64,000 nt of DNA, from assembly GCF_001429605.1 (NCBI RefSeq), contig NZ_LMSS01000001.1:433469-497468 (forward strand), written 5' to 3'. The DNA comes from Phycicoccus sp. Soil802. GTDB taxonomy: Bacteria; Actinomycetota; Actinomycetes; Actinomycetales; Dermatophilaceae. The notes beneath the pieces were generated by a model. It was not told the origin of the DNA. It worked only from the letters and a program-made list of their open reading frames with translations, and did not search any database. The position numbers and the translations under genes were made by a program. This document shows, piece after piece, positions 1-64,000 of the stretch (position 1 is its first letter; each line of letters begins with the position of its first letter).

Positions 1-480
1 TTCTACCCGCGCCACGAGTTCTTCTGGGGCACCGTCGTCATCACGCTGTTCGTCTTCTCCGACACCGTCGACGGCGTCATGGCGCGGATGTCCGGCCGGT
101 CCGGCAAGTGGGGCGCCTACCTCGACTCGACCCTCGACCGCGTGGGCGACTCGGCCATCTTCGGCGGGCTCGTGCTCTGGTATGCCGGGAAGGGCGACGA
201 CTTCCTGATGGCCGGTCTGGCGCTGGCCTGCCTCATCCTCGGCAGCGTCGTCTCCTACGCGAAGGCCCGGGCCGAGGGGCTCGGCTTCACCGCCAACGTC
301 GGGATCGCCGAGCGCGCCGACCGCCTCGTGGCGGTCCTCGTGATCACCGGGCTCGTGGGACTGGGGCTGCCCGAGGTCGTCCTCACCATCGTGCTCGCCC
401 TGCTCGCGGTCGCCAGTCTCGTCACCGTCTTCCAGCGGATGCTGCTCGTGCGCCAGCAGGCGCTCGGCCAGACCTCCTGA
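1..480 (+). CDS. pgsA: Phosphatidylinositol phosphate synthase (CDP-alcohol phosphatidyltransferase), 5' end missing
   Basis: The gene enters from the left edge; 159 residues in frame 1 are visible before the TGA. The CDP-alcohol phosphotransferase signature DxxDGxxARx8Gx3Dx3D is complete at about nt 61-138 (DTVDG, MAR, then G, D and D at the right spacing). Several hydrophobic segments follow, as expected for this membrane enzyme, which joins CDP-diacylglycerol to a polar alcohol. The next two genes are patA and pimA, the same trio as in mycobacteria, so the likely acceptor is inositol phosphate, making the precursor of phosphatidylinositol mannosides. The alternative, phosphatidylglycerophosphate synthase, is less likely because a second family member sits at 39.6 kb. 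The start lies outside the window. Confidence 0.88.
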   Translation, partial: FYPRHEFFWGTVVITLFVFSDTVDGVMARMSGRSGKWGAYLDSTLDRVGDSAIFGGLVLWYAGKGDDFLMAGLALACLILGSVVSYAKARAEGLGFTANVGIAERADRLVAVLVITGLVGLGLPEVVLTIVLALLAVASLVTVFQRMLLVRQQALGQTS

Positions 481-493
481 CCGGGCTGGTGTC

Positions 494-1456
494 ATGACCG
501 GGCTGGGCGACCTCCTCGCCGTCAGCGGGTACCGCCTCGGGTGGGGCGCCGTCCGACGGCTCCCCGAGCGCACGGCATACACGGTCTTCGAGCAGCTCGC
601 CGACCTCACCACCGCCCGTGGCGGCAAGGGCGTGCAACGGCTGCGGAGCAACTACGCGAGAGTGCGCCCCGACCTCGACGAGTCCGCGCTCGACAGCCTG
701 GTGCGCGAGGGCATGCGGTCCTACCTGCGCTACTACTGCGAGGCGTTCCGACTGCCCGACCGCAGTGCGGAAGACGTGGCCGCGTCGGTGCGGGTCGAGG
801 GCGACGGGCCGGTGCGAGCCGAGCTCGCCGCCGGGCGCCCCGTCGTGTGCTTCCTCGGTCACCTCGGCAACTGGGACCTCGCCGGCGCCTGGGGCACGAC
901 CGACCTCGCGCCGGTCGTGACCGTCGCCGAGCGCCTCGAGCCCGAGGAGGTGTATGCCGAGTTCCTCGCCTTCCGGGAGTCGCTCGGCATGACGATCCTG
1001 CCGCTGACCGGCGGTGGTGACGTCTTCGCCCAGCTCCGGGGTCACCTGACCAAGCCGGTGCTGATGCCCCTGCTGGCCGACCGCGACCTCACCGACCGCG
1101 GTGTCGAGGTGGACCTGTGCGGTCACCGCTCGAAGATGGCCGCGGGCCCGGCCGCCCTGGCCCTGGCGACGGGTGCGGCCCTGCACCCCGTGTCGATCCA
1201 CTACGAGCGCCTCGACCGGCCGAGCTGGAAGCACCGCACCGTCATCACGTTCCACGACCGCGTCGAGGTGCCGACCACGGGGGCGACCCGCGCGAAGGCG
1301 GTGGCCATGACGCAGCAGTGCGCGGACGCGCTCGGCGCCGCCATCGTCGAGCACACGGCTGACTGGCACATGCTGCAGCGCGTGTTCCTCGACGACCTCA
1401 CGCCGAGCGTCGACGAGTCCCCGCCGGCGGATCGCGTGACCAGGACGTGGCCATGA
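494..1456 (+). CDS. patA: Phosphatidylinositol mannoside acyltransferase PatA
   Basis: The 320-residue protein belongs to the LpxL/HtrB-type acyltransferases. The catalytic HxxxxD motif is seen as GHLGNWD around residues 121-127. PatA acylates the mannose of phosphatidylinositol monomannoside at the inner face of the plasma membrane; here the role is inferred from the family and from its position between pgsA and pimA. The ATG at 494 follows the pgsA stop by 13 nt. The 3' end overlaps the pimA start in an ATGA junction, which suggests translational coupling. Confidence 0.88.
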   Translation: MTGLGDLLAVSGYRLGWGAVRRLPERTAYTVFEQLADLTTARGGKGVQRLRSNYARVRPDLDESALDSLVREGMRSYLRYYCEAFRLPDRSAEDVAASVRVEGDGPVRAELAAGRPVVCFLGHLGNWDLAGAWGTTDLAPVVTVAERLEPEEVYAEFLAFRESLGMTILPLTGGGDVFAQLRGHLTKPVLMPLLADRDLTDRGVEVDLCGHRSKMAAGPAALALATGAALHPVSIHYERLDRPSWKHRTVITFHDRVEVPTTGATRAKAVAMTQQCADALGAAIVEHTADWHMLQRVFLDDLTPSVDESPPADRVTRTWP

Positions 1457-2640
1457 GGATCGGCATCGTCTGCCCCTACTCGTTCGACGTGCCGGGCGGG
1501 GTGCAGTTCCACGTCCGCGACCTCGCGGAGCACTTCCTCGGCCAGGGTCACCACGCCTCGGTGCTCGCCCCCGCCGACGAGGACACCCCATTGCCCGGCT
1601 ACGTCGAGTCTGTCGGGCGGGCGGTCCCGGTGCGCTACAACGGCTCCGTCGCCAGGCTGAACTTCGGGCCGCTGACTGCCGCCAGGGTCGGTCGCTGGTT
1701 GGAGGCAGGCGACTTCGACGTCCTCCACATCCACGAGCCGGTCACGCCCAGCATCTCGTTGTTGGCGCTCTGGTCCGCCGAAGGCCCCGTCGTGGCGACC
1801 TTCCACACCTCGAACCTGCGGTCCAGGGCGATGCAGGCGGCCTACCCGTTGCTGCGCCCCAGCCTGGAGAAGATCAACGGGCGGATCGCCGTGTCCGAGG
1901 ACGCTCGGCGCACCGTCACCACCCACCTGGGGGGCGACGCCGTCGTGATCCCCAACGGGGTCAACGTCGCTCGCTTCGCCGACGCCGTGCCGGCCGAACG
2001 CTGGACCGGCACCGACACCACCCCGACCATCGCTTTCCTCGGCCGGATCGACGAGCCCCGCAAGGGACTCCCGGTGCTGGCTGCCGCCATGCCCGCGGTG
2101 CTGGCGAAGCACCCCGGCGCCCGCGTCCTGGTCGCCGGGCCGGGTGACGTCGAGGCCGCCCGCGAACGCCTCGACCCGGCGGTCGCCGCGGCCACCGAGT
2201 TCCTGGGCATGGTCAGTGACGAGGACAAGGCGGCGCTGCTCTCGTCCGTCGACCTCTACGTGGCGCCCCACACCGGCGGCGAGAGCTTCGGCATCGTGCT
2301 GGTCGAGGCGATGAGCGCCGGGGCCCCCGTCGTGGCGAGCAACCTGCCGGCCTTCGTCCGCGTCCTGGACGGTGGGCAGGCCGGCTGCACCTTCGCCAAC
2401 GAGGACAGCGCCGACCTCGCCCGCCACCTGGTGCGGCTCCTCGGTGACCGCACCGAACGCGAACGCCTGGGGGACGCCGGGCACCGGCGGGCCTGGGTCT
2501 TCGACTGGTCGGTCGTGGCCGAGGACGTCATGGCGGTCTACGACACCGTCACCCACGGGACCGACGAGCTGCGGGCCGAGGCCTCCGTGGACACCCGATG
2601 GACCCGGCTGCTGCGCGGCCGTCGAGGAGGCGAGGACTGA
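1453..2640 (+). CDS. pimA: Phosphatidylinositol alpha-mannosyltransferase PimA
   Basis: A GT-B, GT4-family glycosyltransferase of 395 residues that transfers mannose from GDP-mannose to phosphatidylinositol, the first step of PIM synthesis. The N-terminus MRIGIVCPYSFDVPGG closely resembles mycobacterial PimA, so I choose the ATG at 1453 (ATGA overlap with patA) over the upstream in-frame start at 1447. The donor-binding end shows GGESFGIVLVEAMSAG with the conserved glutamates, and NGVN occurs mid-protein. It ends in a TGATG overlap with the next gene. Confidence 0.92.
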   Translation: MRIGIVCPYSFDVPGGVQFHVRDLAEHFLGQGHHASVLAPADEDTPLPGYVESVGRAVPVRYNGSVARLNFGPLTAARVGRWLEAGDFDVLHIHEPVTPSISLLALWSAEGPVVATFHTSNLRSRAMQAAYPLLRPSLEKINGRIAVSEDARRTVTTHLGGDAVVIPNGVNVARFADAVPAERWTGTDTTPTIAFLGRIDEPRKGLPVLAAAMPAVLAKHPGARVLVAGPGDVEAARERLDPAVAAATEFLGMVSDEDKAALLSSVDLYVAPHTGGESFGIVLVEAMSAGAPVVASNLPAFVRVLDGGQAGCTFANEDSADLARHLVRLLGDRTERERLGDAGHRRAWVFDWSVVAEDVMAVYDTVTHGTDELRAEASVDTRWTRLLRGRRGGED

Positions 2641-3227
2641 TGGACTCACTCACCTGGGGTGTCGTCGTGGTGGCGGTGCTGCTCGGCGTCGCCTGGTACC
2701 TCTCCTACAGCGCAGCACGCCTGGACCGTCTCCACACCCGGGCCGAGGGTGCGCTGTCGGCGCTGGACGCCCAGCTCGTGCGTCGGGCCGAGGCCACCCT
2801 CGAGCTGGCCAACTCGGGAGCCGTCGACCCCGCCAGCGCCCTGATGCTGGCGGGGGCGGCCTCGGAGTCCTTGGAGGCGCACAACGAGCGGGCGCTCGAG
2901 GACGACCTGCTGGACGGCCAGAGCTTCGGGGCGCGCGAGGTCCTCGAGAGCGACCTCACCGAGGCGCTCCAGGCAGCCCTGACCGCGGAGGTCGTGGCCG
3001 ACCTGCGGGCGGAGGGCACCGACGCCCTCGGGGCCAGCGCGCTCCAGCGGGTCGAGGCGGCCGGGGTGCGCGTCCAGCTGGCCCGGCGGTTCCTCAACGA
3101 CGCGGTGACCGACGTGCGTCGGGTCCGCCGCAAGCCCGTGGTTCGGCTGTTCCGGCTGGCCGGGCACGCCGACCTGCCGCGCACCGTCGAGTTCGACGAC
3201 GAGCTGCCCCCCGCCGTCCGCGACTGA
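2640..3227 (+). CDS. Small membrane-anchored protein, LemA-like
   Basis: 195 residues. One strong transmembrane segment (about residues 5-22, WGVVVVAVLLGVAWYL) is followed by a charged, probably helical body. The C-terminal ARRFLNDAVTDVRR stretch, followed by a hydrophobic patch and a short acidic tail, resembles the LemA family end (ARRxYNDxVxxxN...), so I call it LemA-like, without a known activity. Start at ATG 2640 overlaps the pimA stop by one base. It closes the pgsA-patA-pimA operon, at the position held by a small membrane protein in related genomes. A degenerate Nudix-associated protein is another possible label. Confidence 0.5.
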   Translation: MDSLTWGVVVVAVLLGVAWYLSYSAARLDRLHTRAEGALSALDAQLVRRAEATLELANSGAVDPASALMLAGAASESLEAHNERALEDDLLDGQSFGAREVLESDLTEALQAALTAEVVADLRAEGTDALGASALQRVEAAGVRVQLARRFLNDAVTDVRRVRRKPVVRLFRLAGHADLPRTVEFDDELPPAVRD

Positions 3228-3443
3228 GCGCACCCGCGTTCCCGGCCGCGCGGCATACCCGCCTGTCGTCCCGCCACTTCTGGCCACTGGTGCTGCTCCG
3301 CGGCTGCATTCCGGGCCCTGGTGCTGCATGGGTGGCCCGAAGTGCGAGACCGAGCCGGGGTCGGGGGTGCCGTCGGGACCCACTAAACTCGGGTGTGAAG
3401 CGCGTTCCCCGCGCTGCGCCCTGCACATTCTTGGAGTGACCCC
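3228..3443. promoter_or_regulatory. Intergenic region upstream of pdxS
   Basis: 216 bp without a convincing gene. It holds one copy of the dispersed octamer (CGGCATAC, 3251-3258), two direct copies of CTGGTGCTGC (3287-3296 and 3318-3327), and an imperfect inverted repeat (3306-3317 with 3334-3345) that may terminate the pimA operon. A -10-like TAAACT lies at 3384-3389 without a clear -35. A GGAGTG ribosome-binding site precedes the pdxS ATG. Confidence 0.4.
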
Positions 3444-4355
3444 ATGTCCGCGGACACCAGCAGCCCCAGCCAGCCCACCACCGGCACGCCGCGCGTGAAG
3501 CGCGGCATGGCCGAGATGCTCAAGGGCGGCGTCATCATGGACGTCGTCAACGTCGAGCAGGCCAAGATCGCCGAGGACGCCGGAGCCGTCGCCGTGATGG
3601 CGCTCGAGCGCGTCCCGGCCGACATCCGCGCCCAGGGTGGCGTCTCGCGGATGTCCGACCCCGACATGATCGACGGCATCATCGAGGCCGTCTCGATCCC
3701 GGTCATGGCCAAGGCCCGCATCGGCCACTTCGTCGAGGCCCAGGTCCTGCAGTCCCTCGGGGTCGACTACATCGACGAGTCCGAGGTGCTGACCCCGGCC
3801 GACTACGCCAACCACATCGACAAGTGGAACTTCACGGTGCCCTTCGTCTGTGGTGCGACCAACCTGGGTGAGGCCCTGCGCCGGATCACCGAGGGCGCGG
3901 CGATGATCCGCTCCAAGGGTGAGGCCGGCACCGGCGACGTCTCCAACGCCACCACGCACATGCGCCAGATCCGCCAGCAGATCCGCAAGCTCCAGAATCT
4001 GCCCGAGGACGAGCTGTTCGTCGCGGCCAAGGAGCTCCAGGCGCCCTATGACCTGGTCAAGGAGGTCGCCGAGCTCGGCAAGCTCCCCGTCGTGCTGTTC
4101 ACCGCCGGTGGCATCGCGACCCCGGCCGACGCGGCGATGATGATGCAGCTCGGCGCCGAGGGTGTCTTCGTCGGTTCCGGCATCTTCAAGTCCGGCAACC
4201 CGGCCCAGCGCGCCGAGGCGATCGTCAAGGCGACCACCTTCTTCGACGACCCCGACGTGATCGCCAAGGTCTCGCGCGGTCTGGGCGAGGCGATGGTCGG
4301 CATCAACGTCGACGAGATCCCCGAGCCGCACCGCCTCGCCGAGCGCGGCTGGTAG
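3444..4355 (+). CDS. pdxS: Pyridoxal 5'-phosphate synthase, lyase subunit PdxS
   Basis: A 303-residue TIM-barrel protein and the synthase half of the DXP-independent vitamin B6 route; it builds PLP from ribose 5-phosphate, glyceraldehyde 3-phosphate and ammonia supplied by PdxT. Very conserved stretches are visible: [38 protein letters not shown] and [14 protein letters not shown] with the catalytic lysine. Length is normal for the family. A GGAGTG ribosome-binding site precedes the ATG. Its glutaminase partner pdxT lies almost 5 kb downstream, beyond four unrelated genes, rather than directly next to it. Confidence 0.97.
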
Positions 4356-4370
4356 CCCACCCCCGACCCG

Positions 4371-4461
4371 CAGCTTTATCGGGTCTGGCAAGAACCTTGA
4401 CCCTCACTCGGCTTCCGAAGTCGAGTGAGGGTCAACCTTGTCCCTTGACCCGATAAAGCTG
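4371..4461. terminator. Nested double inverted repeat between convergent pdxS and kynU
   Basis: Two perfect inverted repeats are nested. Outer arms of 14 bp are CAGCTTTATCGGGT (4371-4384) and its complement (4448-4461). Inner arms of 14 bp are TTGACCCTCACTCG (4397-4410) and its complement (4422-4435), and the 11-nt loop is itself partly self-complementary. Placed exactly between two converging stop codons, it is probably a bidirectional terminator, although there is no proper T-run. Confidence 0.7.
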
Positions 4462-4473
4462 GGCCGGGTGGGG

Positions 4474-5709
4474 TCAGGTGACGGTGCTGCGGGCGCGGAA
4501 CTCGTCGCGCTCGTACTCGCGACCCTCCAGCACCGCCGCGACGTGCTCGGCGGCCGCGACCACGTCGGCGTGCGAGAGGTAGAGCGGGCTGAAGCCCAGC
4601 CGCACGATGTCGACCTCACGGAAGTCGCCGATGACGCCGCGCGCGATGAGCGCCTGCACCACGGCATACGCCTCCGGGTGTCGCAGGCTCACCTGCGAGC
4701 CGCGTCGCGCCCCGTCGCGGGGCGTCGCGAGGGGGAGCTCGACGCCCAGGGCGTCGAGCGCCTCGATGAACAGCCCCGTCAGCGAGAGCGACCGGGCCCG
4801 CACGTCCTCGATCGAGAGCCCGTCGTATGCCGTGAGCGCACCTTCCAGCGTGAGCAGGCTGAGCAGGGGAGCGGTGCCGACCCTGGCGCGGGTGATGCTG
4901 GCCGCGGGGGCGTAGTCGGTGGACATCCCGAACGGGTTGGCGTGGCCCTGCCACCCCGACAGCGGGTTGTCGAACGCGGCCAGGTGCTCGCGCCGGACGT
5001 AGATGAAGGCCGGCGCGCCCGGGCCACCGCTGAGGTACTTGTAGCCGCAGCCCACCGCCAGGTCGGCGCCGCCATCGTCCAGCCCCACCGGCATGGCGCC
5101 CGCGGAGTGGCACAGGTCCCAGCAGACCAGGGCGCCGACGGCGTGGGCGGCCCGGGTGAGGGCGGGTAGGTCCCACTGCTCGCCGGTGCGGTAGTCGACC
5201 TGCGAGTAGGCGGCCAGGGCCAGCGACTCGCCCAGCTCGGCGATCCGGGCCGGCGCCTCCGGGGTCGGCACGAGCTCGAGGGTCAGGCCGAGCAGGTCGC
5301 AGGCCGAGCGGGCGATGTAGACGTCGGTCGGGAACGAGTCCGGGTCGGTCAGCACCGTGCTGCGTCCCGGCCGCATCCGGGACGCGGCGACGATGGTCTT
5401 GAAGAGGTTGACCGAGGTCGAGTCGGTCACGACGACCTGGCCGGGAGCGGCGCCCACGAGCGAGCCGATGCGGTCACCCACGCGCTCGGGCGCACCCCAC
5501 CAGTCGGACTCGTTCCAGGCCCGGATGAGCTGCTCGCCCCACTGCCGCGCCACCACGTCGGCGGCCGTCCGCTCGGCCTCGACCGACAGTGCCCCCAGCG
5601 AGTTGCCGTCGAGGTAGATCACGCCCTCGGGGATGCGGAAGGCGCTGCGTCGGTCAGTGGCTGAGTGCTGCGCGTCGAGGTCGCGAGCGCGGGCGGCGAG
5701 GTCGGTCAT
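4474..5709 (-). CDS. kynU: Kynureninase
   Basis: A 411-residue fold-type I PLP enzyme that cleaves kynurenine to anthranilate and alanine in tryptophan breakdown. Family hallmarks: YLDGNSLG near the N-terminus, TDSTSVNLFK, WDLCHSAGAMP, and the PLP-lysine segment GCGYKYLSGGPG. Length is typical. The ATG at 5709 is preceded, reading on the minus strand, by TAGGTT (5716-5721) with a 6-nt gap and no ribosome-binding site, which suggests a leaderless message. No other kynurenine-pathway gene is in the window, so it may serve anthranilate salvage. It lies among genes inserted between pdxS and pdxT; it uses PLP, but a link is only inference. Confidence 0.93.
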   Translation of the reverse strand: MTDLAARARDLDAQHSATDRRSAFRIPEGVIYLDGNSLGALSVEAERTAADVVARQWGEQLIRAWNESDWWGAPERVGDRIGSLVGAAPGQVVVTDSTSVNLFKTIVAASRMRPGRSTVLTDPDSFPTDVYIARSACDLLGLTLELVPTPEAPARIAELGESLALAAYSQVDYRTGEQWDLPALTRAAHAVGALVCWDLCHSAGAMPVGLDDGGADLAVGCGYKYLSGGPGAPAFIYVRREHLAAFDNPLSGWQGHANPFGMSTDYAPAASITRARVGTAPLLSLLTLEGALTAYDGLSIEDVRARSLSLTGLFIEALDALGVELPLATPRDGARRGSQVSLRHPEAYAVVQALIARGVIGDFREVDIVRLGFSPLYLSHADVVAAAEHVAAVLEGREYERDEFRARSTVT

Positions 5710-5806
5710 GTCCGCAACCTATCGGGGCGGTGGCCGGCGATGTCAGGGCCCCGAGGACCCCGGTTTCGAGGGGGGGTCCGGCGTACCCTGACGCTGGGAG
5801 GTGGAC

Positions 5807-7345
5807 ATGGCGGGCGCACTCACCATCGAGGAGCTGGAGCGCGAGGCCGACCAGGCCTGGTGGCGCGGCGACGGCGCCGCGTCGATGGCCGCGTCCGAGG
5901 AGGTCTACCGACGACGGGTGGATGCCGGTGACCCGGCGGGTGCCGCCCACCAGGCGCTCACGCTCACTCTCGAGTGGGTGACCCGCGGAGACATCGAGGT
6001 CGCCTCCGGCTGGCTCAACCGGGCCCGCAAGCTGCTCGCCGGCCTGGCCCCGTCCGCCGACCACGGCTACCTCGCCTATCTCGAGGCGACCATCGCGATG
6101 GACGCCGAGGGTGACTCCGGGCCGGCCCACGAGGCCGCCGCCATGCTGTCCAGCATGGCCGCGGCGTTCGACGACCCAGCGCTGGCCTGCTTCGCCCTCG
6201 TGCTGTCCGGGGTCGCGGCGGTGCGGGACGGGCACCCGAGGGAGGGCTTCGGCGACCTCGACGAGGCGATGCTCCCGGTGCTGGCCGGCCAGGTGCCCGC
6301 GCTCTGGTCCGGGGACATCTACTGCTCGGTGATCCACCTCTGCGAGGGCCTCGGTGACCTGGCCCGGGTGCGAGCCTGGACCGATGCGCTGGAACGCTGG
6401 GCGATCCCCCAGTCCCAGACCTTCATGTATGCAGGGGTGACCAGGATCCACCAGCTCCAGCTGATCGCCGCGGAGGGCGGCTGGGACGTCGTGGAGAGCG
6501 AGCTGGGGCAGCGCAGCGAGGGACTGATCGGGTCGCACGGCTGGCTCGCCGGTGCCGGGTACCACGAGCTCGGTGAGGTGCGACGGCTGCGTGGCCAGGT
6601 CGGCCCGGCGAGGGAGGCCTTCGACGCGGCACTCGCGCTGGGGGTCGACCCCCAGCCGGGCCTGGCGCTCCTGGCCCGCGCTGCCTCCGGTCCGTCGGCG
6701 GGACTGGCCTCCCTCCGGGCCAGCCTCGGTCAGCGCGGCCGACTCGAGCGCGCCCGCCTGCTCCCCGCGGCGGTGGGGCTGGCCCTGGAGGCCGGCGACG
6801 CGGCATACGCCCACTCGCTCGCCGAGGAGGCCGAGGCCACGGCCGAGCGCTACGGCACCCCTGGCATGCTGGCCGGGGCGGCCCGCGCGCGGGCCTCGGT
6901 GCTCCTGGCCGAGTCGCGTCCGGAGGAGGCGGTCCCGCACCTCGAGCTCGCGGCCCAGGTCTACCGCGACCAGCGCTACCGCTACGCGAGCGCCCAGGTC
7001 CACGAAGGGCTCGCGGAAGCACACCGGCTGCTCGGCCGTGACACCGCGGCCCGCGCCGAGCTCGCCTGCGCCCACGAGATCTACCGCCAGCTGGGCGCGG
7101 TGACCGACCTCGCGCGGTTGTCGCCGCCGACGCTGCCCGCCGGGCTCACGCCGCGCGAGGCCGAGGTGCTGGCCTGCGTCGCCTCCGGGGCGAGCAACCG
7201 CGAGGTGGCCAGGGCGCTGTTCATCAGCGACAAGACGGTCGGTCGGCACCTGGCGAACATCTACCTCAAGGCCGGGGTGAGCTCCCGCACCGCCGCCGCC
7301 GCGTGGGCTCGGACCCACGGCATCGCCACCCGCGAGCCGGTCTGA
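5807..7345 (+). CDS. TPR-like LuxR-family transcriptional regulator
   Basis: About 512 residues. The C-terminus (about residues 445-505) is a LuxR/GerE helix-turn-helix: [18 protein letters not shown], then [22 protein letters not shown]. The long N-terminal part is alanine-rich and helical, resembling degenerate tetratricopeptide repeats, with no P-loop, so it is a LuxR protein without the ATPase domain of the LAL type. I choose ATG 5807 over GTG 5801 because GGGAGG lies just upstream. The next gene on the same strand is a SAM methyltransferase, a probable target. The ligand is unknown. Confidence 0.8.
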
Positions 7346-7363
7346 CCCTGGACGAACGCTGGG

Positions 7364-7387
7364 TCTGCACCATCTGCACCACTGGTG
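7364..7387. promoter_or_regulatory. Candidate operator upstream of the methyltransferase
   Basis: In the 154-bp gap between the LuxR gene and the methyltransferase, TCTGCACC is repeated directly (7364-7371 and 7373-7380), and the second copy runs into the palindrome CACCACTGGTG (7377-7387). A repeat plus dyad in this position is a plausible binding site for the adjacent LuxR regulator. No promoter hexamers are certain. Confidence 0.35.
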
Positions 7388-7499
7388 GCGCAGCGACCTG
7401 CACGATCCGCCCGACGCGACGCCAGTGCCGCGGCTCCTAGCGTCGACGGCACGAGGTCGCACCCGCTGGAGGTCGACCCGGACCCGGAGGGAGCACACC

Positions 7500-8591
7500 A
7501 TGACCACACTCGAGCAGCCGGCCGTCACGACGACCGAGGAGCAGGACACCCAGGACCCGCAGGCCGTGGCCGAGCGGATGGTCCAGGTCCTCAACGACGG
7601 CGCGATCACCGTCCTCGGGAGCATCGGGCACCAGCTCGGTCTCTTCGACGTCCTCACCACGCTCCCGTGGGCGACCAGCGAGCAGGTGGCCGATGCGGCC
7701 GGCCTGACCGAGCGGTACGTCCGCGAGTGGCTCGGCGGCGTCGTCACCGCCGGCTGGGTGGAGTACGAACCGGACGGGCGGCTCTACCGGATCCGCCCCG
7801 ACCACGCGCCGTTCCTCTCCGGGACGGGCGTCGACAACATCGCCCGCACGATGAGCCTGGTCACCCTCATGGGAGAGGTCACGCCGAAGGTCCTCGAGAC
7901 CTTCCGCACCGGCGGCGGGCTCGCCTACGCCGACTACCCGGGCTTCCACGACGGCCAGGCCGCCGACAGCGCCGCCGTCAACGACGCCTCCCTCATCGAC
8001 GCCATCGTGCCGCTCACCGGCGTCGTGGACCGGTTGCGGGCCGGCATCGACGTCGCGGACATCGGCTGCGGCGAGGGACACGCGGTGAACCTGCTGGCGC
8101 GCGAGTTCCCGAACAGCCGGTTCTGGGGCTTCGACTTCAGCCCCGAGGCACTGGTCCCGGCCCGCGCCGAGGCCGCGGCCTGGGGCCTGACCAACGCGAC
8201 GTTCGTCGAGTGCGACGTCGCCAACGAGGCCGAGGAGGAGGCCTACGACCTGGTGACGGCCTTCGACGCGATCCACGACCAGGCGCACCCGGCGACGGTG
8301 CTGTCCAACATCCAGCGCTCGCTACGTCCGGGTGGGACGTTCCTGATGGTCGACATCAAGGCCTCCAGCCACCTGGAGAACAACCTGGAGCTGCCGTGGG
8401 CCAGCTTCCTCTACGCGATCTCCACCGTGCACTGCATGTCGGTGTCACTCGGTCAGGACGGCGACGGGCTGGGGACGGTCTGGGGGACCGAGCTCGCGAC
8501 CCAGATGCTGCGCGAGGCCGGGTTCGCCGAGGTGCACCAGTACGAGCTCGAGCAGGACCCGTTCAACGCCTACTTCGTTTCTCGGCGGTAG
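7500..8591 (+). CDS. SAM-dependent class I methyltransferase with N-terminal winged helix
   Basis: 363 residues. The first third contains a winged-helix segment ([20 protein letters not shown], followed by [11 protein letters not shown]), typical of O-methyltransferase-like proteins of the Rv2258c type. The SAM-binding motif I is [10 protein letters not shown] at about residue 187, followed by an acidic motif II (FWGFDFS) and [14 protein letters not shown]. The substrate is unknown. ATG 7500 is chosen because GGAGGGAG lies 7 nt upstream; the in-frame codon at 7425 has no such site. Its tandem position behind the LuxR gene suggests regulation by it. Confidence 0.8.
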
Positions 8592-8611
8592 GGGTCGGGC
8601 GTCCACTGAGG

Positions 8612-9127
8612 TCAGTCCGGCAGCACCATGAACAGCACCGGGAGGTGGTCGTCGGGGAGCCACCAGGGACGCCCCTCGCCGACCACCTGCCAGCCGGTGC
8701 GCCGGTAGAGCTCGACGGCGGAGGCGGTCTCCTGCACGACGTCGAGCACCGGGGTCCGCCCCGACCCGCGGATCGCGTCGACCGCCGTCGCGAGCAGCGC
8801 GGTGCCGATGCCCCGGCCGACCACCGTGTGGTCGACGAACAGCACCGCGACCGCGGCGAGCTCCTCGCGCGGACGGCCGGCACCGGCAGTCCACAGGTCG
8901 GCCTCGAGCCCGGGCTCGACCCGCGACACGGCCACGTGGCCGACCACCCGGTCACCGAGCTCGGCGACCCACGCAGCGTCCTCGTCGGCGCGGGCGATGA
9001 ACGACTCGACCGGGAACGGCAGCGGCCAGTTCTGGGGGTACCCGGAGTGCGGCTGCTGGGCGGCCAGCACGTCGGCCAGGGCCGGGATGTCATCCGCAGT
9101 GCGCTCGCGCACCACCACCTCGCTCAT
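8612..9127 (-). CDS. GNAT-family N-acetyltransferase
   Basis: 171 residues with the GNAT pattern: [11 protein letters not shown] at the N-terminus, beta strands around VGHVAVSRV, then [20 protein letters not shown], which carries the acetyl-CoA pyrophosphate loop (R/Q-x-x-G-x-G/A), and [14 protein letters not shown] near the end. The acceptor cannot be predicted. On the minus strand TACAGT (9134-9139) ends 6 nt before the ATG at 9127, consistent with a leaderless transcript. It converges with the methyltransferase and diverges from pdxT. Confidence 0.85.
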
Positions 9128-9208
9128 GGCGTCACTGTAGGGGGGCCAGTCCTGCGCAGTGACAGGCCGGGGCGTGGCCGCTGCCCCTGCGGCCGTAGCA
9201 TTCCGGGC

Positions 9209-9817
9209 GTGACCGACCAGCCCACCATCGGAGTGCTCGCCGTCCAGGGTGACGTGCGAGAGCACCTGTATGCCGTGGAGCAGGCGGGCGCGCGCGCCAC
9301 CACCGTGCGTCGCACGACCGAGCTCGACGGGGTCGACGCCCTCATCATCCCGGGGGGCGAGTCGACCACCATGGACAAGCTGGTCCGGGCCTTCGAGCTG
9401 CGCGACCCGCTGCGTGAGCGGCTGGGAGCGGGCATGCCGGCCTACGGCTCCTGCGCGGGCATGATCATGCTCGCCGACCGGATCGCCGACGCGCGTCCCG
9501 ACCAGCAGACCCTCGGGGGGCTGGACATCACGGTGCGGCGCAACGCGTTCGGGCGGCAGGTCGACTCCTTCGAGGAGGACCTGCACATCCGCGCCATCGG
9601 CGGCGCTCCCATGCGTGCCGTGTTCATCCGCGCGCCATGGGTCGAGGAGGTGGGGGAGGGCGTCGACGTGTTGGCCCGCGTCGAGGACGGACCCGCCGCA
9701 GGTAGGATCGTCGCCGTTCGTCAGGGGTCGCTGATGGCCACCTCCTTCCACCCGGAAGTGACCGGTGACCACCGGTTCCACCAGTTGTTCGTCGAGATCG
9801 TGAGAGGCAAGGCATGA
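9209..9817 (+). CDS. pdxT: Pyridoxal 5'-phosphate synthase, glutaminase subunit PdxT
   Basis: A 202-residue class I glutamine amidotransferase that hydrolyses glutamine and channels ammonia to PdxS. The motif GGESTT, the nucleophile in GSCAGM (Cys at about 82) and the FHPE catalytic His/Glu pair are all present. GTG 9209 gives the family-typical start ([14 protein letters not shown]). TAGCAT (9196-9201) ends 7 nt before it with no ribosome-binding site, suggesting a leaderless promoter independent of pdxS. It overlaps yebC by 4 nt (ATGA). Confidence 0.95.
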
Positions 9818-10575
9818 GCGGCCACAGCAAATGGGCAACCACGAAGCACAAGAAGGCTGCCATCGACGCGAAGCGGGGCAAGCTCTTCGCCAAGCTCATC
9901 AAGAACATCGAGGTCGCGGCCCGCACGGGCGGCGGTGACCCGACCGGCAACCCGACGCTCTACGACGCCATCCAGAAGGCCAAGAAGACCTCGGTCCCCA
10001 ACACCAACATCGACAACGCGGTCAAGCGCGGGTCCGGTGCGACGGCTGGCGGCTCCGACTGGGAGACGATCACCTACGAGGGCTACGCGCCCGGCGGCGT
10101 CGCCGTGCTCATCGAGTGCCTGACCGACAACCGCAACCGCGCGGCGGCCGAGGTGCGCACTGCGCTGACCCGCAACGGTGGCCAGCTGGCCGACCCCGGC
10201 TCGGTGTCCTACGTCTTCGACCGCAAGGGCGTCGTCATCGTCCCCAAGGGCGACAAGACCGAGGACGACATCCTCGAGGTGGTGCTGGAGGCCGGCGCCG
10301 ACGAGGTCAACGACCTCGGCGACTCCTACGAGATCATCTCCGAGGCCACCGACTTCGTGGCCGTCCGCAAGGCGGTCCAGGACGCCGGCATCGACTACGA
10401 CTCCGCCGAGGCGTCGTGGGTCCCCAACCTCAAGGTGCCGCTCGACGCCGACGGCGCGCGCAAGATGATCCGCGTGATCGAGGCCCTCGAGGACTCCGAC
10501 GACGTGCAGGACGTCTTCGCCAACGGCGACATCAGCGACGACGTGCTCGCCGAGATCGAGGACGACGAGGAGTAG
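9814..10575 (+). CDS. yebC: YebC/PmpR-family regulatory protein
   Basis: 253 residues, full length for the YebC/TACO1 family. The N-terminus [20 protein letters not shown] and [18 protein letters not shown] are diagnostic. Family members have been described as DNA-binding regulators and as factors that help ribosomes through proline-rich stretches; which applies here cannot be read from sequence. It is coupled to pdxT by the ATGA overlap and sits upstream of ruvCAB, the usual neighbourhood in bacteria. Confidence 0.93.
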
Positions 10576-10622
10576 AGGCGTGTTGCTGCGCTCGCAGGTG
10601 CGGGCCGGTGTGTAGCGTTTGA

Positions 10623-10638
10623 CCGAACACCTGTTCGG
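10623..10638. promoter_or_regulatory. SOS box (LexA operator) upstream of ruvC
   Basis: CCGAACACCTGTTCGG is a near-perfect palindrome matching the actinobacterial/Gram-positive LexA box (CGAAC-N4-GTTCG core intact). It lies 20 bp before the ruvC start in an 82-bp gap after yebC. This predicts DNA-damage induction of ruvCAB. Confidence 0.88.
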
Positions 10639-10657
10639 ACATGAGGGAGCTGCAGTC

Positions 10658-11209
10658 GTGCGCGTACTCGGGGTCGACCCCGGCCTGACCCGGTGTGGCA
10701 TCGGGGTGGTCGAGGGAGGTCGTGGCCGACAGGTCCGGCTGGTGGCCGTCGGGGTCGTGCGCTCGCCGGCGACCGAGCCCGCCGCCGAGCGCCTGCTCTA
10801 CCTCCAGACCGAGCTCGACACCTGGCTCGACCGGTTCCAGCCCGACGCGATCGCCGTCGAGCAGGTCTTCGCCGACGTCAACGTCGCCAGCGTCATGCAC
10901 ACCATGCAGGCCTCGGCCATCCCGCTGCTCGCCGCCGCCCGGCGCGGGCTGCCGGTCGAGCTCCACACGCCCACGTCGGTGAAGGCCGCGGTGACCGGCT
11001 CCGGCCGCGCCGACAAGGCGCAGGTCACCGCGATGGTCACCCGCATCCTGCGGATGGAGTCCGCCCCCAAGCCGGCCGACGCCGCCGACGCCCTCGCGAT
11101 CGCGATCTGCCACCTGTGGCAGGGAGCCGCGTCCAGCCGCCTGCAGGACGCGGCCCGCGCGGAGCAGGCCCGGCTGCGGTCGGTGGGCCGAGCCGCGGTG
11201 GCCCGGTGA
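10658..11209 (+). CDS. ruvC: Crossover junction endodeoxyribonuclease RuvC
   Basis: A 183-residue Holliday-junction resolvase. The acidic active-site residues appear in VLGVDPGLTRCG (Asp near residue 7), AVEQVFADVN (Glu) and the C-terminal DAADALAIAICH. GTG 10658 is chosen because it gives the family-typical start (RVLGVDPG) and GAGGGAG lies upstream; the in-frame codon at 10619 would place the SOS box inside the gene. It overlaps ruvA by 4 nt (GTGA). Expression is probably SOS-controlled through the box just upstream. Confidence 0.95.
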   Translation: MRVLGVDPGLTRCGIGVVEGGRGRQVRLVAVGVVRSPATEPAAERLLYLQTELDTWLDRFQPDAIAVEQVFADVNVASVMHTMQASAIPLLAAARRGLPVELHTPTSVKAAVTGSGRADKAQVTAMVTRILRMESAPKPADAADALAIAICHLWQGAASSRLQDAARAEQARLRSVGRAAVAR

Positions 11210-11808
11210 TCGCCAGCGTCCGTGGCGCGGTGCGCCACGTCGGCCTCGACCGCGTCGTCGTCGAGGTCGGGGGAGTCGGCATGCTGCTGCACACCACCCC
11301 GGCGACCGCGTCGGCCCTGCACCTCGGTCAGGAGGCGCTGCTCGCCACGACGCTGGTCGTGCGCGAGGACTCGCTGACCCTCTACGCCTTCGGCTCCGAC
11401 GACGAGCGCGACATCTTCGAGCAGGTGCAGACCGTGTCGGGGGTCGGGCCCCGGATCGCCCTCGCCATGCTGTCCGTGCTCGCGCCCGACCGGCTGCGCG
11501 CCGCCGTGACCAGCTCCGACCTCGCGACGCTCACCAAGGTGCCGGGCATCGGCAAGAAGGGCGCCGAGCGCATCGTGCTCGAGCTGCGTGACAAGCTCGG
11601 GATGCCGTCCGGCGCGGCCGCCGGCGCGACCGCGGCCCCGGCAAGCCCCACCGCCGCCTGGCGCGACCAGGTGGCCGAGGCCCTCGTCGGGCTCGGCTAC
11701 TCCGCCAAGCAGGCCGAGGACGCGGTGTCCCGTGCCGCCGAGGCCGCGCCCGCGGGGGCCGACGTCTCGGCGATGCTCCGCGCCGCCCTCCGCGAGCTGG
11801 GGCGCTAG
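11206..11808 (+). CDS. ruvA: Holliday junction branch migration protein RuvA
   Basis: 200 residues with the three RuvA domains: an N-terminal OB fold (IASVRGAVRHV), tandem helix-hairpin-helix motifs (VQTVSGVGPRIALAML and LTKVPGIGKKGAERIVLEL), a flexible Ala-rich linker and a C-terminal domain III (VAEALVGLGYSAKQAEDAV) that contacts RuvB. It binds four-way junctions and loads the RuvB motor. GTG start in a GTGA overlap with ruvC; only 3 nt separate it from ruvB. Confidence 0.96.
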   Translation: MIASVRGAVRHVGLDRVVVEVGGVGMLLHTTPATASALHLGQEALLATTLVVREDSLTLYAFGSDDERDIFEQVQTVSGVGPRIALAMLSVLAPDRLRAAVTSSDLATLTKVPGIGKKGAERIVLELRDKLGMPSGAAAGATAAPASPTAAWRDQVAEALVGLGYSAKQAEDAVSRAAEAAPAGADVSAMLRAALRELGR

Positions 11809-11811
11809 GCC

Positions 11812-12915
11812 ATGGCTGACGGCTTCTCCTCCGAGATGTTCGAGGACTCCTCGATCGACGCCACGTCGCGCGTGGTCGACGCCGACAGCGAGGCCGACGA
11901 GCGCACTGTCGAGGCAGCCCTGCGACCCCGGCGCCTGAGCGAGTTCACAGGACAGACGCGGGTGCGCGACCAGCTCTCGCTGGTGCTCGAGGCGGCCCGT
12001 CGGCGCGGGACCCCACCCGACCACGTGCTGCTCTCCGGACCGCCGGGGCTGGGCAAGACCACCTTGGCGATGCTGATCGGCACCGAGCTGGAGCGCCCCA
12101 TCCGCATCACGAGCGGCCCGGCGATCCAGCACGCCGGCGACCTGGCCGCGGTGCTCTCGTCGCTGATGGAGGGCGAGGTGCTCTTCCTCGACGAGATCCA
12201 CCGGATGTCCCGGTCCGCCGAGGAGATGCTCTACCTCGCGATGGAGGACTTCCGGGTCGACGTGATCGTCGGCAAGGGTCCCGGCGCGACCGCGATCCCG
12301 CTCGAGCTCCCGGCCTTCACCGTCGTGGGGGCCACGACGCGGGCCGGCCTGCTCCCCGCCCCGCTGCGCGACCGGTTCGGGTTCACCGGCCACCTCGACT
12401 TCTACGCCGCCGAGGACCTCGTGACGATCCTCGAGCGGTCGGCCCGGTTGCTCGAGGTGTCGGCCGACACCGACGGCATCACCGAGATCGCCCGCCGCTC
12501 CCGGGGCACACCGCGGATCGCCAACCGCCTGCTCCGCCGCGTGCGGGACTGGGCGCAGGTGCACGGGCGGCAGGTCGTCGACGAGGAGGCGGCCCACGCG
12601 GCCCTCGCCCTCTTCGACGTGGACGACCGTGGCCTGGACCGGCTCGACCGCGCCGTGCTCGACTCCCTGTGCCGCCGCTTCGGCGGTGGCCCGGTGGGGC
12701 TGTCGACCCTGGCCGTGGGCGTGGGGGAGGAGGCCGACACGGTCGAGACGGTCGCCGAGCCGTTCCTCGTGCGCGAGGGCTTCATCACCCGCACCCCACG
12801 CGGACGGGCCGCCACGGCCCTGGCCTGGGAGCACCTCGGGCTCACCCCGCCGGCCGGGCAGGTCGCCCAGCCGAGCCTCCCGCTCGACACCGGCGAGGGC
12901 CGCTTCGGGAGCTGA
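11812..12915 (+). CDS. ruvB: Holliday junction branch migration ATPase RuvB
   Basis: A 367-residue AAA+ motor. Walker A is GPPGLGKTT, Walker [10 protein letters not shown], sensor and arginine-finger region [18 protein letters not shown], then a C-terminal winged helix ([14 protein letters not shown]). It hydrolyses ATP to drive branch migration with RuvA and is the last gene of ruvCAB. Downstream lie the 24-bp tandem repeats and the promoter of yajC-secDF. Confidence 0.97.
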
Positions 12916-12920
12916 GCACC

Positions 12921-13016
12921 GCCGCAGCAACACCCTTCAGCTTCGCCGCAGCAACACCCTTCAGCTTCGGCGCAGTAACACCCTTCAGCTTCGCCGCAGT
13001 AACACCCTTCAGCTTC
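12921..13016. repeat. Four tandem 24-bp repeats between ruvB and yajC
   Basis: Four head-to-tail copies of a 24-bp unit (12921-12944, 12945-12968, 12969-12992, 12993-13016). Copies 1 and 2 are identical; copies 3 and 4 carry GTA instead of GCA in the CAGCAAC part, and copy 3 has one further change. The array starts 6 nt after the ruvB stop and ends about 40 bp before the -35 of the yajC promoter. There are no spacers, so it is not a CRISPR. It could be an operator array or a slippage repeat. Confidence 0.9.
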
Positions 13017-13056
13017 GCCAAAGGTCACAATTGGAACGCGGCCACGGTGGGGCACG

Positions 13057-13086
13057 TTGGTCGGTATGCCGTGCGTCACCTACACT
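13057..13086 (+). promoter_or_regulatory. Candidate promoter of the yajC-secD-secF-apt-rel operon
   Basis: TTGGTC (13057-13062) and TACACT (13081-13086) are separated by 18 bp, a good sigma-70-type match. The spacer contains a copy of the dispersed octamer GTATGCCG (13064-13071). Transcription from here leaves an untranslated leader of about 85 nt before yajC. Confidence 0.55.
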
Positions 13087-13176
13087 CGGGCGGTCCCCCG
13101 GCTGGAGTCGGGGACCTGCGTGTGCCCGACTGCGTGGCGCCGCACACCGACTGCCCCAACTCGAAGGGACTGCTCC

Positions 13177-13524
13177 ATGACGTTAGGCATGCCGGCCACG
13201 CTGACGGCGGTCACGGCTTCCGGCGGGGGCTCGCCCGTCGCCAGCCTGCTGATCTTCGCGCTGCCCGTCCTGCTGATCGTCTTCATGGTGTTCAGCCAGC
13301 GGCGTCGCCAGCGCGAGGTCCAGTCGCTCCAGGCGGCGCTGGTCGTCGGTGACGAGGTCTGCACGACGTCCGGCCTGTTCGGCACCATCAAGTCCCTCGA
13401 CGACAAGACCGCCACCCTGGAGATCAGCCCCGGGGTCACCGTCCGCTTCGACCGGCGAGCCATCGGCACCAAGACTGTGCCGACCGGCCCAGCTGACCCG
13501 GGCACACCCGGCACCACCGAGTAG
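13177..13524 (+). CDS. yajC: Preprotein translocase accessory subunit YajC
   Basis: 115 residues. One transmembrane segment (about residues 21-40, LLIFALPVLLIVFMVF) is followed by a QRRRQRE stretch and the YajC domain (LVVGDEVCTTSGLFGTIKSL). YajC associates with SecDF and the SecYEG channel. ATG 13177 is chosen because a GAAGGGA site lies upstream and longer in-frame versions have no support. It is 12 nt from secD, at the head of a five-gene operon. Confidence 0.92.
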   Translation: MTLGMPATLTAVTASGGGSPVASLLIFALPVLLIVFMVFSQRRRQREVQSLQAALVVGDEVCTTSGLFGTIKSLDDKTATLEISPGVTVRFDRRAIGTKTVPTGPADPGTPGTTE

Positions 13525-13536
13525 AGGTCCCTGCAC

Positions 13537-15324
13537 GTGGCAATCAACCCGTACAACCGCAAGCCGCTGAAGATCCTGTCAGCGCTGGCGGCCGTCACCC
13601 TCGGCCTCTACGGCCTCCTCTTCGCCGCGACCACCTGGGGTGACGCGCAATGGGCACCCAAGCTGGGGCTCGACCTCGACGGCGGCACGCAGCTGGTGCT
13701 CAAGCCGGTGCTCGTCGGGGCGAACAAGGTCACCAACGAGCAGCTGAGCCAGGCCCGCGACATCATCGTGCAGCGGGTCGACGCCAACGGTGTCGCCGGC
13801 GCCGAGGTGACCACGCGCAACAGCGAGGACATCGTGGTCAGCGTGCCGGGCAAGAGCCTCGACAAGACCACCGAGGACGCGATCCGCAAGTCCTCGCAGA
13901 TGCGGTTCCGCCCGGTGCTGGCCACCGCCCCGGGCACCAACCAGCCGGTGCCCACCGGGACCTCGACCGGCACCGCGACCGGGACGGCCACCGGCACCGC
14001 GACCGGGACGGCGACCGGCACGGTGCCCAAGGCGACCGGCACGGCCACCACGGCCGGCTCCGGGGTGCCCGGTGCATTCGTCAAGAGCACCACCGAGCCG
14101 ACGGGGTCCGCCACCGCCACCGGTAGCAGCACGACGGCACCGACCGGCTCGACGGCCAAGCCGGCCAACTCCAGTGACCTCGCCTGGATCACCGACGACA
14201 TCTCCAAGGCCTACCAGGCGCTCGACTGCTCGGTCCCCGGTGTGACCGACAAGATCGTCGATGACCCCGCGAAGCCCCTCGTGACCTGCAGCGACGACGG
14301 GGCCGAGAAGTACGTGCTCGGCCCGGTGGTCGTCAACGGCGACCAGATCGCCGACGCCGCCGCCGGTTACCGACCGCTGTCCAACGGGCAGCCGTCCAGC
14401 ACCGTCGAGATCAGCCTGACCTTCAAGTCCTCCGGCACCAAGGCCTACGGCGAGGCCAGCAAGCGGATGGTCTCGCTCGAGTCGCCGCGCAACCAGATGG
14501 CCGCCACCCTCGACTCGCGCGTCATCGTCGCGCCGTACTTCGAGGCGGCCATCCTCGACGGACGGGCCAGCATCTCGGGCTCGTTCACGATCGAGTCGGC
14601 CCGCGACCTCGCCAGCCAGCTGAAGTTCGGCGCCCTCCCACTGTCCTTCACGCTGCAGACCCGCGACCAGATCAGCCCCACGCTCGGCAGCGAGCAGCTC
14701 CGGATGGGCCTCATCGCGGGCATCATCGGCTTCGCGCTGGTGTTCCTCTACTCGCTCGCGCAGTACCGCGCCCTGGGCCTGGTCACCGTCGCGTCGATCA
14801 TCATCGCGGCGTTGCTGACCTATGTCGCGATCGCCATCCTGGGGTGGTCGCACAACTTCCGCCTCGACATGGCGGGGGTGACCGGCCTGATCGTGGCCAT
14901 CGGTGTGACCGCCGACTCGTTCATCGTCTACTTCGAACGCATCCGGGACGAGGTCCGCGAAGGACGGCCACTGCGGGCAGCCGTCGACACCGGTTGGCGC
15001 CGGGCCCGGCGCACCATCCTGGCCGCTGACGGGGTGAACTTCCTGGCCGCCTTCGTGCTCTACCTGCTGGCGTCGTCGAACGTGCGCGGGTTCGCCTTCA
15101 CGCTCGGCCTCACCACGCTCATCGACCTGCTCATCGTGGTGCTCTTCACCCACCCGCTCGTCGCCCTGCTGGCGGGCACGAAGTTCTTCGGTGGCGGACA
15201 CCGGTGGTCGGGTCTCGACCCCGAGCGTCTCGGCGCCAAGGCCCAGAAGCCCCGGTATGCCGGGCGCGGACGGGTCGCGATGCCCACCAACGCACGGACC
15301 GCGAGCGACGGGAGCGCGCTGTGA
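13537..15324 (+). CDS. secD: Protein translocase subunit SecD
   Basis: 595 residues; a membrane component that uses the proton gradient to assist export. The N-terminal transmembrane segment is followed by the signature GLDLDGGTQLVL (about residue 42), the large extracytoplasmic P1 domain, and five C-terminal helices with LRMGLIAGIIGFALVFLY and the conserved ADSFIVYFERIRDEVREG. P1 is interrupted at about residues 140-210 by a Thr/Gly/Ser/Ala-rich insert with TGTA tetrads. GTG start. It overlaps secF by 4 nt (GTGA). Confidence 0.96.
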   Translation: MAINPYNRKPLKILSALAAVTLGLYGLLFAATTWGDAQWAPKLGLDLDGGTQLVLKPVLVGANKVTNEQLSQARDIIVQRVDANGVAGAEVTTRNSEDIVVSVPGKSLDKTTEDAIRKSSQMRFRPVLATAPGTNQPVPTGTSTGTATGTATGTATGTATGTVPKATGTATTAGSGVPGAFVKSTTEPTGSATATGSSTTAPTGSTAKPANSSDLAWITDDISKAYQALDCSVPGVTDKIVDDPAKPLVTCSDDGAEKYVLGPVVVNGDQIADAAAGYRPLSNGQPSSTVEISLTFKSSGTKAYGEASKRMVSLESPRNQMAATLDSRVIVAPYFEAAILDGRASISGSFTIESARDLASQLKFGALPLSFTLQTRDQISPTLGSEQLRMGLIAGIIGFALVFLYSLAQYRALGLVTVASIIIAALLTYVAIAILGWSHNFRLDMAGVTGLIVAIGVTADSFIVYFERIRDEVREGRPLRAAVDTGWRRARRTILAADGVNFLAAFVLYLLASSNVRGFAFTLGLTTLIDLLIVVLFTHPLVALLAGTKFFGGGHRWSGLDPERLGAKAQKPRYAGRGRVAMPTNARTASDGSAL

Positions 15325-16484
15325 TCAACTTCGCCGCACTGGGCAACGACCTCTACACCGGGAAGCGGTCGGTCGACTTCGTCGGCCGCTACAAGCGCTG
15401 GTACGCGCTCTCCGGCGTGTTCGTGCTGATCGCCGCCCTCGGCCTCGTCTGGCACGGGCTCAACCTGAGCCTCGAGTTCCGTGGCGGCTCGGAGTTCCGG
15501 GTCTCCAAGGTGGCCTCGGGCCAGGACTACGAGGCCAGGGCCAAGGATGCCGTGGGCACGGTGCCGAACGCGGGCGCCGCCGAGGTGACCAAGGTCGGCA
15601 CCGGCACCATCCGCGTGCAGACCGAGAAGCTGGGCGAGAACGACATCCGCTCGGTGCAGTCGGCGCTGGCCAGCGAGTTCAAGACCGACCCGGGCAACGT
15701 CTCGGCCTCGTTCGTCGGACCCTCGTGGGGCGCCTCGGTCAGCCAGAAGGCGCTGAAGGCCCTGCTGGTCTTCCTCGGGCTCGTCTCCCTCGTCATGGCG
15801 GTCTACTTCCGCACCTGGAAGATGGCCGTCGCCGGGCTGGTCGCCCTGCTCCACGACCTGTTCATCACCGTGGGGATCTACGCGCTGGCCGGGTTCGAGG
15901 TCTCGCCGGCCACGATGATCGGCTTCCTGACGATCCTCGGCTACTCGCTCTACGACACGGTCGTGGTGTTCGACAAGGTCCGGGAGAACACCACCGAAGC
16001 CCTCGGCAACGGTCGGATGACCTACCAGCAGGCGGCGAACCTCGCGGTCAACCAGACGCTGGTGCGCTCGATCAACACCACCATCGTGGCCCTGCTGCCG
16101 ATCGCGTCGATCCTGGTGATCGGCTTCGTCTTCCTCGGTCCGGGCACGCTGCTCGACCTCGCGCTGGCGCTGTTCGTCGGTATCGCGGTGGGCGCCTACT
16201 CGTCGATCTTCATCGCCACCCCGCTCCTGGTGCACCTGCGCCTGAAGGAGCCGGCGATCATCGACCTCGACAAGAAGGCGACGCGCTACCAGGCCCGCCA
16301 CGGTGGCGTGGTCTCGTCCTCGGACGCCGCACCGGTGGAGCACGAGCCGGATGCCGAGGAGCTCGCCGAAGGCCGGGAGCCGGACCCGTCGGCGGCCCGC
16401 ACCGGTGCCGTCCGCGAGACGCACAAGTACGCGACCAGCGGTCCCCGCAACCAGCCCAAGCGCCCCCCGAAGTCTCGTCGGTGA
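15321..16484 (+). CDS. secF: Protein translocase subunit SecF
   Basis: 387 residues. Partner of SecD, with the N-terminal FVGRYKRWY segment, the family motif LSLEFRGGSEFRV at about residue 50, and the helices carrying GFLTILGYSLYDTVVVFDKVREN. The C-terminus extends into a hydrophilic, charged cytoplasmic tail ending KRPPKSRR. GTG 15321 overlaps the secD stop and is preferred over the ATG at 15204, which lies well inside secD. It overlaps apt by 4 nt (GTGA). Confidence 0.96.
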   Translation: MINFAALGNDLYTGKRSVDFVGRYKRWYALSGVFVLIAALGLVWHGLNLSLEFRGGSEFRVSKVASGQDYEARAKDAVGTVPNAGAAEVTKVGTGTIRVQTEKLGENDIRSVQSALASEFKTDPGNVSASFVGPSWGASVSQKALKALLVFLGLVSLVMAVYFRTWKMAVAGLVALLHDLFITVGIYALAGFEVSPATMIGFLTILGYSLYDTVVVFDKVRENTTEALGNGRMTYQQAANLAVNQTLVRSINTTIVALLPIASILVIGFVFLGPGTLLDLALALFVGIAVGAYSSIFIATPLLVHLRLKEPAIIDLDKKATRYQARHGGVVSSSDAAPVEHEPDAEELAEGREPDPSAARTGAVRETHKYATSGPRNQPKRPPKSRR

Positions 16485-17029
16485 ACAGCGGCACGTCGGT
16501 GAGCGAGTCGCTCGCCGCCCGGGTCACCGCGCGGCTGCGTGACATCCCGGACTTCCCGACGCCCGGGATCCTGTTCAAGGACGTCACGCCGGTGCTCGCC
16601 GACGGCGAGGTCTTCGGCGACATCATCCGCGACATGGCCGACCGCCGCCGCGGCAGCATCGACGTCGTCGTCGGCATCGAGGCCCGCGGCTTCATCTTCG
16701 GGGCAGCCCTGGCGCACGAGCTCGGCATCGGGTTCGTGCCGGTCCGCAAGGCGGGCAAGCTCCCCGGAGCCGTGCACGGCCTGACCTACGACCTCGAGTA
16801 CGGCTCGGCCACCATCGAGATCCACCAGGACTCCTTCGTCGGTGGCGAGCGGGTGCTGGTCGTGGACGACGTCCTGGCCACCGGCGGCACCGCAGCAGCC
16901 GCGTGCGAGCTGCTCGACCGGGCCGGGGCCGAGGTGGTGGCGTTCGAGACCCTCGTCGAGCTGGCCTTCCTGCCCGGGCGCGAGCGGTTGTCCGGACGCG
17001 AGATCCACTCGACCGTGGTGGTCACGTAG
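16481..17029 (+). CDS. apt: Adenine phosphoribosyltransferase
   Basis: 182 residues; salvages adenine by joining it to PRPP to give AMP. FPTPGILFKDVTPVLAD near the N-terminus and the PRPP-binding loop VLVVDDVLATGGT are clear. GTG 16481 overlaps the secF stop (GTGA); a GTG six codons later (16499) is also possible. The order secD-secF-apt-rel is typical of Actinobacteria and links purine salvage with (p)ppGpp metabolism through co-transcription. Confidence 0.95.
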   Translation: MNSGTSVSESLAARVTARLRDIPDFPTPGILFKDVTPVLADGEVFGDIIRDMADRRRGSIDVVVGIEARGFIFGAALAHELGIGFVPVRKAGKLPGAVHGLTYDLEYGSATIEIHQDSFVGGERVLVVDDVLATGGTAAAACELLDRAGAEVVAFETLVELAFLPGRERLSGREIHSTVVVT

Positions 17030-17038
17030 GCTTCCGAC

Positions 17039-19348
17039 ATGACTGAGGACGTCGTCACCGGGCCGGTGCCCACCGGTGCGTCCTCGGCGAACCGCGTCCG
17101 CGCCCGACTGGCCAGGTTCGGCAGTCGCGGGGGCCCGACCAACCCGGTCCTCGAGCCGTTGCTCCAGACCGTGCGGGCCACCCATCCCAAGGCCGACCTG
17201 ACCGTCATCGAGCGGGCCTACGTCGTCGCCGAGGAGGCCCACCGCGGCCAGAAGCGCAAGTCCGGTGACGCCTACATCACCCACCCGCTGGCGGTCACGA
17301 CGATCCTCGCCGAGCTGGGCATGACGCCGGCCACGCTGGCAGCGGCGCTGCTGCACGACACGGTGGAGGACACGGCATACAGCCTCACGCAGCTCGAGAA
17401 GGACTTCGGGCGCGAGGTCGCGATGCTGGTCGACGGCGTCACCAAGCTCGACAAGGTGACCTACGGCGACGCGGCGCAGGCCGAGACGGTCCGCAAGATG
17501 GTCGTCGCCATGGCGCGCGACATCCGCGTCCTCGTCATCAAGCTCGCCGACCGCCTCCACAACGCCCGCACCTGGCGCTACGTCTCGGTCGAGTCCGCCC
17601 AGCGCAAGGCCCGCGAGACCCTCGAGATCTACGCCCCCCTGGCCCACCGGCTCGGCATGAACACCATCAAGTGGGAGCTCGAGGACCTGTCGTTCGCGAC
17701 GCTCTACCCGAAGGTCTACGACGAGATCGTCCGCCTCGTGGCCGAGCGCGCGCCGGCCCGTGAGGAGTTCCTGTCGGGGGTGCGCGAGCAGGTCAGCGAG
17801 GACCTCAAGGGCGCCAAGATCAAGGCGACGGTCACCGGCCGCCCCAAGCACTACTACTCCGTCTACCAGAAGATGATCGTGCGCGGCCGCGACTTCGAGG
17901 ACATCTACGACCTCGTCGCGGTCCGCGTGCTGGTCGACTCGGTGCGCGACTGCTACGCCGCGCTCGGTGCCCTGCACGCGCGGTGGAACCCCCTGCCCGG
18001 GCGGTTCAAGGACTACATCGCGATGCCGAAGTTCAACATGTACCAGTCGTTGCACACGACGGTCATCGGGCCCGAGGGCAAGGCCGTCGAGATCCAGATC
18101 CGCACGCACACGATGCACCGCAGGGCGGAGTACGGCGTCGCCGCGCACTGGAAGTACAAGGAGGACGGCACCGCGCCGAGCGCCAGCACCAAGGAAGGCG
18201 AGACCGGCCCCATCAACGACATGGCGTGGCTCCGCCAGCTGCTCGACTGGCAGAAGGAGACCGCCGACCCGGGGGAGTTCCTCGACTCGCTGCGGTTCGA
18301 GATCAACGCCCGCGAGGTCTACGTCTTCACCCCCAAGGGTGAGGTCGTGGCGCTGCCGGCCGGGGCGACGCCCGTCGACTTCGCCTATGCCGTGCACACC
18401 GAGGTCGGGCACCACTGCATCGGCGGCCGCGTCAACGGTCGCCTGGTCCCGCTGGAGTCCACCCTCGAGAACGGCGACGTCGTCGAGGTCCTCACCTCCA
18501 AGGCCGACGGCGCTGGCCCGTCCCGCGACTGGCTCACCTTCGTCAAGTCGCCGCGGGCCCGCAACAAGATCAAGCAGTGGTTCTCCAAGGAGCGCCGCGA
18601 GGAGGCGATCGAGACCGGCAAGGACGCGATCGCCCGCGCCATGCGCAAGGAGGGCCTCCCGCTCCAGCGGCTGCTCACCGTCGAGACCCTGACCGGGCTC
18701 GCCTCCGAGCTGCGCTACCAGGACATCGACGCCCTGTATGCCGCGGTGGGCGAGGGGCACGTGTCCGCCCAGCACGTGGTGGGCCGGCTCGTGGCCTCCC
18801 TGGGTGGCGAGGAGGGCGCGTCCGAGGACCTCGCCGAGGCGACCACCCCGACCCGGTCGATGCGCCGTCGCTCGGGCGACCCGGGCGTGGTCGTGGTCGG
18901 CACCGCTGACGTGTGGGTCAAGCTCGCGCGCTGCTGCACGCCCGTGCCCGGCGACCCGATCATGGGTTTCATCACCCGTGGCAACGGCGTGTCAGTCCAC
19001 CGGACCGACTGCACCAACGCGGAGTCGCTGCTCTCGCAACCGGATCGGATGATCGAGGTCGAGTGGGCGCCGTCGTCGGCGTCGGTCTTCCTCGTGCAGC
19101 TCCAGGTCGAGGCGCTCGACCGCAACCGCTTGCTCTCGGACGTCACTCGGGTGCTGTCCGACCAGCACGTCAACATCCTGTCGGCGTCGGTGCAGACGTC
19201 GCGCGACCGCGTCGCGATCAGCAAGTTCACCTTCGAGATGGGCGACCCCAGCCACCTCGAGCACGTCATGAAGGCGGTCCGCAAGATCGACGGCGTCTTC
19301 GACGTCTACCGGATCACCGGCACCAAGGCCACGGCCGCGAAGGCCTAG
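17039..19348 (+). CDS. rel: Bifunctional (p)ppGpp synthetase/hydrolase Rel
   Basis: 769 residues, the normal long Rel. Domains in order: HD hydrolase ([11 protein letters not shown], about residue 105), synthetase (region of YYSVYQKM to [16 protein letters not shown]), TGS ([19 protein letters not shown], about 425), zinc-finger-like CCTPVPGD (about 640), and C-terminal ACT ([20 protein letters not shown]). The intact HD predicts both synthesis and breakdown of the alarmone. It starts 9 nt after apt. The 45-bp gap to the converging DUF349 gene contains two direct copies of the dispersed octamer. Confidence 0.97.
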
Positions 19349-19393
19349 CCGAACGGCATACCCCGCCTCGACGCGGCATACGAAAGCCGTTGT

Positions 19394-21172
19394 CTAGGAA
19401 CCGAACTCGTCGACGTTCCCGCGAGCCTGGGCCAGCCACTGCTCCTGCGCCTCGAGCTTGGCCTGGGCGTCCTTGACCTTCTTCTCGTTGCCGGAGGCCT
19501 GCGCCTTGGCCAGGTCGTCCTTGAGCGAGGCGACCGAGGCCTCGAGCTGGTCGACCATGCTCTGGGCGCGAGCCGCGACCTCGGGGTTGGACTGCTTCCA
19601 GCGCTGGTCGTCGGCGTCGCGAACGGCCTGCTCGATGCGGCGCATCCCCTTCTCCATGCGGTCCACGTCCCCACGAGGCACCTTGCCGGCCGCGTCCCAC
19701 TTGTCCTGCAGGGCGCGCAGCGCGGCCTTGGCCGTCTCGAGGTCGGTGACCGGCAGGATGGCCTGGCCCTCCTTGAGCAGCTCCTCCTTGACGGCGAGGT
19801 TGCCGCGGAACTCCTCGTCCTCCTTGGCCGAGATCTCGTCCTTGGCCGTGAAAAACGCGTCCTGGGCCGCCTTGAACCGCTCCCACAGCGCGTCGTCGTC
19901 GGCGCGGGAGGCGCGACCGGCCTGGCGCCAGCGGTCCATCAGTCGCTTGAAGGCGCCGGCGGTCTGGCCCCAGTCGGTGCTGGCGGACAGCGCCTCGGCC
20001 TCCTTGACCAGCTCCTGCTTGGCAGCCTTGGCCTCGGCCTGGGTGCCCTCGAGCTGGGCGAAGTGCACCCGGCGGGCCTTGTCGAAGGAGTTGCGGGCCT
20101 GGCTGAACCGCTGCCAGAGCGCACCCTCGGTCTCGCGGTCGAGGCGAGCGCCGCCACGCTGGTGCTTCTTCCACTCGTCGAGCAGCTCACGCATCCGCGC
20201 GCCGCTGCTCTTCCACTGGATCTTGTTCTCGGGCTGGCCGGCGATCTGCTCGGCCTCGGCGACGATCGCCTCGCGCTCGACGGCGGCTGCAGCCCGGGCG
20301 GCGCTGCGTTCGGCGGCCTCGGTCTCCTTGCGCGCCTTCACCAGGGTCTCGATCTCGGCAACCTTGGCGTCGAGGATGGCGAGGTCGCCCACGACGTTGG
20401 CCTCGGCGCAGTGCTCGCGCAGCTTGGCCAGGCCCTCGGTCGCGTCCTTGGACGAGAGCTCGGTGGTCGTCAGCCGCTGGTGCAGCAGCTCCGCCGAGGC
20501 GTAGAGCTCGTCGTACTTGCGGGCGAAGTAGTGCAGCGCCTCCTCGGAGGTCGCGCCGGGGTAGGCGCCGACCTCGCGCTCACCGTCGCCGGTCTGCACG
20601 AAGACGGTCCCGTCCTCGGCGACCCGACCGAACGTCTCCGACGGCGGCCCGGGCGGAGCCGCGACGGTCAGCGCCGCAGGCTGCGCGTGGGCGACCTTGC
20701 GGACCGCGGCCGGGGTCGGCACGGGGCCCGGCTTCGGAGTGGGGCGAGGCACCGGCTTGGCAGCGGGCGCTGCTGCCGGGGCGGCGGGCTCCGGGACGGC
20801 CTCGGCAGCAGGCTCGGCCACGACGGGTTCGGGCGTCACCTCCGGGGCGACCTCGACCTCAGGTGCAGCCTCGGGCTCGGGTGCAGCCTCGGGCTCGGGT
20901 GCTTGCTCGGGCTCGGGTGCTGCCTCGGCTGCGGGCTCCACCGCCGACTCGGGCTCGGGTGCCGCCTCGGCTACGGGCTCCACCGCCGACTCGGGCTCGG
21001 GTGCCGCCTCGGCTGCGGGCTCCACCGCCGACTCGGGCTCGGGTGCCGCCTCGGCTGCGGGCTCCACCGCCGACTCGGGCTGCGGTGCTGCGGTGTCGGG
21101 GGCCTGGCTGTCGTCGGGCTCGGGCGTGCTGCTGTTCGAGGTGGTGTCGGCCGGGGGAGTCTGCTCGGTCAC
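19394..21172 (-). CDS. DUF349-repeat protein with acidic Pro/Glu/Ala N-terminus
   Basis: 592 residues. Residues 1 to about 150 are low-complexity, with four near copies of PESAVEPAAEAAPE followed by PEPEAAPE-type runs. From about residue 165 onward come several DUF349 units, recognised by repeats of the kind EGALWQRFSQARNSFDKAR and DDALWERFKAAQDAFFTAK, alternating with long charged helices that probably form coiled coils. Function is unknown to me. GTG 21172 starts 2 nt after the cyclophilin stop, so the genes are co-translated. The gene converges on rel. Confidence 0.85.
   Translation of the reverse strand: MTEQTPPADTTSNSSTPEPDDSQAPDTAAPQPESAVEPAAEAAPEPESAVEPAAEAAPEPESAVEPVAEAAPEPESAVEPAAEAAPEPEQAPEPEAAPEPEAAPEVEVAPEVTPEPVVAEPAAEAVPEPAAPAAAPAAKPVPRPTPKPGPVPTPAAVRKVAHAQPAALTVAAPPGPPSETFGRVAEDGTVFVQTGDGEREVGAYPGATSEEALHYFARKYDELYASAELLHQRLTTTELSSKDATEGLAKLREHCAEANVVGDLAILDAKVAEIETLVKARKETEAAERSAARAAAAVEREAIVAEAEQIAGQPENKIQWKSSGARMRELLDEWKKHQRGGARLDRETEGALWQRFSQARNSFDKARRVHFAQLEGTQAEAKAAKQELVKEAEALSASTDWGQTAGAFKRLMDRWRQAGRASRADDDALWERFKAAQDAFFTAKDEISAKEDEEFRGNLAVKEELLKEGQAILPVTDLETAKAALRALQDKWDAAGKVPRGDVDRMEKGMRRIEQAVRDADDQRWKQSNPEVAARAQSMVDQLEASVASLKDDLAKAQASGNEKKVKDAQAKLEAQEQWLAQARGNVDEFGS
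20911..21090. repeat. 42-bp coding tandem repeat in the DUF349 gene
   Basis: One partial and three full copies of a 42-bp unit (full copies 20946-20987, 20988-21029, 21030-21071), differing by only one or two bases, encode the 14-residue PESAVEPAAEAAPE. The high identity suggests recent expansion by slippage or unequal crossing-over. Confidence 0.9.
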
Positions 21173-21174
21173 GG

Positions 21175-21987
21175 TCAGGCCTTCTTCTCGGTCACAGCAA
21201 CCTTGAGGATGCTGATGGGCGCGGCAGGGGCACCATCGGTGGCGCCTCCACTCACGCCTGCTGCGGCGATCTTCTCGACAATATCCATACCGCCGGTCAC
21301 CGTGCCGAAGATGGAGTAGCCGCCACCCTCGGTCGGGAGCTTGGTGTCCTTGTAGACCAGGAAGAACTGGTCGGCGTTGCTGTTCGGGTCGCTGGTGCGG
21401 GCCATGGCCAGCGTGCCCTTGGGGTAGGTGCCGTCCTTGGGTGCATTCTCGATGCCGTAGGAGTACCCGGGACCGGAGCCGGTGCCCCCGAGCGGGTCAC
21501 CGCACTGGAGCACGAAGATGCCCTCGGTGGTGACGCGGTGGCAGGGCGAGTCGGCGAAGTAGTTGGCCTTGGCGAGCGCGACGAACGAGGCGACCGTCTG
21601 CGGTGCCTTCGCGCCGTCGAGCTGGAGCGTGATGTCGCCGCAGTTGGTGGTGACGACGGCGGTGAACGTCTTGCCCGCAGCGGTCGCCTTGTCGGGCTTG
21701 GCGGCCTTGGGCACCTCGGACGGGGGAGCGGGCGCTGCGGTGCAGCCCTCGACGGCGGCGGTGGTGGCGCTGGTCGCGCTGGGGGTCGTGGGGGCCGCCT
21801 TGGGGGTCTTGGTGTCGTCACCGAGCTGGGTGGTCAGGAAGACGAACGCGGCCACGACCACGAGCACGGCCGCCACGACGACGGCCACCTGGCGGTTGCG
21901 AGCCGCCTCGCGCTCCTTGAGGGCCTGCTTGGCTTCGAACTTCTCCGCACGGCGGCGCGCCCTGGCGCGCTCCTGTTCCCTGGTCAC
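21175..21987 (-). CDS. Membrane-anchored cyclophilin-type peptidyl-prolyl isomerase
   Basis: 270 residues. A basic cytoplasmic start (RARARRRAEKFEAK) leads into a transmembrane helix (about residues 34-54, VAVVVAAVLVVVAAFVFL), a Thr/Ala-rich linker, then a cyclophilin domain with GDITLQLDGAKAPQTVASFV, QCGDPLGGTGSGPGY, ADQFFLVYKD and FGTVTGGMDIVEKI. It should assist folding outside the membrane. GTG 21987 is chosen because the longer upstream frame lies inside the acylase gene. It lies 5 nt after the acylase stop and 2 nt before the DUF349 start. A cyclophilin beside rel and hisS is the mycobacterial order. Confidence 0.9.
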   Translation of the reverse strand: MTREQERARARRRAEKFEAKQALKEREAARNRQVAVVVAAVLVVVAAFVFLTTQLGDDTKTPKAAPTTPSATSATTAAVEGCTAAPAPPSEVPKAAKPDKATAAGKTFTAVVTTNCGDITLQLDGAKAPQTVASFVALAKANYFADSPCHRVTTEGIFVLQCGDPLGGTGSGPGYSYGIENAPKDGTYPKGTLAMARTSDPNSNADQFFLVYKDTKLPTEGGGYSIFGTVTGGMDIVEKIAAAGVSGGATDGAPAAPISILKVAVTEKKA

Positions 21988-21992
21988 GGCCG

Positions 21993-24059
21993 TCAGTCTA
22001 GGCAGGGACCCTCGGCGAGGTCGTCGTTGGGCACGGGCAAGAGGAGTCCCTGCAGCCACAGGGGTTGCTGGTCGTCGACGTGCGGCGACCCGGCCGAGCC
22101 GGCCGTGCCGTGGGGCACGACCCAGCGGCTCCGCGAGCGGTCGGCGAGGTCCCAGACGTAGCGCGCGGCGGGTGCCTGGACGAACAGGTCGTCCGAGTCG
22201 GGAAGGCTCGATGTCGCGAACACGCAGTCCCGGTCGCCGGAGGCACCGACCCGGTCCGGCGGCTGCTCTCCCGGTGGGCCGATCCGGATCGGCGCCAGCC
22301 GGTGGCGCTCGCCCCACCGGGCTTCAGGAGCTGCCGCCGCCTCCTCGAGGGCCGCGGCCAGCTCGGCGGCGGCGTCGAAACCCTCGGGCGGCTGGGCCAG
22401 GAACGCCTCCAGCCGCACCGACACCCGCAGCGCCAGCGACATCCACGGGTCGAAGATGCGCGGCAACCCGGACCCTGTCGCCAGGCCGTCGAAGACGTCG
22501 AGTCGACACAGGCGACCGACCAGCGCGGCCCGCAGCACGGCATACCGGTGCGCCAGTGCGCTGTCGGCGTCCATCCGGCAGTCCCACGCCAGCAGCTCGT
22601 CGCGCAGCGCGGCGGCCGCTTCGGTGAGCCCCGTCAGCCCGGCCAGCCTCGGCAGGATGCGCCGCGCGGGCGCGTGGAGGGTGTCGGTGTGGATGTGCTG
22701 GAGGGCGTCCGCGTCGAGACGCGGGGTCGCGGCCAGCAGGTCGGCGATGCGGTGGGCGCGGTCCGGGCTCGCGAAGTCACGCCCCAACGGCGCGGTGTGC
22801 CGCGTGGCGTGGTTCGCGTGCACCGCGACGTCGGTGACGGCGGCCTCGGCGTGGTCGAGGTAGCCGGTCCATGCGTGCCGGGGCTCCCATCCGGGCACCG
22901 GCCCCTCGCGGTTCGCGGCGGCGCGGTCCGGGACCAGGCCGGCGGTGAACTCCAGCACCGTGCCGTCCCGGTCGGCGGTGAGGACGGCGTTGACCGGCTC
23001 GACCCAGCCGCGCCAGGCCTCCCGGACGTCCTGCGCGGAGCGCGCCCGCAGGAGCGCGAGCGACGCGGCGAGTCCGGCATCGCCCTCCACCCGCGGGACC
23101 ATCCGCACCGACAGGCACCGCGCGCCGACCTCCCCGACGACCACTGGTCCGCGCCCGGTCTCCACGACCTCCACGTCGACGGGATCGCCACCCAGCACGG
23201 ACACCACCTCGTGGTGTGCGGTCACCGGGGCCCAGCCGTCCGCCTCACGCGACTCGACGCCGTCGGCGGACCGTCGCAGCTCCTCCTCGAAGACGTCGTG
23301 GCAGTCGGACATGGCGTTGGTGATGCCCCATGCCACCGGCCCGGCGTGCGCGAAGTGCGGCGTTCCGGGCACACCGACGAAGGCGATCCCGACGACGTCG
23401 AACTCGGGACAGGCGAGCCGGACCTGCTGGTAGACCCCGGGCAGCTCGAGCGACCGGTGCGGGTCACCGGCGACGAAGGGCCGGGACGTTGCAGAACGGG
23501 CGCCCGCGACGGCCCAGGCATTGCTGCCGCTGGCCGCCACCCCGTCCCAGTCCGCGACGGACGGGTGCCGTGGTCCGCACAGCAGCTCCCAGGCACCCGG
23601 CGCCTCTCGACGCACCCGGTCGCGCCAGAGCTTGTCGCCCAGCGTCCCGAAGAGGAGGTGCTGGGTGAGCAGGACGCCGATGGGGGTCCAAGGGTCCCAG
23701 TGCCCGGGCTCGAGGGCGCCGAGCTCCGGCGCGGCGCGGCGCGCCAGGGCGTCGCCCAGGCCGTCGTTGACGCCCTCGGCATAGGCGGCGACCCACGCGG
23801 CGGTCTCCTCGTCGAGGCGGTCGAAGCACCTGCGCGCCGTGTCCGTGATCCGCGCCCGGCGGGCGAACACGTCCCACTCGACCCAGGCGGCGCCGAGGTG
23901 CTCGGCCAACCGACCCTCCGAGCGCCGCCGCTGCACCTCGAGCTGCCAGGCCCGGTCGGTCGCGCAGACCTTGCCCTGCACCCGGGACAGGGCGACGACG
24001 TCCGGGGCCCACAGCTGGGGCACTCCCCACGCGTCCCGCCTGACCGTGCTCTCGCTCAT
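21993..24059 (-). CDS. Penicillin acylase-family Ntn hydrolase without signal peptide
   Basis: 688 residues. Family signs: RDAWGVPQLWAPD at the very N-terminus, the autoprocessing/nucleophile site GVAASGSNAWAVAG with the Ser at about residue 179, and AHAGPVAWGITNAMSD. The precursor would be cut before that Ser to give an alpha chain of about 178 residues and a beta chain of about 510. Known members hydrolyse amide bonds of penicillins, acyl-homoserine lactones or related N-acyl compounds; the substrate here is unknown. There is no export signal, unlike secreted family members. TAGCGT (24068-24073, minus) ends 8 nt before the ATG, so the message may be leaderless. First gene of a three-gene operon. 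Confidence 0.85.
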   Translation of the reverse strand: MSESTVRRDAWGVPQLWAPDVVALSRVQGKVCATDRAWQLEVQRRRSEGRLAEHLGAAWVEWDVFARRARITDTARRCFDRLDEETAAWVAAYAEGVNDGLGDALARRAAPELGALEPGHWDPWTPIGVLLTQHLLFGTLGDKLWRDRVRREAPGAWELLCGPRHPSVADWDGVAASGSNAWAVAGARSATSRPFVAGDPHRSLELPGVYQQVRLACPEFDVVGIAFVGVPGTPHFAHAGPVAWGITNAMSDCHDVFEEELRRSADGVESREADGWAPVTAHHEVVSVLGGDPVDVEVVETGRGPVVVGEVGARCLSVRMVPRVEGDAGLAASLALLRARSAQDVREAWRGWVEPVNAVLTADRDGTVLEFTAGLVPDRAAANREGPVPGWEPRHAWTGYLDHAEAAVTDVAVHANHATRHTAPLGRDFASPDRAHRIADLLAATPRLDADALQHIHTDTLHAPARRILPRLAGLTGLTEAAAALRDELLAWDCRMDADSALAHRYAVLRAALVGRLCRLDVFDGLATGSGLPRIFDPWMSLALRVSVRLEAFLAQPPEGFDAAAELAAALEEAAAAPEARWGERHRLAPIRIGPPGEQPPDRVGASGDRDCVFATSSLPDSDDLFVQAPAARYVWDLADRSRSRWVVPHGTAGSAGSPHVDDQQPLWLQGLLLPVPNDDLAEGPCLD

Positions 24060-24122
24060 GCCAGCCGACGCTAACCGACCGGGCCCACCGCGGTGGTGGG
24101 GGATCGCGGATACAGTGCGGCC

Positions 24123-24824
24123 GTGCTCACCGTCGCCTTTCCTGCCGCCGCCTTCGACACGAACTGCTACGTCCTTGCTCCGGCCGCGGGGGAGGAGTGC
24201 GTCATCGTCGACCCGGGCATCGGCGTCGAGGAGACCCTGCGGGAGGTGCTGGCCCAGCACCGGCTCCGGCCGGCTGCCGTCCTGCTCACCCACGGCCACG
24301 TCGACCACGTCTACTCGGTGACGCCGGTGTGCGGCGCCGACACCGCCGCGTACATCCACGGCGACGACCGCTACCGGCTCAAGGACCTGCTCTCGAACGT
24401 CGCCCCCGGGCTGCTCGGCATGCTCGAGCAGCAGTTCGGCCAGCGGGCGACGTGGACCGAGCCCACGAACGTCGTCGAGGTGACCGACCGCGCGACGCTC
24501 GACCTCGCCGGGCTGGGCTTCGAGGTGCTGCACGCCCCCGGACACACGGAGGGCTCGGTGATGTTCACCGTCGACGAGGTGCCCGACGGGATCGCCGACC
24601 AGGTCGACGTCGACCGCACCCTCCTCAGCGGCGACGTGCTGTTCGCCGGCTCGATCGGCCGCACCGACCTGCCGGGTGGTGACCCGGCGGCGATGGACCG
24701 GTCGCTGCGCGAGGTCGTCCTGCCTCTCCCGGACTCCACGCTGGTCCTGCCCGGTCACTACCAGGCGACCACGATGGACCGCGAGCGGGCGACCAACCCG
24801 TATTTGCAAGGATTGGCCCCGTGA
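24123..24824 (+). CDS. MBL-fold metallo-hydrolase (glyoxalase II-like)
   Basis: 233 residues. The metal-binding THGHVDH motif (about residues 58-64), APGHTEGS, SGDVLFAGSIGRTDLPGG and PGHYQATT are typical of the hydroxyacylglutathione hydrolase-like branch of the metallo-beta-lactamase superfamily. In Actinobacteria, which use mycothiol, the thioester substrate is not known. GTG 24123 follows TACAGT (24111-24116) by 6 nt, suggesting a leaderless mRNA. It overlaps hisS by 4 nt (GTGA), the usual actinobacterial pairing. Confidence 0.88.
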   Translation: MLTVAFPAAAFDTNCYVLAPAAGEECVIVDPGIGVEETLREVLAQHRLRPAAVLLTHGHVDHVYSVTPVCGADTAAYIHGDDRYRLKDLLSNVAPGLLGMLEQQFGQRATWTEPTNVVEVTDRATLDLAGLGFEVLHAPGHTEGSVMFTVDEVPDGIADQVDVDRTLLSGDVLFAGSIGRTDLPGGDPAAMDRSLREVVLPLPDSTLVLPGHYQATTMDRERATNPYLQGLAP

Positions 24825-26188
24825 AGATCACCCCGATCAGCGGCTTCCCCGAGTTCCTCCCGGCCCAGCGGATCGTCGAGCAGCACTTCCTCGACGTCAT
24901 CCGCGAGACGTTCGAGCTGCACGGGTTCCCGTCGATCGAGACCCGGGCCGTCGAGCCGGTGGACCGGTTGGTCGGCAAGGGTGGCGACGCCGACAAGGAG
25001 ATCTACGGGATCCACCGGCTGGCGCGGGACGACGACGGTCCGGAGGACCGCTCCGGTGAGCTCGGCCTGCACTTCGACCTCACCGTGCCGTTCGCCCGCT
25101 ACGTGCTGGAGAACGCCGGCCACCTGTCGTTCCCGTTCCGGCGCCATCAGATCCAGAAGGTGTGGCGCGGCGAGCGACCCCAGGAGGGTCGCTACCGCGA
25201 GTTCACCCAGGCCGACATCGACGTGGTCGACGTCGGCGAGCTCGCCCCGCACTTCGAGGCCGAGATGCCGCTGGTCATCGCCGAGGTCTTCCGCAAGCTG
25301 CCCGTCGGCCGGATGGTCATCCAGGTCAACAACCGCAAGATCCCCGAAGGCTTCTACCTCGGCATCGGCATCGAGGACGTGGCCGGCACCCTGCGGATCG
25401 TCGACAAGCTCGACAAGATCGGCCCCGCCAAGGTCAAGGCCCAGCTGGTCGAGGCAGGGCAGACCGCCGAGCAGGCCGACCAGTGCCTGGCGCTCGCGGC
25501 GATCCGGTCCGAGGACCTGTCCTTCGTCGACCGGGTTCGGGCACTCGGGGTCCAGCACCCGACCCTCGACGACGGGCTCGACGCCCTGGCCGCGGTCATC
25601 CGGGCAGGTCTGGACAACGCCCCGGGCGCCCTGGTTGCCGACCTGAAGATCGCCCGCGGTCTCGACTACTACACCGGCACCGTCTACGAGACCCAGCTGG
25701 TCGGCTTCGAGTCGTGGGGCTCGTTCTGCTCCGGTGGCCGCTACGACTCGCTCGCCTCCGACGGGAAGACGACCTACCCGGGTGTGGGGATCTCGATCGG
25801 GGTCTCGCGGCTGCTCGGCCTGCTCATCGGCAAGGGGCTGCTGACGGCGAGCCGGTCCACGCCGGCGTGCGTCCTCGTCGCGGTCAACGACGAGGAGAGC
25901 CGGGCCCTCTCCACGCGCGTCGCGACCGAGCTGCGCGCCCGCGGCATACCGTGCGAGGTGGCGCCCAAGCCCGCCAAGTTCGGCAAGCAGATCAGGTATG
26001 CCGAGCGGCGCGGCATCCCGTACGTCTGGTTCCCCGGCGCAGCCGGCGACGACGGCGAGGGGGGCGACCAGGTCAAGGACATCCGCTCCGGCGACCAGGT
26101 CGACGCCGCAGCCACCACGTGGGAGCCTCCGGAGCAGGACCTCCGACCGCAGATCCTGCGCGTCGAGACCACCACCGACCAGAGCTGA
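24821..26188 (+). CDS. hisS: Histidine--tRNA ligase
   Basis: 455 residues. Class II synthetase motifs: DLTVPFARYV, RRHQIQKVWRGERPQEGRYREF (motif 2), the histidine-specific LDYYTGTVYE, and GSFCSGGRYD with the motif 3 region around GVSRLLGL. A C-terminal anticodon-binding domain follows. GTG 24821 overlaps the MBL gene. The acidic, Gly-rich stretch GDDGEGGDQVKD interrupts the C-terminal domain. Two dispersed octamers lie close together inside the gene in inverted orientation (25942 and 25996). Confidence 0.97.
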   Translation: MKITPISGFPEFLPAQRIVEQHFLDVIRETFELHGFPSIETRAVEPVDRLVGKGGDADKEIYGIHRLARDDDGPEDRSGELGLHFDLTVPFARYVLENAGHLSFPFRRHQIQKVWRGERPQEGRYREFTQADIDVVDVGELAPHFEAEMPLVIAEVFRKLPVGRMVIQVNNRKIPEGFYLGIGIEDVAGTLRIVDKLDKIGPAKVKAQLVEAGQTAEQADQCLALAAIRSEDLSFVDRVRALGVQHPTLDDGLDALAAVIRAGLDNAPGALVADLKIARGLDYYTGTVYETQLVGFESWGSFCSGGRYDSLASDGKTTYPGVGISIGVSRLLGLLIGKGLLTASRSTPACVLVAVNDEESRALSTRVATELRARGIPCEVAPKPAKFGKQIRYAERRGIPYVWFPGAAGDDGEGGDQVKDIRSGDQVDAAATTWEPPEQDLRPQILRVETTTDQS

Positions 26189-26194
26189 GCCGCC

Positions 26195-27442
26195 ATGGAC
26201 GCCACCCGGCCCCTGACCGAGTCCCGCACGAGCGGGGTGCAGCTGCACGTCACCTCGCTGCCCGGTGGGCGGCTCGGCCAGCCGGCCCGTGACTTCGTGG
26301 ACTGGCTGGTCGAGGCGGGGCAGTCGGTGTGGCAGGTGCTGCCCGTGTCGATCCCCGACCAGCATCGCTCGCCCTACAAGTCGCCGTCGGCGTTCGCCGC
26401 CTCTCCAGCGCTGCTGGAGCACCCGGACGCCCCGGTCACCGAGCAGGAGCTTTCCGACTTCGCCGAGCGAGAGGCCTACTGGGTCGACTCGTGGACGGCC
26501 TTCGGCGGTGACCTCGCCGACCAGGTGCGGTTCGACCGCGAGTGGTCGGCGCTGCGCGACTACGCGCACGAGCGCGGGATCCGCATCCTCGGTGACGTGC
26601 CGATCTACGTCGCCCCCGATGCCGCCGACGAACGGGCCTGGCCGCAGTTCTTCCGCTCCGACGCCGTGGCCGGCTGCCCGCCCGATGCGTATGCCGCGAC
26701 CGGCCAGCTCTGGGGCAACCCGCTCTACCGCTGGGACGTCCTGCGCGACGACGGCTACCGCTGGTGGATCGAGCGGCTGCGGCGGACGTTCGCGCTCTTC
26801 GACCTGGTCCGCGTCGACCACTTCCGGGGCTTCGCGGCCTACTGGGCGATCCCGGCAGGTGACGACACGGCACTCAACGGCCAGTGGGAGCAGGGTCCGG
26901 GCCGGGAGGTCTTCGACGCGGCGCTCGGTGCGCTCGGCCCGCTGCCCGTCCTCGCCGAGGACCTCGGCGACATCGACCAGCCGGTGATCGACCTGCGCAA
27001 GGCGCTCGGCTTCCCGGGGATGGCGGTGCTGCAGTTCGCCTTCGAGCCGGCCTACCAGTACAACGCCCACGACCCGCAGAACCACGAGCCCAACCAGGTC
27101 GTGTACACCGGCACGCACGACAACGACACGGTCTGCGGCTGGTGGTGGGACCTGCCCGACCACCGTCGACAGCTGGCCCGCGAGGCCTGTCGTCAGGCGG
27201 GGGTCGGCGCCGACGTCGACGCCGAGCCGTCCTGGGGGTTCATCGAGCTCGCCCAGCGCGGGCCGTGTGGGTTGTCGATGATGCAGGCGCAGGACGTTCT
27301 CGCCCTCGGGTCGCAGGCCCGGATGAACGCGCCGGGCATCGAGGGCGGCTGGTCCTGGCAGATGGCTCCCGGAGCACTCACGGCCGAGCACGCCGCCCGG
27401 CTCCGGTCGCTCACCGAGGAGTCAGGCCGCCTTCCCGGCTGA
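26195..27442 (+). CDS. malQ: 4-alpha-glucanotransferase (amylomaltase), short form
   Basis: 415 residues of GH77. RTSGVQLHVTSLPG at the start, the nucleophile segment VRVDHFRGF, the acid/base segment VLAEDLGDID and THDNDT are all conserved, so catalysis should be intact. It moves maltosyl or longer glucan units between chains in glycogen/maltose metabolism. It is some 80 residues shorter than classical MalQ; after SPYKSPSAFAASPALL the insert found in longer members is reduced. It follows hisS by 6 nt and overlaps the converging membrane-protein gene by 21 bp. Confidence 0.9.
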   Translation: MDATRPLTESRTSGVQLHVTSLPGGRLGQPARDFVDWLVEAGQSVWQVLPVSIPDQHRSPYKSPSAFAASPALLEHPDAPVTEQELSDFAEREAYWVDSWTAFGGDLADQVRFDREWSALRDYAHERGIRILGDVPIYVAPDAADERAWPQFFRSDAVAGCPPDAYAATGQLWGNPLYRWDVLRDDGYRWWIERLRRTFALFDLVRVDHFRGFAAYWAIPAGDDTALNGQWEQGPGREVFDAALGALGPLPVLAEDLGDIDQPVIDLRKALGFPGMAVLQFAFEPAYQYNAHDPQNHEPNQVVYTGTHDNDTVCGWWWDLPDHRRQLAREACRQAGVGADVDAEPSWGFIELAQRGPCGLSMMQAQDVLALGSQARMNAPGIEGGWSWQMAPGALTAEHAARLRSLTEESGRLPG

Positions 27443-28045
27443 GGCGGGCGGGCGCAGCCCGGTGTCGCGCAGCTCGAGCAGCGCCAGTGACCTGATCGTC
27501 TCCTCGTCGCCGCGACGCCAGGCGCCGGTCGGGTCGGCCGAGATCGCGGCCAGCTTGCGCATCGGCTGACCCGCCATCGCCCGCAGGGCGAAGAGGTCGA
27601 GGTCGGCGGCGTTGTCGATGAACCGCTGCGCGGCGCTCGCCCGGCGGACGAACCGGCCACGCAGCACGAGCCAGACCAGGCCCACGATGAGGATCGGCAC
27701 CAGGGCCGTCACCCAGCCGAGGATGTTCGCGAGCCGGGTCACGGCGTCGACGAGGTCCGTGCCGGCCTGTTCGATGGTCGTGCCGGCGCCGCTGACCTGG
27801 CGGAACGGCGCGGCGATCCGGTCGCCGACGAGCGGCAGGTCCCGCATGGAGTCGCCGGCGCTGGTCATCTGGTCGCGGAACCCGGACCCGGCGCTCTGCA
27901 GCTGTCGCCCCGGCGCAGCGAGCTCCATCGTCGTGTCATGGACGAGTCGTCCGACCCATGCCCACAGGCACACCCAGGCGACGATTCCGACGTCGGCGAG
28001 GATCTGGAGCGTGCGGCGGCCCGGCAGGTCTGCATAGAGCTTCAT
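27422..28045 (-). CDS. Membrane protein of unknown function, two transmembrane segments
   Basis: 207 residues. Helix 1 (about residues 16-34, [18 protein letters not shown]) and helix 2 (about 108-130, [22 protein letters not shown]) flank an approximately 70-residue, probably extracytoplasmic segment rich in Gly, Ser and Asp. The cytoplasmic tail is basic and then neutral. I do not recognise a family. Its 3' end overlaps malQ by 21 bp on the opposite strand and its start is 19 bp from divergent xerD. Confidence 0.75.
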
Positions 28046-28064
28046 GCCGCCTAGACTCCCATCC

Positions 28065-28994
28065 GTGCCACCCTCGAGCGCGGTCGAACGCGCGGCCCGC
28101 GGCTGGCTGAACCATCTCGACGTCGAGCGCGGCGTGGCCGCGAACACGCTGAAGTCCTACCGGCGCGACCTGGCCCGCTACGCGGCATACCTCGCCTCGA
28201 AGGGGGTCCACGACCCCACCGGCATCACCGAGGCGCACGTGAGCGACTTCCTCGCCACGCTGCGTGAGGGCAGCGCCGAGCACCCACCGCTGGCGGCGTC
28301 GTCCGCGGCGCGCACGCTCGTCGCGGTGCGCGGCTTCCACCGGTTCCTGGCCCTCGAGGGCGACGTCGACACCGACGCGGCCGGCGCGGTGAGCCCGCCG
28401 CGGCCACCGGCCAGGTTGCCCAAGGCGATCAGCATCGAGGACGTCGAGCGGCTGCTCCAGGCGGCCAGCGTCGGGGACACGCCCGCCTCGCTGCGCGACC
28501 GCGCGCTGCTGGAGGTGCTCTACGGCGCGGGGGCGCGCATCTCCGAGGCGGTCGGGCTCGACGTCGACGACATCGACCCGCGCGAGGGAGTGGTGCGGCT
28601 CTTCGGCAAGGGCAGCAAGGAGCGGATCGTCCCGCTCGGCTCGTATGCCGCGGACGCCCTCGGCGCGTACCTCGTCCGCGGGAGACCGACCTTCGCGGGG
28701 AAGGGCAAGGGGACGCCCGCGGTGTTCCTCAACCAGCGGGGCGGGCGGCTGTCGCGCCAGTCCGCGTGGGCCGTGCTGCGGGGAGCAGCGGAGCGCGCCG
28801 ACCTCGGCGGGCACCTGTCACCCCACACGCTGCGGCACTCGTTCGCGACCCATCTGCTCGACGGCGGGGCAGACGTGCGGGTCGTGCAGGAGCTGCTGGG
28901 CCACGCGTCCGTGACCACCACCCAGATCTACACGCTCGTCACGGTGCAGAGACTGCGTGAGGTCTATGCCCAGAGCCACCCCCGTGCCCGCTGA
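28065..28994 (+). CDS. xerD: Tyrosine recombinase XerD
   Basis: 309 residues. An N-terminal SAM-like DNA-binding domain ([20 protein letters not shown]) precedes the catalytic domain with Arg in GAGARISE, Lys in [12 protein letters not shown], HxxR in [15 protein letters not shown], and [14 protein letters not shown] with the nucleophilic Tyr. With XerC it resolves chromosome dimers at dif. GTG 28065 lies 7 nt after TAGACT (28052-28057), a leaderless arrangement; the in-frame ATG at 28044 would be upstream of that promoter. It is followed by parA-scpA-scpB, so chromosome-segregation functions cluster here. Confidence 0.95.
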
Positions 28995-29058
28995 TAGGGT
29001 CGTGCCGATCAGCGCGAGGCTGACCGACGAACGCCAACTCACCGGGAGTGAAACGCCT

Positions 29059-30027
29059 GTGGAATCTGAGGTGACCACCCAGGAGCAGTCGCCGCCCACC
29101 CTTTCGGGCGCCACCTCCGAGTCGGCCCCCGACGGCGATGGTCGTGACCACGTGCACCTGCCCGGCACCGAAGCCGCCGGCGCCGGACAGCTGGGTCCGA
29201 CCGGTCGACCGATGCCCGTCTTCCCCGATCCCGCGCCGCTGGCCGCCCACGGCCCGGCGCGGATCATCGCCATGTGCAACCAGAAGGGTGGCGTCGGCAA
29301 GACGACGACGACCATCAACCTCGGTGCCGCGCTGGCCGAGGTGGGGCGCCGGGTCCTGCTCGTCGACTTCGACCCGCAGGGCGCCCTGTCCGTCGGTCTC
29401 GGGGTGCGGGCCAACGAGCTCGACGTGACGATCTACAACCTGCTGGTCGAGCGCGGTCACGACGTCCGTGAGGTCATCCAGCAGACCTCGACCGAGAACC
29501 TCGACGTCATCCCGGCCAACATCGACCTGTCGGCCGCGGAGGTCCAGCTCGTCGGCGAGGTCGCCCGCGAACAGATCCTGGCCCGCGTGCTGCGCCCGGT
29601 CATGGACGACTACGACGTCATCATGATCGACTGCCAGCCCTCGCTGGGGCTGCTCACCGTCAACGCCCTCACCGCGGCCCACGGCGTCGTGATCCCGCTC
29701 GAGTGCGAGTTCTTCGCGATGCGCGGGGTCGCCCTGCTGGTCGAGACCATCGACAAGATCACCGACCGGCTCAACCCGCGGCTCCAGGTCGACGGCATCC
29801 TCGCCACGATGTACGACTCGCGCACCCTGCACAGCAAGGAGGTCGTGCGCAGCGTCGTGGACCACTTCGGTGACCAGGTGTTCCACACGGTGATCAGCCG
29901 CACGGTGAAGTTCCCCGACGCCACCCTGGCGGCCGAGCCGATCACGACCTACGCCTCGACGCACGGCTCCGCCGCGTCCTACCGACAACTCGCCCGAGAG
30001 CTGATCGCCCGTGGTGGGGCGGCCTGA
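29059..30027 (+). CDS. parA: ParA-family chromosome-partitioning ATPase
   Basis: 322 residues. A variable, acidic N-terminus (about 65 residues) precedes the deviant Walker A CNQKGGVGKTTTTINL, then LLVDFDPQGALSVGLG and MIDCQPSLGLLTVNAL. No parB follows; instead scpA and scpB do, the orphan-ParA arrangement also known in mycobacteria. It probably positions a cargo on the nucleoid. GTG 29059 has GGGAGTG upstream; a TAGGGT -10 (28995-29000) near the end of xerD would start the transcript about 50 nt before it. Earlier in-frame starts at 28957 and 29002 are less likely. Confidence 0.9.
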   Translation: MESEVTTQEQSPPTLSGATSESAPDGDGRDHVHLPGTEAAGAGQLGPTGRPMPVFPDPAPLAAHGPARIIAMCNQKGGVGKTTTTINLGAALAEVGRRVLLVDFDPQGALSVGLGVRANELDVTIYNLLVERGHDVREVIQQTSTENLDVIPANIDLSAAEVQLVGEVAREQILARVLRPVMDDYDVIMIDCQPSLGLLTVNALTAAHGVVIPLECEFFAMRGVALLVETIDKITDRLNPRLQVDGILATMYDSRTLHSKEVVRSVVDHFGDQVFHTVISRTVKFPDATLAAEPITTYASTHGSAASYRQLARELIARGGAA

Positions 30028-31006
30028 CGAGGTGAGTCAGGAGGTCATCGCCGCTGCGCCGGGAGGCGCGGTGCAGCCCAGTGACGCCCAGGCGGGAATG
30101 ACCCCCGGTGGAGTCATCCACCGTCGCGGTGGGTCCACGCCGTTCGAGGTGCACCTGACCAACTTCTCGGGCCCGTTCGACCTGCTCCTCGGCCTGATCA
30201 GCAAGCACAAGCTCGACATCACCGAGATCGCCCTGGCGCAGGTGACCGACGAGTTCATCGCCCACATCAAGGCCGCCCAGAAGTCCGACACCGAGTGGGA
30301 CCTCGGGCAGGCGTCGGAGTTCCTGCTGATCGCCGCGACCCTGCTCGACCTGAAGTCCGCGCGGCTGCTCCCGCAGACCGGCCCGCAGGACGAGGAGGAC
30401 CTCGCCCTGATCGAGGCCCGCGACCTGCTGTTCGCCCGGCTGCTGCAGTACCGCGCGTTCAAGGACATCGCCTTCACCTTCGGCGAGCGGATGGCCACGG
30501 CCGGCCGGATGACCCCGCGCCAGGCCGGGCTCGAGCCGCAGTTCGCCAAGCTGCTGCCCGAGCTGGTCATGGGCATCACGCCCGAGCAGCTCGCGATGAT
30601 CGCGGCCCGGGCGATGGTGCCGAAGATCGCCCCGAGCGTCGGTCTCGACCACCTCCACGCCCCGCAGGTGAGCGTGCGCGAACAGGCGGGCATCCTCGGT
30701 GCGCGACTGCGGTCGGAGCGGGTCTGCTCGTTCCGGGCGCTGGTGGCCGACGCGGACTCCACGCTGGTCATCGTGGCGCGCTTCCTGGCCCTGCTCGAGC
30801 TGTTCCGCGAGGCCGCGATCGCGTTCGAGCAGGCCGAGGCGCTCGGCGAGCTCACCGTGCGCTGGACCGGCGCCGACGATGGCGAGATCGAGGTCAGCGA
30901 CGAGTTCGACGAGCCTGACGAGCCTGACGAGTCCGACGAACCGGACCAGCCGGGCGCGGACACACCACCAGGCACCACCGAGGACGACGGAGAGAACGAT
31001 GAGTGA
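30011..31006 (+). CDS. scpA: Segregation and condensation protein ScpA
   Basis: 331 residues. Kleisin subunit of the SMC-ScpAB complex; FEVHLTNFSGPFDLLLGLISKHKLDI (N-terminal) and LDLKSARLLPQTG are diagnostic, and a C-terminal winged helix (SFRALVADADSTLVIVARFLALLEL) follows. The tail is unusually acidic with DEPDEPDESDEPDQP. Start is uncertain: GTG 30011 overlaps parA by 17 nt, GTG 30032 would begin 4 nt after it. It overlaps scpB by 8 nt. Confidence 0.94.
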   Translation: MVGRPDEVSQEVIAAAPGGAVQPSDAQAGMTPGGVIHRRGGSTPFEVHLTNFSGPFDLLLGLISKHKLDITEIALAQVTDEFIAHIKAAQKSDTEWDLGQASEFLLIAATLLDLKSARLLPQTGPQDEEDLALIEARDLLFARLLQYRAFKDIAFTFGERMATAGRMTPRQAGLEPQFAKLLPELVMGITPEQLAMIAARAMVPKIAPSVGLDHLHAPQVSVREQAGILGARLRSERVCSFRALVADADSTLVIVARFLALLELFREAAIAFEQAEALGELTVRWTGADDGEIEVSDEFDEPDEPDESDEPDQPGADTPPGTTEDDGENDE

Positions 31007-31643
31007 CCTTGAGGTCGTGCCGGACCACGGGCCCGACGAAGGCGTCGAGGCGCCCGCCGACGAGCAGTTCGCGTTCGACGTCAGCGACTTCCCGGGCGGT
31101 GCCCGCAGCGCCATCGAGGCCGTCCTGATGGTCGTCGACCAGCCGATCACCGAGATCTCGCTGGCCTCCGCGCTCGAGCTCCCGGTCGACGACGTGCGGG
31201 CGCACCTCACGGCACTGGAGGAGGAGTATGCCGCGCAGCAGCGTGGCTTCACGCTGCGCTCGGTGGCCGGTGGCTGGCGGGTCTACAGCCGATCCGACTA
31301 CGCGCCTGTGGTCGAGAAGTTCCTCCTCGACGGCCAGCAGGCCAAGCTCACCCAGGCGTCGCTCGAGACCCTGGCCGTGATCGCCTACCGACAGCCGATC
31401 TCCCGCTCGCGGGTCAGCGCGGTCCGCGGCGTCAACGTCGACGGCGTCGTCCGGACCCTCCTGAACCGCGGCCTGATCGAGGAGCTCGGCTCCGACGGTG
31501 ACGGCGGGGCGATCCTCTACGGCACCACCGACTACTTCCTCCAGCGCCTGGGTCTCGGCAGCCTCGAGGAGCTGCCCGCCCTGGCGCCCTACCTCCCCGA
31601 AGTCGACGTGCTCGACGAGATCGCAGAACAAGGACGCGGATGA
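30999..31643 (+). CDS. scpB: Segregation and condensation protein ScpB
   Basis: 214 residues. Two winged-helix domains: ARSAIEAVLMVVDQPITEISL and the highly conserved LTQASLETLAVIAYRQPISR, then GVNVDGVVRTLLNRGLIEELG. It binds ScpA as a dimer and stabilises the SMC complex. ATG 30999 overlaps the scpA stop by 8 nt and its own stop overlaps the next start (ATGA), so scpA, scpB and rluB are translationally coupled. Confidence 0.95.
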   Translation: MSDLEVVPDHGPDEGVEAPADEQFAFDVSDFPGGARSAIEAVLMVVDQPITEISLASALELPVDDVRAHLTALEEEYAAQQRGFTLRSVAGGWRVYSRSDYAPVVEKFLLDGQQAKLTQASLETLAVIAYRQPISRSRVSAVRGVNVDGVVRTLLNRGLIEELGSDGDGGAILYGTTDYFLQRLGLGSLEELPALAPYLPEVDVLDEIAEQGRG

Positions 31644-32602
31644 CACCCCCACGCAGCAGAGACAGCGCCGGCAGAAGCAATACCGGCCGGCCCGGCGGCA
31701 GCCAGGGCCACGGCGGTCGCTCAGGCGGTCGTACCGGCGGACCACGAGGCGGTGGCCCGACGGCCTCCGAAGGAGGTCGCCCCGAGCGGCCGCAGCGCGG
31801 GAGCTCCGGCACGACCAAGAAGAGCCAGCCGACCCGGGTGCCCCGGGAGCGGGCCACCCCCGAGGTGGACGTGCACGACCCCGACGGCATCCGCCTGCAG
31901 AAGCTGCTGGCCGCCGCCGGGGTGGGCTCCCGCCGGGTCTGCGAGAACCTCATCTCCGACGGTCGCGTGGAGGTCGACGGTCACGTCGTGACCGAGCTCG
32001 GCGTGCGCATCCGACCCGACCAGACCGTCCACGTCGACGGGGTCAAGGTGCAGCTGGACGAGACCCGGGTCTACTTCGCGTTCAACAAGCCGCTCAACGT
32101 CGTCACGACGATGAATGACGAGCTCGGCCGGATCAGCATCGGCGACTACGTGGGTGACCGCCACGAGCGGCTGTTCCACGTCGGCCGCCTCGACGCCGAC
32201 ACCGAGGGCCTGCTGATCCTCACCAACGACGGGGAGCTGGCCCACCGGCTGCAGCACCCGCAGTACGGCGTCCTCAAGACCTACCTCGCCCAGATCCGTG
32301 GACCGGTGCCGCGGGACATCGGCAAGCAGCTGCGCGAGGGCGTCCAGCTCGAGGACGGTCCGGCTTCGGTCGACTCGTTCCGGGTCGTCGACTCCCAGCC
32401 GGGGAAGGCGCTGGTCGAGGTGATCCTCCACGAGGGACGCAAGCACATCGTGCGGCGCCTCCTCGACGCGGTGGGTCACCCCGTCCTCAGCCTGGTCCGC
32501 GTGCAGGTCGGTCCGATCAGCCTCGGCGACACCAAGCCGGGCAAGATGCGCAAGCTCACCAAGGAAGAGGTCGGCCGCCTCTACACCGCCGCTGGAATGT
32601 GA
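31640..32602 (+). CDS. rluB: rRNA pseudouridine synthase, RluB/RsuA family
   Basis: 320 residues. About 75 N-terminal residues are Arg/Gly/Ser-rich and probably disordered, suited to RNA contacts. Then an S4 RNA-binding domain (IRLQKLLAAAGVGSRRVCEN) and the synthase domain with the catalytic Asp in VGRLDADTEGLLILTNDG. Members isomerise a uridine in 23S or 16S rRNA; the neighbourhood scpAB-rluB-cmk-der favours the RluB type. ATGA overlap with scpB. Confidence 0.92.
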   Translation: MTPPRSRDSAGRSNTGRPGGSQGHGGRSGGRTGGPRGGGPTASEGGRPERPQRGSSGTTKKSQPTRVPRERATPEVDVHDPDGIRLQKLLAAAGVGSRRVCENLISDGRVEVDGHVVTELGVRIRPDQTVHVDGVKVQLDETRVYFAFNKPLNVVTTMNDELGRISIGDYVGDRHERLFHVGRLDADTEGLLILTNDGELAHRLQHPQYGVLKTYLAQIRGPVPRDIGKQLREGVQLEDGPASVDSFRVVDSQPGKALVEVILHEGRKHIVRRLLDAVGHPVLSLVRVQVGPISLGDTKPGKMRKLTKEEVGRLYTAAGM

Positions 32603-32638
32603 GCGCACGTCCTGCCGCCCGTCGGTAGCCTTCGCGTC

Positions 32639-33721
32639 GTGACCACCAGCGTCCGCATCGTCGGCACCGGCCTCATCGGCACCAGCCTGGGCATCGCCCT
32701 GTCGCGGGCCGGGTATGCCGTCGTGCTCGCCGACCCGTCGCCGACCGCGGTGTCGCTGGCGCGCGACCTGGGGGCCGGCGCCGTCGCCTCCGACGGCGAC
32801 ACGGCGCCCGACATCGTCGTGGTGGCCGCGCCGCCCGACGTCGCGGGGTCCGTCGTGGCCGACGAGCTGGCCGCGTGGCCGGAGGCCGTCGTCACCGACG
32901 TCGCCTCGGTCAAGGTCGCGGTGCTCGAGGACGTGCGGCGTCGCGGTGGCGACCTCACCCGGTATGCCGGGTCGCACCCGATGGCGGGCCGCGAGCGCTC
33001 CGGTGCGGTCGCCGCCCGCGGTGACCTCTTCGACGGCCGGGCCTGGGTGGTCGTGCCGAACGAGCAGTCGTCGCCGTCCTCGGTCGAGGCCGTGACCGCT
33101 CTCGCGACGGCGGCCGGCGGCACGGTCTCCACGATGGACCCGGCCGAGCACGACGCTGCCGTCGCGGTCGTCTCGCACGTGCCGCAGCTGGCCTCGTCGC
33201 TCGTGGCCGGGCGACTGCGCGACCTCACCGACCCGGCAGTGGCGTTGTCCGGTCAGGGGATCCGCGACGTCACCCGGGTCGCCGCGAGCGACCCCCAGCT
33301 GTGGACCCAGATCCTGGCCGGCAACGCCTCGGCCGTCCGCGAGGTCCTCGCCCACGTGCACGCCGAGCTGACCGAGGTGATCGGTGCGCTCGACGTCCTG
33401 ACCGATGGTGACGGGGTGGGAGCCCGTGAGGTGCTCGCGCGGATCGTCGCGCAGGGCAACGCCGGTCACGCGCGGATCCCGGGCAAGCACGGTGCCGCCC
33501 CCACGGCATACAGCGTCGTCGTGGTGCTCGTGCCCGACCGGCCGGGCGAGCTGGCGCGGTTGCTGCACGACGTCGGCGACGCCGGCGTCAACCTCGAGGA
33601 CCTGCACCTGGAGCACGGCCTCGGGCAGCCGTTCGGCCTGGCCGAGGTCTCCGTGCTCCCGGCCGTCGCGGAGCGCCTGGGCGACGAGCTGACCGCCCGC
33701 GGTTGGCGACTTCACGGCTGA
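32639..33721 (+). CDS. tyrA: Prephenate dehydrogenase
   Basis: 360 residues. NAD-binding IVGTGLIGTSLGIAL at the N-terminus, AGSHPMAGRERSG (substrate-binding His), and SHVPQLASSLVAG are typical of TyrA, which oxidises prephenate to 4-hydroxyphenylpyruvate for tyrosine. The C-terminal 80 residues (VLVPDRPGELARLLHDVG) are an ACT domain, suggesting tyrosine feedback. GTG 32639 follows TAGCCT (32626-32631) by 7 nt, a leaderless promoter, so it has its own transcription start although it lies 36 nt behind rluB. Confidence 0.93.
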   Translation: MTTSVRIVGTGLIGTSLGIALSRAGYAVVLADPSPTAVSLARDLGAGAVASDGDTAPDIVVVAAPPDVAGSVVADELAAWPEAVVTDVASVKVAVLEDVRRRGGDLTRYAGSHPMAGRERSGAVAARGDLFDGRAWVVVPNEQSSPSSVEAVTALATAAGGTVSTMDPAEHDAAVAVVSHVPQLASSLVAGRLRDLTDPAVALSGQGIRDVTRVAASDPQLWTQILAGNASAVREVLAHVHAELTEVIGALDVLTDGDGVGAREVLARIVAQGNAGHARIPGKHGAAPTAYSVVVVLVPDRPGELARLLHDVGDAGVNLEDLHLEHGLGQPFGLAEVSVLPAVAERLGDELTARGWRLHG

Positions 33722-33749
33722 GCTCCACCCGCCGTTAGTCTTGCCTGCC

Positions 33750-34454
33750 ATGGAGAGCAAGCACCTCGTCGTGGCTGTCGACGGACCATCCGGCTCGGGC
33801 AAGTCCAGCGTCTCGCGCGCGGCCGCCTCGGCGCTCGGCATCGGCTACCTCGACACCGGCGCGATGTACCGCGCCGTGACGTGGTGGTGCCTCGAGCAGG
33901 GTGTGGACCTTGACGACCAGGGGGCGGTCGCGCAGGCCACCCGTGACATCCCGCTCGAGATGGGCACCGAGCCGACCACCCCGAGCGTGCGAGTCGGCGG
34001 TCGCGAGATCGAGGACGACATCCGCACCACGCGGGTGAGCGAGGTCGTCTCGAAGGTCGCGACCAACACGCTCGTGCGCCCGATCCTCCAGCAGCTCCAG
34101 CGCGAGCTCATCGACCGGATCGCCACCGAGACCGGGGGAGTGGTGGCCGAGGGCCGGGACATCACCACCGTCGTCGCCCCCGATGCCGACGTTCGGGTGC
34201 TGCTGACCGCCAGCGTCGAGGCCCGGCTGCGGCGCCGGTCCAAGGAGCTGCACGGCCACGACGCCGACCACGCGGTCGAGGCGACCCGTGACCAGATCGT
34301 GCGGCGCGACGCGGACGACTCGACCGTCTCGGAGTTCACCGAGGCCGCCGAAGGTGTGCACCTGGTCGACACCTCGGACCTCGACTTCGAGCAGAGCATC
34401 GACGCCCTCCTCGACGTCGTCCGACGTGAGGTGCCGCACAAGGTCCCTGCGTGA
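33750..34454 (+). CDS. cmk: Cytidylate kinase
   Basis: 234 residues. P-loop VDGPSGSGKSSVSR, substrate-binding GYLDTGAMYRAVTWW, and VVAEGRDITTVVAPDAD are hallmarks. It phosphorylates CMP and dCMP. ATG 33750 lies 8 nt after TAGTCT (33736-33741), fitting the leaderless pattern; the in-frame TTG at 33741 would overlap that hexamer. It overlaps the truncated acyltransferase by 4 nt (GTGA). Confidence 0.95.
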   Translation: MESKHLVVAVDGPSGSGKSSVSRAAASALGIGYLDTGAMYRAVTWWCLEQGVDLDDQGAVAQATRDIPLEMGTEPTTPSVRVGGREIEDDIRTTRVSEVVSKVATNTLVRPILQQLQRELIDRIATETGGVVAEGRDITTVVAPDADVRVLLTASVEARLRRRSKELHGHDADHAVEATRDQIVRRDADDSTVSEFTEAAEGVHLVDTSDLDFEQSIDALLDVVRREVPHKVPA

Positions 34455-34747
34455 CGGACGCCTCGGCGACCGGTCCGGGCGGCCTGACCCCCGTCTGGCG
34501 GGTCCGGATCAACACGGTCGTCGGCCGGATCCTGTTCGGCACGCTCTACCGGGTCGAGGTCATCGGTGGCAGCCGGGTGCCGCGGACCGGGCCGGTGGTC
34601 TTCGTCGCGAACCACGCCGGCTTCCTGAGTCGGCCTCCCTCCGTCGTTGTCATGGCCACCCTCAAATGTGCGCGACAATGGTGGGCGGCCCCGCGGCACA
34701 CCTGTCCGCGACCACCCCCGAACCACGCAAGGAAACCCCGTGAGTGA
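34451..34747 (+). pseudogene. Truncated PlsC-like 1-acylglycerol-3-phosphate acyltransferase
   Basis: Only 98 codons where a full-length lysophospholipid acyltransferase of roughly 200-250 residues is usual between cmk and der. The start WRVRINTVVGRILFGTLYRV and GPVVFVANHAGFL look like a normal family N-terminus, but the NHxxxxD motif reads NHAGFLS, losing the Asp. After that, from about 34629, the sequence no longer resembles the family ([10 protein letters not shown] at the end) and runs into the der start (overlap 8 nt). This suggests a deletion of most of the gene. A short, functional new protein cannot be excluded. Confidence 0.72.
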
Positions 34748-36197
34748 GAACCTGACCGACGACTCGACTGTCGAGCGCGCCCTGCGCGTTGGGCTGGAGG
34801 AGTTCGACCTCAGTGAGGAGGACCGCTCCCTCATCGACGGCGAGTACGACGAGGACGGCTACGCGATCACCGACGGGCCGCTGCCCGTCGTCGCCGTCGT
34901 CGGGCGTCCCAACGTCGGCAAGTCCACCCTCGTCAACCGCATCCTCGGCCGCCGCGAGGCCGTCGTCGAGGACGTGCCCGGGGTCACCCGCGACCGGGTC
35001 GCCTACGACGGTGAGTGGACCGGTCGCCGGTTCACCCTCGTCGACACCGGCGGCTGGGAGATCGACGCGACTGGCATCCACCTGCGCGTCGCCGAGCAGG
35101 CCGAGGTGGCCGTTGACCTCGCCGACGTCGTGATGTTCGTCGTCGACGCCACGGTCGGCGCCACCGACGACGACGAAGCCGTCGTCAAGCTGCTGCGTCG
35201 CTCGGGCAAGCCCGTCATCCTCGTCGCCAACAAGGTCGACGACCAGCGCACCGAGGCGGATGCGGCAGCGCTCTGGAACCTCGGCCTCGGGCAGCCCTGG
35301 CCGGTCTCTGCCCTCCACGGCCGGGGGAGCGGTGACGTGCTCGACGCCGTCCTCGACGTCATGCCGTCGATCTCCGCCAACGCCGACGCCTACCAGCGTG
35401 GTGGCCCGCGCCGGGTCGCCCTCGTGGGTCGTCCCAACGTCGGCAAGTCCTCCCTGCTGAACAAGCTCGCCGGTGAGGACCGCGTCGTCGTCGACAACGT
35501 CGCAGGCACCACCCGTGACCCGGTCGACGAGTTCATCGAGCTGGGTGGCAAGACCTGGCGCTTCGTCGACACGGCCGGCATCCGCCGCCGGGTCCACCAG
35601 GCCCGCGGCGCCGACTTCTACGCCTCGCTGCGCACCCAGACCGCGCTGGAGAAGGCCGAGGTCGCCGTCGTCCTCATCGACGCCGAGCAGTCCATCGCCG
35701 AGCAGGACGTCCGCGTCGTGCAGCACGTCATCGACGCCGGCCGCGCCCTCGTCATCGCCTACAACAAGTGGGACCTGCTCGATGAGGAGCGGCGCCACTA
35801 CCTCGAGCGCGAGATCGAGCGCGAGCTCGTGCAAGTGCCGTGGGCGCCGCGCGTCAACATCTCGGCCCGCACCGGTCGCTCGGTCGAGAAGCTCGTCCCC
35901 GCCCTGGAGCGGGCCCTCGACTCGTGGGACTACCGCGTCCCCACCGGTCGGCTCAACGCCTTCTTCGGCGAGATCGTCGCCGCCCACCCGCACCCGGTGC
36001 GCGGTGGCAAGCAGCCCCGCATCCTCTTCGCGACGCAGGCCTCAACCCGCCCGCCGCGGTTCGTGATCTTCGCCTCCGGCTTCATCGAGGCCGGTTACCG
36101 CCGCTTCCTCGAGCGCCGGTTGCGCGAGGAGTTCGGCTTCGAAGGGACGCCGATCGAGGTGTCCGTCCGGGTGCGCGAGAAGCGCAAGCGCCGCTAG
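34740..36197 (+). CDS. der: Ribosome biogenesis GTPase Der (EngA)
   Basis: 485 residues with two tandem G domains: first [15 protein letters not shown] ... DTGG ... NKVD, second [15 protein letters not shown] ... DTAG ... NKWD, then the KH-like C-terminal domain ([18 protein letters not shown]). It acts in 50S subunit maturation. An acidic N-terminal extension (about 45 residues) precedes the first G domain, common in Actinobacteria. GTG 34740 is preceded by AAGGAAA; the in-frame start at 34647 lies in the damaged acyltransferase region. A 12-bp hairpin built from the dispersed octamer follows the stop. Confidence 0.96.
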
Positions 36198-36203
36198 CCG
36201 GCA

Positions 36204-36240
36204 GCACGGCATACCGATTTCAAGCGGAGGTATGCCGTGC
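36204..36240. terminator. Perfect 12-bp hairpin made of two inverted octamers
   Basis: GCACGGCATACC (36204-36215) and GGTATGCCGTGC (36229-36240) pair perfectly around a 13-nt loop, 6 nt after the der stop. Each arm contains the dispersed octamer (36207-36214 and 36230-36237). Position suggests termination of der, but there is no T-run. Confidence 0.7.
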
Positions 36241-36299
36241 GCTAAGGTTTCGTTCGCTCCCGCGGTCCTGCTTCGGCTGGATTTCGCGTGGGCAAGCCA

Positions 36300-36373
<74 letters not shown>

Positions 36374-36377
36374 CTAG

Positions 36378-36415
36378 CGGGGTCCGACTTGTCCACACAC
36401 TTCGGGCCCCGTTTT
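36378..36415 (+). terminator. Intrinsic terminator of tRNA-Pro
   Basis: A 10-bp stem with one G-U pair (CGGGGTCCGA at 36378-36387 with TCGGGCCCCG at 36402-36411) is followed directly by TTTT, starting 5 nt after the tRNA. This is the most classical rho-independent terminator in the window. Confidence 0.85.
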
Positions 36416-36434
36416 CATGCCCTGACCAAGGCGC

Positions 36435-36493
36435 CCGAGATCCCACCTCTCGGGCCTCAAGGGCCCTCGAAGGTCCGAGAGCTGGGATCTCGG
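36435..36493. terminator. 19-bp inverted repeat, probable bidirectional terminator
   Basis: Arms 36435-36453 and 36475-36493 are complementary over 19 bp with a single mismatch, and CTGACC/GGTCAG (36422-36427, 36496-36501) extends the pairing. It lies between the tRNA and the converging methyltransferase, whose stop is at 36509, so it probably ends that minus-strand gene. Confidence 0.7.
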
Positions 36494-36508
36494 AGGGTCA
36501 GAGGTCGC

Positions 36509-37270
36509 TCACGAGGCGTGTCCAGTGGCGAGCCAGGCGGAGGCGGTCAGGGTGAACGGACCGTCCGGGAGCCGGCTCGCGCACTCTGCCTTGAGGGCCT
36601 CCCGGCCCGCATCGTCGAGGTCGGCGACGTAGGCGCCGGCCGGCCCCACGCCATACGTGAACGGCTCCCACCACTCGTCGACACTGGCGAAGCCCACCTC
36701 CACCGACAGCATCCCCGAGCCGACGTCGGCCAGACCGGCCTCGGTGAACAGCTCCGCCAGGTGGCCCTCGCGGGCGCCGGCCAGTCCCCGCTCTCCTCCG
36801 GCCAGCGGATCGAGCTCGTGCACGGCGTCCCAGAACAGCGAGAGCGGGCCGCCCCCGCCCGCGTGGTCCCAGACGCACGCGGACACGGTGCCGCCCGGCC
36901 GGGTCACCCGACCCATCTCCCGCAGGCCGGCGACCGGGTCGCGCATGAAGTGCACGACGAGCTGGGCCAGCGCGGCATCGAACGACGCGTCATCCCACGG
37001 CAGGTCCTCGGCGTTGCCTGCACGGGCGTCGACCCCGGGCAGGCGGTCATGGAGTGCTGCGACGAACGACTGCGACGGGTCGATGGCGGCCACCCGGTCG
37101 GAGCCCGCCACCTCGACGAGGACCGCGGTCAGCGCTCCGGGGCCGGCGCCCACGTCGAGGACGCGCTGACCCGCCGACACCCCGGACGCCTTGACGAAGG
37201 CAGGCGCGAGTGGCTCGGAGAAGCGCCCCATGAAGCTGCCGTACGCCGCGGCCGTCACCTCGAAGCCCAT
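36509..37270 (-). CDS. Class I SAM-dependent methyltransferase
   Basis: 253 residues. SAM motif I VLDVGAGPGALTAVLVE at about residue 38, an acidic motif II (RVAAIDPSQS), NAEDLPWDDASFDAAL and VTRPGGTVSACVWD (motif IV/post) identify a methyltransferase domain 11-type protein of the UbiE/COQ5-like group. The substrate is unknown. On the minus strand TAGCGT (37277-37282) ends 6 nt before the ATG: leaderless. The start is 9 nt downstream of the DUF2461-type gene's stop. Confidence 0.85.
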   Translation of the reverse strand: MGFEVTAAAYGSFMGRFSEPLAPAFVKASGVSAGQRVLDVGAGPGALTAVLVEVAGSDRVAAIDPSQSFVAALHDRLPGVDARAGNAEDLPWDDASFDAALAQLVVHFMRDPVAGLREMGRVTRPGGTVSACVWDHAGGGGPLSLFWDAVHELDPLAGGERGLAGAREGHLAELFTEAGLADVGSGMLSVEVGFASVDEWWEPFTYGVGPAGAYVADLDDAGREALKAECASRLPDGPFTLTASAWLATGHAS

Positions 37271-37279
37271 TGTCCGACG

Positions 37280-37924
37280 CTACTCGTGCACGTGCTCGGT
37301 CATCCACTCCACGAGCGGACGAACCCGCCGCCACTCGGCCCGCACGTGGTCGACCGCCTGGGGCGTGGTCAGCCAGGACGGGGTGCCGACCCGCTGGATG
37401 GCCATCATCTCCTTGCGCCGCAGGAGCTCCAGCCGAGGGTGGTCGGCTGCGAAACCCTTCGGCCGCGTCTTGAGTGCCTCGCCCTCGAGGGCGAAGCCGG
37501 CCGTGGCCAGGTCCGTGGCCACCTGCTCGAGCCGGGCCCCGGACGCGGGAGCGTCCACCGCGGCACGGTAGCGGCCGGTCTCGGCGGGGGAGTGGGCGCG
37601 GAAGCCGCCACCCACGGCCAGGCCGTCACCACTGACCTGGACGTAGTAGCCGATCCCGGTGGCCACGCCGACGAACGCGCCCTGGTGGGTCTTGTACGGC
37701 GACTTGTCGTGGCTGAACCGGATGTCGCGGTTCGGGCGGAACAGTCGCGCCGGCCCAAACTCGTCCTCCAGCGCGTCGGCCAGCGCCAGCATCGGCTCCC
37801 GGACGTCGCGCTCCCACTGCACCTTGTGCCGGGCCCAGAACTCCTTGGTGTTGGTGTCCTCGAGCTCCTGGTAGAACGTCACGCCCCACGCCGGGAAGCC
37901 GCCAAACGCGCTGCTGTCAGCCAT
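37280..37924 (-). CDS. DUF2461-family protein
   Basis: 214 residues. GFPAWGVTFYQELEDTNTKEFW, followed by FRPNRDIRFSHDKSPYKTHQGAF and YYVQVSGDGLAVGGGF, is the characteristic pattern of the DUF2461 (TIGR02453) family, of unknown function. Length matches. ATG 37924 is used; the longer frame to 38083 lies within the divergent neighbour. The start is 34 bp from the divergent YdeI/OmdA-type gene. Confidence 0.82.
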   Translation of the reverse strand: MADSSAFGGFPAWGVTFYQELEDTNTKEFWARHKVQWERDVREPMLALADALEDEFGPARLFRPNRDIRFSHDKSPYKTHQGAFVGVATGIGYYVQVSGDGLAVGGGFRAHSPAETGRYRAAVDAPASGARLEQVATDLATAGFALEGEALKTRPKGFAADHPRLELLRRKEMMAIQRVGTPSWLTTPQAVDHVRAEWRRVRPLVEWMTEHVHE

Positions 37925-37958
37925 GCCCCACACTGTGGCACGCGGCATACTCGGGCGC

Positions 37959-38408
37959 ATGAAGTTCACCACCGAGGTGCTGCAGACGGGGAAGATGACC
38001 ACCGGCCTGGTCGTGCCGGACGAGGTCGTCGAGGCGCTCGGCGGCGGCAAGCGGCCGAAGGTCGCGGTGACCATCAAAGGCAAGACCTACCGCAGCAGCG
38101 TGGCGTCGATGGGTGGGCGCTACCTGGTCGGCGTCAGCGCCGAGAACCGTGCACTCACCGGGGTGTCCGGCGGCGAGGTCGTTGAGGTCACGCTCGAGCT
38201 CGACACGGCGCCGCGTGAGGTGGAGGTGCCTCCGGACTTCGCTGCGGCGCTCGAGGTCGTGCCCGATGCCAAGGCGGTCTTCGCGCGACAGTCCTACAGC
38301 CACCAGCGCGCCCACGTCGACGCGATCAACGGTGCCAAGGCTCCTGAGACCCGCCGTCGACGGATCGACAAGGCCATCGAGATGCTGCAGGCGCAGGCCG
38401 ACAGCTAG
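37959..38408 (+). CDS. DUF1905/YdeI-OmdA family protein
   Basis: 149 residues. The N-terminal beta-rich part (TGLVVPDEVVEALGGGKRPKVAVTI) fits DUF1905; the C-terminal helix (YSHQRAHVDAINGAKAPETRRRRIDKAIEML) fits the YdeI/OmdA bacteriocin-protection domain. Function is not established. ATG 37959 follows CATACT (37946-37951) by 7 nt; that -10-like hexamer overlaps a dispersed octamer (37943-37950). Its TAG shares a CTAG with the stop of the converging aminotransferase. Confidence 0.8.
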   Translation: MKFTTEVLQTGKMTTGLVVPDEVVEALGGGKRPKVAVTIKGKTYRSSVASMGGRYLVGVSAENRALTGVSGGEVVEVTLELDTAPREVEVPPDFAAALEVVPDAKAVFARQSYSHQRAHVDAINGAKAPETRRRRIDKAIEMLQAQADS

Positions 38409-39547
38409 AGCGCCGCGGCGATCCGGCCGACCGCCTCGCGCACGATGTCGGGTGAGGTCCCGAAGTTCAGCCGGGCGTGGCCCTTGCCACCCTGCCCGAA
38501 GCCCGGCCCGGGGTGGAGCGCCACGCGGGCGCGCTCACGCAGCACCGCCGCCGGGTCGTCACCGAGGTCGAGCGCCGTGAAGTCGAGCCACGCGAGGAAC
38601 GTGCCGTCCGGCACGCGGTAGCCCACTTCGGGCAGCTGCTCCGCCAAGAGGGTCCCGAGGAGCTGCCGGTTCGAGTCCAGCCCCGCGAGGAGTGCGTCGA
38701 GCCAGGGCCCGCCGTCGAGGTAGGCCGCCCGGTGCGCGATGACGCCGAGGTGGCTCGCGCCGTGCGACACCTCCTCCGGCATGCGGGCCAGGTCGGCGAC
38801 CGCCTCCGGGCCGGGCACCGCCATGGCCGCCTTGAGGCCGGCGAGGTTGAAGGCCTTCGACGCCGACATGAGCGCGATGGCCCGGGACCCCGCGGGCAGC
38901 GAGGCCACCGACGTGAAGGTCGCCGGGGCGTGGACGACTGGTGCATGGATCTCGTCGGCCACCACCCGCACGCCGGACGAGTGCGCGAGCCCCAGTGCCG
39001 CCGTGAGCTCCTCGGGCGTGTGCACCGCCCCCGTCGGGTTCTGCGGGTTGCACAGCAGGTATGCCGCGCGGGCGCCGTCGCTGGTCGCGTCGGCGAAGGC
39101 CCGCTCCAGCGCGGCGAGGTCGAGCCGACCGTCCTCACCCAGCGGTGCCTCGACGACCCGGTGACCGAGGTGGCTCACGAACTGGAAGAAGGGCGGGTAG
39201 ACCGGGGAGTTGACGACCACCGCGGCACCGGGGTCGGCGACGAGCTTGAGGACCTCGACCACCCCGAGCATCACGTCGGGGACGATCTCCATCGTGGCGG
39301 GGTCGGGCTCCCAGCCCCATCGCTTCGCCGCGAACGTCGACAGAGCCTCCGCGTAGTCCGCCGCCCACGGGTAGCCGGTGTCGCCGCGCGTCATGGCATC
39401 CGCCACCGCCTGCTGGATGGGCTCGGCCGGCACGACGTCCATCTCGGCGACCCAGAGCGGCAGGATGTCCGGGTCGTAGAGCCGCCACTTGACGCTGCGG
39501 CGCTCGCGCAGCCGCTCCAGACCGGGGCCGACCAGCGGGTTGTCCAT
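38405..39547 (-). CDS. MalY/PatB-type pyridoxal-phosphate aminotransferase (cystathionine beta-lyase-like)
   Basis: 380 residues of fold-type I. The start VKWRLYDPDILPLWVAEMD is typical of MalY/PatB proteins, with VNSPVYPPFF, CNPQNPTG, VVADEIHAP and the PLP-lysine in SASKAFNLAGLK. Members cleave C-S bonds of cystathionine or related thioethers, or act as aminotransferases. TAGAGT (39556-39561, minus) ends 8 nt before the ATG at 39547, so the message is probably leaderless. It diverges from pgsA2. Confidence 0.88.
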   Translation of the reverse strand: MDNPLVGPGLERLRERRSVKWRLYDPDILPLWVAEMDVVPAEPIQQAVADAMTRGDTGYPWAADYAEALSTFAAKRWGWEPDPATMEIVPDVMLGVVEVLKLVADPGAAVVVNSPVYPPFFQFVSHLGHRVVEAPLGEDGRLDLAALERAFADATSDGARAAYLLCNPQNPTGAVHTPEELTAALGLAHSSGVRVVADEIHAPVVHAPATFTSVASLPAGSRAIALMSASKAFNLAGLKAAMAVPGPEAVADLARMPEEVSHGASHLGVIAHRAAYLDGGPWLDALLAGLDSNRQLLGTLLAEQLPEVGYRVPDGTFLAWLDFTALDLGDDPAAVLRERARVALHPGPGFGQGGKGHARLNFGTSPDIVREAVGRIAAAL

Positions 39548-39588
39548 GCCTGCGAACTCTACGGGGGACTGGCCGTTAGGCTGCCAGC

Positions 39589-40203
39589 GTGTCAGCACCA
39601 GGAGAACGGGGGAGGGTCGTCGGCGAGCCCGCTGTGACCGACCGGGTGCTGACGCTGCCCAACGTGCTGTCGGTGCTGCGGCTGGTCGGCGTGCCGATCT
39701 TCCTCTGGGCGATCCTGTCCGAGCACGACGTGCTCGCGCTGGTCGTGCTCATGCTCTCCGGGGTCAGCGACTACCTCGACGGCAAGATCGCCCGACGGTT
39801 CGGCATGGAGTCCCGGCTCGGCCAGCTGCTGGACCCGTTCGCCGACCGCCTCTACATCGCGACGACGCTGTTCGGCCTCGCGTGGCGCGACATCATCCCG
39901 TGGTGGCTCGTCATCGCCCTCGTGGGGCGCGAGGTGCTGCTCGCGGGCGTGCTCTGGTGGATCAAGCGTTACGGCCAGACCGGGCTCCCCGTGCACTTCG
40001 TCGGCAAGGCCGCCACCTTCAACCTCCTCTACGCCTTCCCCCTCCTGCTGCTCGGTGAGGGCTCGAGCACCTTCGCCGCCTGGGCCCTGCCGATCGGCTG
40101 GGCGTTCGCGTGGTGGGGGACCGTCCTCTACTGGGTCGCCGGGGTCATGTACATCGTGCAGGCCCGCCAGGTGGTGGCCGCACACACGGTGCCGGCGACA
40201 TGA
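39589..40203 (+). CDS. CDP-alcohol phosphatidyltransferase family protein
   Basis: 204 residues. The signature DxxDGxxARx8Gx3Dx3D is seen in DYLDGKIARR ... GQLLDPFAD (about residues 61-85), with several transmembrane helices around it. By position (followed by DUF881-sbp-DUF881-gcvH) it equals the mycobacterial gene called pgsA2; whether it makes phosphatidylglycerophosphate or another lipid is unresolved. GTG 39589 follows TAGGCT (39577-39582) by 6 nt: leaderless. It heads a tightly overlapping operon (ATGA with the next gene). Confidence 0.88.
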   Translation: MSAPGERGRVVGEPAVTDRVLTLPNVLSVLRLVGVPIFLWAILSEHDVLALVVLMLSGVSDYLDGKIARRFGMESRLGQLLDPFADRLYIATTLFGLAWRDIIPWWLVIALVGREVLLAGVLWWIKRYGQTGLPVHFVGKAATFNLLYAFPLLLLGEGSSTFAAWALPIGWAFAWWGTVLYWVAGVMYIVQARQVVAAHTVPAT

Positions 40204-41183
40204 CCACGCCACACACCTCACACCGCGACGCCGGCCCGCCGTCCACCCCGCCGGGCCGCCGGCCCGACGAGTCGATGACGCTGCTCATCTCGATGATGGA
40301 GCGCCCCCTGGACCCGGGGTATGCCGCGGCCGCAGCCGAGCGCGAAGCCGCCGGCCTGCCGCCCAGCACCGGCACCCGCACCGTGACCGTCGCCGTGGCA
40401 GCCGTCGTCGCGGGCCTCCTGCTCACCCTCGGGGCGCTCGCCCTGCGCACCCCCTCGACCTCGGCCATCCGGGCGAAGGCCAACCTGGTCAGCCAGATCG
40501 AGAGTCGCCGGGCCGCGGTGGACCGGCAGGAGGCGCAGCTGCGTGCGGTGCAGGCCGAGGTGGACCGCCTGCAGGCGCAGGCGCTGGGCCAGGACGAGAC
40601 GTCGCTCCAGACCCGGCTCGCGGCGCTCACCCTCGCCTCCGGAGCCGAGAAGGTGTCCGGTCCCGGCATCACGGTCGTGCTCGACAACGCCCCCGGCAGC
40701 GACGGCACCAGCGCCGACGGCAACCCGCGCACCGACGCGGACAAGGACGAGGGCAAGGTCTTCTCCAAGGACCTGCAGGTCGTCGTCAACGGGCTCTGGG
40801 AGGCCGGTGCCGAGGCGATCGCGGTGAACGGCCAGCGCCTGACGTCGAGGTCGGCCATCCGGTTCGCGGGTGAGGCCATCCTCGTCAACTACCGACCGCT
40901 GGCCAGGCCCTACCGGATCAGCGTCATCGGCGACCCCGAGGACCTGCAGGTCGAGTTCGCCGCCAACGACGGGGGCGCCTACGCACGTGCCCTGCAGGAC
41001 AACTACGGCATCCGTGTTTCCATTGACGCGGCCAAGAGCCTGTCGCTGCCCGCGGCGACCTCGCTCACGGTCCGCGAGGCCATGGTGCCCAAGCCGAAGA
41101 CCAGCGCGCCGGCCACCACCGGCACCACCACCCCGTCCACCACCCCGTCCACCACATCGTCCACGTCGGAGAGTTCACCGTGA
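40200..41183 (+). CDS. DUF881 family membrane protein (first of two)
   Basis: 327 residues. A cytoplasmic Pro-rich start, one transmembrane helix (about residues 61-82), a coiled-coil stretch (about 95-130, ESRRAAVDRQEAQLRAVQAE), then the DUF881 domain with GPGITVVLDNAP and LWEAGAEAIAVNGQRL. The tail is a Thr/Ser/Pro linker. DUF881 proteins flank Sbp in Actinobacteria and occur near division genes in Firmicutes, hinting at an envelope role. ATGA overlap upstream, GTGA downstream. Confidence 0.88.
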   Translation: MTTPHTSHRDAGPPSTPPGRRPDESMTLLISMMERPLDPGYAAAAAEREAAGLPPSTGTRTVTVAVAAVVAGLLLTLGALALRTPSTSAIRAKANLVSQIESRRAAVDRQEAQLRAVQAEVDRLQAQALGQDETSLQTRLAALTLASGAEKVSGPGITVVLDNAPGSDGTSADGNPRTDADKDEGKVFSKDLQVVVNGLWEAGAEAIAVNGQRLTSRSAIRFAGEAILVNYRPLARPYRISVIGDPEDLQVEFAANDGGAYARALQDNYGIRVSIDAAKSLSLPAATSLTVREAMVPKPKTSAPATTGTTTPSTTPSTTSSTSESSP

Positions 41184-41512
41184 TACCCCTGCTCGGCCTG
41201 ATCGGCGGCGTGCTGGTGGGACTCCTCTGGGGTCCCGACGTGCCCGTTGCGCTGCAGCCCTACCTGCCCATCGCCGTCATCGCCGCCCTCGACGCGGTGT
41301 TCGGCGCCGTCCGGGCCGTGCTCGACGGGATCTTCAACGACAAGGTCTTCGTCGTGTCGTTCCTCGCGAACGTCGTGGTGGCGGCCTTCATCGTCTTCCT
41401 CGGCGACCAGCTCGGTGTCGGGTCGCAGCTGAGCACCGGTGTCGTGGTCGTCCTCGGCGTGCGGATCTTCTCCAACGTGGCCTCGATCCGCCGGCACCTG
41501 TTCAAGGCATGA
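41180..41512 (+). CDS. sbp: Small basic protein Sbp (DUF1290)
   Basis: 110 residues, three or four hydrophobic segments: LLGLIGGVLVGLLWG, YLPIAVIAALDAVFGA, FLANVVVAAFIVFLG and a Val-rich one near the end. AALDAVFGAVRAVLDGIFNDKVFV is the family core. It is an integral membrane protein of unknown function, always sandwiched between DUF881 genes in this context. GTG 41180 overlaps the upstream stop (GTGA). Confidence 0.9.
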   Translation: MIPLLGLIGGVLVGLLWGPDVPVALQPYLPIAVIAALDAVFGAVRAVLDGIFNDKVFVVSFLANVVVAAFIVFLGDQLGVGSQLSTGVVVVLGVRIFSNVASIRRHLFKA

Positions 41513-41541
41513 GCGGGGCAGCCATGGGCGAGGACGCGTGA
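41509..41541 (+). CDS. Ten-codon coupling ORF between sbp and the second DUF881 gene
   Basis: ATG 41509 overlaps the sbp stop (ATGA) and its TGA (41539-41541) overlaps the GTG start of the next gene (GTGA). It encodes MSGAAMGEDA. The double overlap would carry ribosomes across the 25-nt gap, so I read it as a coupling device rather than a functional peptide. Confidence 0.4.
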   Translation: MSGAAMGEDA

Positions 41542-42287
41542 GCACCGACGGCCCCGAGGACACCTCGGGCTCGTGGGGCAGGTTGCTGCGCATGGCGCGG
41601 CCCCGTGCGACGCGGGCGAACGCGTTCGCGGCCCTGCTGGCCATCGTGCTCGGCTTCGCCATCGCGACCCAGGTGCAGCAGACCAACCAGAGCGGGCTGG
41701 AGCAGCTGCGCGAGGACGAGCTCGTCCGCATCCTCGACGACGTCAGCCAGGAGCAGGACCGGCTCGCGTCCGACTCGCGCGAGCTGGAGACCAGCCGCGA
41801 CCGGCTGGTGTCCGGTGTCGACTCCAGTGCCGAGGCCCTCAAGTCCGCCCAGGAGCGGCTCGACACCCTGGGGATCCTCACCGGCACCTCGCCGGCCACC
41901 GGACCGGGCATCGTGATCAACATCAACGACCCCGACCACAAGGTCACGGCAGCCCGTCTGCTCGACGCGCTCCAGGAGCTGCGCGACGCCGGCGCGGAGG
42001 CCGTGCAGATCGGTGACGTGCGTGTCGTGTCGGACACCTGGTTCGCCGACGTCGACGGCGCGATCGAGATCGGCGGCGAACGCGTCGAACCCCCCTACGT
42101 CATCACCGCCATCGGCGACAGCGCCACGATGGCATCCGCGATGGAGATCCCCGGTGGCGTCAGCGAGTCGGTCAGGGGTGACGGCGCGCTGCCCTCCGTG
42201 CGGCAGTCCGACGACCTCGCGATCACCGCGTTGCACAGTCTGAGCGAGCCTCGTTACGCTCGCCCCGTCCCGGCACCATCGCCCTGA
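41538..42287 (+). CDS. DUF881 family membrane protein (second of two)
   Basis: 249 residues. One transmembrane helix (about residues 29-47, FAALLAIVLGFAIATQV), a long charged coiled coil (about 50-110, LREDELVRILDDVSQEQDRL), then the DUF881 domain with GPGIVININDPDH, LRDAGAEAVQIGDVRVV and PPYVITAIGD. GTG 41538 is the first sensible in-frame start after the ten-codon ORF; the frame to 41439 lies in sbp. 72 bp separate it from gcvH. Confidence 0.88.
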   Translation: MSTDGPEDTSGSWGRLLRMARPRATRANAFAALLAIVLGFAIATQVQQTNQSGLEQLREDELVRILDDVSQEQDRLASDSRELETSRDRLVSGVDSSAEALKSAQERLDTLGILTGTSPATGPGIVININDPDHKVTAARLLDALQELRDAGAEAVQIGDVRVVSDTWFADVDGAIEIGGERVEPPYVITAIGDSATMASAMEIPGGVSESVRGDGALPSVRQSDDLAITALHSLSEPRYARPVPAPSP

Positions 42288-42359
42288 CCCGCCATCGCCG
42301 CGACGGCAGCGGCGTGCAGTTGTTCGAAGGCAGCCCCACCCCATCCACCGAGGAGCAGC

Positions 42360-42749
42360 ATGAGCGAGCTGGACTACCCGCAGGACCTGCGTTACACGGC
42401 CGAGCACGAGTGGGTCCGGTCCGGTGACGACGGCACGGTGCGGATCGGGATCACCTCGTTCGCCCAGGACTCCCTGGGCGACGTCGTCTACGTCAGCCTC
42501 CCCGCGGTTGGCGACACCGTGTCCGCGGGCGACGCCTGCGGCGAGGTCGAGTCGACCAAGTCCGTGAGCGACCTCTACGCCCCCCTCTCCGGCGAGGTGA
42601 CGGCCGTCAACGAGTCGCTCGACGCCACTCCCGAGCTCGTCAACACCGACCCGTACGGCGAGGGCTGGATGTACGAGCTGCGTCCCGCTGACGCCGCGGC
42701 CGTCGAGGCCCTGCTCGACCCGGCGGCATACCAGGCCCAGCTCGGCTGA
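42360..42749 (+). CDS. gcvH: Glycine cleavage system H protein
   Basis: 129 residues. The lipoyl-carrier core is clear: YTAEHEWVRSGDDGTVRIG, then GDVVYVSLPAVGDTV and GEVESTKSVSDLYAPLSG with the lipoylated Lys. It carries the aminomethyl group between the P, T and L proteins. GAGGAG precedes ATG 42360. The P protein gene lies 3 kb downstream beyond three regulators; gcvT is not in the window. Confidence 0.96.
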   Translation: MSELDYPQDLRYTAEHEWVRSGDDGTVRIGITSFAQDSLGDVVYVSLPAVGDTVSAGDACGEVESTKSVSDLYAPLSGEVTAVNESLDATPELVNTDPYGEGWMYELRPADAAAVEALLDPAAYQAQLG

Positions 42750-42857
42750 CCTGCGCGTCGCTCGTTCGCACAATTCGCTGCGGACGGGACCGGCGTCCCT
42801 TTAGGTTTGTGCTTTGCTAGGGGGGCGGACAGAACCACCACGAGGGAGTGCGGACCC

Positions 42858-43313
42858 ATGAACGGCAGCGAGAACGACGAGCACACGTCCCGGCCCCACG
42901 AGCCGACGACGATGCGGCTGCCCGGGATCAACGACCTCGAGCAGGTCGACACCAGCGCCGAGGCCGAGGTCGCCCTCAGCAAGGCCGACCAGGCCACGGT
43001 CGACGCGCTGCGTCCGGGCACGGCACTCCTGGTGGTCCTGCGCGGACCCAACACCGGCGCGCGGTTCCTGCTCGACGACGACGAGGTCAACTCGGGGCGC
43101 CACCCCGACAGCGACATCTTCCTGGACGACGTCACCGTCTCCCGCAAGCACGCGACCTTCCGTCGGGTCGGCGACACCTTCGTGGTGCGTGACGTGGGTT
43201 CGCTCAACGGCACCTACGTCAACCGCGAGCGGATCGACGAGGTCACGCTCCAGACCGGCGACGAGGTCCAGATCGGCAAGTTCCGCCTGGTGTTCTACGC
43301 CGGCAGGGCCTGA
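42858..43313 (+). CDS. garA: FHA-domain protein of the GarA/OdhI type
   Basis: 151 residues. The C-terminal FHA domain shows GRHPDSDIFLDDVTVSRKH and VGSLNGTYVNRERID, the phosphothreonine-binding loops. The N-terminus has the paired threonines in EPTTMRLPG, corresponding to the sites phosphorylated by Ser/Thr kinases in GarA/OdhI. Those proteins inhibit 2-oxoglutarate dehydrogenase and glutamate dehydrogenase until phosphorylated; the same role is inferred here. ATG 42858 has GAGGGAG upstream, making the 42807 start unlikely. The position next to gcvH and a MerR gene matches mycobacteria. Confidence 0.92.
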   Translation: MNGSENDEHTSRPHEPTTMRLPGINDLEQVDTSAEAEVALSKADQATVDALRPGTALLVVLRGPNTGARFLLDDDEVNSGRHPDSDIFLDDVTVSRKHATFRRVGDTFVVRDVGSLNGTYVNRERIDEVTLQTGDEVQIGKFRLVFYAGRA

Positions 43314-43327
43314 GTCACCCACCGCTG

Positions 43328-44056
43328 GTGAGCCCTCGCACGACGCCGCAGTCCATGACGATCGGTGCGGTGCTCGCTGCCCTGACGACGGACTTCCCGG
43401 ACGTCACCATCTCCAAGATCCGCTTCCTCGAGGCGGAGGGACTGGTGACGCCGGCCCGCACCGGCTCGGGCTACCGCACCTACTCCGGCGCTGACCTCGA
43501 CCGGCTCCGCTACATCCTCACCGCCCAGCGCGACCACTTCTGGCCGCTCAAGGTGATCGCGTCGGCCCTCGACGCCATGGACCGTGGGCTGACCCCCGAG
43601 CGCCACGAGTCCGGTATGCCGCGGCCGTCGGTCCCGGCGCCGGTCACCGACCCCGAGGTGCCCACCGCTGCCGAGGTCACCCGCGGCGGGACGTTGCGGC
43701 TGACCAAGGCCGAGCTGGCCGCTTCGGCCGGCCTCGACGCCGGCACGGTGGACGCCCTGGAGACCTTCGGGCTCCTGCACGCCGACGCCACCGGGCACTT
43801 CGGTGACGCCGCGCTGACGGTGGCGCACACCGCCGCCGAGCTCGCGGCATACGGGCTCGAGCCGCGACACCTGCGGCCGTTCCGCACCGCGGCAGACCGC
43901 GAGATCGGCCTCGTCCAGCAGGTCGTCACGCCGCACCGCCCGACGTCTGGCAAGGGCGCCCGCGCAGGTCAGCCGAAGGATCCGACCGGTGACGTGCTGC
44001 GGCTGTGCATCGCGTTGCACACCGCCCTCGTGAGGGACGGGCTCCAGCGCGGCTGA
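43328..44056 (+). CDS. ftsR: MerR-family regulator, FtsR-like
   Basis: 242 residues. The N-terminal MerR winged helix is SMTIGAVLAALTTDFPDVTISKIRFLE ... SGYRTYSGADLDRLRYIL, without the metal-binding cysteines of classical MerR. The C-terminal half (LRLTKAELAASAGLDAGTVDALE) is a second helical domain. The position behind garA equals FtsR of corynebacteria and Rv1828 of mycobacteria, which act on division-related promoters; the name rests on that synteny. GTG 43328 follows the garA stop by 14 nt. Confidence 0.82.
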   Translation: MSPRTTPQSMTIGAVLAALTTDFPDVTISKIRFLEAEGLVTPARTGSGYRTYSGADLDRLRYILTAQRDHFWPLKVIASALDAMDRGLTPERHESGMPRPSVPAPVTDPEVPTAAEVTRGGTLRLTKAELAASAGLDAGTVDALETFGLLHADATGHFGDAALTVAHTAAELAAYGLEPRHLRPFRTAADREIGLVQQVVTPHRPTSGKGARAGQPKDPTGDVLRLCIALHTALVRDGLQRG

Positions 44057-44072
44057 ACCGCGTTAAGGTGGG

Positions 44073-44573
44073 ATGGTGAAGGTCCTCGAGGTCCTCGGTG
44101 TCCGCGTCGAGATGCCCACCAACCACCCCATCGTCCTGCTCCGCGAGCGAGACGGTGACCGCTACCTGCCGATCTGGATCGGCGCCGCGGAGGCGACGGC
44201 GATCGCGTACGCCCAGCAGGGCATCGAACCGCCCCGGCCGCTGACCCACGACCTGATGAAGAACGTCATCGAGGGCCTGGGCCACCGGCTCACCGAGGTG
44301 CGGATCGTCGAGCTGCGCGACGGCGTCTTCCACGCCGCCCTGATCCTCGACGGCACGACCGAGATCTCGTCGCGCTCGTCGGACGCGATCGCCCTCGCCC
44401 TGCGCACCGGCACGACCATCGTCGCGGGGGAGTCGTTGCTCGAGGAGGCCGGTGTCGCCATGTCCGGCGAGGAGGACAAGGACGACGAGGTGGAGAAGTT
44501 CCGGGAGTTCCTGGACCACGTCTCGGCCGAGGACTTCGAGACCAAACCCGACGAAACCGGGACATCCGGCTAG
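44073..44573 (+). CDS. Bifunctional nuclease family protein (DUF151)
   Basis: 166 residues. LEVLGVRVEMPTNHPIVLLRE and LPIWIGAAEATAIAYAQQG are the classic DUF151/bifunctional nuclease motifs, with LTHDLMKNVIEGLGHRLTEV. Some homologues cut DNA and RNA; others are of unknown role. TAAGGT (44064-44069) ends 6 nt before GTG 44076, so by the leaderless pattern the true start may be that GTG rather than ATG 44073. It is 16 nt downstream of ftsR and followed by the promoter region of a second MerR gene. Confidence 0.9.
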   Translation: MVKVLEVLGVRVEMPTNHPIVLLRERDGDRYLPIWIGAAEATAIAYAQQGIEPPRPLTHDLMKNVIEGLGHRLTEVRIVELRDGVFHAALILDGTTEISSRSSDAIALALRTGTTIVAGESLLEEAGVAMSGEEDKDDEVEKFREFLDHVSAEDFETKPDETGTSG

Positions 44574-44663
44574 CGGTTCGTGCACAAAAGCGTGAACCTC
44601 AACTGAACATCGAGGGTTGGTCTCCACGGCGCGACACGCCGAAGCGCAAAGGTCGAGTGGTAG

Positions 44664-44693
44664 TTGACCTCCGGTTCTGCGCCACCGTACCTT
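44664..44693 (+). promoter_or_regulatory. Promoter of the second MerR gene
   Basis: TTGACC (44664-44669) and TACCTT (44688-44693) with an 18-bp spacer form a good sigma-70-type promoter. It sits in a 223-bp gap before the MerR gene. The imperfect dyad AACCTC...GAGGGTT (near 44597-44622) lies upstream. Confidence 0.65.
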
Positions 44694-44715
44694 CGGCACA
44701 GACCCGTAATGCGAC

Positions 44716-44731
44716 CGGTGTAGTTACACCG
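44716..44731. promoter_or_regulatory. Palindromic operator in the MerR leader
   Basis: CGGTGTAGTTACACCG is perfectly self-complementary with 7-bp arms around two bases. It lies about 23 bp after the -10 hexamer of the MerR promoter and 65 bp before the gene, so it could be an autoregulatory operator or a site for another regulator. Confidence 0.6.
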
Positions 44732-44796
44732 TGCCACGTTGCGCAGAGACCACGACCCGAGCACGACCAAGCAGAAGTCTTCAGGAGGTGAGCGCT

Positions 44797-45378
44797 GTGA
44801 ACCCGAGCAACGAGGCTCCGCACGGCCACACGAGCGTGCCGGTTGCGGCACAGGGGCTGTTGTTCACGGACGACCTCCCGGAGCTGAGCGACGACATCGG
44901 CTACCGCGGACCCACGGCGTGCAAGGCGGCCGGCATCACCTACCGCCAGCTCGACTACTGGGCCCGGACCGGCCTGGTCGAGCCGTCGGTGCGCGGCGCC
45001 ACAGGCTCCGGCACGCAGCGGCTCTACGGCTTCCGCGACATCCTCGTCCTCAAGGTCGTCAAGCGCCTCCTCGACACCGGGGTCTCGCTGCAGCAGATCC
45101 GGGTGGCCATCACCCACCTGCGCGAGCGCGGCGTCGAGGACCTGGCCCAGATCACCCTGATGAGCGACGGTGCCTCGGTCTACGAGTGCACCTCGGCCGA
45201 CGAGGTCATCGACCTGGTCCAGGGCGGCCAGGGAGTCTTCGGCATCGCCGTCGGTCGCGTCTGGCGCGAGGTCGAGGGCGAGCTGGCCCAGCTACCCAGC
45301 GAGCGCACCGACGACGAGGTGCCCGCTGAGCACCCCGGCGACGAGCTCCGCGAGCGTCGCGCGGCCAGGTTGGCCTGA
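44797..45378 (+). CDS. MerR-family transcriptional regulator
   Basis: 193 residues. DDIGYRGPTACKAAGITYRQLDYWARTGLVEP, followed by GSGTQRLYGFRDILVLKVVKRLLDTGVSLQQIR, is a MerR winged helix; the rest is a short helical effector domain with an acidic tail. It corresponds to mycobacterial Rv1830, adjacent to gcvP-type genes. GTG 44797 is chosen because AGGAGGTGA (44783-44791) lies 5 nt upstream; the in-frame start at 44731 has no site. A stem-loop follows its stop. Confidence 0.88.
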   Translation: MNPSNEAPHGHTSVPVAAQGLLFTDDLPELSDDIGYRGPTACKAAGITYRQLDYWARTGLVEPSVRGATGSGTQRLYGFRDILVLKVVKRLLDTGVSLQQIRVAITHLRERGVEDLAQITLMSDGASVYECTSADEVIDLVQGGQGVFGIAVGRVWREVEGELAQLPSERTDDEVPAEHPGDELRERRAARLA

Positions 45379-45404
45379 CCGCACGCCCGATTCGTCCCAT
45401 CCGG

Positions 45405-45430
45405 CCCGTCGTCCTCTCGAGGACGGCGGG
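45405..45430. terminator. Stem-loop after the MerR gene
   Basis: CCCGTCGTCCTC (45405-45416) pairs with GAGGACGGCGGG (45419-45430) with one wobble. The loop opens by a pair or two. It separates the MerR gene from the riboswitch leader of gcvP; a short T-rich stretch (TCGTGTTGT) follows. Confidence 0.6.
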
Positions 45431-45459
45431 TCGTGTTGTAGATTGGCACCGCTGAACAT

Positions 45460-45610
45460 CCCGCGCGGGAGAGTCCCCGCGTGCACCCGGACGGGTCGCA
45501 CGGCGGGGCGCCGAAGGGGCAAACTCCCCGGAACCTCTCAGGCGCCAGGACTGCGTGGGACAGGCACCTCTGGAGCGGCCAGTGCGGCGTGACAGAAGGG
45601 GAGGCGATCC
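45460..45610 (+). promoter_or_regulatory. Glycine riboswitch (gcvT motif RNA), single-aptamer type
   Basis: The conserved glycine aptamer core is readable: GCGGGAGAG (45466-45474), GCGCCGAAGGGGCAAAC (45509-45525), CCCCGGAACCTCTCAGGCGC (45527-45546). Only one complete aptamer is present; GGGACAGGCACCTCTGGAG (45558-45576) resembles the vestigial partner stem of single-aptamer forms. A -10-like TAGATT (45441-45446) lies upstream. GAGGC (45602-45606) could pair with GCCTC (45631-45635) next to the gcvP ribosome-binding site, suggesting translational control. Glycine should turn gcvP on. Confidence 0.93.
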
Positions 45611-45635
45611 GAGCAATCCGACGTTCAGGAGCCTC

Positions 45636-48518
<2,883 letters not shown>

Positions 48519-48520
48519 GG

Positions 48521-51500
48521 TCAGGCCGCGGGGGCGGACTCGCCGATGCTGGTCTCGAAGGTGCTGGTCACCTGCACCGACGAGCCGCGCTCGGTCTTGC
48601 GGACCACGACCTGGCTCGGGATCCGGGTGCGCAGCTCGGCGACGTGGCTGACCACCCCGACGGCCCGTCCGCCCTCGCGGAGGTCGTCGAGCACGGCCAT
48701 GACCTGCTCGAGGCTCTCGTCGTCGAGGGTGCCGAAACCCTCGTCGACGAACAGGGTCTGCAGGTCGAAGCCACCGGCCTCCTCGCGGACGGCGTCGGCG
48801 AGCCCCAGCGCGAGGGCGAGCGAGGCCATGAACGACTCGCCGCCGGACAAGGACGTCGTCGCCCTCGCCTGACCGGTCCACAGGTCGATGACCTCGAGGC
48901 CCAGACCGCTGCGGGCGCCGCGGGCGGCCAGCCCGTCGGTGTGGCGGAGCTGGTAGCGACCCTCACCCATGTGGGAGAGCCGCTCGTTGGCCAACGTCGC
49001 GACCTTCTCGAGCCGCGCGGCCAGCACGAACGCGGACAGGCGCATCCGCAGCTCGTTGCTCGGGCTCGTGCCGGCGACCGTGTCGGCGAGCTCGCGGATG
49101 ACCCGGTGGTGCGCCTCTGCTTCGGTGATGCGCCCGCACCGGGCACTGATGCTGCCGCGGACGCGGTCGAGGCCGCTGATCGTGCGGCGCACCAGGGTGT
49201 CAGCGGCCACGGCAGCCGTGTGGGCGACGTGGGCGGCCTCGCGGGCGGCGGCCAGGCCCGCGAGGTCCACGTCGGCGGACTCGAGCGCCTTCTGGACCTC
49301 GGGCTCGGCCAGCGTGGTGCGGGCCACCACGGCCGCTTCGTCGTGGGCCGCGACGGCCGCACGGAGCCGGGCCACCTCGGCGAGCGGGAGCTGTCCGGCC
49401 CTGGCCTCCGCGGGGCCCGGAAAGCCTGCGGTGCGGAAGGAGTCGTCGGTCGCGGCGACCACCGTGGTCGCGTCACGCTCGGCGCGCTCGAGCTCACCGA
49501 CCGCGGCGGCGTGGGCCGCGGCGGCCATGACAGCCTGGGCGTGGCGGGCGCTGGTGGCGGACAACCGGTCGGGATCTCGGAGCTGCACCGCGTCCGAGCT
49601 GTCCGGCGCGTCGCGGATGCCGGTCTCGGCGCACGGACAGTGCTCAGCGTGCTCGCCGAGCGCCTCGGTCAGGTCGGCGCGGTCGATCTCCAGCTGGCGA
49701 CCGACGTCCTCGACCCGCGAGGCGAGCGTCGCGCAGGTCTGGCGGTCCTCCACGAGCGTGGTCGTCAGTGCCTCGACGGACGCAGTCAGGGTGGTCACCC
49801 GGCGGCGCGCCCGGTCCACGCCGCGCGCGCCCGCGGTGGCCTCGTCGAGGCGCTGGCGGGCCTGCGCGACGGCCGCTTCGAGGGCGACCTGGTCGCCCGA
49901 CTCGTCGCCGAGCTGCTCGCGGAGCTGGACCAGGGTGGCCGCGAGGGCCGCTGCGGAGCGTTCGATCGCCGCCAGCTCCTCCGCGGCCCGCTGCCACGCG
50001 GCCTCCGCCTCGGAGACCTGCTCCGCCGTGACCAGGTCGGTCGAGGAGGCGAGGTGGGGGTGGTCCTGGGCGCCGCAGACCGGGCACGGCTGGTCGTCCT
50101 CGAGCCGGCTGGCCAGCTCGCCGGCCATGGCGTCGAGTCGAGCCTGGCGGCGGTCCTGGTAGAGGTCGCGCAGGTCCTGGGTCGTGGTGCGTTGCGCGGC
50201 CAGCGCGGTGTGGCAGGCCGTCTCGCGGTCGAGTGCCTGGTCGAGGCTGCGGCGGGCAGCGAGCAGCGCACCGGCGCGCTCCAGTCGGGTCGTCGAGGAC
50301 TCCAGCTGCGCCGCGCCCTGCTCTGCGGCGGTCAAGGCGGTCGTCGCCTCGACCAGCTCCGTCCGCACCACGGCCAGACGCTCGGTGGACTGTGCGACGC
50401 TGCGGGTCGCGGTGGCCAGCTCGCCCTCGAGCAGCCTGGCAACCTGCTCCCGCTCGTGCACCGCTGACTGGGTGCGCTGCGCGGTCGCCAACGCCTCGGC
50501 GCCGGCGTCGAGCCGCCCGATGACCGCTTCGACGGCGGTCGAGCCGCGCCCGTCGAGGGCCCACCGGGCAACGTCGGGCCGGGTCGCGTCCATCCGGCCC
50601 CGTGCCGTCTGCAGGGCTGTGGTCACCCGGTCGAGGGCCTTGAGGTCACCTGCGACCGAGGCCGCGCGCTCGGCCAGCTCGATCCGGGCCGCGGCGGCGT
50701 CGCGGCGCTCGGCCCCGGCCTCGAGGGCAGACACGGCTGCCCGTGCGGCGAGTCCGCGCGACCGCCGGGCGACGGTCTCCTGGGCCAGGGCATGGGCCGT
50801 CGAGGCGGCTTCGTCAGCCAGGCGCGTCGCGTCGACCGCGGCCAGCCGAGCGGTGGATCCCTCGTCGAGCGCCTGCCGGGCCGCATCGAGGGCCGCCGGG
50901 AGCTCGTCGAGCGGCAGGTCGGACCAGTCGCGGGACCCGTCGCCGAGGTCGGGGGCATCGGCCAGCACGTCGGCGAGGACCGCCAGCTCGGCGTTGAGGG
51001 AGGCGCGCTCGTCAGCCACGAGGGCGGCAGTTTCCTTGCGCTGCAAGGCAAACCAGTCCTCGAGACCCGCGAACGACGACACGTCGAACAGCCGTTCAAG
51101 CAGCGACCGGCGCTCCTCGGGGGTGGCACGCAGGAAGGCGGCGAAGTCGCCCTGGGGGAGGAGCACGACCTTGCTGAACTGCTCGAGACCCATGCCGAGC
51201 ACGTCCTTGACGACCTCGGCGATCTCGTCGTGACGGGTGCTCAGGGCCGCCCACTCGGTGCCACGTCGCTCCCAGAGCACCGCCCTGGCATGCACCTTGG
51301 TCTCTCCCTTGCCCCGGGCCCTGGGACGCAGGAACTCCGGCGAACGCTCGATCTTCAGGCGGCGCCCACTGGCGGTGAACTCGAGGCTCACCGACGGGAC
51401 GGCCCCTCGCTCTGCGTGGTCGCTGTGCAGCTGCTTCTTCGAGCGAGCGCCGGGGACGTCGGCATACAGGGCGAACGCCACGGCGTCGAGCAGGCTGGTC

Positions 51501-51622
51501 TTGCCGGCGCCGGTCGCGCCGCGGATCAGGAAGAGTCCGCCGGCCGAGGCAGCGTCGAGGTCGACCTCGACGGTGGCCGCGAACGGACCGAAGGCGGTCA
51601 CCTGGAGCCGGTGGAGCCTCAC
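48521..51622 (-). CDS. sbcC: Exonuclease subunit SbcC (Rad50-like ATPase)
   Basis: 1033 residues. An SMC-type ABC ATPase split by two long coiled coils: Walker A GATGAGKTSLLDA near the N-terminus, a zinc hook CPVCG at the apex mid-protein, the signature TSLSGGESFMASLALALGLA and Walker B LQTLFVDEGFGTLDD at the end. A second C-x-C pair (CPCAETG) occurs later in the coiled coil. With SbcD it opens hairpins and protein-blocked ends. GTG 51622 overlaps the sbcD stop (GTGA). Confidence 0.95.
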   Translation of the reverse strand: MRLHRLQVTAFGPFAATVEVDLDAASAGGLFLIRGATGAGKTSLLDAVAFALYADVPGARSKKQLHSDHAERGAVPSVSLEFTASGRRLKIERSPEFLRPRARGKGETKVHARAVLWERRGTEWAALSTRHDEIAEVVKDVLGMGLEQFSKVVLLPQGDFAAFLRATPEERRSLLERLFDVSSFAGLEDWFALQRKETAALVADERASLNAELAVLADVLADAPDLGDGSRDWSDLPLDELPAALDAARQALDEGSTARLAAVDATRLADEAASTAHALAQETVARRSRGLAARAAVSALEAGAERRDAAAARIELAERAASVAGDLKALDRVTTALQTARGRMDATRPDVARWALDGRGSTAVEAVIGRLDAGAEALATAQRTQSAVHEREQVARLLEGELATATRSVAQSTERLAVVRTELVEATTALTAAEQGAAQLESSTTRLERAGALLAARRSLDQALDRETACHTALAAQRTTTQDLRDLYQDRRQARLDAMAGELASRLEDDQPCPVCGAQDHPHLASSTDLVTAEQVSEAEAAWQRAAEELAAIERSAAALAATLVQLREQLGDESGDQVALEAAVAQARQRLDEATAGARGVDRARRRVTTLTASVEALTTTLVEDRQTCATLASRVEDVGRQLEIDRADLTEALGEHAEHCPCAETGIRDAPDSSDAVQLRDPDRLSATSARHAQAVMAAAAHAAAVGELERAERDATTVVAATDDSFRTAGFPGPAEARAGQLPLAEVARLRAAVAAHDEAAVVARTTLAEPEVQKALESADVDLAGLAAAREAAHVAHTAAVAADTLVRRTISGLDRVRGSISARCGRITEAEAHHRVIRELADTVAGTSPSNELRMRLSAFVLAARLEKVATLANERLSHMGEGRYQLRHTDGLAARGARSGLGLEVIDLWTGQARATTSLSGGESFMASLALALGLADAVREEAGGFDLQTLFVDEGFGTLDDESLEQVMAVLDDLREGGRAVGVVSHVAELRTRIPSQVVVRKTERGSSVQVTSTFETSIGESAPAA

Positions 51623-52803
51623 GCCACGCCCCGTTGCTGGGCGGGCAGCGTCAGCGGCAGCTGGCCCTCGTCGTCGGCACCGGCACGCTGCACCCGCACG
51701 GCCTCCACGCCGGCGGCGAGCACGGCGCGCTCCTCCTCGGAGGGTCCGTGGCCAGCACGGACGTGGCCGAGGAACGAGCAGCACACGTCGAGGTCGGACT
51801 CCGCGGCGGTGCGCTGGGTGTAGCTGCGCACGGGCACCGGGGCGCCCTGCGGGTCGAACTGCAGCACCAGGGTGTGGGGGAAGCGCCGTCTGAGCTGCTC
51901 CATCGCCCCCAGCGGACGCACCGGGTCGGTCAGGGTCACTTGGCACCAGGCGCGTTCGGCGGGGGTCAGCGCAGGGTCGGTGAGCAGCAGGTCGATGTCG
52001 CCGCGCAGGACGGCCAGCGGGCGCTCGACCGGGGCGTCCACGGCCTCGACGCTCACCCCGGACCCAGTGACGTCGACGAGCCAGGACCCCTTGGTGTGAC
52101 CGGCCTCGCTGAAGGAGAGCGGCACCGGTGACCCGCTGTAGCGCACGGCCTCCCCGACCCGTTGGCGTCCGTGCAGGTGGCCGAGCGCCACGTAGTCGGC
52201 GCCGGCGAAGACCTTTGGGTGCACCGCGGAGACACCACCCACGGAGATGTCCCGTTCGGAGTCGCTGGTCGCCCCGCCGGTGACGAAGGCGTGCGCCATG
52301 ACGACGGAGGGCCCGCCCCGGGCGGCGCGGTCCGCGTCGACCCTGGCCATCGCGGCGCGCAACACCCCGGCGTGCGAACGCTCGGAGGCCTCGAGGGGGT
52401 CGGCCGCGACCGCCGGCTCCAGGTAGGGCAGGGGGTAGACGGCGACACCGTCGACGACGACGGGCACACCGATGGACTCGGTCGAGGTGCGGATGTGCAG
52501 TCCGGCGCGGGACAGCAGCTCGCTGGCGAACCCGAGGCGGATCGCCGAGTCGTGGTTGCCGCTCGACAGGACCACCGCAGCCCCGGCGTCGATCAGGCGC
52601 GTGACGGCGATGGAGAGCAGCTCGACGGTGTCGGGGGAGGGCAGGGCGCGATCGTAGACATCACCCGAGACGAGGACGGCGTCCACACCCTCCGCCCTGA
52701 CCGTCTCCACGAGGTGGTCGACGAACGCCGCCTGGGCGCCGAGCAGCCCCACCTGGTGGAAGGAACGCCCCAGGTGCCAGTCGGAGGTGTGGAGGAACCG
52801 CAC
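51619..52803 (-). CDS. sbcD: Exonuclease subunit SbcD (Mre11-like nuclease)
   Basis: 394 residues. Calcineurin-type phosphoesterase motifs in order: FLHTSDWHLGR, VSGDVYDRALPS, LSSGNHDSAIRL, MAHAFVTGG and VALGHLHGRQ, giving the two-metal active site. It is the nuclease partner of SbcC. GTG 52803 follows TAGCCT (52810-52815 on the minus strand) by 6 nt without a ribosome-binding site, again a leaderless arrangement. It diverges from the glutamate-cysteine ligase gene across 136 bp. Confidence 0.95.
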   Translation of the reverse strand: MRFLHTSDWHLGRSFHQVGLLGAQAAFVDHLVETVRAEGVDAVLVSGDVYDRALPSPDTVELLSIAVTRLIDAGAAVVLSSGNHDSAIRLGFASELLSRAGLHIRTSTESIGVPVVVDGVAVYPLPYLEPAVAADPLEASERSHAGVLRAAMARVDADRAARGGPSVVMAHAFVTGGATSDSERDISVGGVSAVHPKVFAGADYVALGHLHGRQRVGEAVRYSGSPVPLSFSEAGHTKGSWLVDVTGSGVSVEAVDAPVERPLAVLRGDIDLLLTDPALTPAERAWCQVTLTDPVRPLGAMEQLRRRFPHTLVLQFDPQGAPVPVRSYTQRTAAESDLDVCCSFLGHVRAGHGPSEEERAVLAAGVEAVRVQRAGADDEGQLPLTLPAQQRGVA

Positions 52804-52939
52804 GCCTGCAGGCTAGGAGAGCGGACCGACAGCCGTTGGCAGGCGCGCCCTGCGCATGGTTAGGTCGTCACACATCGACACATCCCGAGGCAAGGCGCCA
52901 CACCGGTGTCACGACCAGGGCTCAACCGGAGGAGGTTCC

Positions 52940-54421
52940 GTGGGCGAAGAGGTCAACGCGCAGAGCTATACGCGCGAGCAACGCCAGCGGTACCGCGAGA
53001 AGGTCCGGCAGAACCTCGACGTCTTCGAGCGGATGCTGGCCCAGAGCCAGTTCGAGTTCGACCGGCCGATGACCGGCATGGAGATCGAGCTCAACCTGGT
53101 CGACGACGCCTACCAGCCCAAGTTCGCCAACGCCGAGGTCCTCGAGGCCATTGCCGACCCCGGCTACCAGACCGAGCTCGCCCAGTACAACATCGAGCTC
53201 AACGTCCCGCCCCGCCCGCTCCCGGGCGACTCGGCGATCGAGCTCGAGGACGAGATGCGCGCCTCGCTCAACGCCGCCAGCGCAGCCGCCGAGAAGCGGG
53301 GCGCCCACATCGTCGCGGTCGGGATCCTGCCGACGATCATGCCCGAGCACTTCGAGGGTGACTGGATCAGCGCGAACAACCGCTACACCGCGCTCAACGA
53401 CTCGATCTTCTACGCGCGTGGCGAGGACATCTACCTCGACATCGAAGGGCCGACGGGGGAGCGCATCGCGACCTACTGCGACTCGATCGCCCCAGAGTCC
53501 GCCTGCACCAGCGTCCAGCTGCACCTCCAGGTCGCGCCGCAGGACTTCGCCGCACACTGGAACGCCGCGCAGGCGCTGGTCGCGCCGCAGATCGCCCTGG
53601 CGGCCAACTCGCCCTACTTCTTCGGCAAGCGGCTGCATGCCGAGACGCGGATCGAGCTGTTCAGCCAGGCCACCGACACCCGCAGCATCGAGCTGAAGAA
53701 CCAGGGCGTCCGTCCCCGCGTGTTCTTCGGGGAGCGCTGGATCACCTCGATCTTCGACCTGTTCGAGGAGAACGTCCGCTACTTCCCGGCCCTGCTGGCC
53801 GAGGTCAGCGACGAGGACCCGGTGGCCATGCTCGACGCCGGTGAGGCTCCCTCGCTGCCCGAGCTGCGGCTGCACAACGGCACCGTCTACCGCTGGAACC
53901 GGCCGATCTACGACATCGTCGGCGGCACGCCCCACCTGCGCGTCGAGAACCGCGTCCTGCCGGCCGGCCCGACGCTCGTCGACGTGCTCGCCAACGCGGC
54001 CTTCTACTACGGCGTGATCCGCAAGCTCGCGTCCGACGACCGTCCGCTGTGGACGAAGATGAGCTTCGCCGCCGCGGAGCAGAACTTCCACAACGCCGCC
54101 CGCGACGGCATCGAGTCGCGGCTCTACTGGCCGGGGTTCGGCGAGGTGCGGGCCGAGGAGCTCGTGCTCCGCCACCTCCTGCCGATGGCTCACGAAGGCC
54201 TGGCCGACTGGGGCGTCTCGGAGGCCGTGCGAGACCGCTACCTGTCCGTCATCGAGGGCCGCTGCAAGACCACCACGAACGGCGCGACCTGGCAGACCGA
54301 CACGGTCGACCGGCTCGAGGCCGGGGGTCTGGACCGCCAGAAGGCGCTGGCCGAGATGCTCAGGCTCTACGCCCAGCACATGCACAGCAACGAACCGGTG
54401 CACACCTGGCCACTGCCCTGA
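52940..54421 (+). CDS. Glutamate--cysteine ligase-family protein (GCS2 type)
   Basis: 493 residues. The GCS2 fold is recognised by MTGMEIELNLVDD, YNIELNVPPRPLPG, ACTSVQLHLQVAP and RVENRVLPAGPTLVDV. Such enzymes join glutamate to cysteine or another amine. Actinobacteria generally make mycothiol rather than glutathione, so the product could be gamma-glutamylcysteine for ergothioneine or another gamma-glutamyl compound; there are no egt genes next to it. GTG 52940 has GGAGGAGG just upstream. Confidence 0.85.
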   Translation: MGEEVNAQSYTREQRQRYREKVRQNLDVFERMLAQSQFEFDRPMTGMEIELNLVDDAYQPKFANAEVLEAIADPGYQTELAQYNIELNVPPRPLPGDSAIELEDEMRASLNAASAAAEKRGAHIVAVGILPTIMPEHFEGDWISANNRYTALNDSIFYARGEDIYLDIEGPTGERIATYCDSIAPESACTSVQLHLQVAPQDFAAHWNAAQALVAPQIALAANSPYFFGKRLHAETRIELFSQATDTRSIELKNQGVRPRVFFGERWITSIFDLFEENVRYFPALLAEVSDEDPVAMLDAGEAPSLPELRLHNGTVYRWNRPIYDIVGGTPHLRVENRVLPAGPTLVDVLANAAFYYGVIRKLASDDRPLWTKMSFAAAEQNFHNAARDGIESRLYWPGFGEVRAEELVLRHLLPMAHEGLADWGVSEAVRDRYLSVIEGRCKTTTNGATWQTDTVDRLEAGGLDRQKALAEMLRLYAQHMHSNEPVHTWPLP

Positions 54422-54453
54422 CACCGGCCGTCGGTCGTGTCGGCGCGGCGCGC

Positions 54454-54488
54454 TACCCTGTCAGTACACCTTGACGCCCTTGACGCCC
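54454..54488. promoter_or_regulatory. Candidate promoter/operator of the toxin-antitoxin pair
   Basis: A -10-like TACCCT (54454-54459) is followed by GTCA...TGAC (in 54460-54474) and an exact tandem repeat of TTGACGCCC (54471-54479 and 54480-54488). The short dyad and repeat between promoter and antitoxin gene fit an autoregulatory operator; the assignment is inference. Confidence 0.4.
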
Positions 54489-54544
54489 CCGAGGTCGCAG
54501 TGGCCGCGAGCAGCGGGGCGCGAGGCGGACCGGCAGGAGGACTG

Positions 54545-55090
54545 ATGACGGCACGGATCCGCACCACCACGGCGGTCGACGCGCTCACCGAGGCGGTGCG
54601 CACCCGGGTGGAGCAGCGTGCCGCCGAGCTGGCGGCCCAGGGACGTCGGCTCGACCTCGGTGACGTCGAGGCGATCGCCGACCGCATGGTCGCCGCCCTG
54701 CCGACGGTGCACCCCCTTGACCAGCCGCTCGGCCCGTTCTACGACACGGCCGGCCTGGTCGCCTGGTTGGGCATCTCCCGTCAGGCGCTCTTCGACCGGG
54801 TGCGCCGAGGCACCGTGCTGGCCTGTCGCACCGCCGACGGGCACCTGCTCTACCCGTCGCTTCAGTTCGGCCGCAACGGTGCGGTCCGCCCGGGTGTGCA
54901 GGAGGCGGTGGGTGCCTTCGTCCGCAAGGGGGCCGACGGCTGGTCCATCGGTGCCTGGCTCACGACGCCGTCCGCGGTGTTCGACGGCCACAGTGCCGTC
55001 GACTACCTCGTGGTGCACCGTTCGTCCCCGACCTCGGTGGCGCGGGTCACGGCAGCCGCTGCCGCGGACGCCAGCCAGTGGGCCGCGTGA
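54545..55090 (+). CDS. Xre/MbcA/ParS-type antitoxin
   Basis: 181 residues. The middle (YDTAGLVAWLGISRQALFDRVRRG) looks like a helix-turn-helix. The C-terminus (WSIGAWLTTPSAVFDGHSAVDYL) fits the DUF2384 toxin-binding domain, where WL-x-TP and a DG-x-x-x-x-D/DYL motif recur. It should neutralise the RES toxin encoded immediately downstream and repress their promoter. GGAGG precedes ATG 54545. GTGA overlap with the toxin gene. Confidence 0.78.
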   Translation: MTARIRTTTAVDALTEAVRTRVEQRAAELAAQGRRLDLGDVEAIADRMVAALPTVHPLDQPLGPFYDTAGLVAWLGISRQALFDRVRRGTVLACRTADGHLLYPSLQFGRNGAVRPGVQEAVGAFVRKGADGWSIGAWLTTPSAVFDGHSAVDYLVVHRSSPTSVARVTAAAAADASQWAA

Positions 55091-55728
55091 CGGGCCGCGA
55101 GCGGACCGCCCTCGGTCCGCCGCCCGCCTCCGTGGCCGGCTTCCCGGCATACTCCGTCGACGAGGGCACCGACCTGTTCCGCGCCCACGGGCGCGGCCTG
55201 GGCCCGTGGTGGTTCGGGAACGACGGGACCGGTCGGTTCGACCTCCGGACGCCGCGGGGCACCTGCTACTTCGCGCTCGACCCGTTGAGTGCGTTGCGCG
55301 AGAGGCTGGGCCCGGTCCTCGGCGGCTCGCAGGCGGTCCCCGAGAGCCTGCTCGAGGAGTCGGTGGTCTCGCGCTTGCGGCTGTCCGCGGCGCGCGACGT
55401 CGCCAACACCCAGGACCGCGGTGCGGCAGTGTTCGGGGTGACCCGCGAGCTCGAGTCGACCGTGCCGTATGCCGTGCCGCAGGCCTGGGCGCGCGCCTTC
55501 GACGAGGCGGGGTTCGGGGGAGTGCGCTACGGCCCGCGGTTCACGCCGGGCGACTCGAGCGCACTGGCGCTGTTCGACGCCGAGGGAGCTGCGGACTGGC
55601 CGGTCGACCCCGATCCCGTTCCGGCGCAGCAGGTTCCGGGCGCTCCCGCGGCCCTGCCGAACCCTCGACGCAGCGACCTCACCGTGGTGCGACCGCCGCG
55701 CACGCGCGCCGTCCGCGAGGGCAGCTAG
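55087..55728 (+). CDS. RES-domain toxin (NAD-targeting ADP-ribosyltransferase/phosphorylase fold)
   Basis: 213 residues. LFRAHGRGLGPWWFGNDGTGRFD, TPRGTCYFALDPLSALRERLG and AWARAFDEAGFGGVRYGPRFTPGDSS carry the conserved Arg, Glu and Ser of the RES family. Known members (MbcT, ParT, Res) consume NAD or modify a nucleotide-metabolism enzyme, stalling growth. GTG 55087 overlaps the antitoxin stop (GTGA). It ends in a CTAG shared with the stop of the converging ABC gene. Two octamers lie within it. Confidence 0.85.
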   Translation: MTGRERTALGPPPASVAGFPAYSVDEGTDLFRAHGRGLGPWWFGNDGTGRFDLRTPRGTCYFALDPLSALRERLGPVLGGSQAVPESLLEESVVSRLRLSAARDVANTQDRGAAVFGVTRELESTVPYAVPQAWARAFDEAGFGGVRYGPRFTPGDSSALALFDAEGAADWPVDPDPVPAQQVPGAPAALPNPRRSDLTVVRPPRTRAVREGS

Positions 55729-56693
55729 CCGGTGGCAAGGCCGTCGACGGCAAGGTTGTCGGCCTCCTCGGCCCGGTGACAGGCGACCTCGCGACCGTCG
55801 TAGGGGCGCAGCACCGGCGCCTCGGTCCGGCACCGGGCCACCGCCAGGGGGCAGCGGTCGACGTAAGCGCAGGCCGACGCCGCGCGGGCTCGCTCGGGGG
55901 CCCCCGAGCTGACGCGGGTCAGGGGGATGCGCTGGACGCCCAGCTCGGGGACCGCGGCCCGCAGGGCGCGGGTGTACGGGTGTCGCGGACTCGTGAGCAC
56001 CCTGGCCGTGGGACCGCGCTCCATGACGACCCCGCCGTAGAGCACCACGCTGGTCTCGCACAGCCGGTCCACCACCGCGAGGTTGTGCGAGATCAGCAGG
56101 TACGCCAGCCCCCGCTGCTCACGCAGCCGCTCGACCAGGGCGAGCACCCGGTCCTGAACGGTCACGTCGAGGGCGCTGGTCGGCTCGTCCAGGATGAGGA
56201 GCCGTGGCTCGAGAGCCAGTGCGCGAGCGATGAGCACCCGCTGGCGCTGCCCTCCGGAGAGCTGGTGCCGGTAGTGCGTCATGACCTCCTCGGGAAGACC
56301 CACCTCGGCAAGCAGGGAGGCTGCTCGCTCCTGTCGCGCGCTGCGTGGGACGCTGCGGTGCACGGCCAGCGGCTCCACGACCTGCGCGAGCACCGGCATC
56401 CGCGGGTCGAGGGCGCCGTCACCGTCCTGGAAGACGATCTGCACCTCACGGCGATACCTGGCGAGGTCACGTCCTCGGAGGGCGAGGACGTCGCGGCCGT
56501 CGAACGTCACCGAGCCTGCGCTGGCCCGGTGGAGCCGGACGAGGGTGCGGGCGATGGTGGTCTTCCCCGACCCGGACTCGCCGATCAGCCCGACGCCGTA
56601 GGGACCGACCGGCACGTCGAGGTCGACGCCGTGGACCACGGGGGTCTGCCCGTACGCGATCCGGAGCCCCTCCACGGACAGCAGCGCGCTCAT
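55725..56693 (-). CDS. Peptide/nickel-type ABC transporter ATP-binding protein (DppF-like)
   Basis: 322 residues. Walker A GESGSGKTTIAR, signature LSGGQRQRVLIARAL, Walker B LLILDEPTSALD and the switch His in LLISHNLAVV. The C-terminus has the four-Cys-like oligopeptide domain pattern (CAYVDRCPLAVARC, then CHR), typical of DppF/OppF. Last gene of the minus-strand operon. It overlaps the preceding ATPase gene by 4 nt (ATGA). Confidence 0.9.
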   Translation of the reverse strand: MSALLSVEGLRIAYGQTPVVHGVDLDVPVGPYGVGLIGESGSGKTTIARTLVRLHRASAGSVTFDGRDVLALRGRDLARYRREVQIVFQDGDGALDPRMPVLAQVVEPLAVHRSVPRSARQERAASLLAEVGLPEEVMTHYRHQLSGGQRQRVLIARALALEPRLLILDEPTSALDVTVQDRVLALVERLREQRGLAYLLISHNLAVVDRLCETSVVLYGGVVMERGPTARVLTSPRHPYTRALRAAVPELGVQRIPLTRVSSGAPERARAASACAYVDRCPLAVARCRTEAPVLRPYDGREVACHRAEEADNLAVDGLATG

Positions 56694-57463
56694 GTCGTCC
56701 TCCGTCCACCGATGACCGGGACTGCCGCCAACAGCTCGGCGGTGTAGGCAGCCTGCGGATCGTGCAGCACCTGGGCCGTGGGGCCGCTCTCCACGACCTG
56801 TCCCCGCCGCATCACGATCACGGCGTCGGCGAGCTCGCCGATCACGGCCAGGTCGTGCGAGATGAACATCAGGGCAGTTCCGTGCACGTCCCTGAGCCGA
56901 CGCAGCACCTCGATGACCTCCGCCTGGACGGTGACGTCCAGGGCGCTGGTCGGCTCGTCCGCGATGACGACCTTCGCGCGAAGGGCCGACACGATGGCGA
57001 TGGCGAAGCGCTGCGCCTGCCCACCGGACACCTGGTGGGGGTAGCGGCCCAGGATCGCGGGGCTGAGCACCACCTCCTCCAGCGCGGCGCTCATGCGTGC
57101 CGCCACCTCGCGGCGCGGCACGCCGTGCAGGCGCAGCGTCCGGGCGAACACCGTGCCCAGCCGCATCGTGGGGTTGAGTGCGGCCCGGGGGCTCTGCATG
57201 ATCATGGCGACCCTGCGACCGCGGATCTGCCGCCACTGCCGTTCCGACTTCCCGAGCAGCTCCTCGCCGTCCAGCGTGATGCTGCCGCTGACCGTGGCAC
57301 CGGCATACCGGCTCAGGCCCATGACGGCCAGCGCGGTCTGCGACTTGCCCGACCCGCTCTCGCCCGCGACACCGGTCACCGAGCCGGGCTCCAGGTCGAG
57401 CTCGGGGACGTGGGCGACGGTGCGGTCGCCGTACTCGACCCGCAGGTCCCTGATCCGGATCAT
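56690..57463 (-). CDS. Peptide/nickel-type ABC transporter ATP-binding protein (DppD/NikD-like)
   Basis: 257 residues. Walker A GESGSGKSQTALAVMG, signature VSGGQAQRFAIAIV, Walker B VVIADEPTSALD, switch FISHDLAVI. It is shorter than usual DppD (about 330) because it ends soon after the core without the C-terminal oligopeptide extension, as in NikD. Overlaps both neighbours by 4 nt. The most right-hand dispersed octamer (57301-57308) lies in it. Confidence 0.9.
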   Translation of the reverse strand: MIRIRDLRVEYGDRTVAHVPELDLEPGSVTGVAGESGSGKSQTALAVMGLSRYAGATVSGSITLDGEELLGKSERQWRQIRGRRVAMIMQSPRAALNPTMRLGTVFARTLRLHGVPRREVAARMSAALEEVVLSPAILGRYPHQVSGGQAQRFAIAIVSALRAKVVIADEPTSALDVTVQAEVIEVLRRLRDVHGTALMFISHDLAVIGELADAVIVMRRGQVVESGPTAQVLHDPQAAYTAELLAAVPVIGGRRTT

Positions 57464-58341
57464 CGGTGTCCTCGTTTCGGGTCCAGCACGGTCTGGAGGC
57501 CGTCGCCGATGAAGTTGAAGGCTGCTGCCAGCAGGAGGATGGCCAGACCGGGAAAGGTCACGACCCACCATGCGGTGGTGGCCATCCCTTGGCCCTGGCT
57601 CACCATCAGCCCCCACTCCGGGCTCGGGTCCTGGGCTCCGAGCCCGAGGTAGGACAGGGTGGCGGCCGTGAGGATGATGCCTGCCGCGTCGAGCGACATC
57701 TGCACGAACACCGACGTCGCGGCGTTGGGCAGCACGTGCCGGGCCAGCTGGCGGACCCAGCCGGCCCCGATGACGCGGGCTGCATCCGCGTAACCCTGGG
57801 TCCTGATCGACGCTGCCTGGGCTCGCGCAAGCCGGGCGTACCAGGGCCACCACGTCACGGAGATGGCGACCGCGGCGTGCGAGGCACTCGGGGTCAGCAC
57901 GGCGGCCAGCGCGACAGCCAGGAGAAGGGCCGGGAACGCCAGGAAGACGTCGGTGACCCGCATGAGCAACGCGTCTGCCTTGCCCCCGACGTACCCGGCG
58001 ACGAGGCCCACGGTCAGGCCGACCACGCCGGCGACCGTCACGACGAAGAGCGCGATCGCGAGCGAGATGCGACTTCCGTAGAGGACCCGGCTGAGGATGT
58101 CTCGACCGATCCCATCGGTGCCGAACCAGTGCTCCGAGCTCGGGGGCAGCAAGGCGGCGGAGGGGTGGGTCGCCGAGATCGCGTCGGCGGGGAAGGGCGC
58201 CAACCAGGGGGCCAGCAGGCCTGTGGCAACCATGATCGTCGCCATCACGAGGCCGATGGTCAGCAGGGGCTGCCGCTGGAGGCGGTGCAGCCTCGCGGTG
58301 AGGCGGCCCCGAGCCGGGCGGGAGGCGGTGGGCCGGCTCAT
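57460..58341 (-). CDS. Peptide-type ABC transporter permease (DppC-like)
   Basis: 293 residues. A basic N-terminus, a first transmembrane helix (about residues 28-48), then HWFGTDGIGRDILSRVLYGSRISL, the DppC/OppC hallmark, and further helices with the EAA-type loop YADAARVIGAGWVRQLARHVLPN. It forms half of the membrane channel. ATGA overlap with the upstream permease and with the downstream ATPase gene. Confidence 0.9.
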   Translation of the reverse strand: MSRPTASRPARGRLTARLHRLQRQPLLTIGLVMATIMVATGLLAPWLAPFPADAISATHPSAALLPPSSEHWFGTDGIGRDILSRVLYGSRISLAIALFVVTVAGVVGLTVGLVAGYVGGKADALLMRVTDVFLAFPALLLAVALAAVLTPSASHAAVAISVTWWPWYARLARAQAASIRTQGYADAARVIGAGWVRQLARHVLPNAATSVFVQMSLDAAGIILTAATLSYLGLGAQDPSPEWGLMVSQGQGMATTAWWVVTFPGLAILLLAAAFNFIGDGLQTVLDPKRGHR

Positions 58342-59351
58342 GACCGCACCCGGGGGTCGACGTAGGCCTGGCACAGGTCGACCAGGAGGTTGAGGGCGAC
58401 GTAGATGAGAGCGACGAAGAGGGTCACGCCGAGGATGGCGGGGACGTCCAGCGACTGGATGGAGTCGATGGCGTAGCTGCCGAGGCCGGGCCAGTTGAAG
58501 ACGGACTCGACGATGAAGCTGTTCGTCAGGGAGTAGGCGAACACGAGCGCGACGATGGACAGGATGGGGCTCAGGGAGGGGCGCAGCGCGAACCGAGTGA
58601 GCACCGACCGCTCGGAGAAGCCCAGCGCCCGCACCATCCGGACGTGCTCCTCCGCGAGGTTGTCCAGCATGGCGGCCCGGGTCACCATGGCGCACGCACC
58701 GACCGGATAGGCCGCGAGCGTGGCCACCGGCAGCGCGAGGTGGTGCAGCCCGCTGAGGAGCACCGGCCAGTTGCCGGTCAGGAGGGCGTCCACCAGCGGG
58801 ACCTTGACCACCGTGAACAGCGGGCTGGTCGCATCCAGCGCTGGGTCGTACTGACCGGCGACCGGGAACCAGCCGAGCCGCGAGAAGAAGAGCAGCTGGA
58901 GCAGCAGGGCCAGCCAGAACACCGGGAAGGAGACCGAGAGGATGGCCACGACCTTGGCGACGACGTCGCCGAGCCGACCCTGGGACCGCGCCGCGAAGAT
59001 GCCCAGCGGGACCCCGACGAGCACTGCCACGACGATCGCGGCGGTGACGAGGACCAGGGTGGTCGGGACCACCCGGACCAGGTCGTCCAGGACCGGCGCC
59101 TTCGTGTGGAGGGACGTGCCCCAGTCGCCCCGCAGGACTCCACCGAGGTAGCGCAGGAGCTGTTGGGGCGGTGGGTCGTCCAGGCCGAACTGCCGACGCG
59201 CAGCGGCGAGCTCGGCCGGCGTCGCCTTCGGTCCCGCGTAGGCGATCGCCGGGTCGCCCGGCACCAGCCTGGCGATGAGGAAGGTCAGGACCATGACCCC
59301 GAAGACGACCGCCACCGCCTGGGCCAGCCGCCCGACCAGGAACTTGACCAT
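58338..59351 (-). CDS. Peptide-type ABC transporter permease (DppB-like)
   Basis: 337 residues, six predicted transmembrane helices. LGRLAQ-type start followed by LTFLIARLVPGDPA, QFGLDDPPPQQLLRYLGG, and the EAA loop EEHVRMVRALGFSERSVLTRF. FVYS-NSFIVESVFNWPGLG at the C-terminal side is characteristic of DppB/OppB. Starts 15 nt after the binding-protein stop and overlaps the next permease by 4 nt. Confidence 0.9.
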   Translation of the reverse strand: MVKFLVGRLAQAVAVVFGVMVLTFLIARLVPGDPAIAYAGPKATPAELAAARRQFGLDDPPPQQLLRYLGGVLRGDWGTSLHTKAPVLDDLVRVVPTTLVLVTAAIVVAVLVGVPLGIFAARSQGRLGDVVAKVVAILSVSFPVFWLALLLQLLFFSRLGWFPVAGQYDPALDATSPLFTVVKVPLVDALLTGNWPVLLSGLHHLALPVATLAAYPVGACAMVTRAAMLDNLAEEHVRMVRALGFSERSVLTRFALRPSLSPILSIVALVFAYSLTNSFIVESVFNWPGLGSYAIDSIQSLDVPAILGVTLFVALIYVALNLLVDLCQAYVDPRVRS

Positions 59352-59366
59352 GTCGTCACCCCCTCG

Positions 59367-60944
59367 TCATGACTGGGGGACCAGGTCGTGGACGAACACC
59401 ACGTTGGCGTACGACGGGTTGTCCACGTAGCCGCCGACGGACGAGGAGTACGCCCGGTGGTAGGTCTCGACTCCGAGGACCGGGGAGACGGCCTGGTCGA
59501 GCAGCGTCTTCTGCAGGCGCAGGTACTCCTCCTGCGCCTTGTCGCGGTCGGTGGCCGTCAGCGCCTGGAGGCGGTCGATCGCGGCGTCCGCCGCGGGGTC
59601 CTTCCAGTACGCCAGGTTGAAGCTCACCGCAGGTGCGGACCGGTAGAGGTTGACGAACCAGGAGAACGGGTCCGCGTAGTCGGGGTACCAGTAGAAGAGG
59701 AAGATGTCCTGGCGCTTCGCCCGGTCGGCGGACTTGCCCAGGGCCCACTGCGTCTCCCACGCCAGGCCGCGTGCCCGCAGGGTGATCCCGACCTTCGCCA
59801 GGTCCGACTTGATGAGGGACACCGTCGTGGCCAGCTCAGGCGTGCCCGAGGCATAGGTGAGGTCGAGGGACAGGGGCCGGGTCCCGGGGCCGTAGCCGGC
59901 CTGCTGGAGCAGCTCCTTGGCGCCGGCCGGGTCCGTCACCTGGCGGACCTCTGGGCTGTGGCCGAGCAACCCCTCGGGGACGACCCCCTGCGCCGGGGCC
60001 ACGCTGCCCTTGAGCGCGGTGACGATGCCCTCGTAGTCGATGGCCTTGGCGACCGCTCGACGCACCCGCACGTCCGCCAGGGGACCGCTGGCGGTGTTGA
60101 ACATGGCGATCATGTTCTCGAACGAGGGCTGCATCGACGTGTGGACCCCCGTGGTCGACTTCAGGGACTGGAACAGCGGTGGCGACAGGCGCCCGACGAA
60201 GCTCACCTGACCGCTCTGGAGCAGCTGTGCTGCGGTGGTCTCCTGGGGAACGACCCGGAAGCGCAGCTGCTCGTAGTGCTCACCCTGCCAGCCTCGCCAG
60301 TACGTGGGGTTGGCCTTGAGGGCCAGCTCGTTCTCCTGGCCCTTGTGGTAGTCCTCGACGACGTAGGGTCCAGTGCCTGCCGTGTGCCCGGCCTCGAACC
60401 AGGCCGCCAGGTCTGCGGGAGCCGCTGCCGCCGTGTCGTAGATGAACGCGCCGTAGGCGGAGGAGGCGATGAGGTCCATGGGGGCTGCGTACTTCAGCTG
60501 GAGCTCCAGCGTGGTGGCGTTCGGTGCCGTGACCGTCTTGACCGGGTCCCACTCGTAGGACGCGCCGCCGGCGAGCTTGATGGTGCGCTCGATCGCGGTC
60601 TTCGCCGCGCGCGCGTCAGCCGGTCTGCCGGTGCTGAACGTGACGCCGGGGTGGAGCGTGAACGTCCAGGTCAGCCCATCCCGCGAGGAGGTCCACGAGT
60701 CGGCGAGCAGGGGCTTGACCGTGCGCGATGCACTGTCGTACCTCGTGAGCTGCTCGTAGATGTTGTTCATCGCGATGACCTCGTTGGAGTAGGCCGTCGC
60801 TGGATCCCAGCCGGTCATCACCTCGAGGTTGTTGGCATAGGTGAACGTGGTGCTTCCGCTGGCCTGCCCCTGGGGTGGAGTGCCGGTGCACGCGGCGAGG
60901 AGCAGGACCGCCGCAGAGGCGGTCGCAGTGAGGACGGTACGCAT
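59367..60944 (-). CDS. Solute-binding lipoprotein, SBP_bac_5 family (DppA/OppA-like)
   Basis: 525 residues. A lipoprotein signal peptide MRTVLTATASAAVLLLAAC puts the lipid on Cys19. Then the extracytoplasmic family-5 binding fold, with ATAYSNEVIAMNNIYEQLTRYD and LLADSWTSSRDGLTWTFTLHPGV. It should capture the ligand for the DppBCDF-type permease. ATG 60944 has AGGAG upstream and gives a good signal peptide; a GTG at 61025 overlapping the preceding stop would add 27 residues with no signal. Confidence 0.92.
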   Translation of the reverse strand: MRTVLTATASAAVLLLAACTGTPPQGQASGSTTFTYANNLEVMTGWDPATAYSNEVIAMNNIYEQLTRYDSASRTVKPLLADSWTSSRDGLTWTFTLHPGVTFSTGRPADARAAKTAIERTIKLAGGASYEWDPVKTVTAPNATTLELQLKYAAPMDLIASSAYGAFIYDTAAAAPADLAAWFEAGHTAGTGPYVVEDYHKGQENELALKANPTYWRGWQGEHYEQLRFRVVPQETTAAQLLQSGQVSFVGRLSPPLFQSLKSTTGVHTSMQPSFENMIAMFNTASGPLADVRVRRAVAKAIDYEGIVTALKGSVAPAQGVVPEGLLGHSPEVRQVTDPAGAKELLQQAGYGPGTRPLSLDLTYASGTPELATTVSLIKSDLAKVGITLRARGLAWETQWALGKSADRAKRQDIFLFYWYPDYADPFSWFVNLYRSAPAVSFNLAYWKDPAADAAIDRLQALTATDRDKAQEEYLRLQKTLLDQAVSPVLGVETYHRAYSSSVGGYVDNPSYANVVFVHDLVPQS

Positions 60945-61021
60945 GACAGCTGCTCCTGACGCTCGATGAGGGTGGGGCCCCCGTGGTGGTGAGACGGGTG
61001 GGGAGGGATTCGGTGTCGTCA

Positions 61022-62584
61022 TCACTGCCGCCCCAGGGGACCGACGGCCTTGACGCTGATCCGGGCAACCGGCTCCGTGAGGTAGGCCAGGGGGATCTCG
61101 TCGATCTCGACCACCTCGACGAACTCGGGGTCGGCGCCGGCGTGGATGGCGCGGGCGGTCGCCTGCGCGGACGCCGCGGAGATCGCCTCGGCCCGGCCGT
61201 TCGAGAGCGACACCACCTCGTCCCAGCGTCCACTCACCTGGGCGATGGCGGCGCCGATCGCGTTGGCGACGTCGTAGTGCTCCGGACGATGGATTCGTGA
61301 CACTCCCTCCAGCGACTCCGGGATGAGCACGGAGCCACCGCCCACCACCACGAGGGGGGTGTCGCCGCGGCCGAGCTTCATCCGGTCGACCGCGTCCGCG
61401 AGCATCTCGTCGGCGGCCGCGAGGGCGGCCGCCAGGGTTGGTCGGTGCTCGTCAGGGACCGTGGTGGTTCCGAAGGCGGCCCGTCCGCCGAGCACCGCCG
61501 CGTCGCTCATCGTGGGCGTGTCGCCCCCGAACGCCAGCCCCTCCTGCGGCAGCCGGTAGCCGACGCTGTCCGGGCCGATCCCCACACCGTCGGAGTTGCT
61601 GTGCACGACCGTTCCGCCGCCGAGCGCGATCGCCAGGACATCCGGCATCCGGAAGTTGGTGCTCACGCCTCCGATGTCGACGCTCGCCGCCGACTCACGG
61701 GGGAAGCCGTTGACGAGCATGCCGAAGTCGGTCGAGGTGCCGCCGACATCGGCGACCAGGGCGTCGGTCAGCCCGGTGAGGAAGGCCGCCCCACGAATGG
61801 AGTTGGCCGGGCCCGAGCCGATGGTCAGGATGGGGAAACGCACGGCGTACTCGAGACCCATCAAGGTCCCGTCGTTCTGGGCGAACAGCACCGAGGCGTC
61901 GATCTCGTGCTCAGCCAGGGCCGTGGTCAGGGCGCTCGCCACCTCGCGGGCCACCCGCGTCAGCGCTGCGTTGAGCACCGTGGCGTTCTCGCGGGGCAGC
62001 AGTCCCAGCGTGCCGATCTCGTGGGACAGGGACACCACCACCTCGTCCCCGAGGACCTCGCGGGCGATGTCTGCGGCCGCGAGCTCGTGCTGGGCCGACA
62101 TCGGGGAGAAGACCGCAGAGATGGCCACCGCGTCGACCAGACCGCGCACGGACTCGAAGAACACCCTGGTGGTGCCCGCGTCGAACGGGACGATCTCGCG
62201 GCCGTCGTACTCGAAGCCCCCCTCGACCACGACGGCGTGGCCGCCCACGGCGCGGACGAGGTCCTCGGGCCAGCCGAGGAACGGCGGTGCGCCCAGCGTG
62301 GACGGCGCGCCCACCCGGAGCACGGCGACGCTGTGCAACCGGCGCCGCTCGAGGACGGCGTTGGTGGCGTGGGTCGTGCCGAGCATCACGTGGCTGATCC
62401 GCTGTGGGTCGACCCCGGGCTGCGCAGTCACCGCTGCGATGGCGGCGCGGATGCCGGCGGTGACGTCCTTCGACGTCGGCTGTTTCGTCTTCGCGACGAC
62501 CTGGTCGTCACGGTCGAGGACCACGGCGTCGGTGTGGGTCCCGCCCACGTCGATACCGAGGCGGAGATCAAGCGTGTGCGGCAT
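61022..62584 (-). CDS. Hydantoinase/oxoprolinase family protein (HyuA-like)
   Basis: 520 residues. The N-terminal ATPase signature LGIDVGGTHTDAVVLD, LGTTHATNAVLERR, and VADVGGTSTDFGML and GGGSVLIP in the second half fit the ASKHA-type hydantoinase A/oxoprolinase proteins that open five-membered cyclic imides with ATP. No hyuB follows; a DUF917 protein precedes it, so it belongs to the subgroup pairing with that family. Its start overlaps the DUF917 gene by 17 nt. Confidence 0.9.
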   Translation of the reverse strand: MPHTLDLRLGIDVGGTHTDAVVLDRDDQVVAKTKQPTSKDVTAGIRAAIAAVTAQPGVDPQRISHVMLGTTHATNAVLERRRLHSVAVLRVGAPSTLGAPPFLGWPEDLVRAVGGHAVVVEGGFEYDGREIVPFDAGTTRVFFESVRGLVDAVAISAVFSPMSAQHELAAADIAREVLGDEVVVSLSHEIGTLGLLPRENATVLNAALTRVAREVASALTTALAEHEIDASVLFAQNDGTLMGLEYAVRFPILTIGSGPANSIRGAAFLTGLTDALVADVGGTSTDFGMLVNGFPRESAASVDIGGVSTNFRMPDVLAIALGGGTVVHSNSDGVGIGPDSVGYRLPQEGLAFGGDTPTMSDAAVLGGRAAFGTTTVPDEHRPTLAAALAAADEMLADAVDRMKLGRGDTPLVVVGGGSVLIPESLEGVSRIHRPEHYDVANAIGAAIAQVSGRWDEVVSLSNGRAEAISAASAQATARAIHAGADPEFVEVVEIDEIPLAYLTEPVARISVKAVGPLGRQ

Positions 62585-63641
62585 GGGAACCCTCCACAGG
62601 GACGAAGTCGATGTCGTAGCCGAAGGCCCGCGGACCGGCGATCTCGATCCCGGCCGCCGTGCGCCAGATCGGCGCCGAGGGAAAGGCGATGACCACGACC
62701 CGCTGGCCGTAGCGCACCCGCTCGGTGGCGATCGCGTCGGCGGTCTGGCTGTCCACGAGCGTGATCAGGTCGGGCACGATCGCGAGCACGGTGCCGTCCT
62801 CGAGGGCCACCAGGTTCTCGTTCTGCACCTCGACCCGCACGTAGCGGCCGGCGTCGGCGCCGTAGCCCTCCACGACGATGCTTCCGCGCACGAACCCACC
62901 GGCGGTGTGCCGCTCGACGTCGACCACCTTTCCCTCCACGAGCCGGATGGCGCCGACGACGTCGACCAGAGCTGCCACCGGATCGGCCGCACCGTCCACC
63001 GCGCGCCCGATCTGCAGGGCTCGCGTCACGCTCCCCTCGATGACCGCGCCTCGGGCCTGCCCGACCGTCATGACGTAGTCGGCCATTGCCGCTGCCCCGC
63101 CGAAGACCTCCGCCGCCGCGCGCGCCAGCCGTTCGGCCCAGCGCCCGTCGACGGGACGCAGCAACACGACGTTGCGGCGCTCGTCGGCCACGACGATGAG
63201 CTCCGGCTGCAGCCCCGCGACGTTCATCGACACCATGTGCACCTCGGGGAAGGCACGGCCGATCGCGTCGGCGTCGACCACGGGTAGACCGGTCCGGGCC
63301 GCGGCGGCCAAGGGGAAGAGGCCGTTGCCGCCGCCGATCTCGCTGGCCATCAGCGCGACCACCGGCGCACCCAGCGCCTGCTCCACCGCGTCCCGAAGGT
63401 AGGTCACCTCTTGGCCGGACCCGAGCTTCTCCGCTCCCACCGACGGCGCACCGATGCCGCCGACCGGCATGAGGATGCCGTCGTCGGGCAGGTCGTCCAG
63501 GGTGACCAGCCGGACGGGGCCGAAGTCGCGCAACGCCTGCCGCGCGATGAGGGCGTCCGTCGCGACCTCCCCGCCACCGCCGGTGCCCAGCACCGCACAC
63601 CCTCGGGCCAGGGCCTCTACATCCGTTGCCTCGATCATCAT
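62568..63641 (-). CDS. DUF917 / S-methyl-thiohydantoin desulfurase-like protein
   Basis: 357 residues. CAVLGTGGGGEVATDALIA, LMPVGGIGAPSVGAEKL, ASEIGGGNGLFPLAAAARTG and LPVVDADAIGRAFPEVHM are the strongly conserved DUF917 pattern. From memory, this Pfam family has been renamed for an S-methyl-thiohydantoin desulfurase; other members are only predicted. Adjacent hydantoinase and transporter genes support action on a (thio)hydantoin-like ring. TAGCGT (63650-63655, minus) ends 8 nt before ATG 63641, suggesting a leaderless operon start. The second ATG (63638) is also possible. Confidence 0.85.
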   Translation of the reverse strand: MMIEATDVEALARGCAVLGTGGGGEVATDALIARQALRDFGPVRLVTLDDLPDDGILMPVGGIGAPSVGAEKLGSGQEVTYLRDAVEQALGAPVVALMASEIGGGNGLFPLAAAARTGLPVVDADAIGRAFPEVHMVSMNVAGLQPELIVVADERRNVVLLRPVDGRWAERLARAAAEVFGGAAAMADYVMTVGQARGAVIEGSVTRALQIGRAVDGAADPVAALVDVVGAIRLVEGKVVDVERHTAGGFVRGSIVVEGYGADAGRYVRVEVQNENLVALEDGTVLAIVPDLITLVDSQTADAIATERVRYGQRVVVIAFPSAPIWRTAAGIEIAGPRAFGYDIDFVPVEGSHAAHA

Positions 63642-63742
63642 GGTGCCCGACGCTAGTGACGTTGACGGCGTTACTCTTGGTCCAGGGATACAGAGTCTTG
63701 AACGCCATTGGATCCGCAGTACAGATTACCGAGGAGTCGCAG
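63642..63742. promoter_or_regulatory. Divergent promoter region between the DUF917 operon and a PucR-type regulator
   Basis: 101 bp. On the minus side TAGCGT (63650-63655) fits a leaderless promoter for the operon. On the plus side TTGACG (63662-63667) and TACAGA (63689-63694) are 21 bp apart, too long to be sure. The interrupted dyad GTGACG...CGTTAC (near 63656-63674) could be an operator shared by both directions. Confidence 0.4.
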
Positions 63743-64000
63743 GTGGACGTGAGCGTCGAGGACCTGCTCCGAGGCCCCGCCGGAGCCTGGCTCAGCCCGC
63801 GGGTGGTGCCCGACAGCCCTCGCGGGATCGACCAGGCCACCCTGCTCGAAGACGTCTCCTTCAGCGATGCGCTCCGCCCTGGTGCCGTGGCAGTGTTGAG
63901 CCGGGCCGCTGAACGCGGGGCCAGCGGCTACCGGTTCGACGTGCTCGTCCGCGACGCGGTCGCCATGGAGGTGGCGGCGCTCGTGGTCCGGGCGTCCACC
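63743..64000 (+). CDS. PucR-family transcriptional regulator, 3' end missing
   Basis: 86 residues visible before the window ends. SVEDLLRGPAGAWLSPRVV, then LLEDVSFSDALRPGAVAVLSR and ALVVRAS resembles the N-terminal PucR_1 (purine-catabolism regulator) domain. The helix-turn-helix expected at the C-terminus is outside. PucR proteins often control genes for cyclic amides, purines and hydantoins, so it probably regulates the divergent operon. GTG 63743 is the simplest start; an in-frame TTG at 63698 would lie too close to the -10-like hexamer. Confidence 0.65.
   Translation, partial: MDVSVEDLLRGPAGAWLSPRVVPDSPRGIDQATLLEDVSFSDALRPGAVAVLSRAAERGASGYRFDVLVRDAVAMEVAALVVRAST

Follow-up and report, generated by a model that had tools for sequence, protein, structure and literature searches.

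A dispersed octamer as a candidate directional, uptake-like tag of self-DNA in a Gram-positive actinobacterial family

The octamer GTATGCCG is a genuine dispersed and strongly over-represented word in the 64-kb window, by which we mean the whole stretch of 64,000 nucleotides analyzed here. We propose that it serves as a directional, uptake-like tag of self-DNA in a Gram-positive actinobacterial family, a reading to which our comparative analyses give about an even chance. Its density, conservation, dialects, hairpin-forming inverted pairs, scarcity in a genomic island, and lack of replication polarity are hallmarks of DNA uptake sequences. A fuller version of the proposal is more tentative, and we place it somewhat below an even chance: GTATGCCG would represent the first DNA-uptake word system of Gram-positive bacteria, family-wide and with one-base dialects, in which each copy acts in one direction and the copies of either orientation form, independently of the others, a regularly spaced set of entry or exchange sites.

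A recount of the window yields 37 exact copies of GTATGCCG (19 on the forward strand and 18 on the reverse strand, spanning 180 to 57308), against a mean of 0.83 and a maximum of 3 in 100 dinucleotide shuffles. Both the copy number and the strong over-representation given in the initial annotation are thereby confirmed, as are two finer details: CG follows GTATGC in 37 of 38 occurrences, with the single exception at 6427, and YG directly follows GTATGCCG in 25 of the 37 copies, or two thirds. Forward-strand copies lie at 180..187, 952..959, 4825..4832, 9268..9275, 15255..15262, 25996..26003, 26689..26696, 28643..28650, 32713..32720, 32962..32969, 39059..39066, 40319..40326, 43614..43621, and 46697..46704; reverse-strand copies lie at 573..580, 4662..4669, 6801..6808, 22538..22545, 25942..25949, 28183..28190, 33504..33511, 37943..37950, 42724..42731, 43845..43852, 51460..51467, and 55145..55152. 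The crude gene calls place further copies between genes, at 3251..3258, 19354..19361, 19374..19381, and 57301..57308 on the reverse strand and at 31226..31233 and 55467..55474 on the forward strand; only 12 bp separate the same-orientation copies at 19354 and 19374. The remaining copies are described below.

This abundance extends well beyond the window. The 4.29-Mb Knoellia (Actinomycetota) genome contains 2,241 copies of GTATGCCG, 1,143 on the forward and 1,098 on the reverse strand, whereas the reversed word, used as a control, occurs 51 times (25 and 26 per strand). In 464 kb of the genome that carries the window, we find 224 copies against 9.9 expected from an order-3 Markov model, and the lists of over-represented 8-mers are headed by GTATGCCG and its overlapping shifts. 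The initial annotation had named two outcomes that would tell against its claim, a count near the Markov expectation and an origin in codon or dipeptide use; our data bear out neither, because the count lies far above the Markov expectation and the abundance of GTATGCCG is not accounted for by codon use. Around the octamer we observe a weaker extension, (G)GTATGCCGYGnnG, in which G9 and G12 are preferred independently of the reading frame. Apart from codon periodicity, this extension comprises the only flanking bases that the copies have in common. The word with its extension is non-palindromic, the extension lying on one side only.

The coding context was assessed with crude gene calls, made from GC content by codon position and the first start codon. 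Within the word context G|Tyr|GCC|G, tyrosine is encoded by TAT 83 times and by TAC 23 times in these predicted genes, as opposed to 92 and 2,083 times elsewhere (Fisher p 3e-80). The use of the word in several reading frames is real, but of the 158 copies that fall in predicted genes of the 464-kb sample, 123 occupy just two frames (Tyr-Ala in sense and Ala-Tyr in antisense). By the same crude calls, 62 of the 224 copies in the sample are intergenic. The first fifth of genes holds 24 of 58 antisense copies, which may be an artifact of the crude start codons.

Inverted pairs of GTATGCCG are found near gene ends. Across 11 genomes there are 517 hairpin-forming pairs versus about 100 expected, the expectation being hand arithmetic from genome counts and rounded genome sizes, and six of the seven hairpins in the 464-kb sample lie 3–177 bp 3′ of a predicted stop codon. 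In the window, the copies at 36207..36214 (reverse strand, left arm) and 36230..36237 (forward strand, right arm) form such a hairpin at 36207..36237, between a putative der, a name taken from the initial annotation, and tRNA-Pro. The hairpin proposed there does fold, at −22.3 kcal/mol, but the pair is in the less enriched orientation. It is also present in six sister genomes (G002, G003, G004, G005, G006, and G009).

The word itself is present in all 10 other genomes of the genus, at 625–3,986 copies, and in most of the sister genomes examined it is more conserved than its surroundings. Exact GTATGCCG is retained at 86–90% of aligned sites in four of the ten (G006, 28/31; G004, 27/31; G005, 25/29; G002, 25/28), in which 8-mers 20–150 bp away are kept at 28–40% (p below 1e-8 each). 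Three more genomes retain it at 67–68% of aligned sites, and in G007, G009, and G010 the sites are kept at background only (28–41%); over all ten genomes, neighboring 8-mers are kept at 22–40%. The forward-strand copies at 13064..13071 and, within relA, at 18736..18743 are exact in 9 of the 10 sister genomes; a second copy inside relA lies on the reverse strand at 17373..17380. The initial annotation reads the copy at 13064 as part of a putative promoter spacer and the copy at 37943 as overlapping a putative −10 element. Flanking identity gave no convincing signal of one-sided divergence around GTATGCCG.

The spacing of the copies depends on their orientation. Close pairs number 15 in the same orientation and 66 in opposite orientations, with 57.9 expected for each, and none of 400 control words has a same-orientation count as low. 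Over distances of up to about 1–1.5 kb, sites in the same orientation repel each other and opposite sites do not, and GTATGCCG is therefore probably read directionally. The corresponding counts in other genera are 45 same and 85 opposite against 89.5 expected; in seven dialect genomes the repulsion is weak (66 same, 78 opposite, 82.2 expected). The coefficient of variation of the gaps is 0.61 and 0.64 on the individual strands versus 0.78 for all gaps. No replication polarity was seen: in 444 kb of contig C1, 106 of 210 sites are forward and 104 reverse, and strand balance over 43 pieces with 852 sites gives a χ2 of 16.1. This is lower than in any of the 2,000 simulations run for each assumed polarity (0.55, 0.60, 0.65, and 0.75), but alternation of sites lowers the value, so that slight polarity may remain. 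A strong KOPS-type skew toward the terminus is likewise not found in this part of C1 or the 43 pieces. The earlier argument that equal strand use speaks against Chi or KOPS thus holds for a motif polarized with replication, but orientation does matter locally, because same-orientation sites repel each other.

The distribution along the genome has one marked gap. The first 60 kb of contig C1, a defense and mobile island that encodes BrxL, a split N6-methylase-like gene, a Mu-type transposase, and a Type ISP enzyme, contains 7 copies versus 32.2 expected. No consistent shortage of GTATGCCG is seen in stretches that fail to align between species. In 49 kb of phage TJE1 we count 2 copies, against about 1.5 in random sequence by hand estimate; for a phage whose host could have any dialect, this near-random count says little.

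In related genera, one-base variants replace or accompany GTATGCCG and constitute dialects within the family. GTACGCCG takes its place in G033 and G034, where GTATGCCG makes up 55 of 2,271 and 71 of 1,430 GTAYGCCG occurrences, respectively. In 40 kb of fresh sequence each, G058 contains 48 copies of GGATGCCG (5.6 expected) and none of GTATGCCG, and G022 contains 28 copies of GAATGCCG (1.9 expected) together with 10 of GTATGCCG (0.8 expected). GTATGVCG is a further variant in the family, and GTACGACG in G085 is weak (9 versus 1.5 in fresh sequence). We dropped GTATGCGG as a dialect of G030, since in fresh sequence it was not clearly repeated (2 versus 0.3). When labels such as T, C, and GG, assigned to 66 genomes by hand from counts and with no formal threshold, are placed on a quick RelA tree, only the T label, the absence of a word, and a GTATGVCG pair cluster. 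The C, GG, and T/C mix labels show no clustering there (500 of 500 shuffles as low), and these dialects are therefore not clade marks on this tree.

The search for a competence apparatus, which the initial annotation had suggested, was successful in part: the components are found, but their presence is not tied to the word. The genome that carries the window has ComEA and ComEC as well as a tad locus that encodes Flp pilins and a second one that encodes TadE/TadG-like proteins. The transformation apparatus of Micrococcus luteus is similarly composed, and transformation in that species needs two such tad loci (PMC4322843). Of 59 family genomes, 56 have ComEC, and all 17 loci examined have a ComEA match, in both cases with or without the word; because ComEC is so widespread regardless of the word, ComEA, ComEC, and the Tad loci do not discriminate. 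Loss of the word through loss of the uptake machine is also unsupported, as ComEC and Tad-type ATPases are present in all 11 genus genomes, including G007, G009, and G010. In G005, which nevertheless keeps 25 of 29 sites, ComEC is split over two frames, whether in reality or by assembly error. Local alignments of ComEA extended further in 9 of the 11 genomes with the word and in 0 of the 6 without it, but we rejected a ComEA module that tracks the word, as the alignment reveals nothing beyond the membrane segment and how it has diverged. The type IVa pilus protein PilT (TIGR01420) falls below the cut-off in the genome that carries the window. It exceeds the cut-off in 1 of the 59 genomes of the family and is represented by strong fragments in a second one, a distribution that led us to reject it as a correlate of the word.

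We infer that the reader of GTATGCCG would be a DNA receptor, that uptake would be biased, that import would have a direction, and that drive would operate. In the mechanism we propose, the competence machinery (Tad/Flp pilus, ComEA, and ComEC) would include a putative DNA receptor that binds the word, and fragments bearing the word would be imported and recombined more often. Preferential import would spread the copies and restore them through biased transformation between relatives. As receptor specificity drifts, the genomic word would follow, which would produce one-base dialects. Each copy may serve DNA on one side only, in which case another copy less than about 1–1.5 kb away would be redundant if it points the same way but not if it is opposite.

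The orientation dependence of the spacing can also be read in terms of recombination rather than uptake. As a Chi-like site, GTATGCCG would be read on one strand by a resection enzyme of the AddAB, RecBCD, or AdnAB type, which would stop degrading and load RecA. Each orientation would serve one side of a break, and each strand would thus need its own regular supply, in agreement with the more even gaps on the individual strands. The eight-base core, genus-level variants, scarcity in the island, and conservation are all compatible with such a site, and Chi sites are themselves octamers with orientation-specific behavior. The Chi sites described so far show a replication skew, however, whereas GTATGCCG has at most a slight polarity, and its hairpins, in roughly fivefold excess, lie near gene ends; to our knowledge, terminator-like hairpins have not been described for Chi. 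A Chi-like role is the strongest competing explanation, which we consider unlikely, though far from negligible. An improbable explanation is a word of the HIP1 kind, with a chromosomal role in organization, repair, or a methylation-linked process unrelated to DNA exchange. The cyanobacterial octamer HIP1 is likewise abundant and dispersed, and its function is debated. GTATGCCG shares with it high iteration and occurrence both within and between genes, and GTATGCCG is kept in place. HIP1 is a palindrome, whereas GTATGCCG is asymmetric with a one-sided extension; the presence, form, and absence of the word differ among genera, and same-strand repulsion has no obvious place in such a model.

Maintenance as the target of a methyltransferase, with the site kept because it is modified, has only a slight chance of being correct. 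Enzymes of the Type I, Type III, BREX, and ISP kinds typically recognize non-palindromic words, and BREX- and ISP-type genes do occur in the same genome, but they sit in the island that nearly lacks the word. The GTACGCCG form, moreover, turns a lower-strand A into G, and we know of no case in which modification alone multiplies a site. Of the two other readings in the initial annotation, a nucleoid-protein site and a methylation site, neither gains support from our indirect comparisons. An account by codon, dipeptide, or mutational bias, or by a family of tiny mobile repeats, is very unlikely, and we give it almost no credence. The concentration of coding copies in two frames is what speaks for it; against it stand the reversal of tyrosine codon preference within the word, the intergenic copies, the weak extension as the only shared flank, and control words that display neither conservation nor same-strand repulsion.

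Returning to the uptake-like reading, the likeness to the uptake sequences of Neisseria and Pasteurellaceae drawn in the initial annotation is supported in part: density, conservation in most sister genomes, dialects, inverted pairs, the missing replication polarity, and the one word-poor island speak for it, but orientation-blindness and type IVa PilT are not shared. The DUS of Neisseriaceae occurs in thousands of copies, with family dialects that differ by a few bases and five genomes with no obvious DUS (PMC3630211), and it is highly conserved, forms inverted pairs that act as terminators, and is absent from recently acquired genes (PMC2397512). GTATGCCG shares with DUS, whose receptor is ComP, its copy number, dialects, conservation, and inverted pairs; unlike DUS, it is a different word in a Gram-positive host, with same-strand repulsion and no type IVa PilT found in its genome. 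Close opposite-orientation pairs of the Pasteurellaceae USS, a different word again that uses a type IV pilus system, are described as terminators in PMC7811141. PMC1939737 credits Karlin with the observation that USS is evenly spaced but itself disputes that the spacing is very even. The same paper reports USS uptake in Haemophilus influenzae as independent of orientation, which does not predict the same-strand repulsion of GTATGCCG.

Self-specific DNA uptake is described as known only in Neisseriaceae and Pasteurellaceae in PMC12616744, and monoderms are said to import DNA without sequence specificity in PMC12153270. The M. luteus study (PMC4322843) uses neither the term "sequence specific" nor the term "DNA uptake sequence". 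Among titles and abstract openings in the open PMC literature, outside which most subscription papers lie, we found no report of an uptake word in Actinobacteria, nor, among the matches listed there, any of competence in Knoellia. If the uptake-like reading of GTATGCCG is true, it would add a further case of an uptake word, this time from a family of actinobacteria that has another kind of pilus and uses dialects, and would provide a new system for the question of drive versus selection. Same-strand repulsion would offer a quantitative clue to the mechanism, namely directional reading over about 1–1.5 kb.

The octamer GTATGCCG occurs 37 times in the window, 19 and 18 times on the two strands, exactly as the initial annotation had counted, against a shuffle mean of 0.83, and CG follows GTATGC in 37 of 38 cases, as it had also remarked. 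The comparison with a Markov background that it had proposed upholds the excess, with 224 copies versus 9.9 expected in 464 kb of the genome. Across the whole assembly (4.29 Mb, 9 contigs) we find 2,241 copies, 1,143 and 1,098 by strand, versus 51 for a control, the word read backwards. The RelA encoded in the window shares 95% identity with its Knoellia koreensis counterpart (L015), and the source genus is therefore Knoellia, which NCBI places in the Intrasporangiaceae and GTDB in the Dermatophilaceae. Knoellia pieces such as L121-L124, from the sister genome G010, also hold CGGGGGAG / ACTCCCCC(G) in excess (21 versus 3.8 in 64 kb of G010).

Codon bias does not produce this excess, a point on which the initial annotation was also right: in crude predicted genes, TAT:TAC is 83:23 within G-Tyr-GCC-G and 92:2,083 elsewhere, and 83 of 175 TAT codons lie within the word. 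By the same crude gene calls, 62 of the 224 copies in the 464-kb sample are intergenic, and 123 of 158 coding copies fall in two reading frames. Beyond the octamer, Y is preferred at +8, G at +9 (0.72-0.82), and G at +12 (0.54-0.72). Because these preferred bases are identical in every frame and between genes, they point to a protein that would read about 13 bp. Antisense coding copies are concentrated early in predicted genes: of 58 in an own-genome sample with crude start codons, 24 fall in the first fifth. A similar concentration is described for the reverse-complement uptake word (USS) of Pasteurellaceae (PMC2346458).

To assess conservation, we followed those of the 37 window sites that could be aligned in each of ten sister genomes, requiring the exact word. 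Sites are kept most fully in G006 (28/31), G004 (27/31), G005 (25/29), and G002 (25/28) and less often in G003 (22/33), G008 (19/28), and G001 (18/27), whereas G007 (11/27), G009 (8/29), and G010 (8/27), the genomes with the lowest copy numbers in the genus, remain at background, which is 22-40% for 8-mers 20-150 bp off the sites and 30-45% for composition-matched 8-mers. GTACGCCG is raised in G009 (1,011) and G010 (865) versus 203-474 in the other nine genus genomes. The most frequent single change is T to C at position 4 (25 of 50 cells, which are not independent events), and it is not evidence by itself because in both main frames the encoded amino acid stays the same. In G005, where the octamers are still conserved, ComEC is split over two frames (G005:C1:1517076-1517881), by either a sequencing error or a recent loss.

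The word also recurs as inverted pairs. Relative to independent placement, estimated by hand arithmetic from genome word counts, GTATGCCG-N(0-30)-CGGCATAC is found 79 times versus about 9 in this genome and 517 times versus about 100 in the 11 genus genomes; pairs in the opposite arrangement number 155. Nine folded pairs (-22.0 to -44.7 kcal/mol) form near-perfect hairpins in most cases, with differing inner stems and no clear T tract in the bases shown. Six of seven pairs in the 464-kb sample lie 3-177 bp past a predicted stop codon and one lies within a predicted gene. Similar re-use of uptake words is described for Neisseria and Haemophilus (PMC2397512, PMC7811141). Four hairpin pairs stand within 11 kb at G000:C1:67367-78777, three of them 15-22 bp past a predicted stop codon.

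In 43 pieces (852 sites) from genomes using GTATGCCG, the two strands are used more evenly than chance would give (chi2 16.1); once the eight orthologous sister windows are set aside, the value for the remaining 35 pieces is 12.7. None of 2,000 simulations was as even at a polarity of 0.55, 0.60, 0.65, or 0.75, and 106 of 210 copies on contig C1 (444 kb) are on the plus strand. These data argue against a Chi- or KOPS-like replication skew, in line with the initial annotation, although a slight skew is still compatible because the evenness has a local cause. Neighbors at least 100 bp apart alternate in orientation (161 opposite and 66 same in this genome; 143 and 87 in other genera). Same-orientation pairs at 100-1000 bp are missing (15 versus 57.9 expected), whereas opposite pairs are near expectation (66 versus 57.9); none of 400 control 8-mers, drawn from 511 with 120-400 copies, reached so low a ratio (mean 1.11, minimum 0.44). 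The other genera give 45 same and 85 opposite versus 89.5 expected, seven genomes with other dialects show weak repulsion (66 and 78 versus 82.2), and the repulsion fades at ~1-1.5 kb. Gene direction is ruled out as the cause, since neighbors within single predicted genes are 28 opposite and 7 same. We take the pattern to mean that each copy is used directionally.

The first 60 kb of C1 (G000:C1:1-60000; L137-L139) holds 7 copies versus 32.2 expected, with word-free gaps at a GC content of 0.63-0.66. Nine proteins were scanned there, four without a match; the region encodes BrxL, a split N6-methylase-like gene that is probably PglX-like, a Mu-type transposase, and a Type ISP restriction enzyme. 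We class it as a nearly octamer-free, lower-GC island of defense and mobile genes. Sites persist in window stretches that align in 0-1 relatives, at 0.35 per kb (4 in 11.5 kb) versus 0.62 per kb where 9-10 relatives align, and sequence of the relatives that is left unaligned shows no consistent shortage, so depletion in foreign DNA is clear in this one island only.

ComEA (SLBB and helix-hairpin-helix) and ComEC are encoded side by side at C4:411.8-415.3 kb. C5 carries two tad loci. One encodes three short Flp-like pilins (Flp_Fap matches in both of those scanned) along with CpaB, a CpaE-like ATPase, CpaF, and a T2SSF protein; the other combines a TadA-type ATPase with two TadE-like proteins and one TadE/G-like protein. 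A third ATPase of this kind is on C2. In M. luteus, transformation is reported to depend on a pair of tad loci, of which one carries flp and the other TadE/TadF-like pilins, in a study that tested comEA/comEC as well (PMC4322843). Judged from gene content, this apparatus would make uptake possible, but it does not account for the word pattern, since the genes occur in genomes with and without the word.

Apart from scarcity in foreign DNA, which is clear for one island only, the uptake-word features tested are all present with two exceptions: no type IVa PilT was found, and orientation seems to matter here. We therefore do not file GTATGCCG with the uptake words of Neisseriaceae (DUS) or Pasteurellaceae (USS), but it appears to work like one. 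A Chi-like signal is the serious rival because Chi, too, is read in one direction.

In a 58-genome survey, the word is near control level in all 22 genomes of other families and in 10 of 25 same-family genomes outside the genus. When GTAYGCCG was counted in 59 genomes of the family and set against GTATGCCG, GTACGCCG proved to take the place of GTATGCCG in G033 (2,216 versus 55) and G034 (1,359 versus 71). Scanning k-mers in pieces of 66 genomes yielded further variants, GGATGCCG, GAATGCCG, and GTATGVCG, which recurred in fresh sequence: GGATGCCG in G058 (48 versus 5.6 expected, with no GTATGCCG) and G026 (15 versus 2.1); GAATGCCG in G022 (28 versus 1.9) alongside GTATGCCG (10 versus 0.8); and, also alongside GTATGCCG, GTATGACG (9 and 5) and GTATGGCG (7 and 8) in G013 and G059, respectively, versus 0.5-1.0. 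Replicated variation is at positions 2, 4, and 6, with G1, A3, G5, C7, and G8 unchanged. Other repeated words were also seen: AAACGGTT, TAAGTCGA, and GTGCATAA (7-8 counts each) in Flexivirga meconopsidis, probably a single local array present in two overlapping loci of one contig (L019 and L258), and AGTCGACT and TCAGTCGA (12 counts each versus 0.5-0.6 in 22 kb, both strands) in Pengzhenrongella frigida L034, perhaps an inverted-repeat element.

We placed the labels on a quick RelA tree with 66 family and 5 outgroup rows (71 in all), which has many open forks and some long branches. The labels T, for GTATGCCG (15 changes versus 23.8 shuffled), and none (8 versus 15.6) both cluster, with 0 of 500 shuffles as low for either, as does GTATGVCG (1 change; 5/500). 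The labels C (4 rows, 4 changes), GG (3, 3), and T/C mix (5, 5) do not (500/500 as low). This suggests a word of long standing in the family that has repeatedly changed dialect or been lost. Whatever the reader turns out to be, the word itself, its dialects, and its spacing are real.
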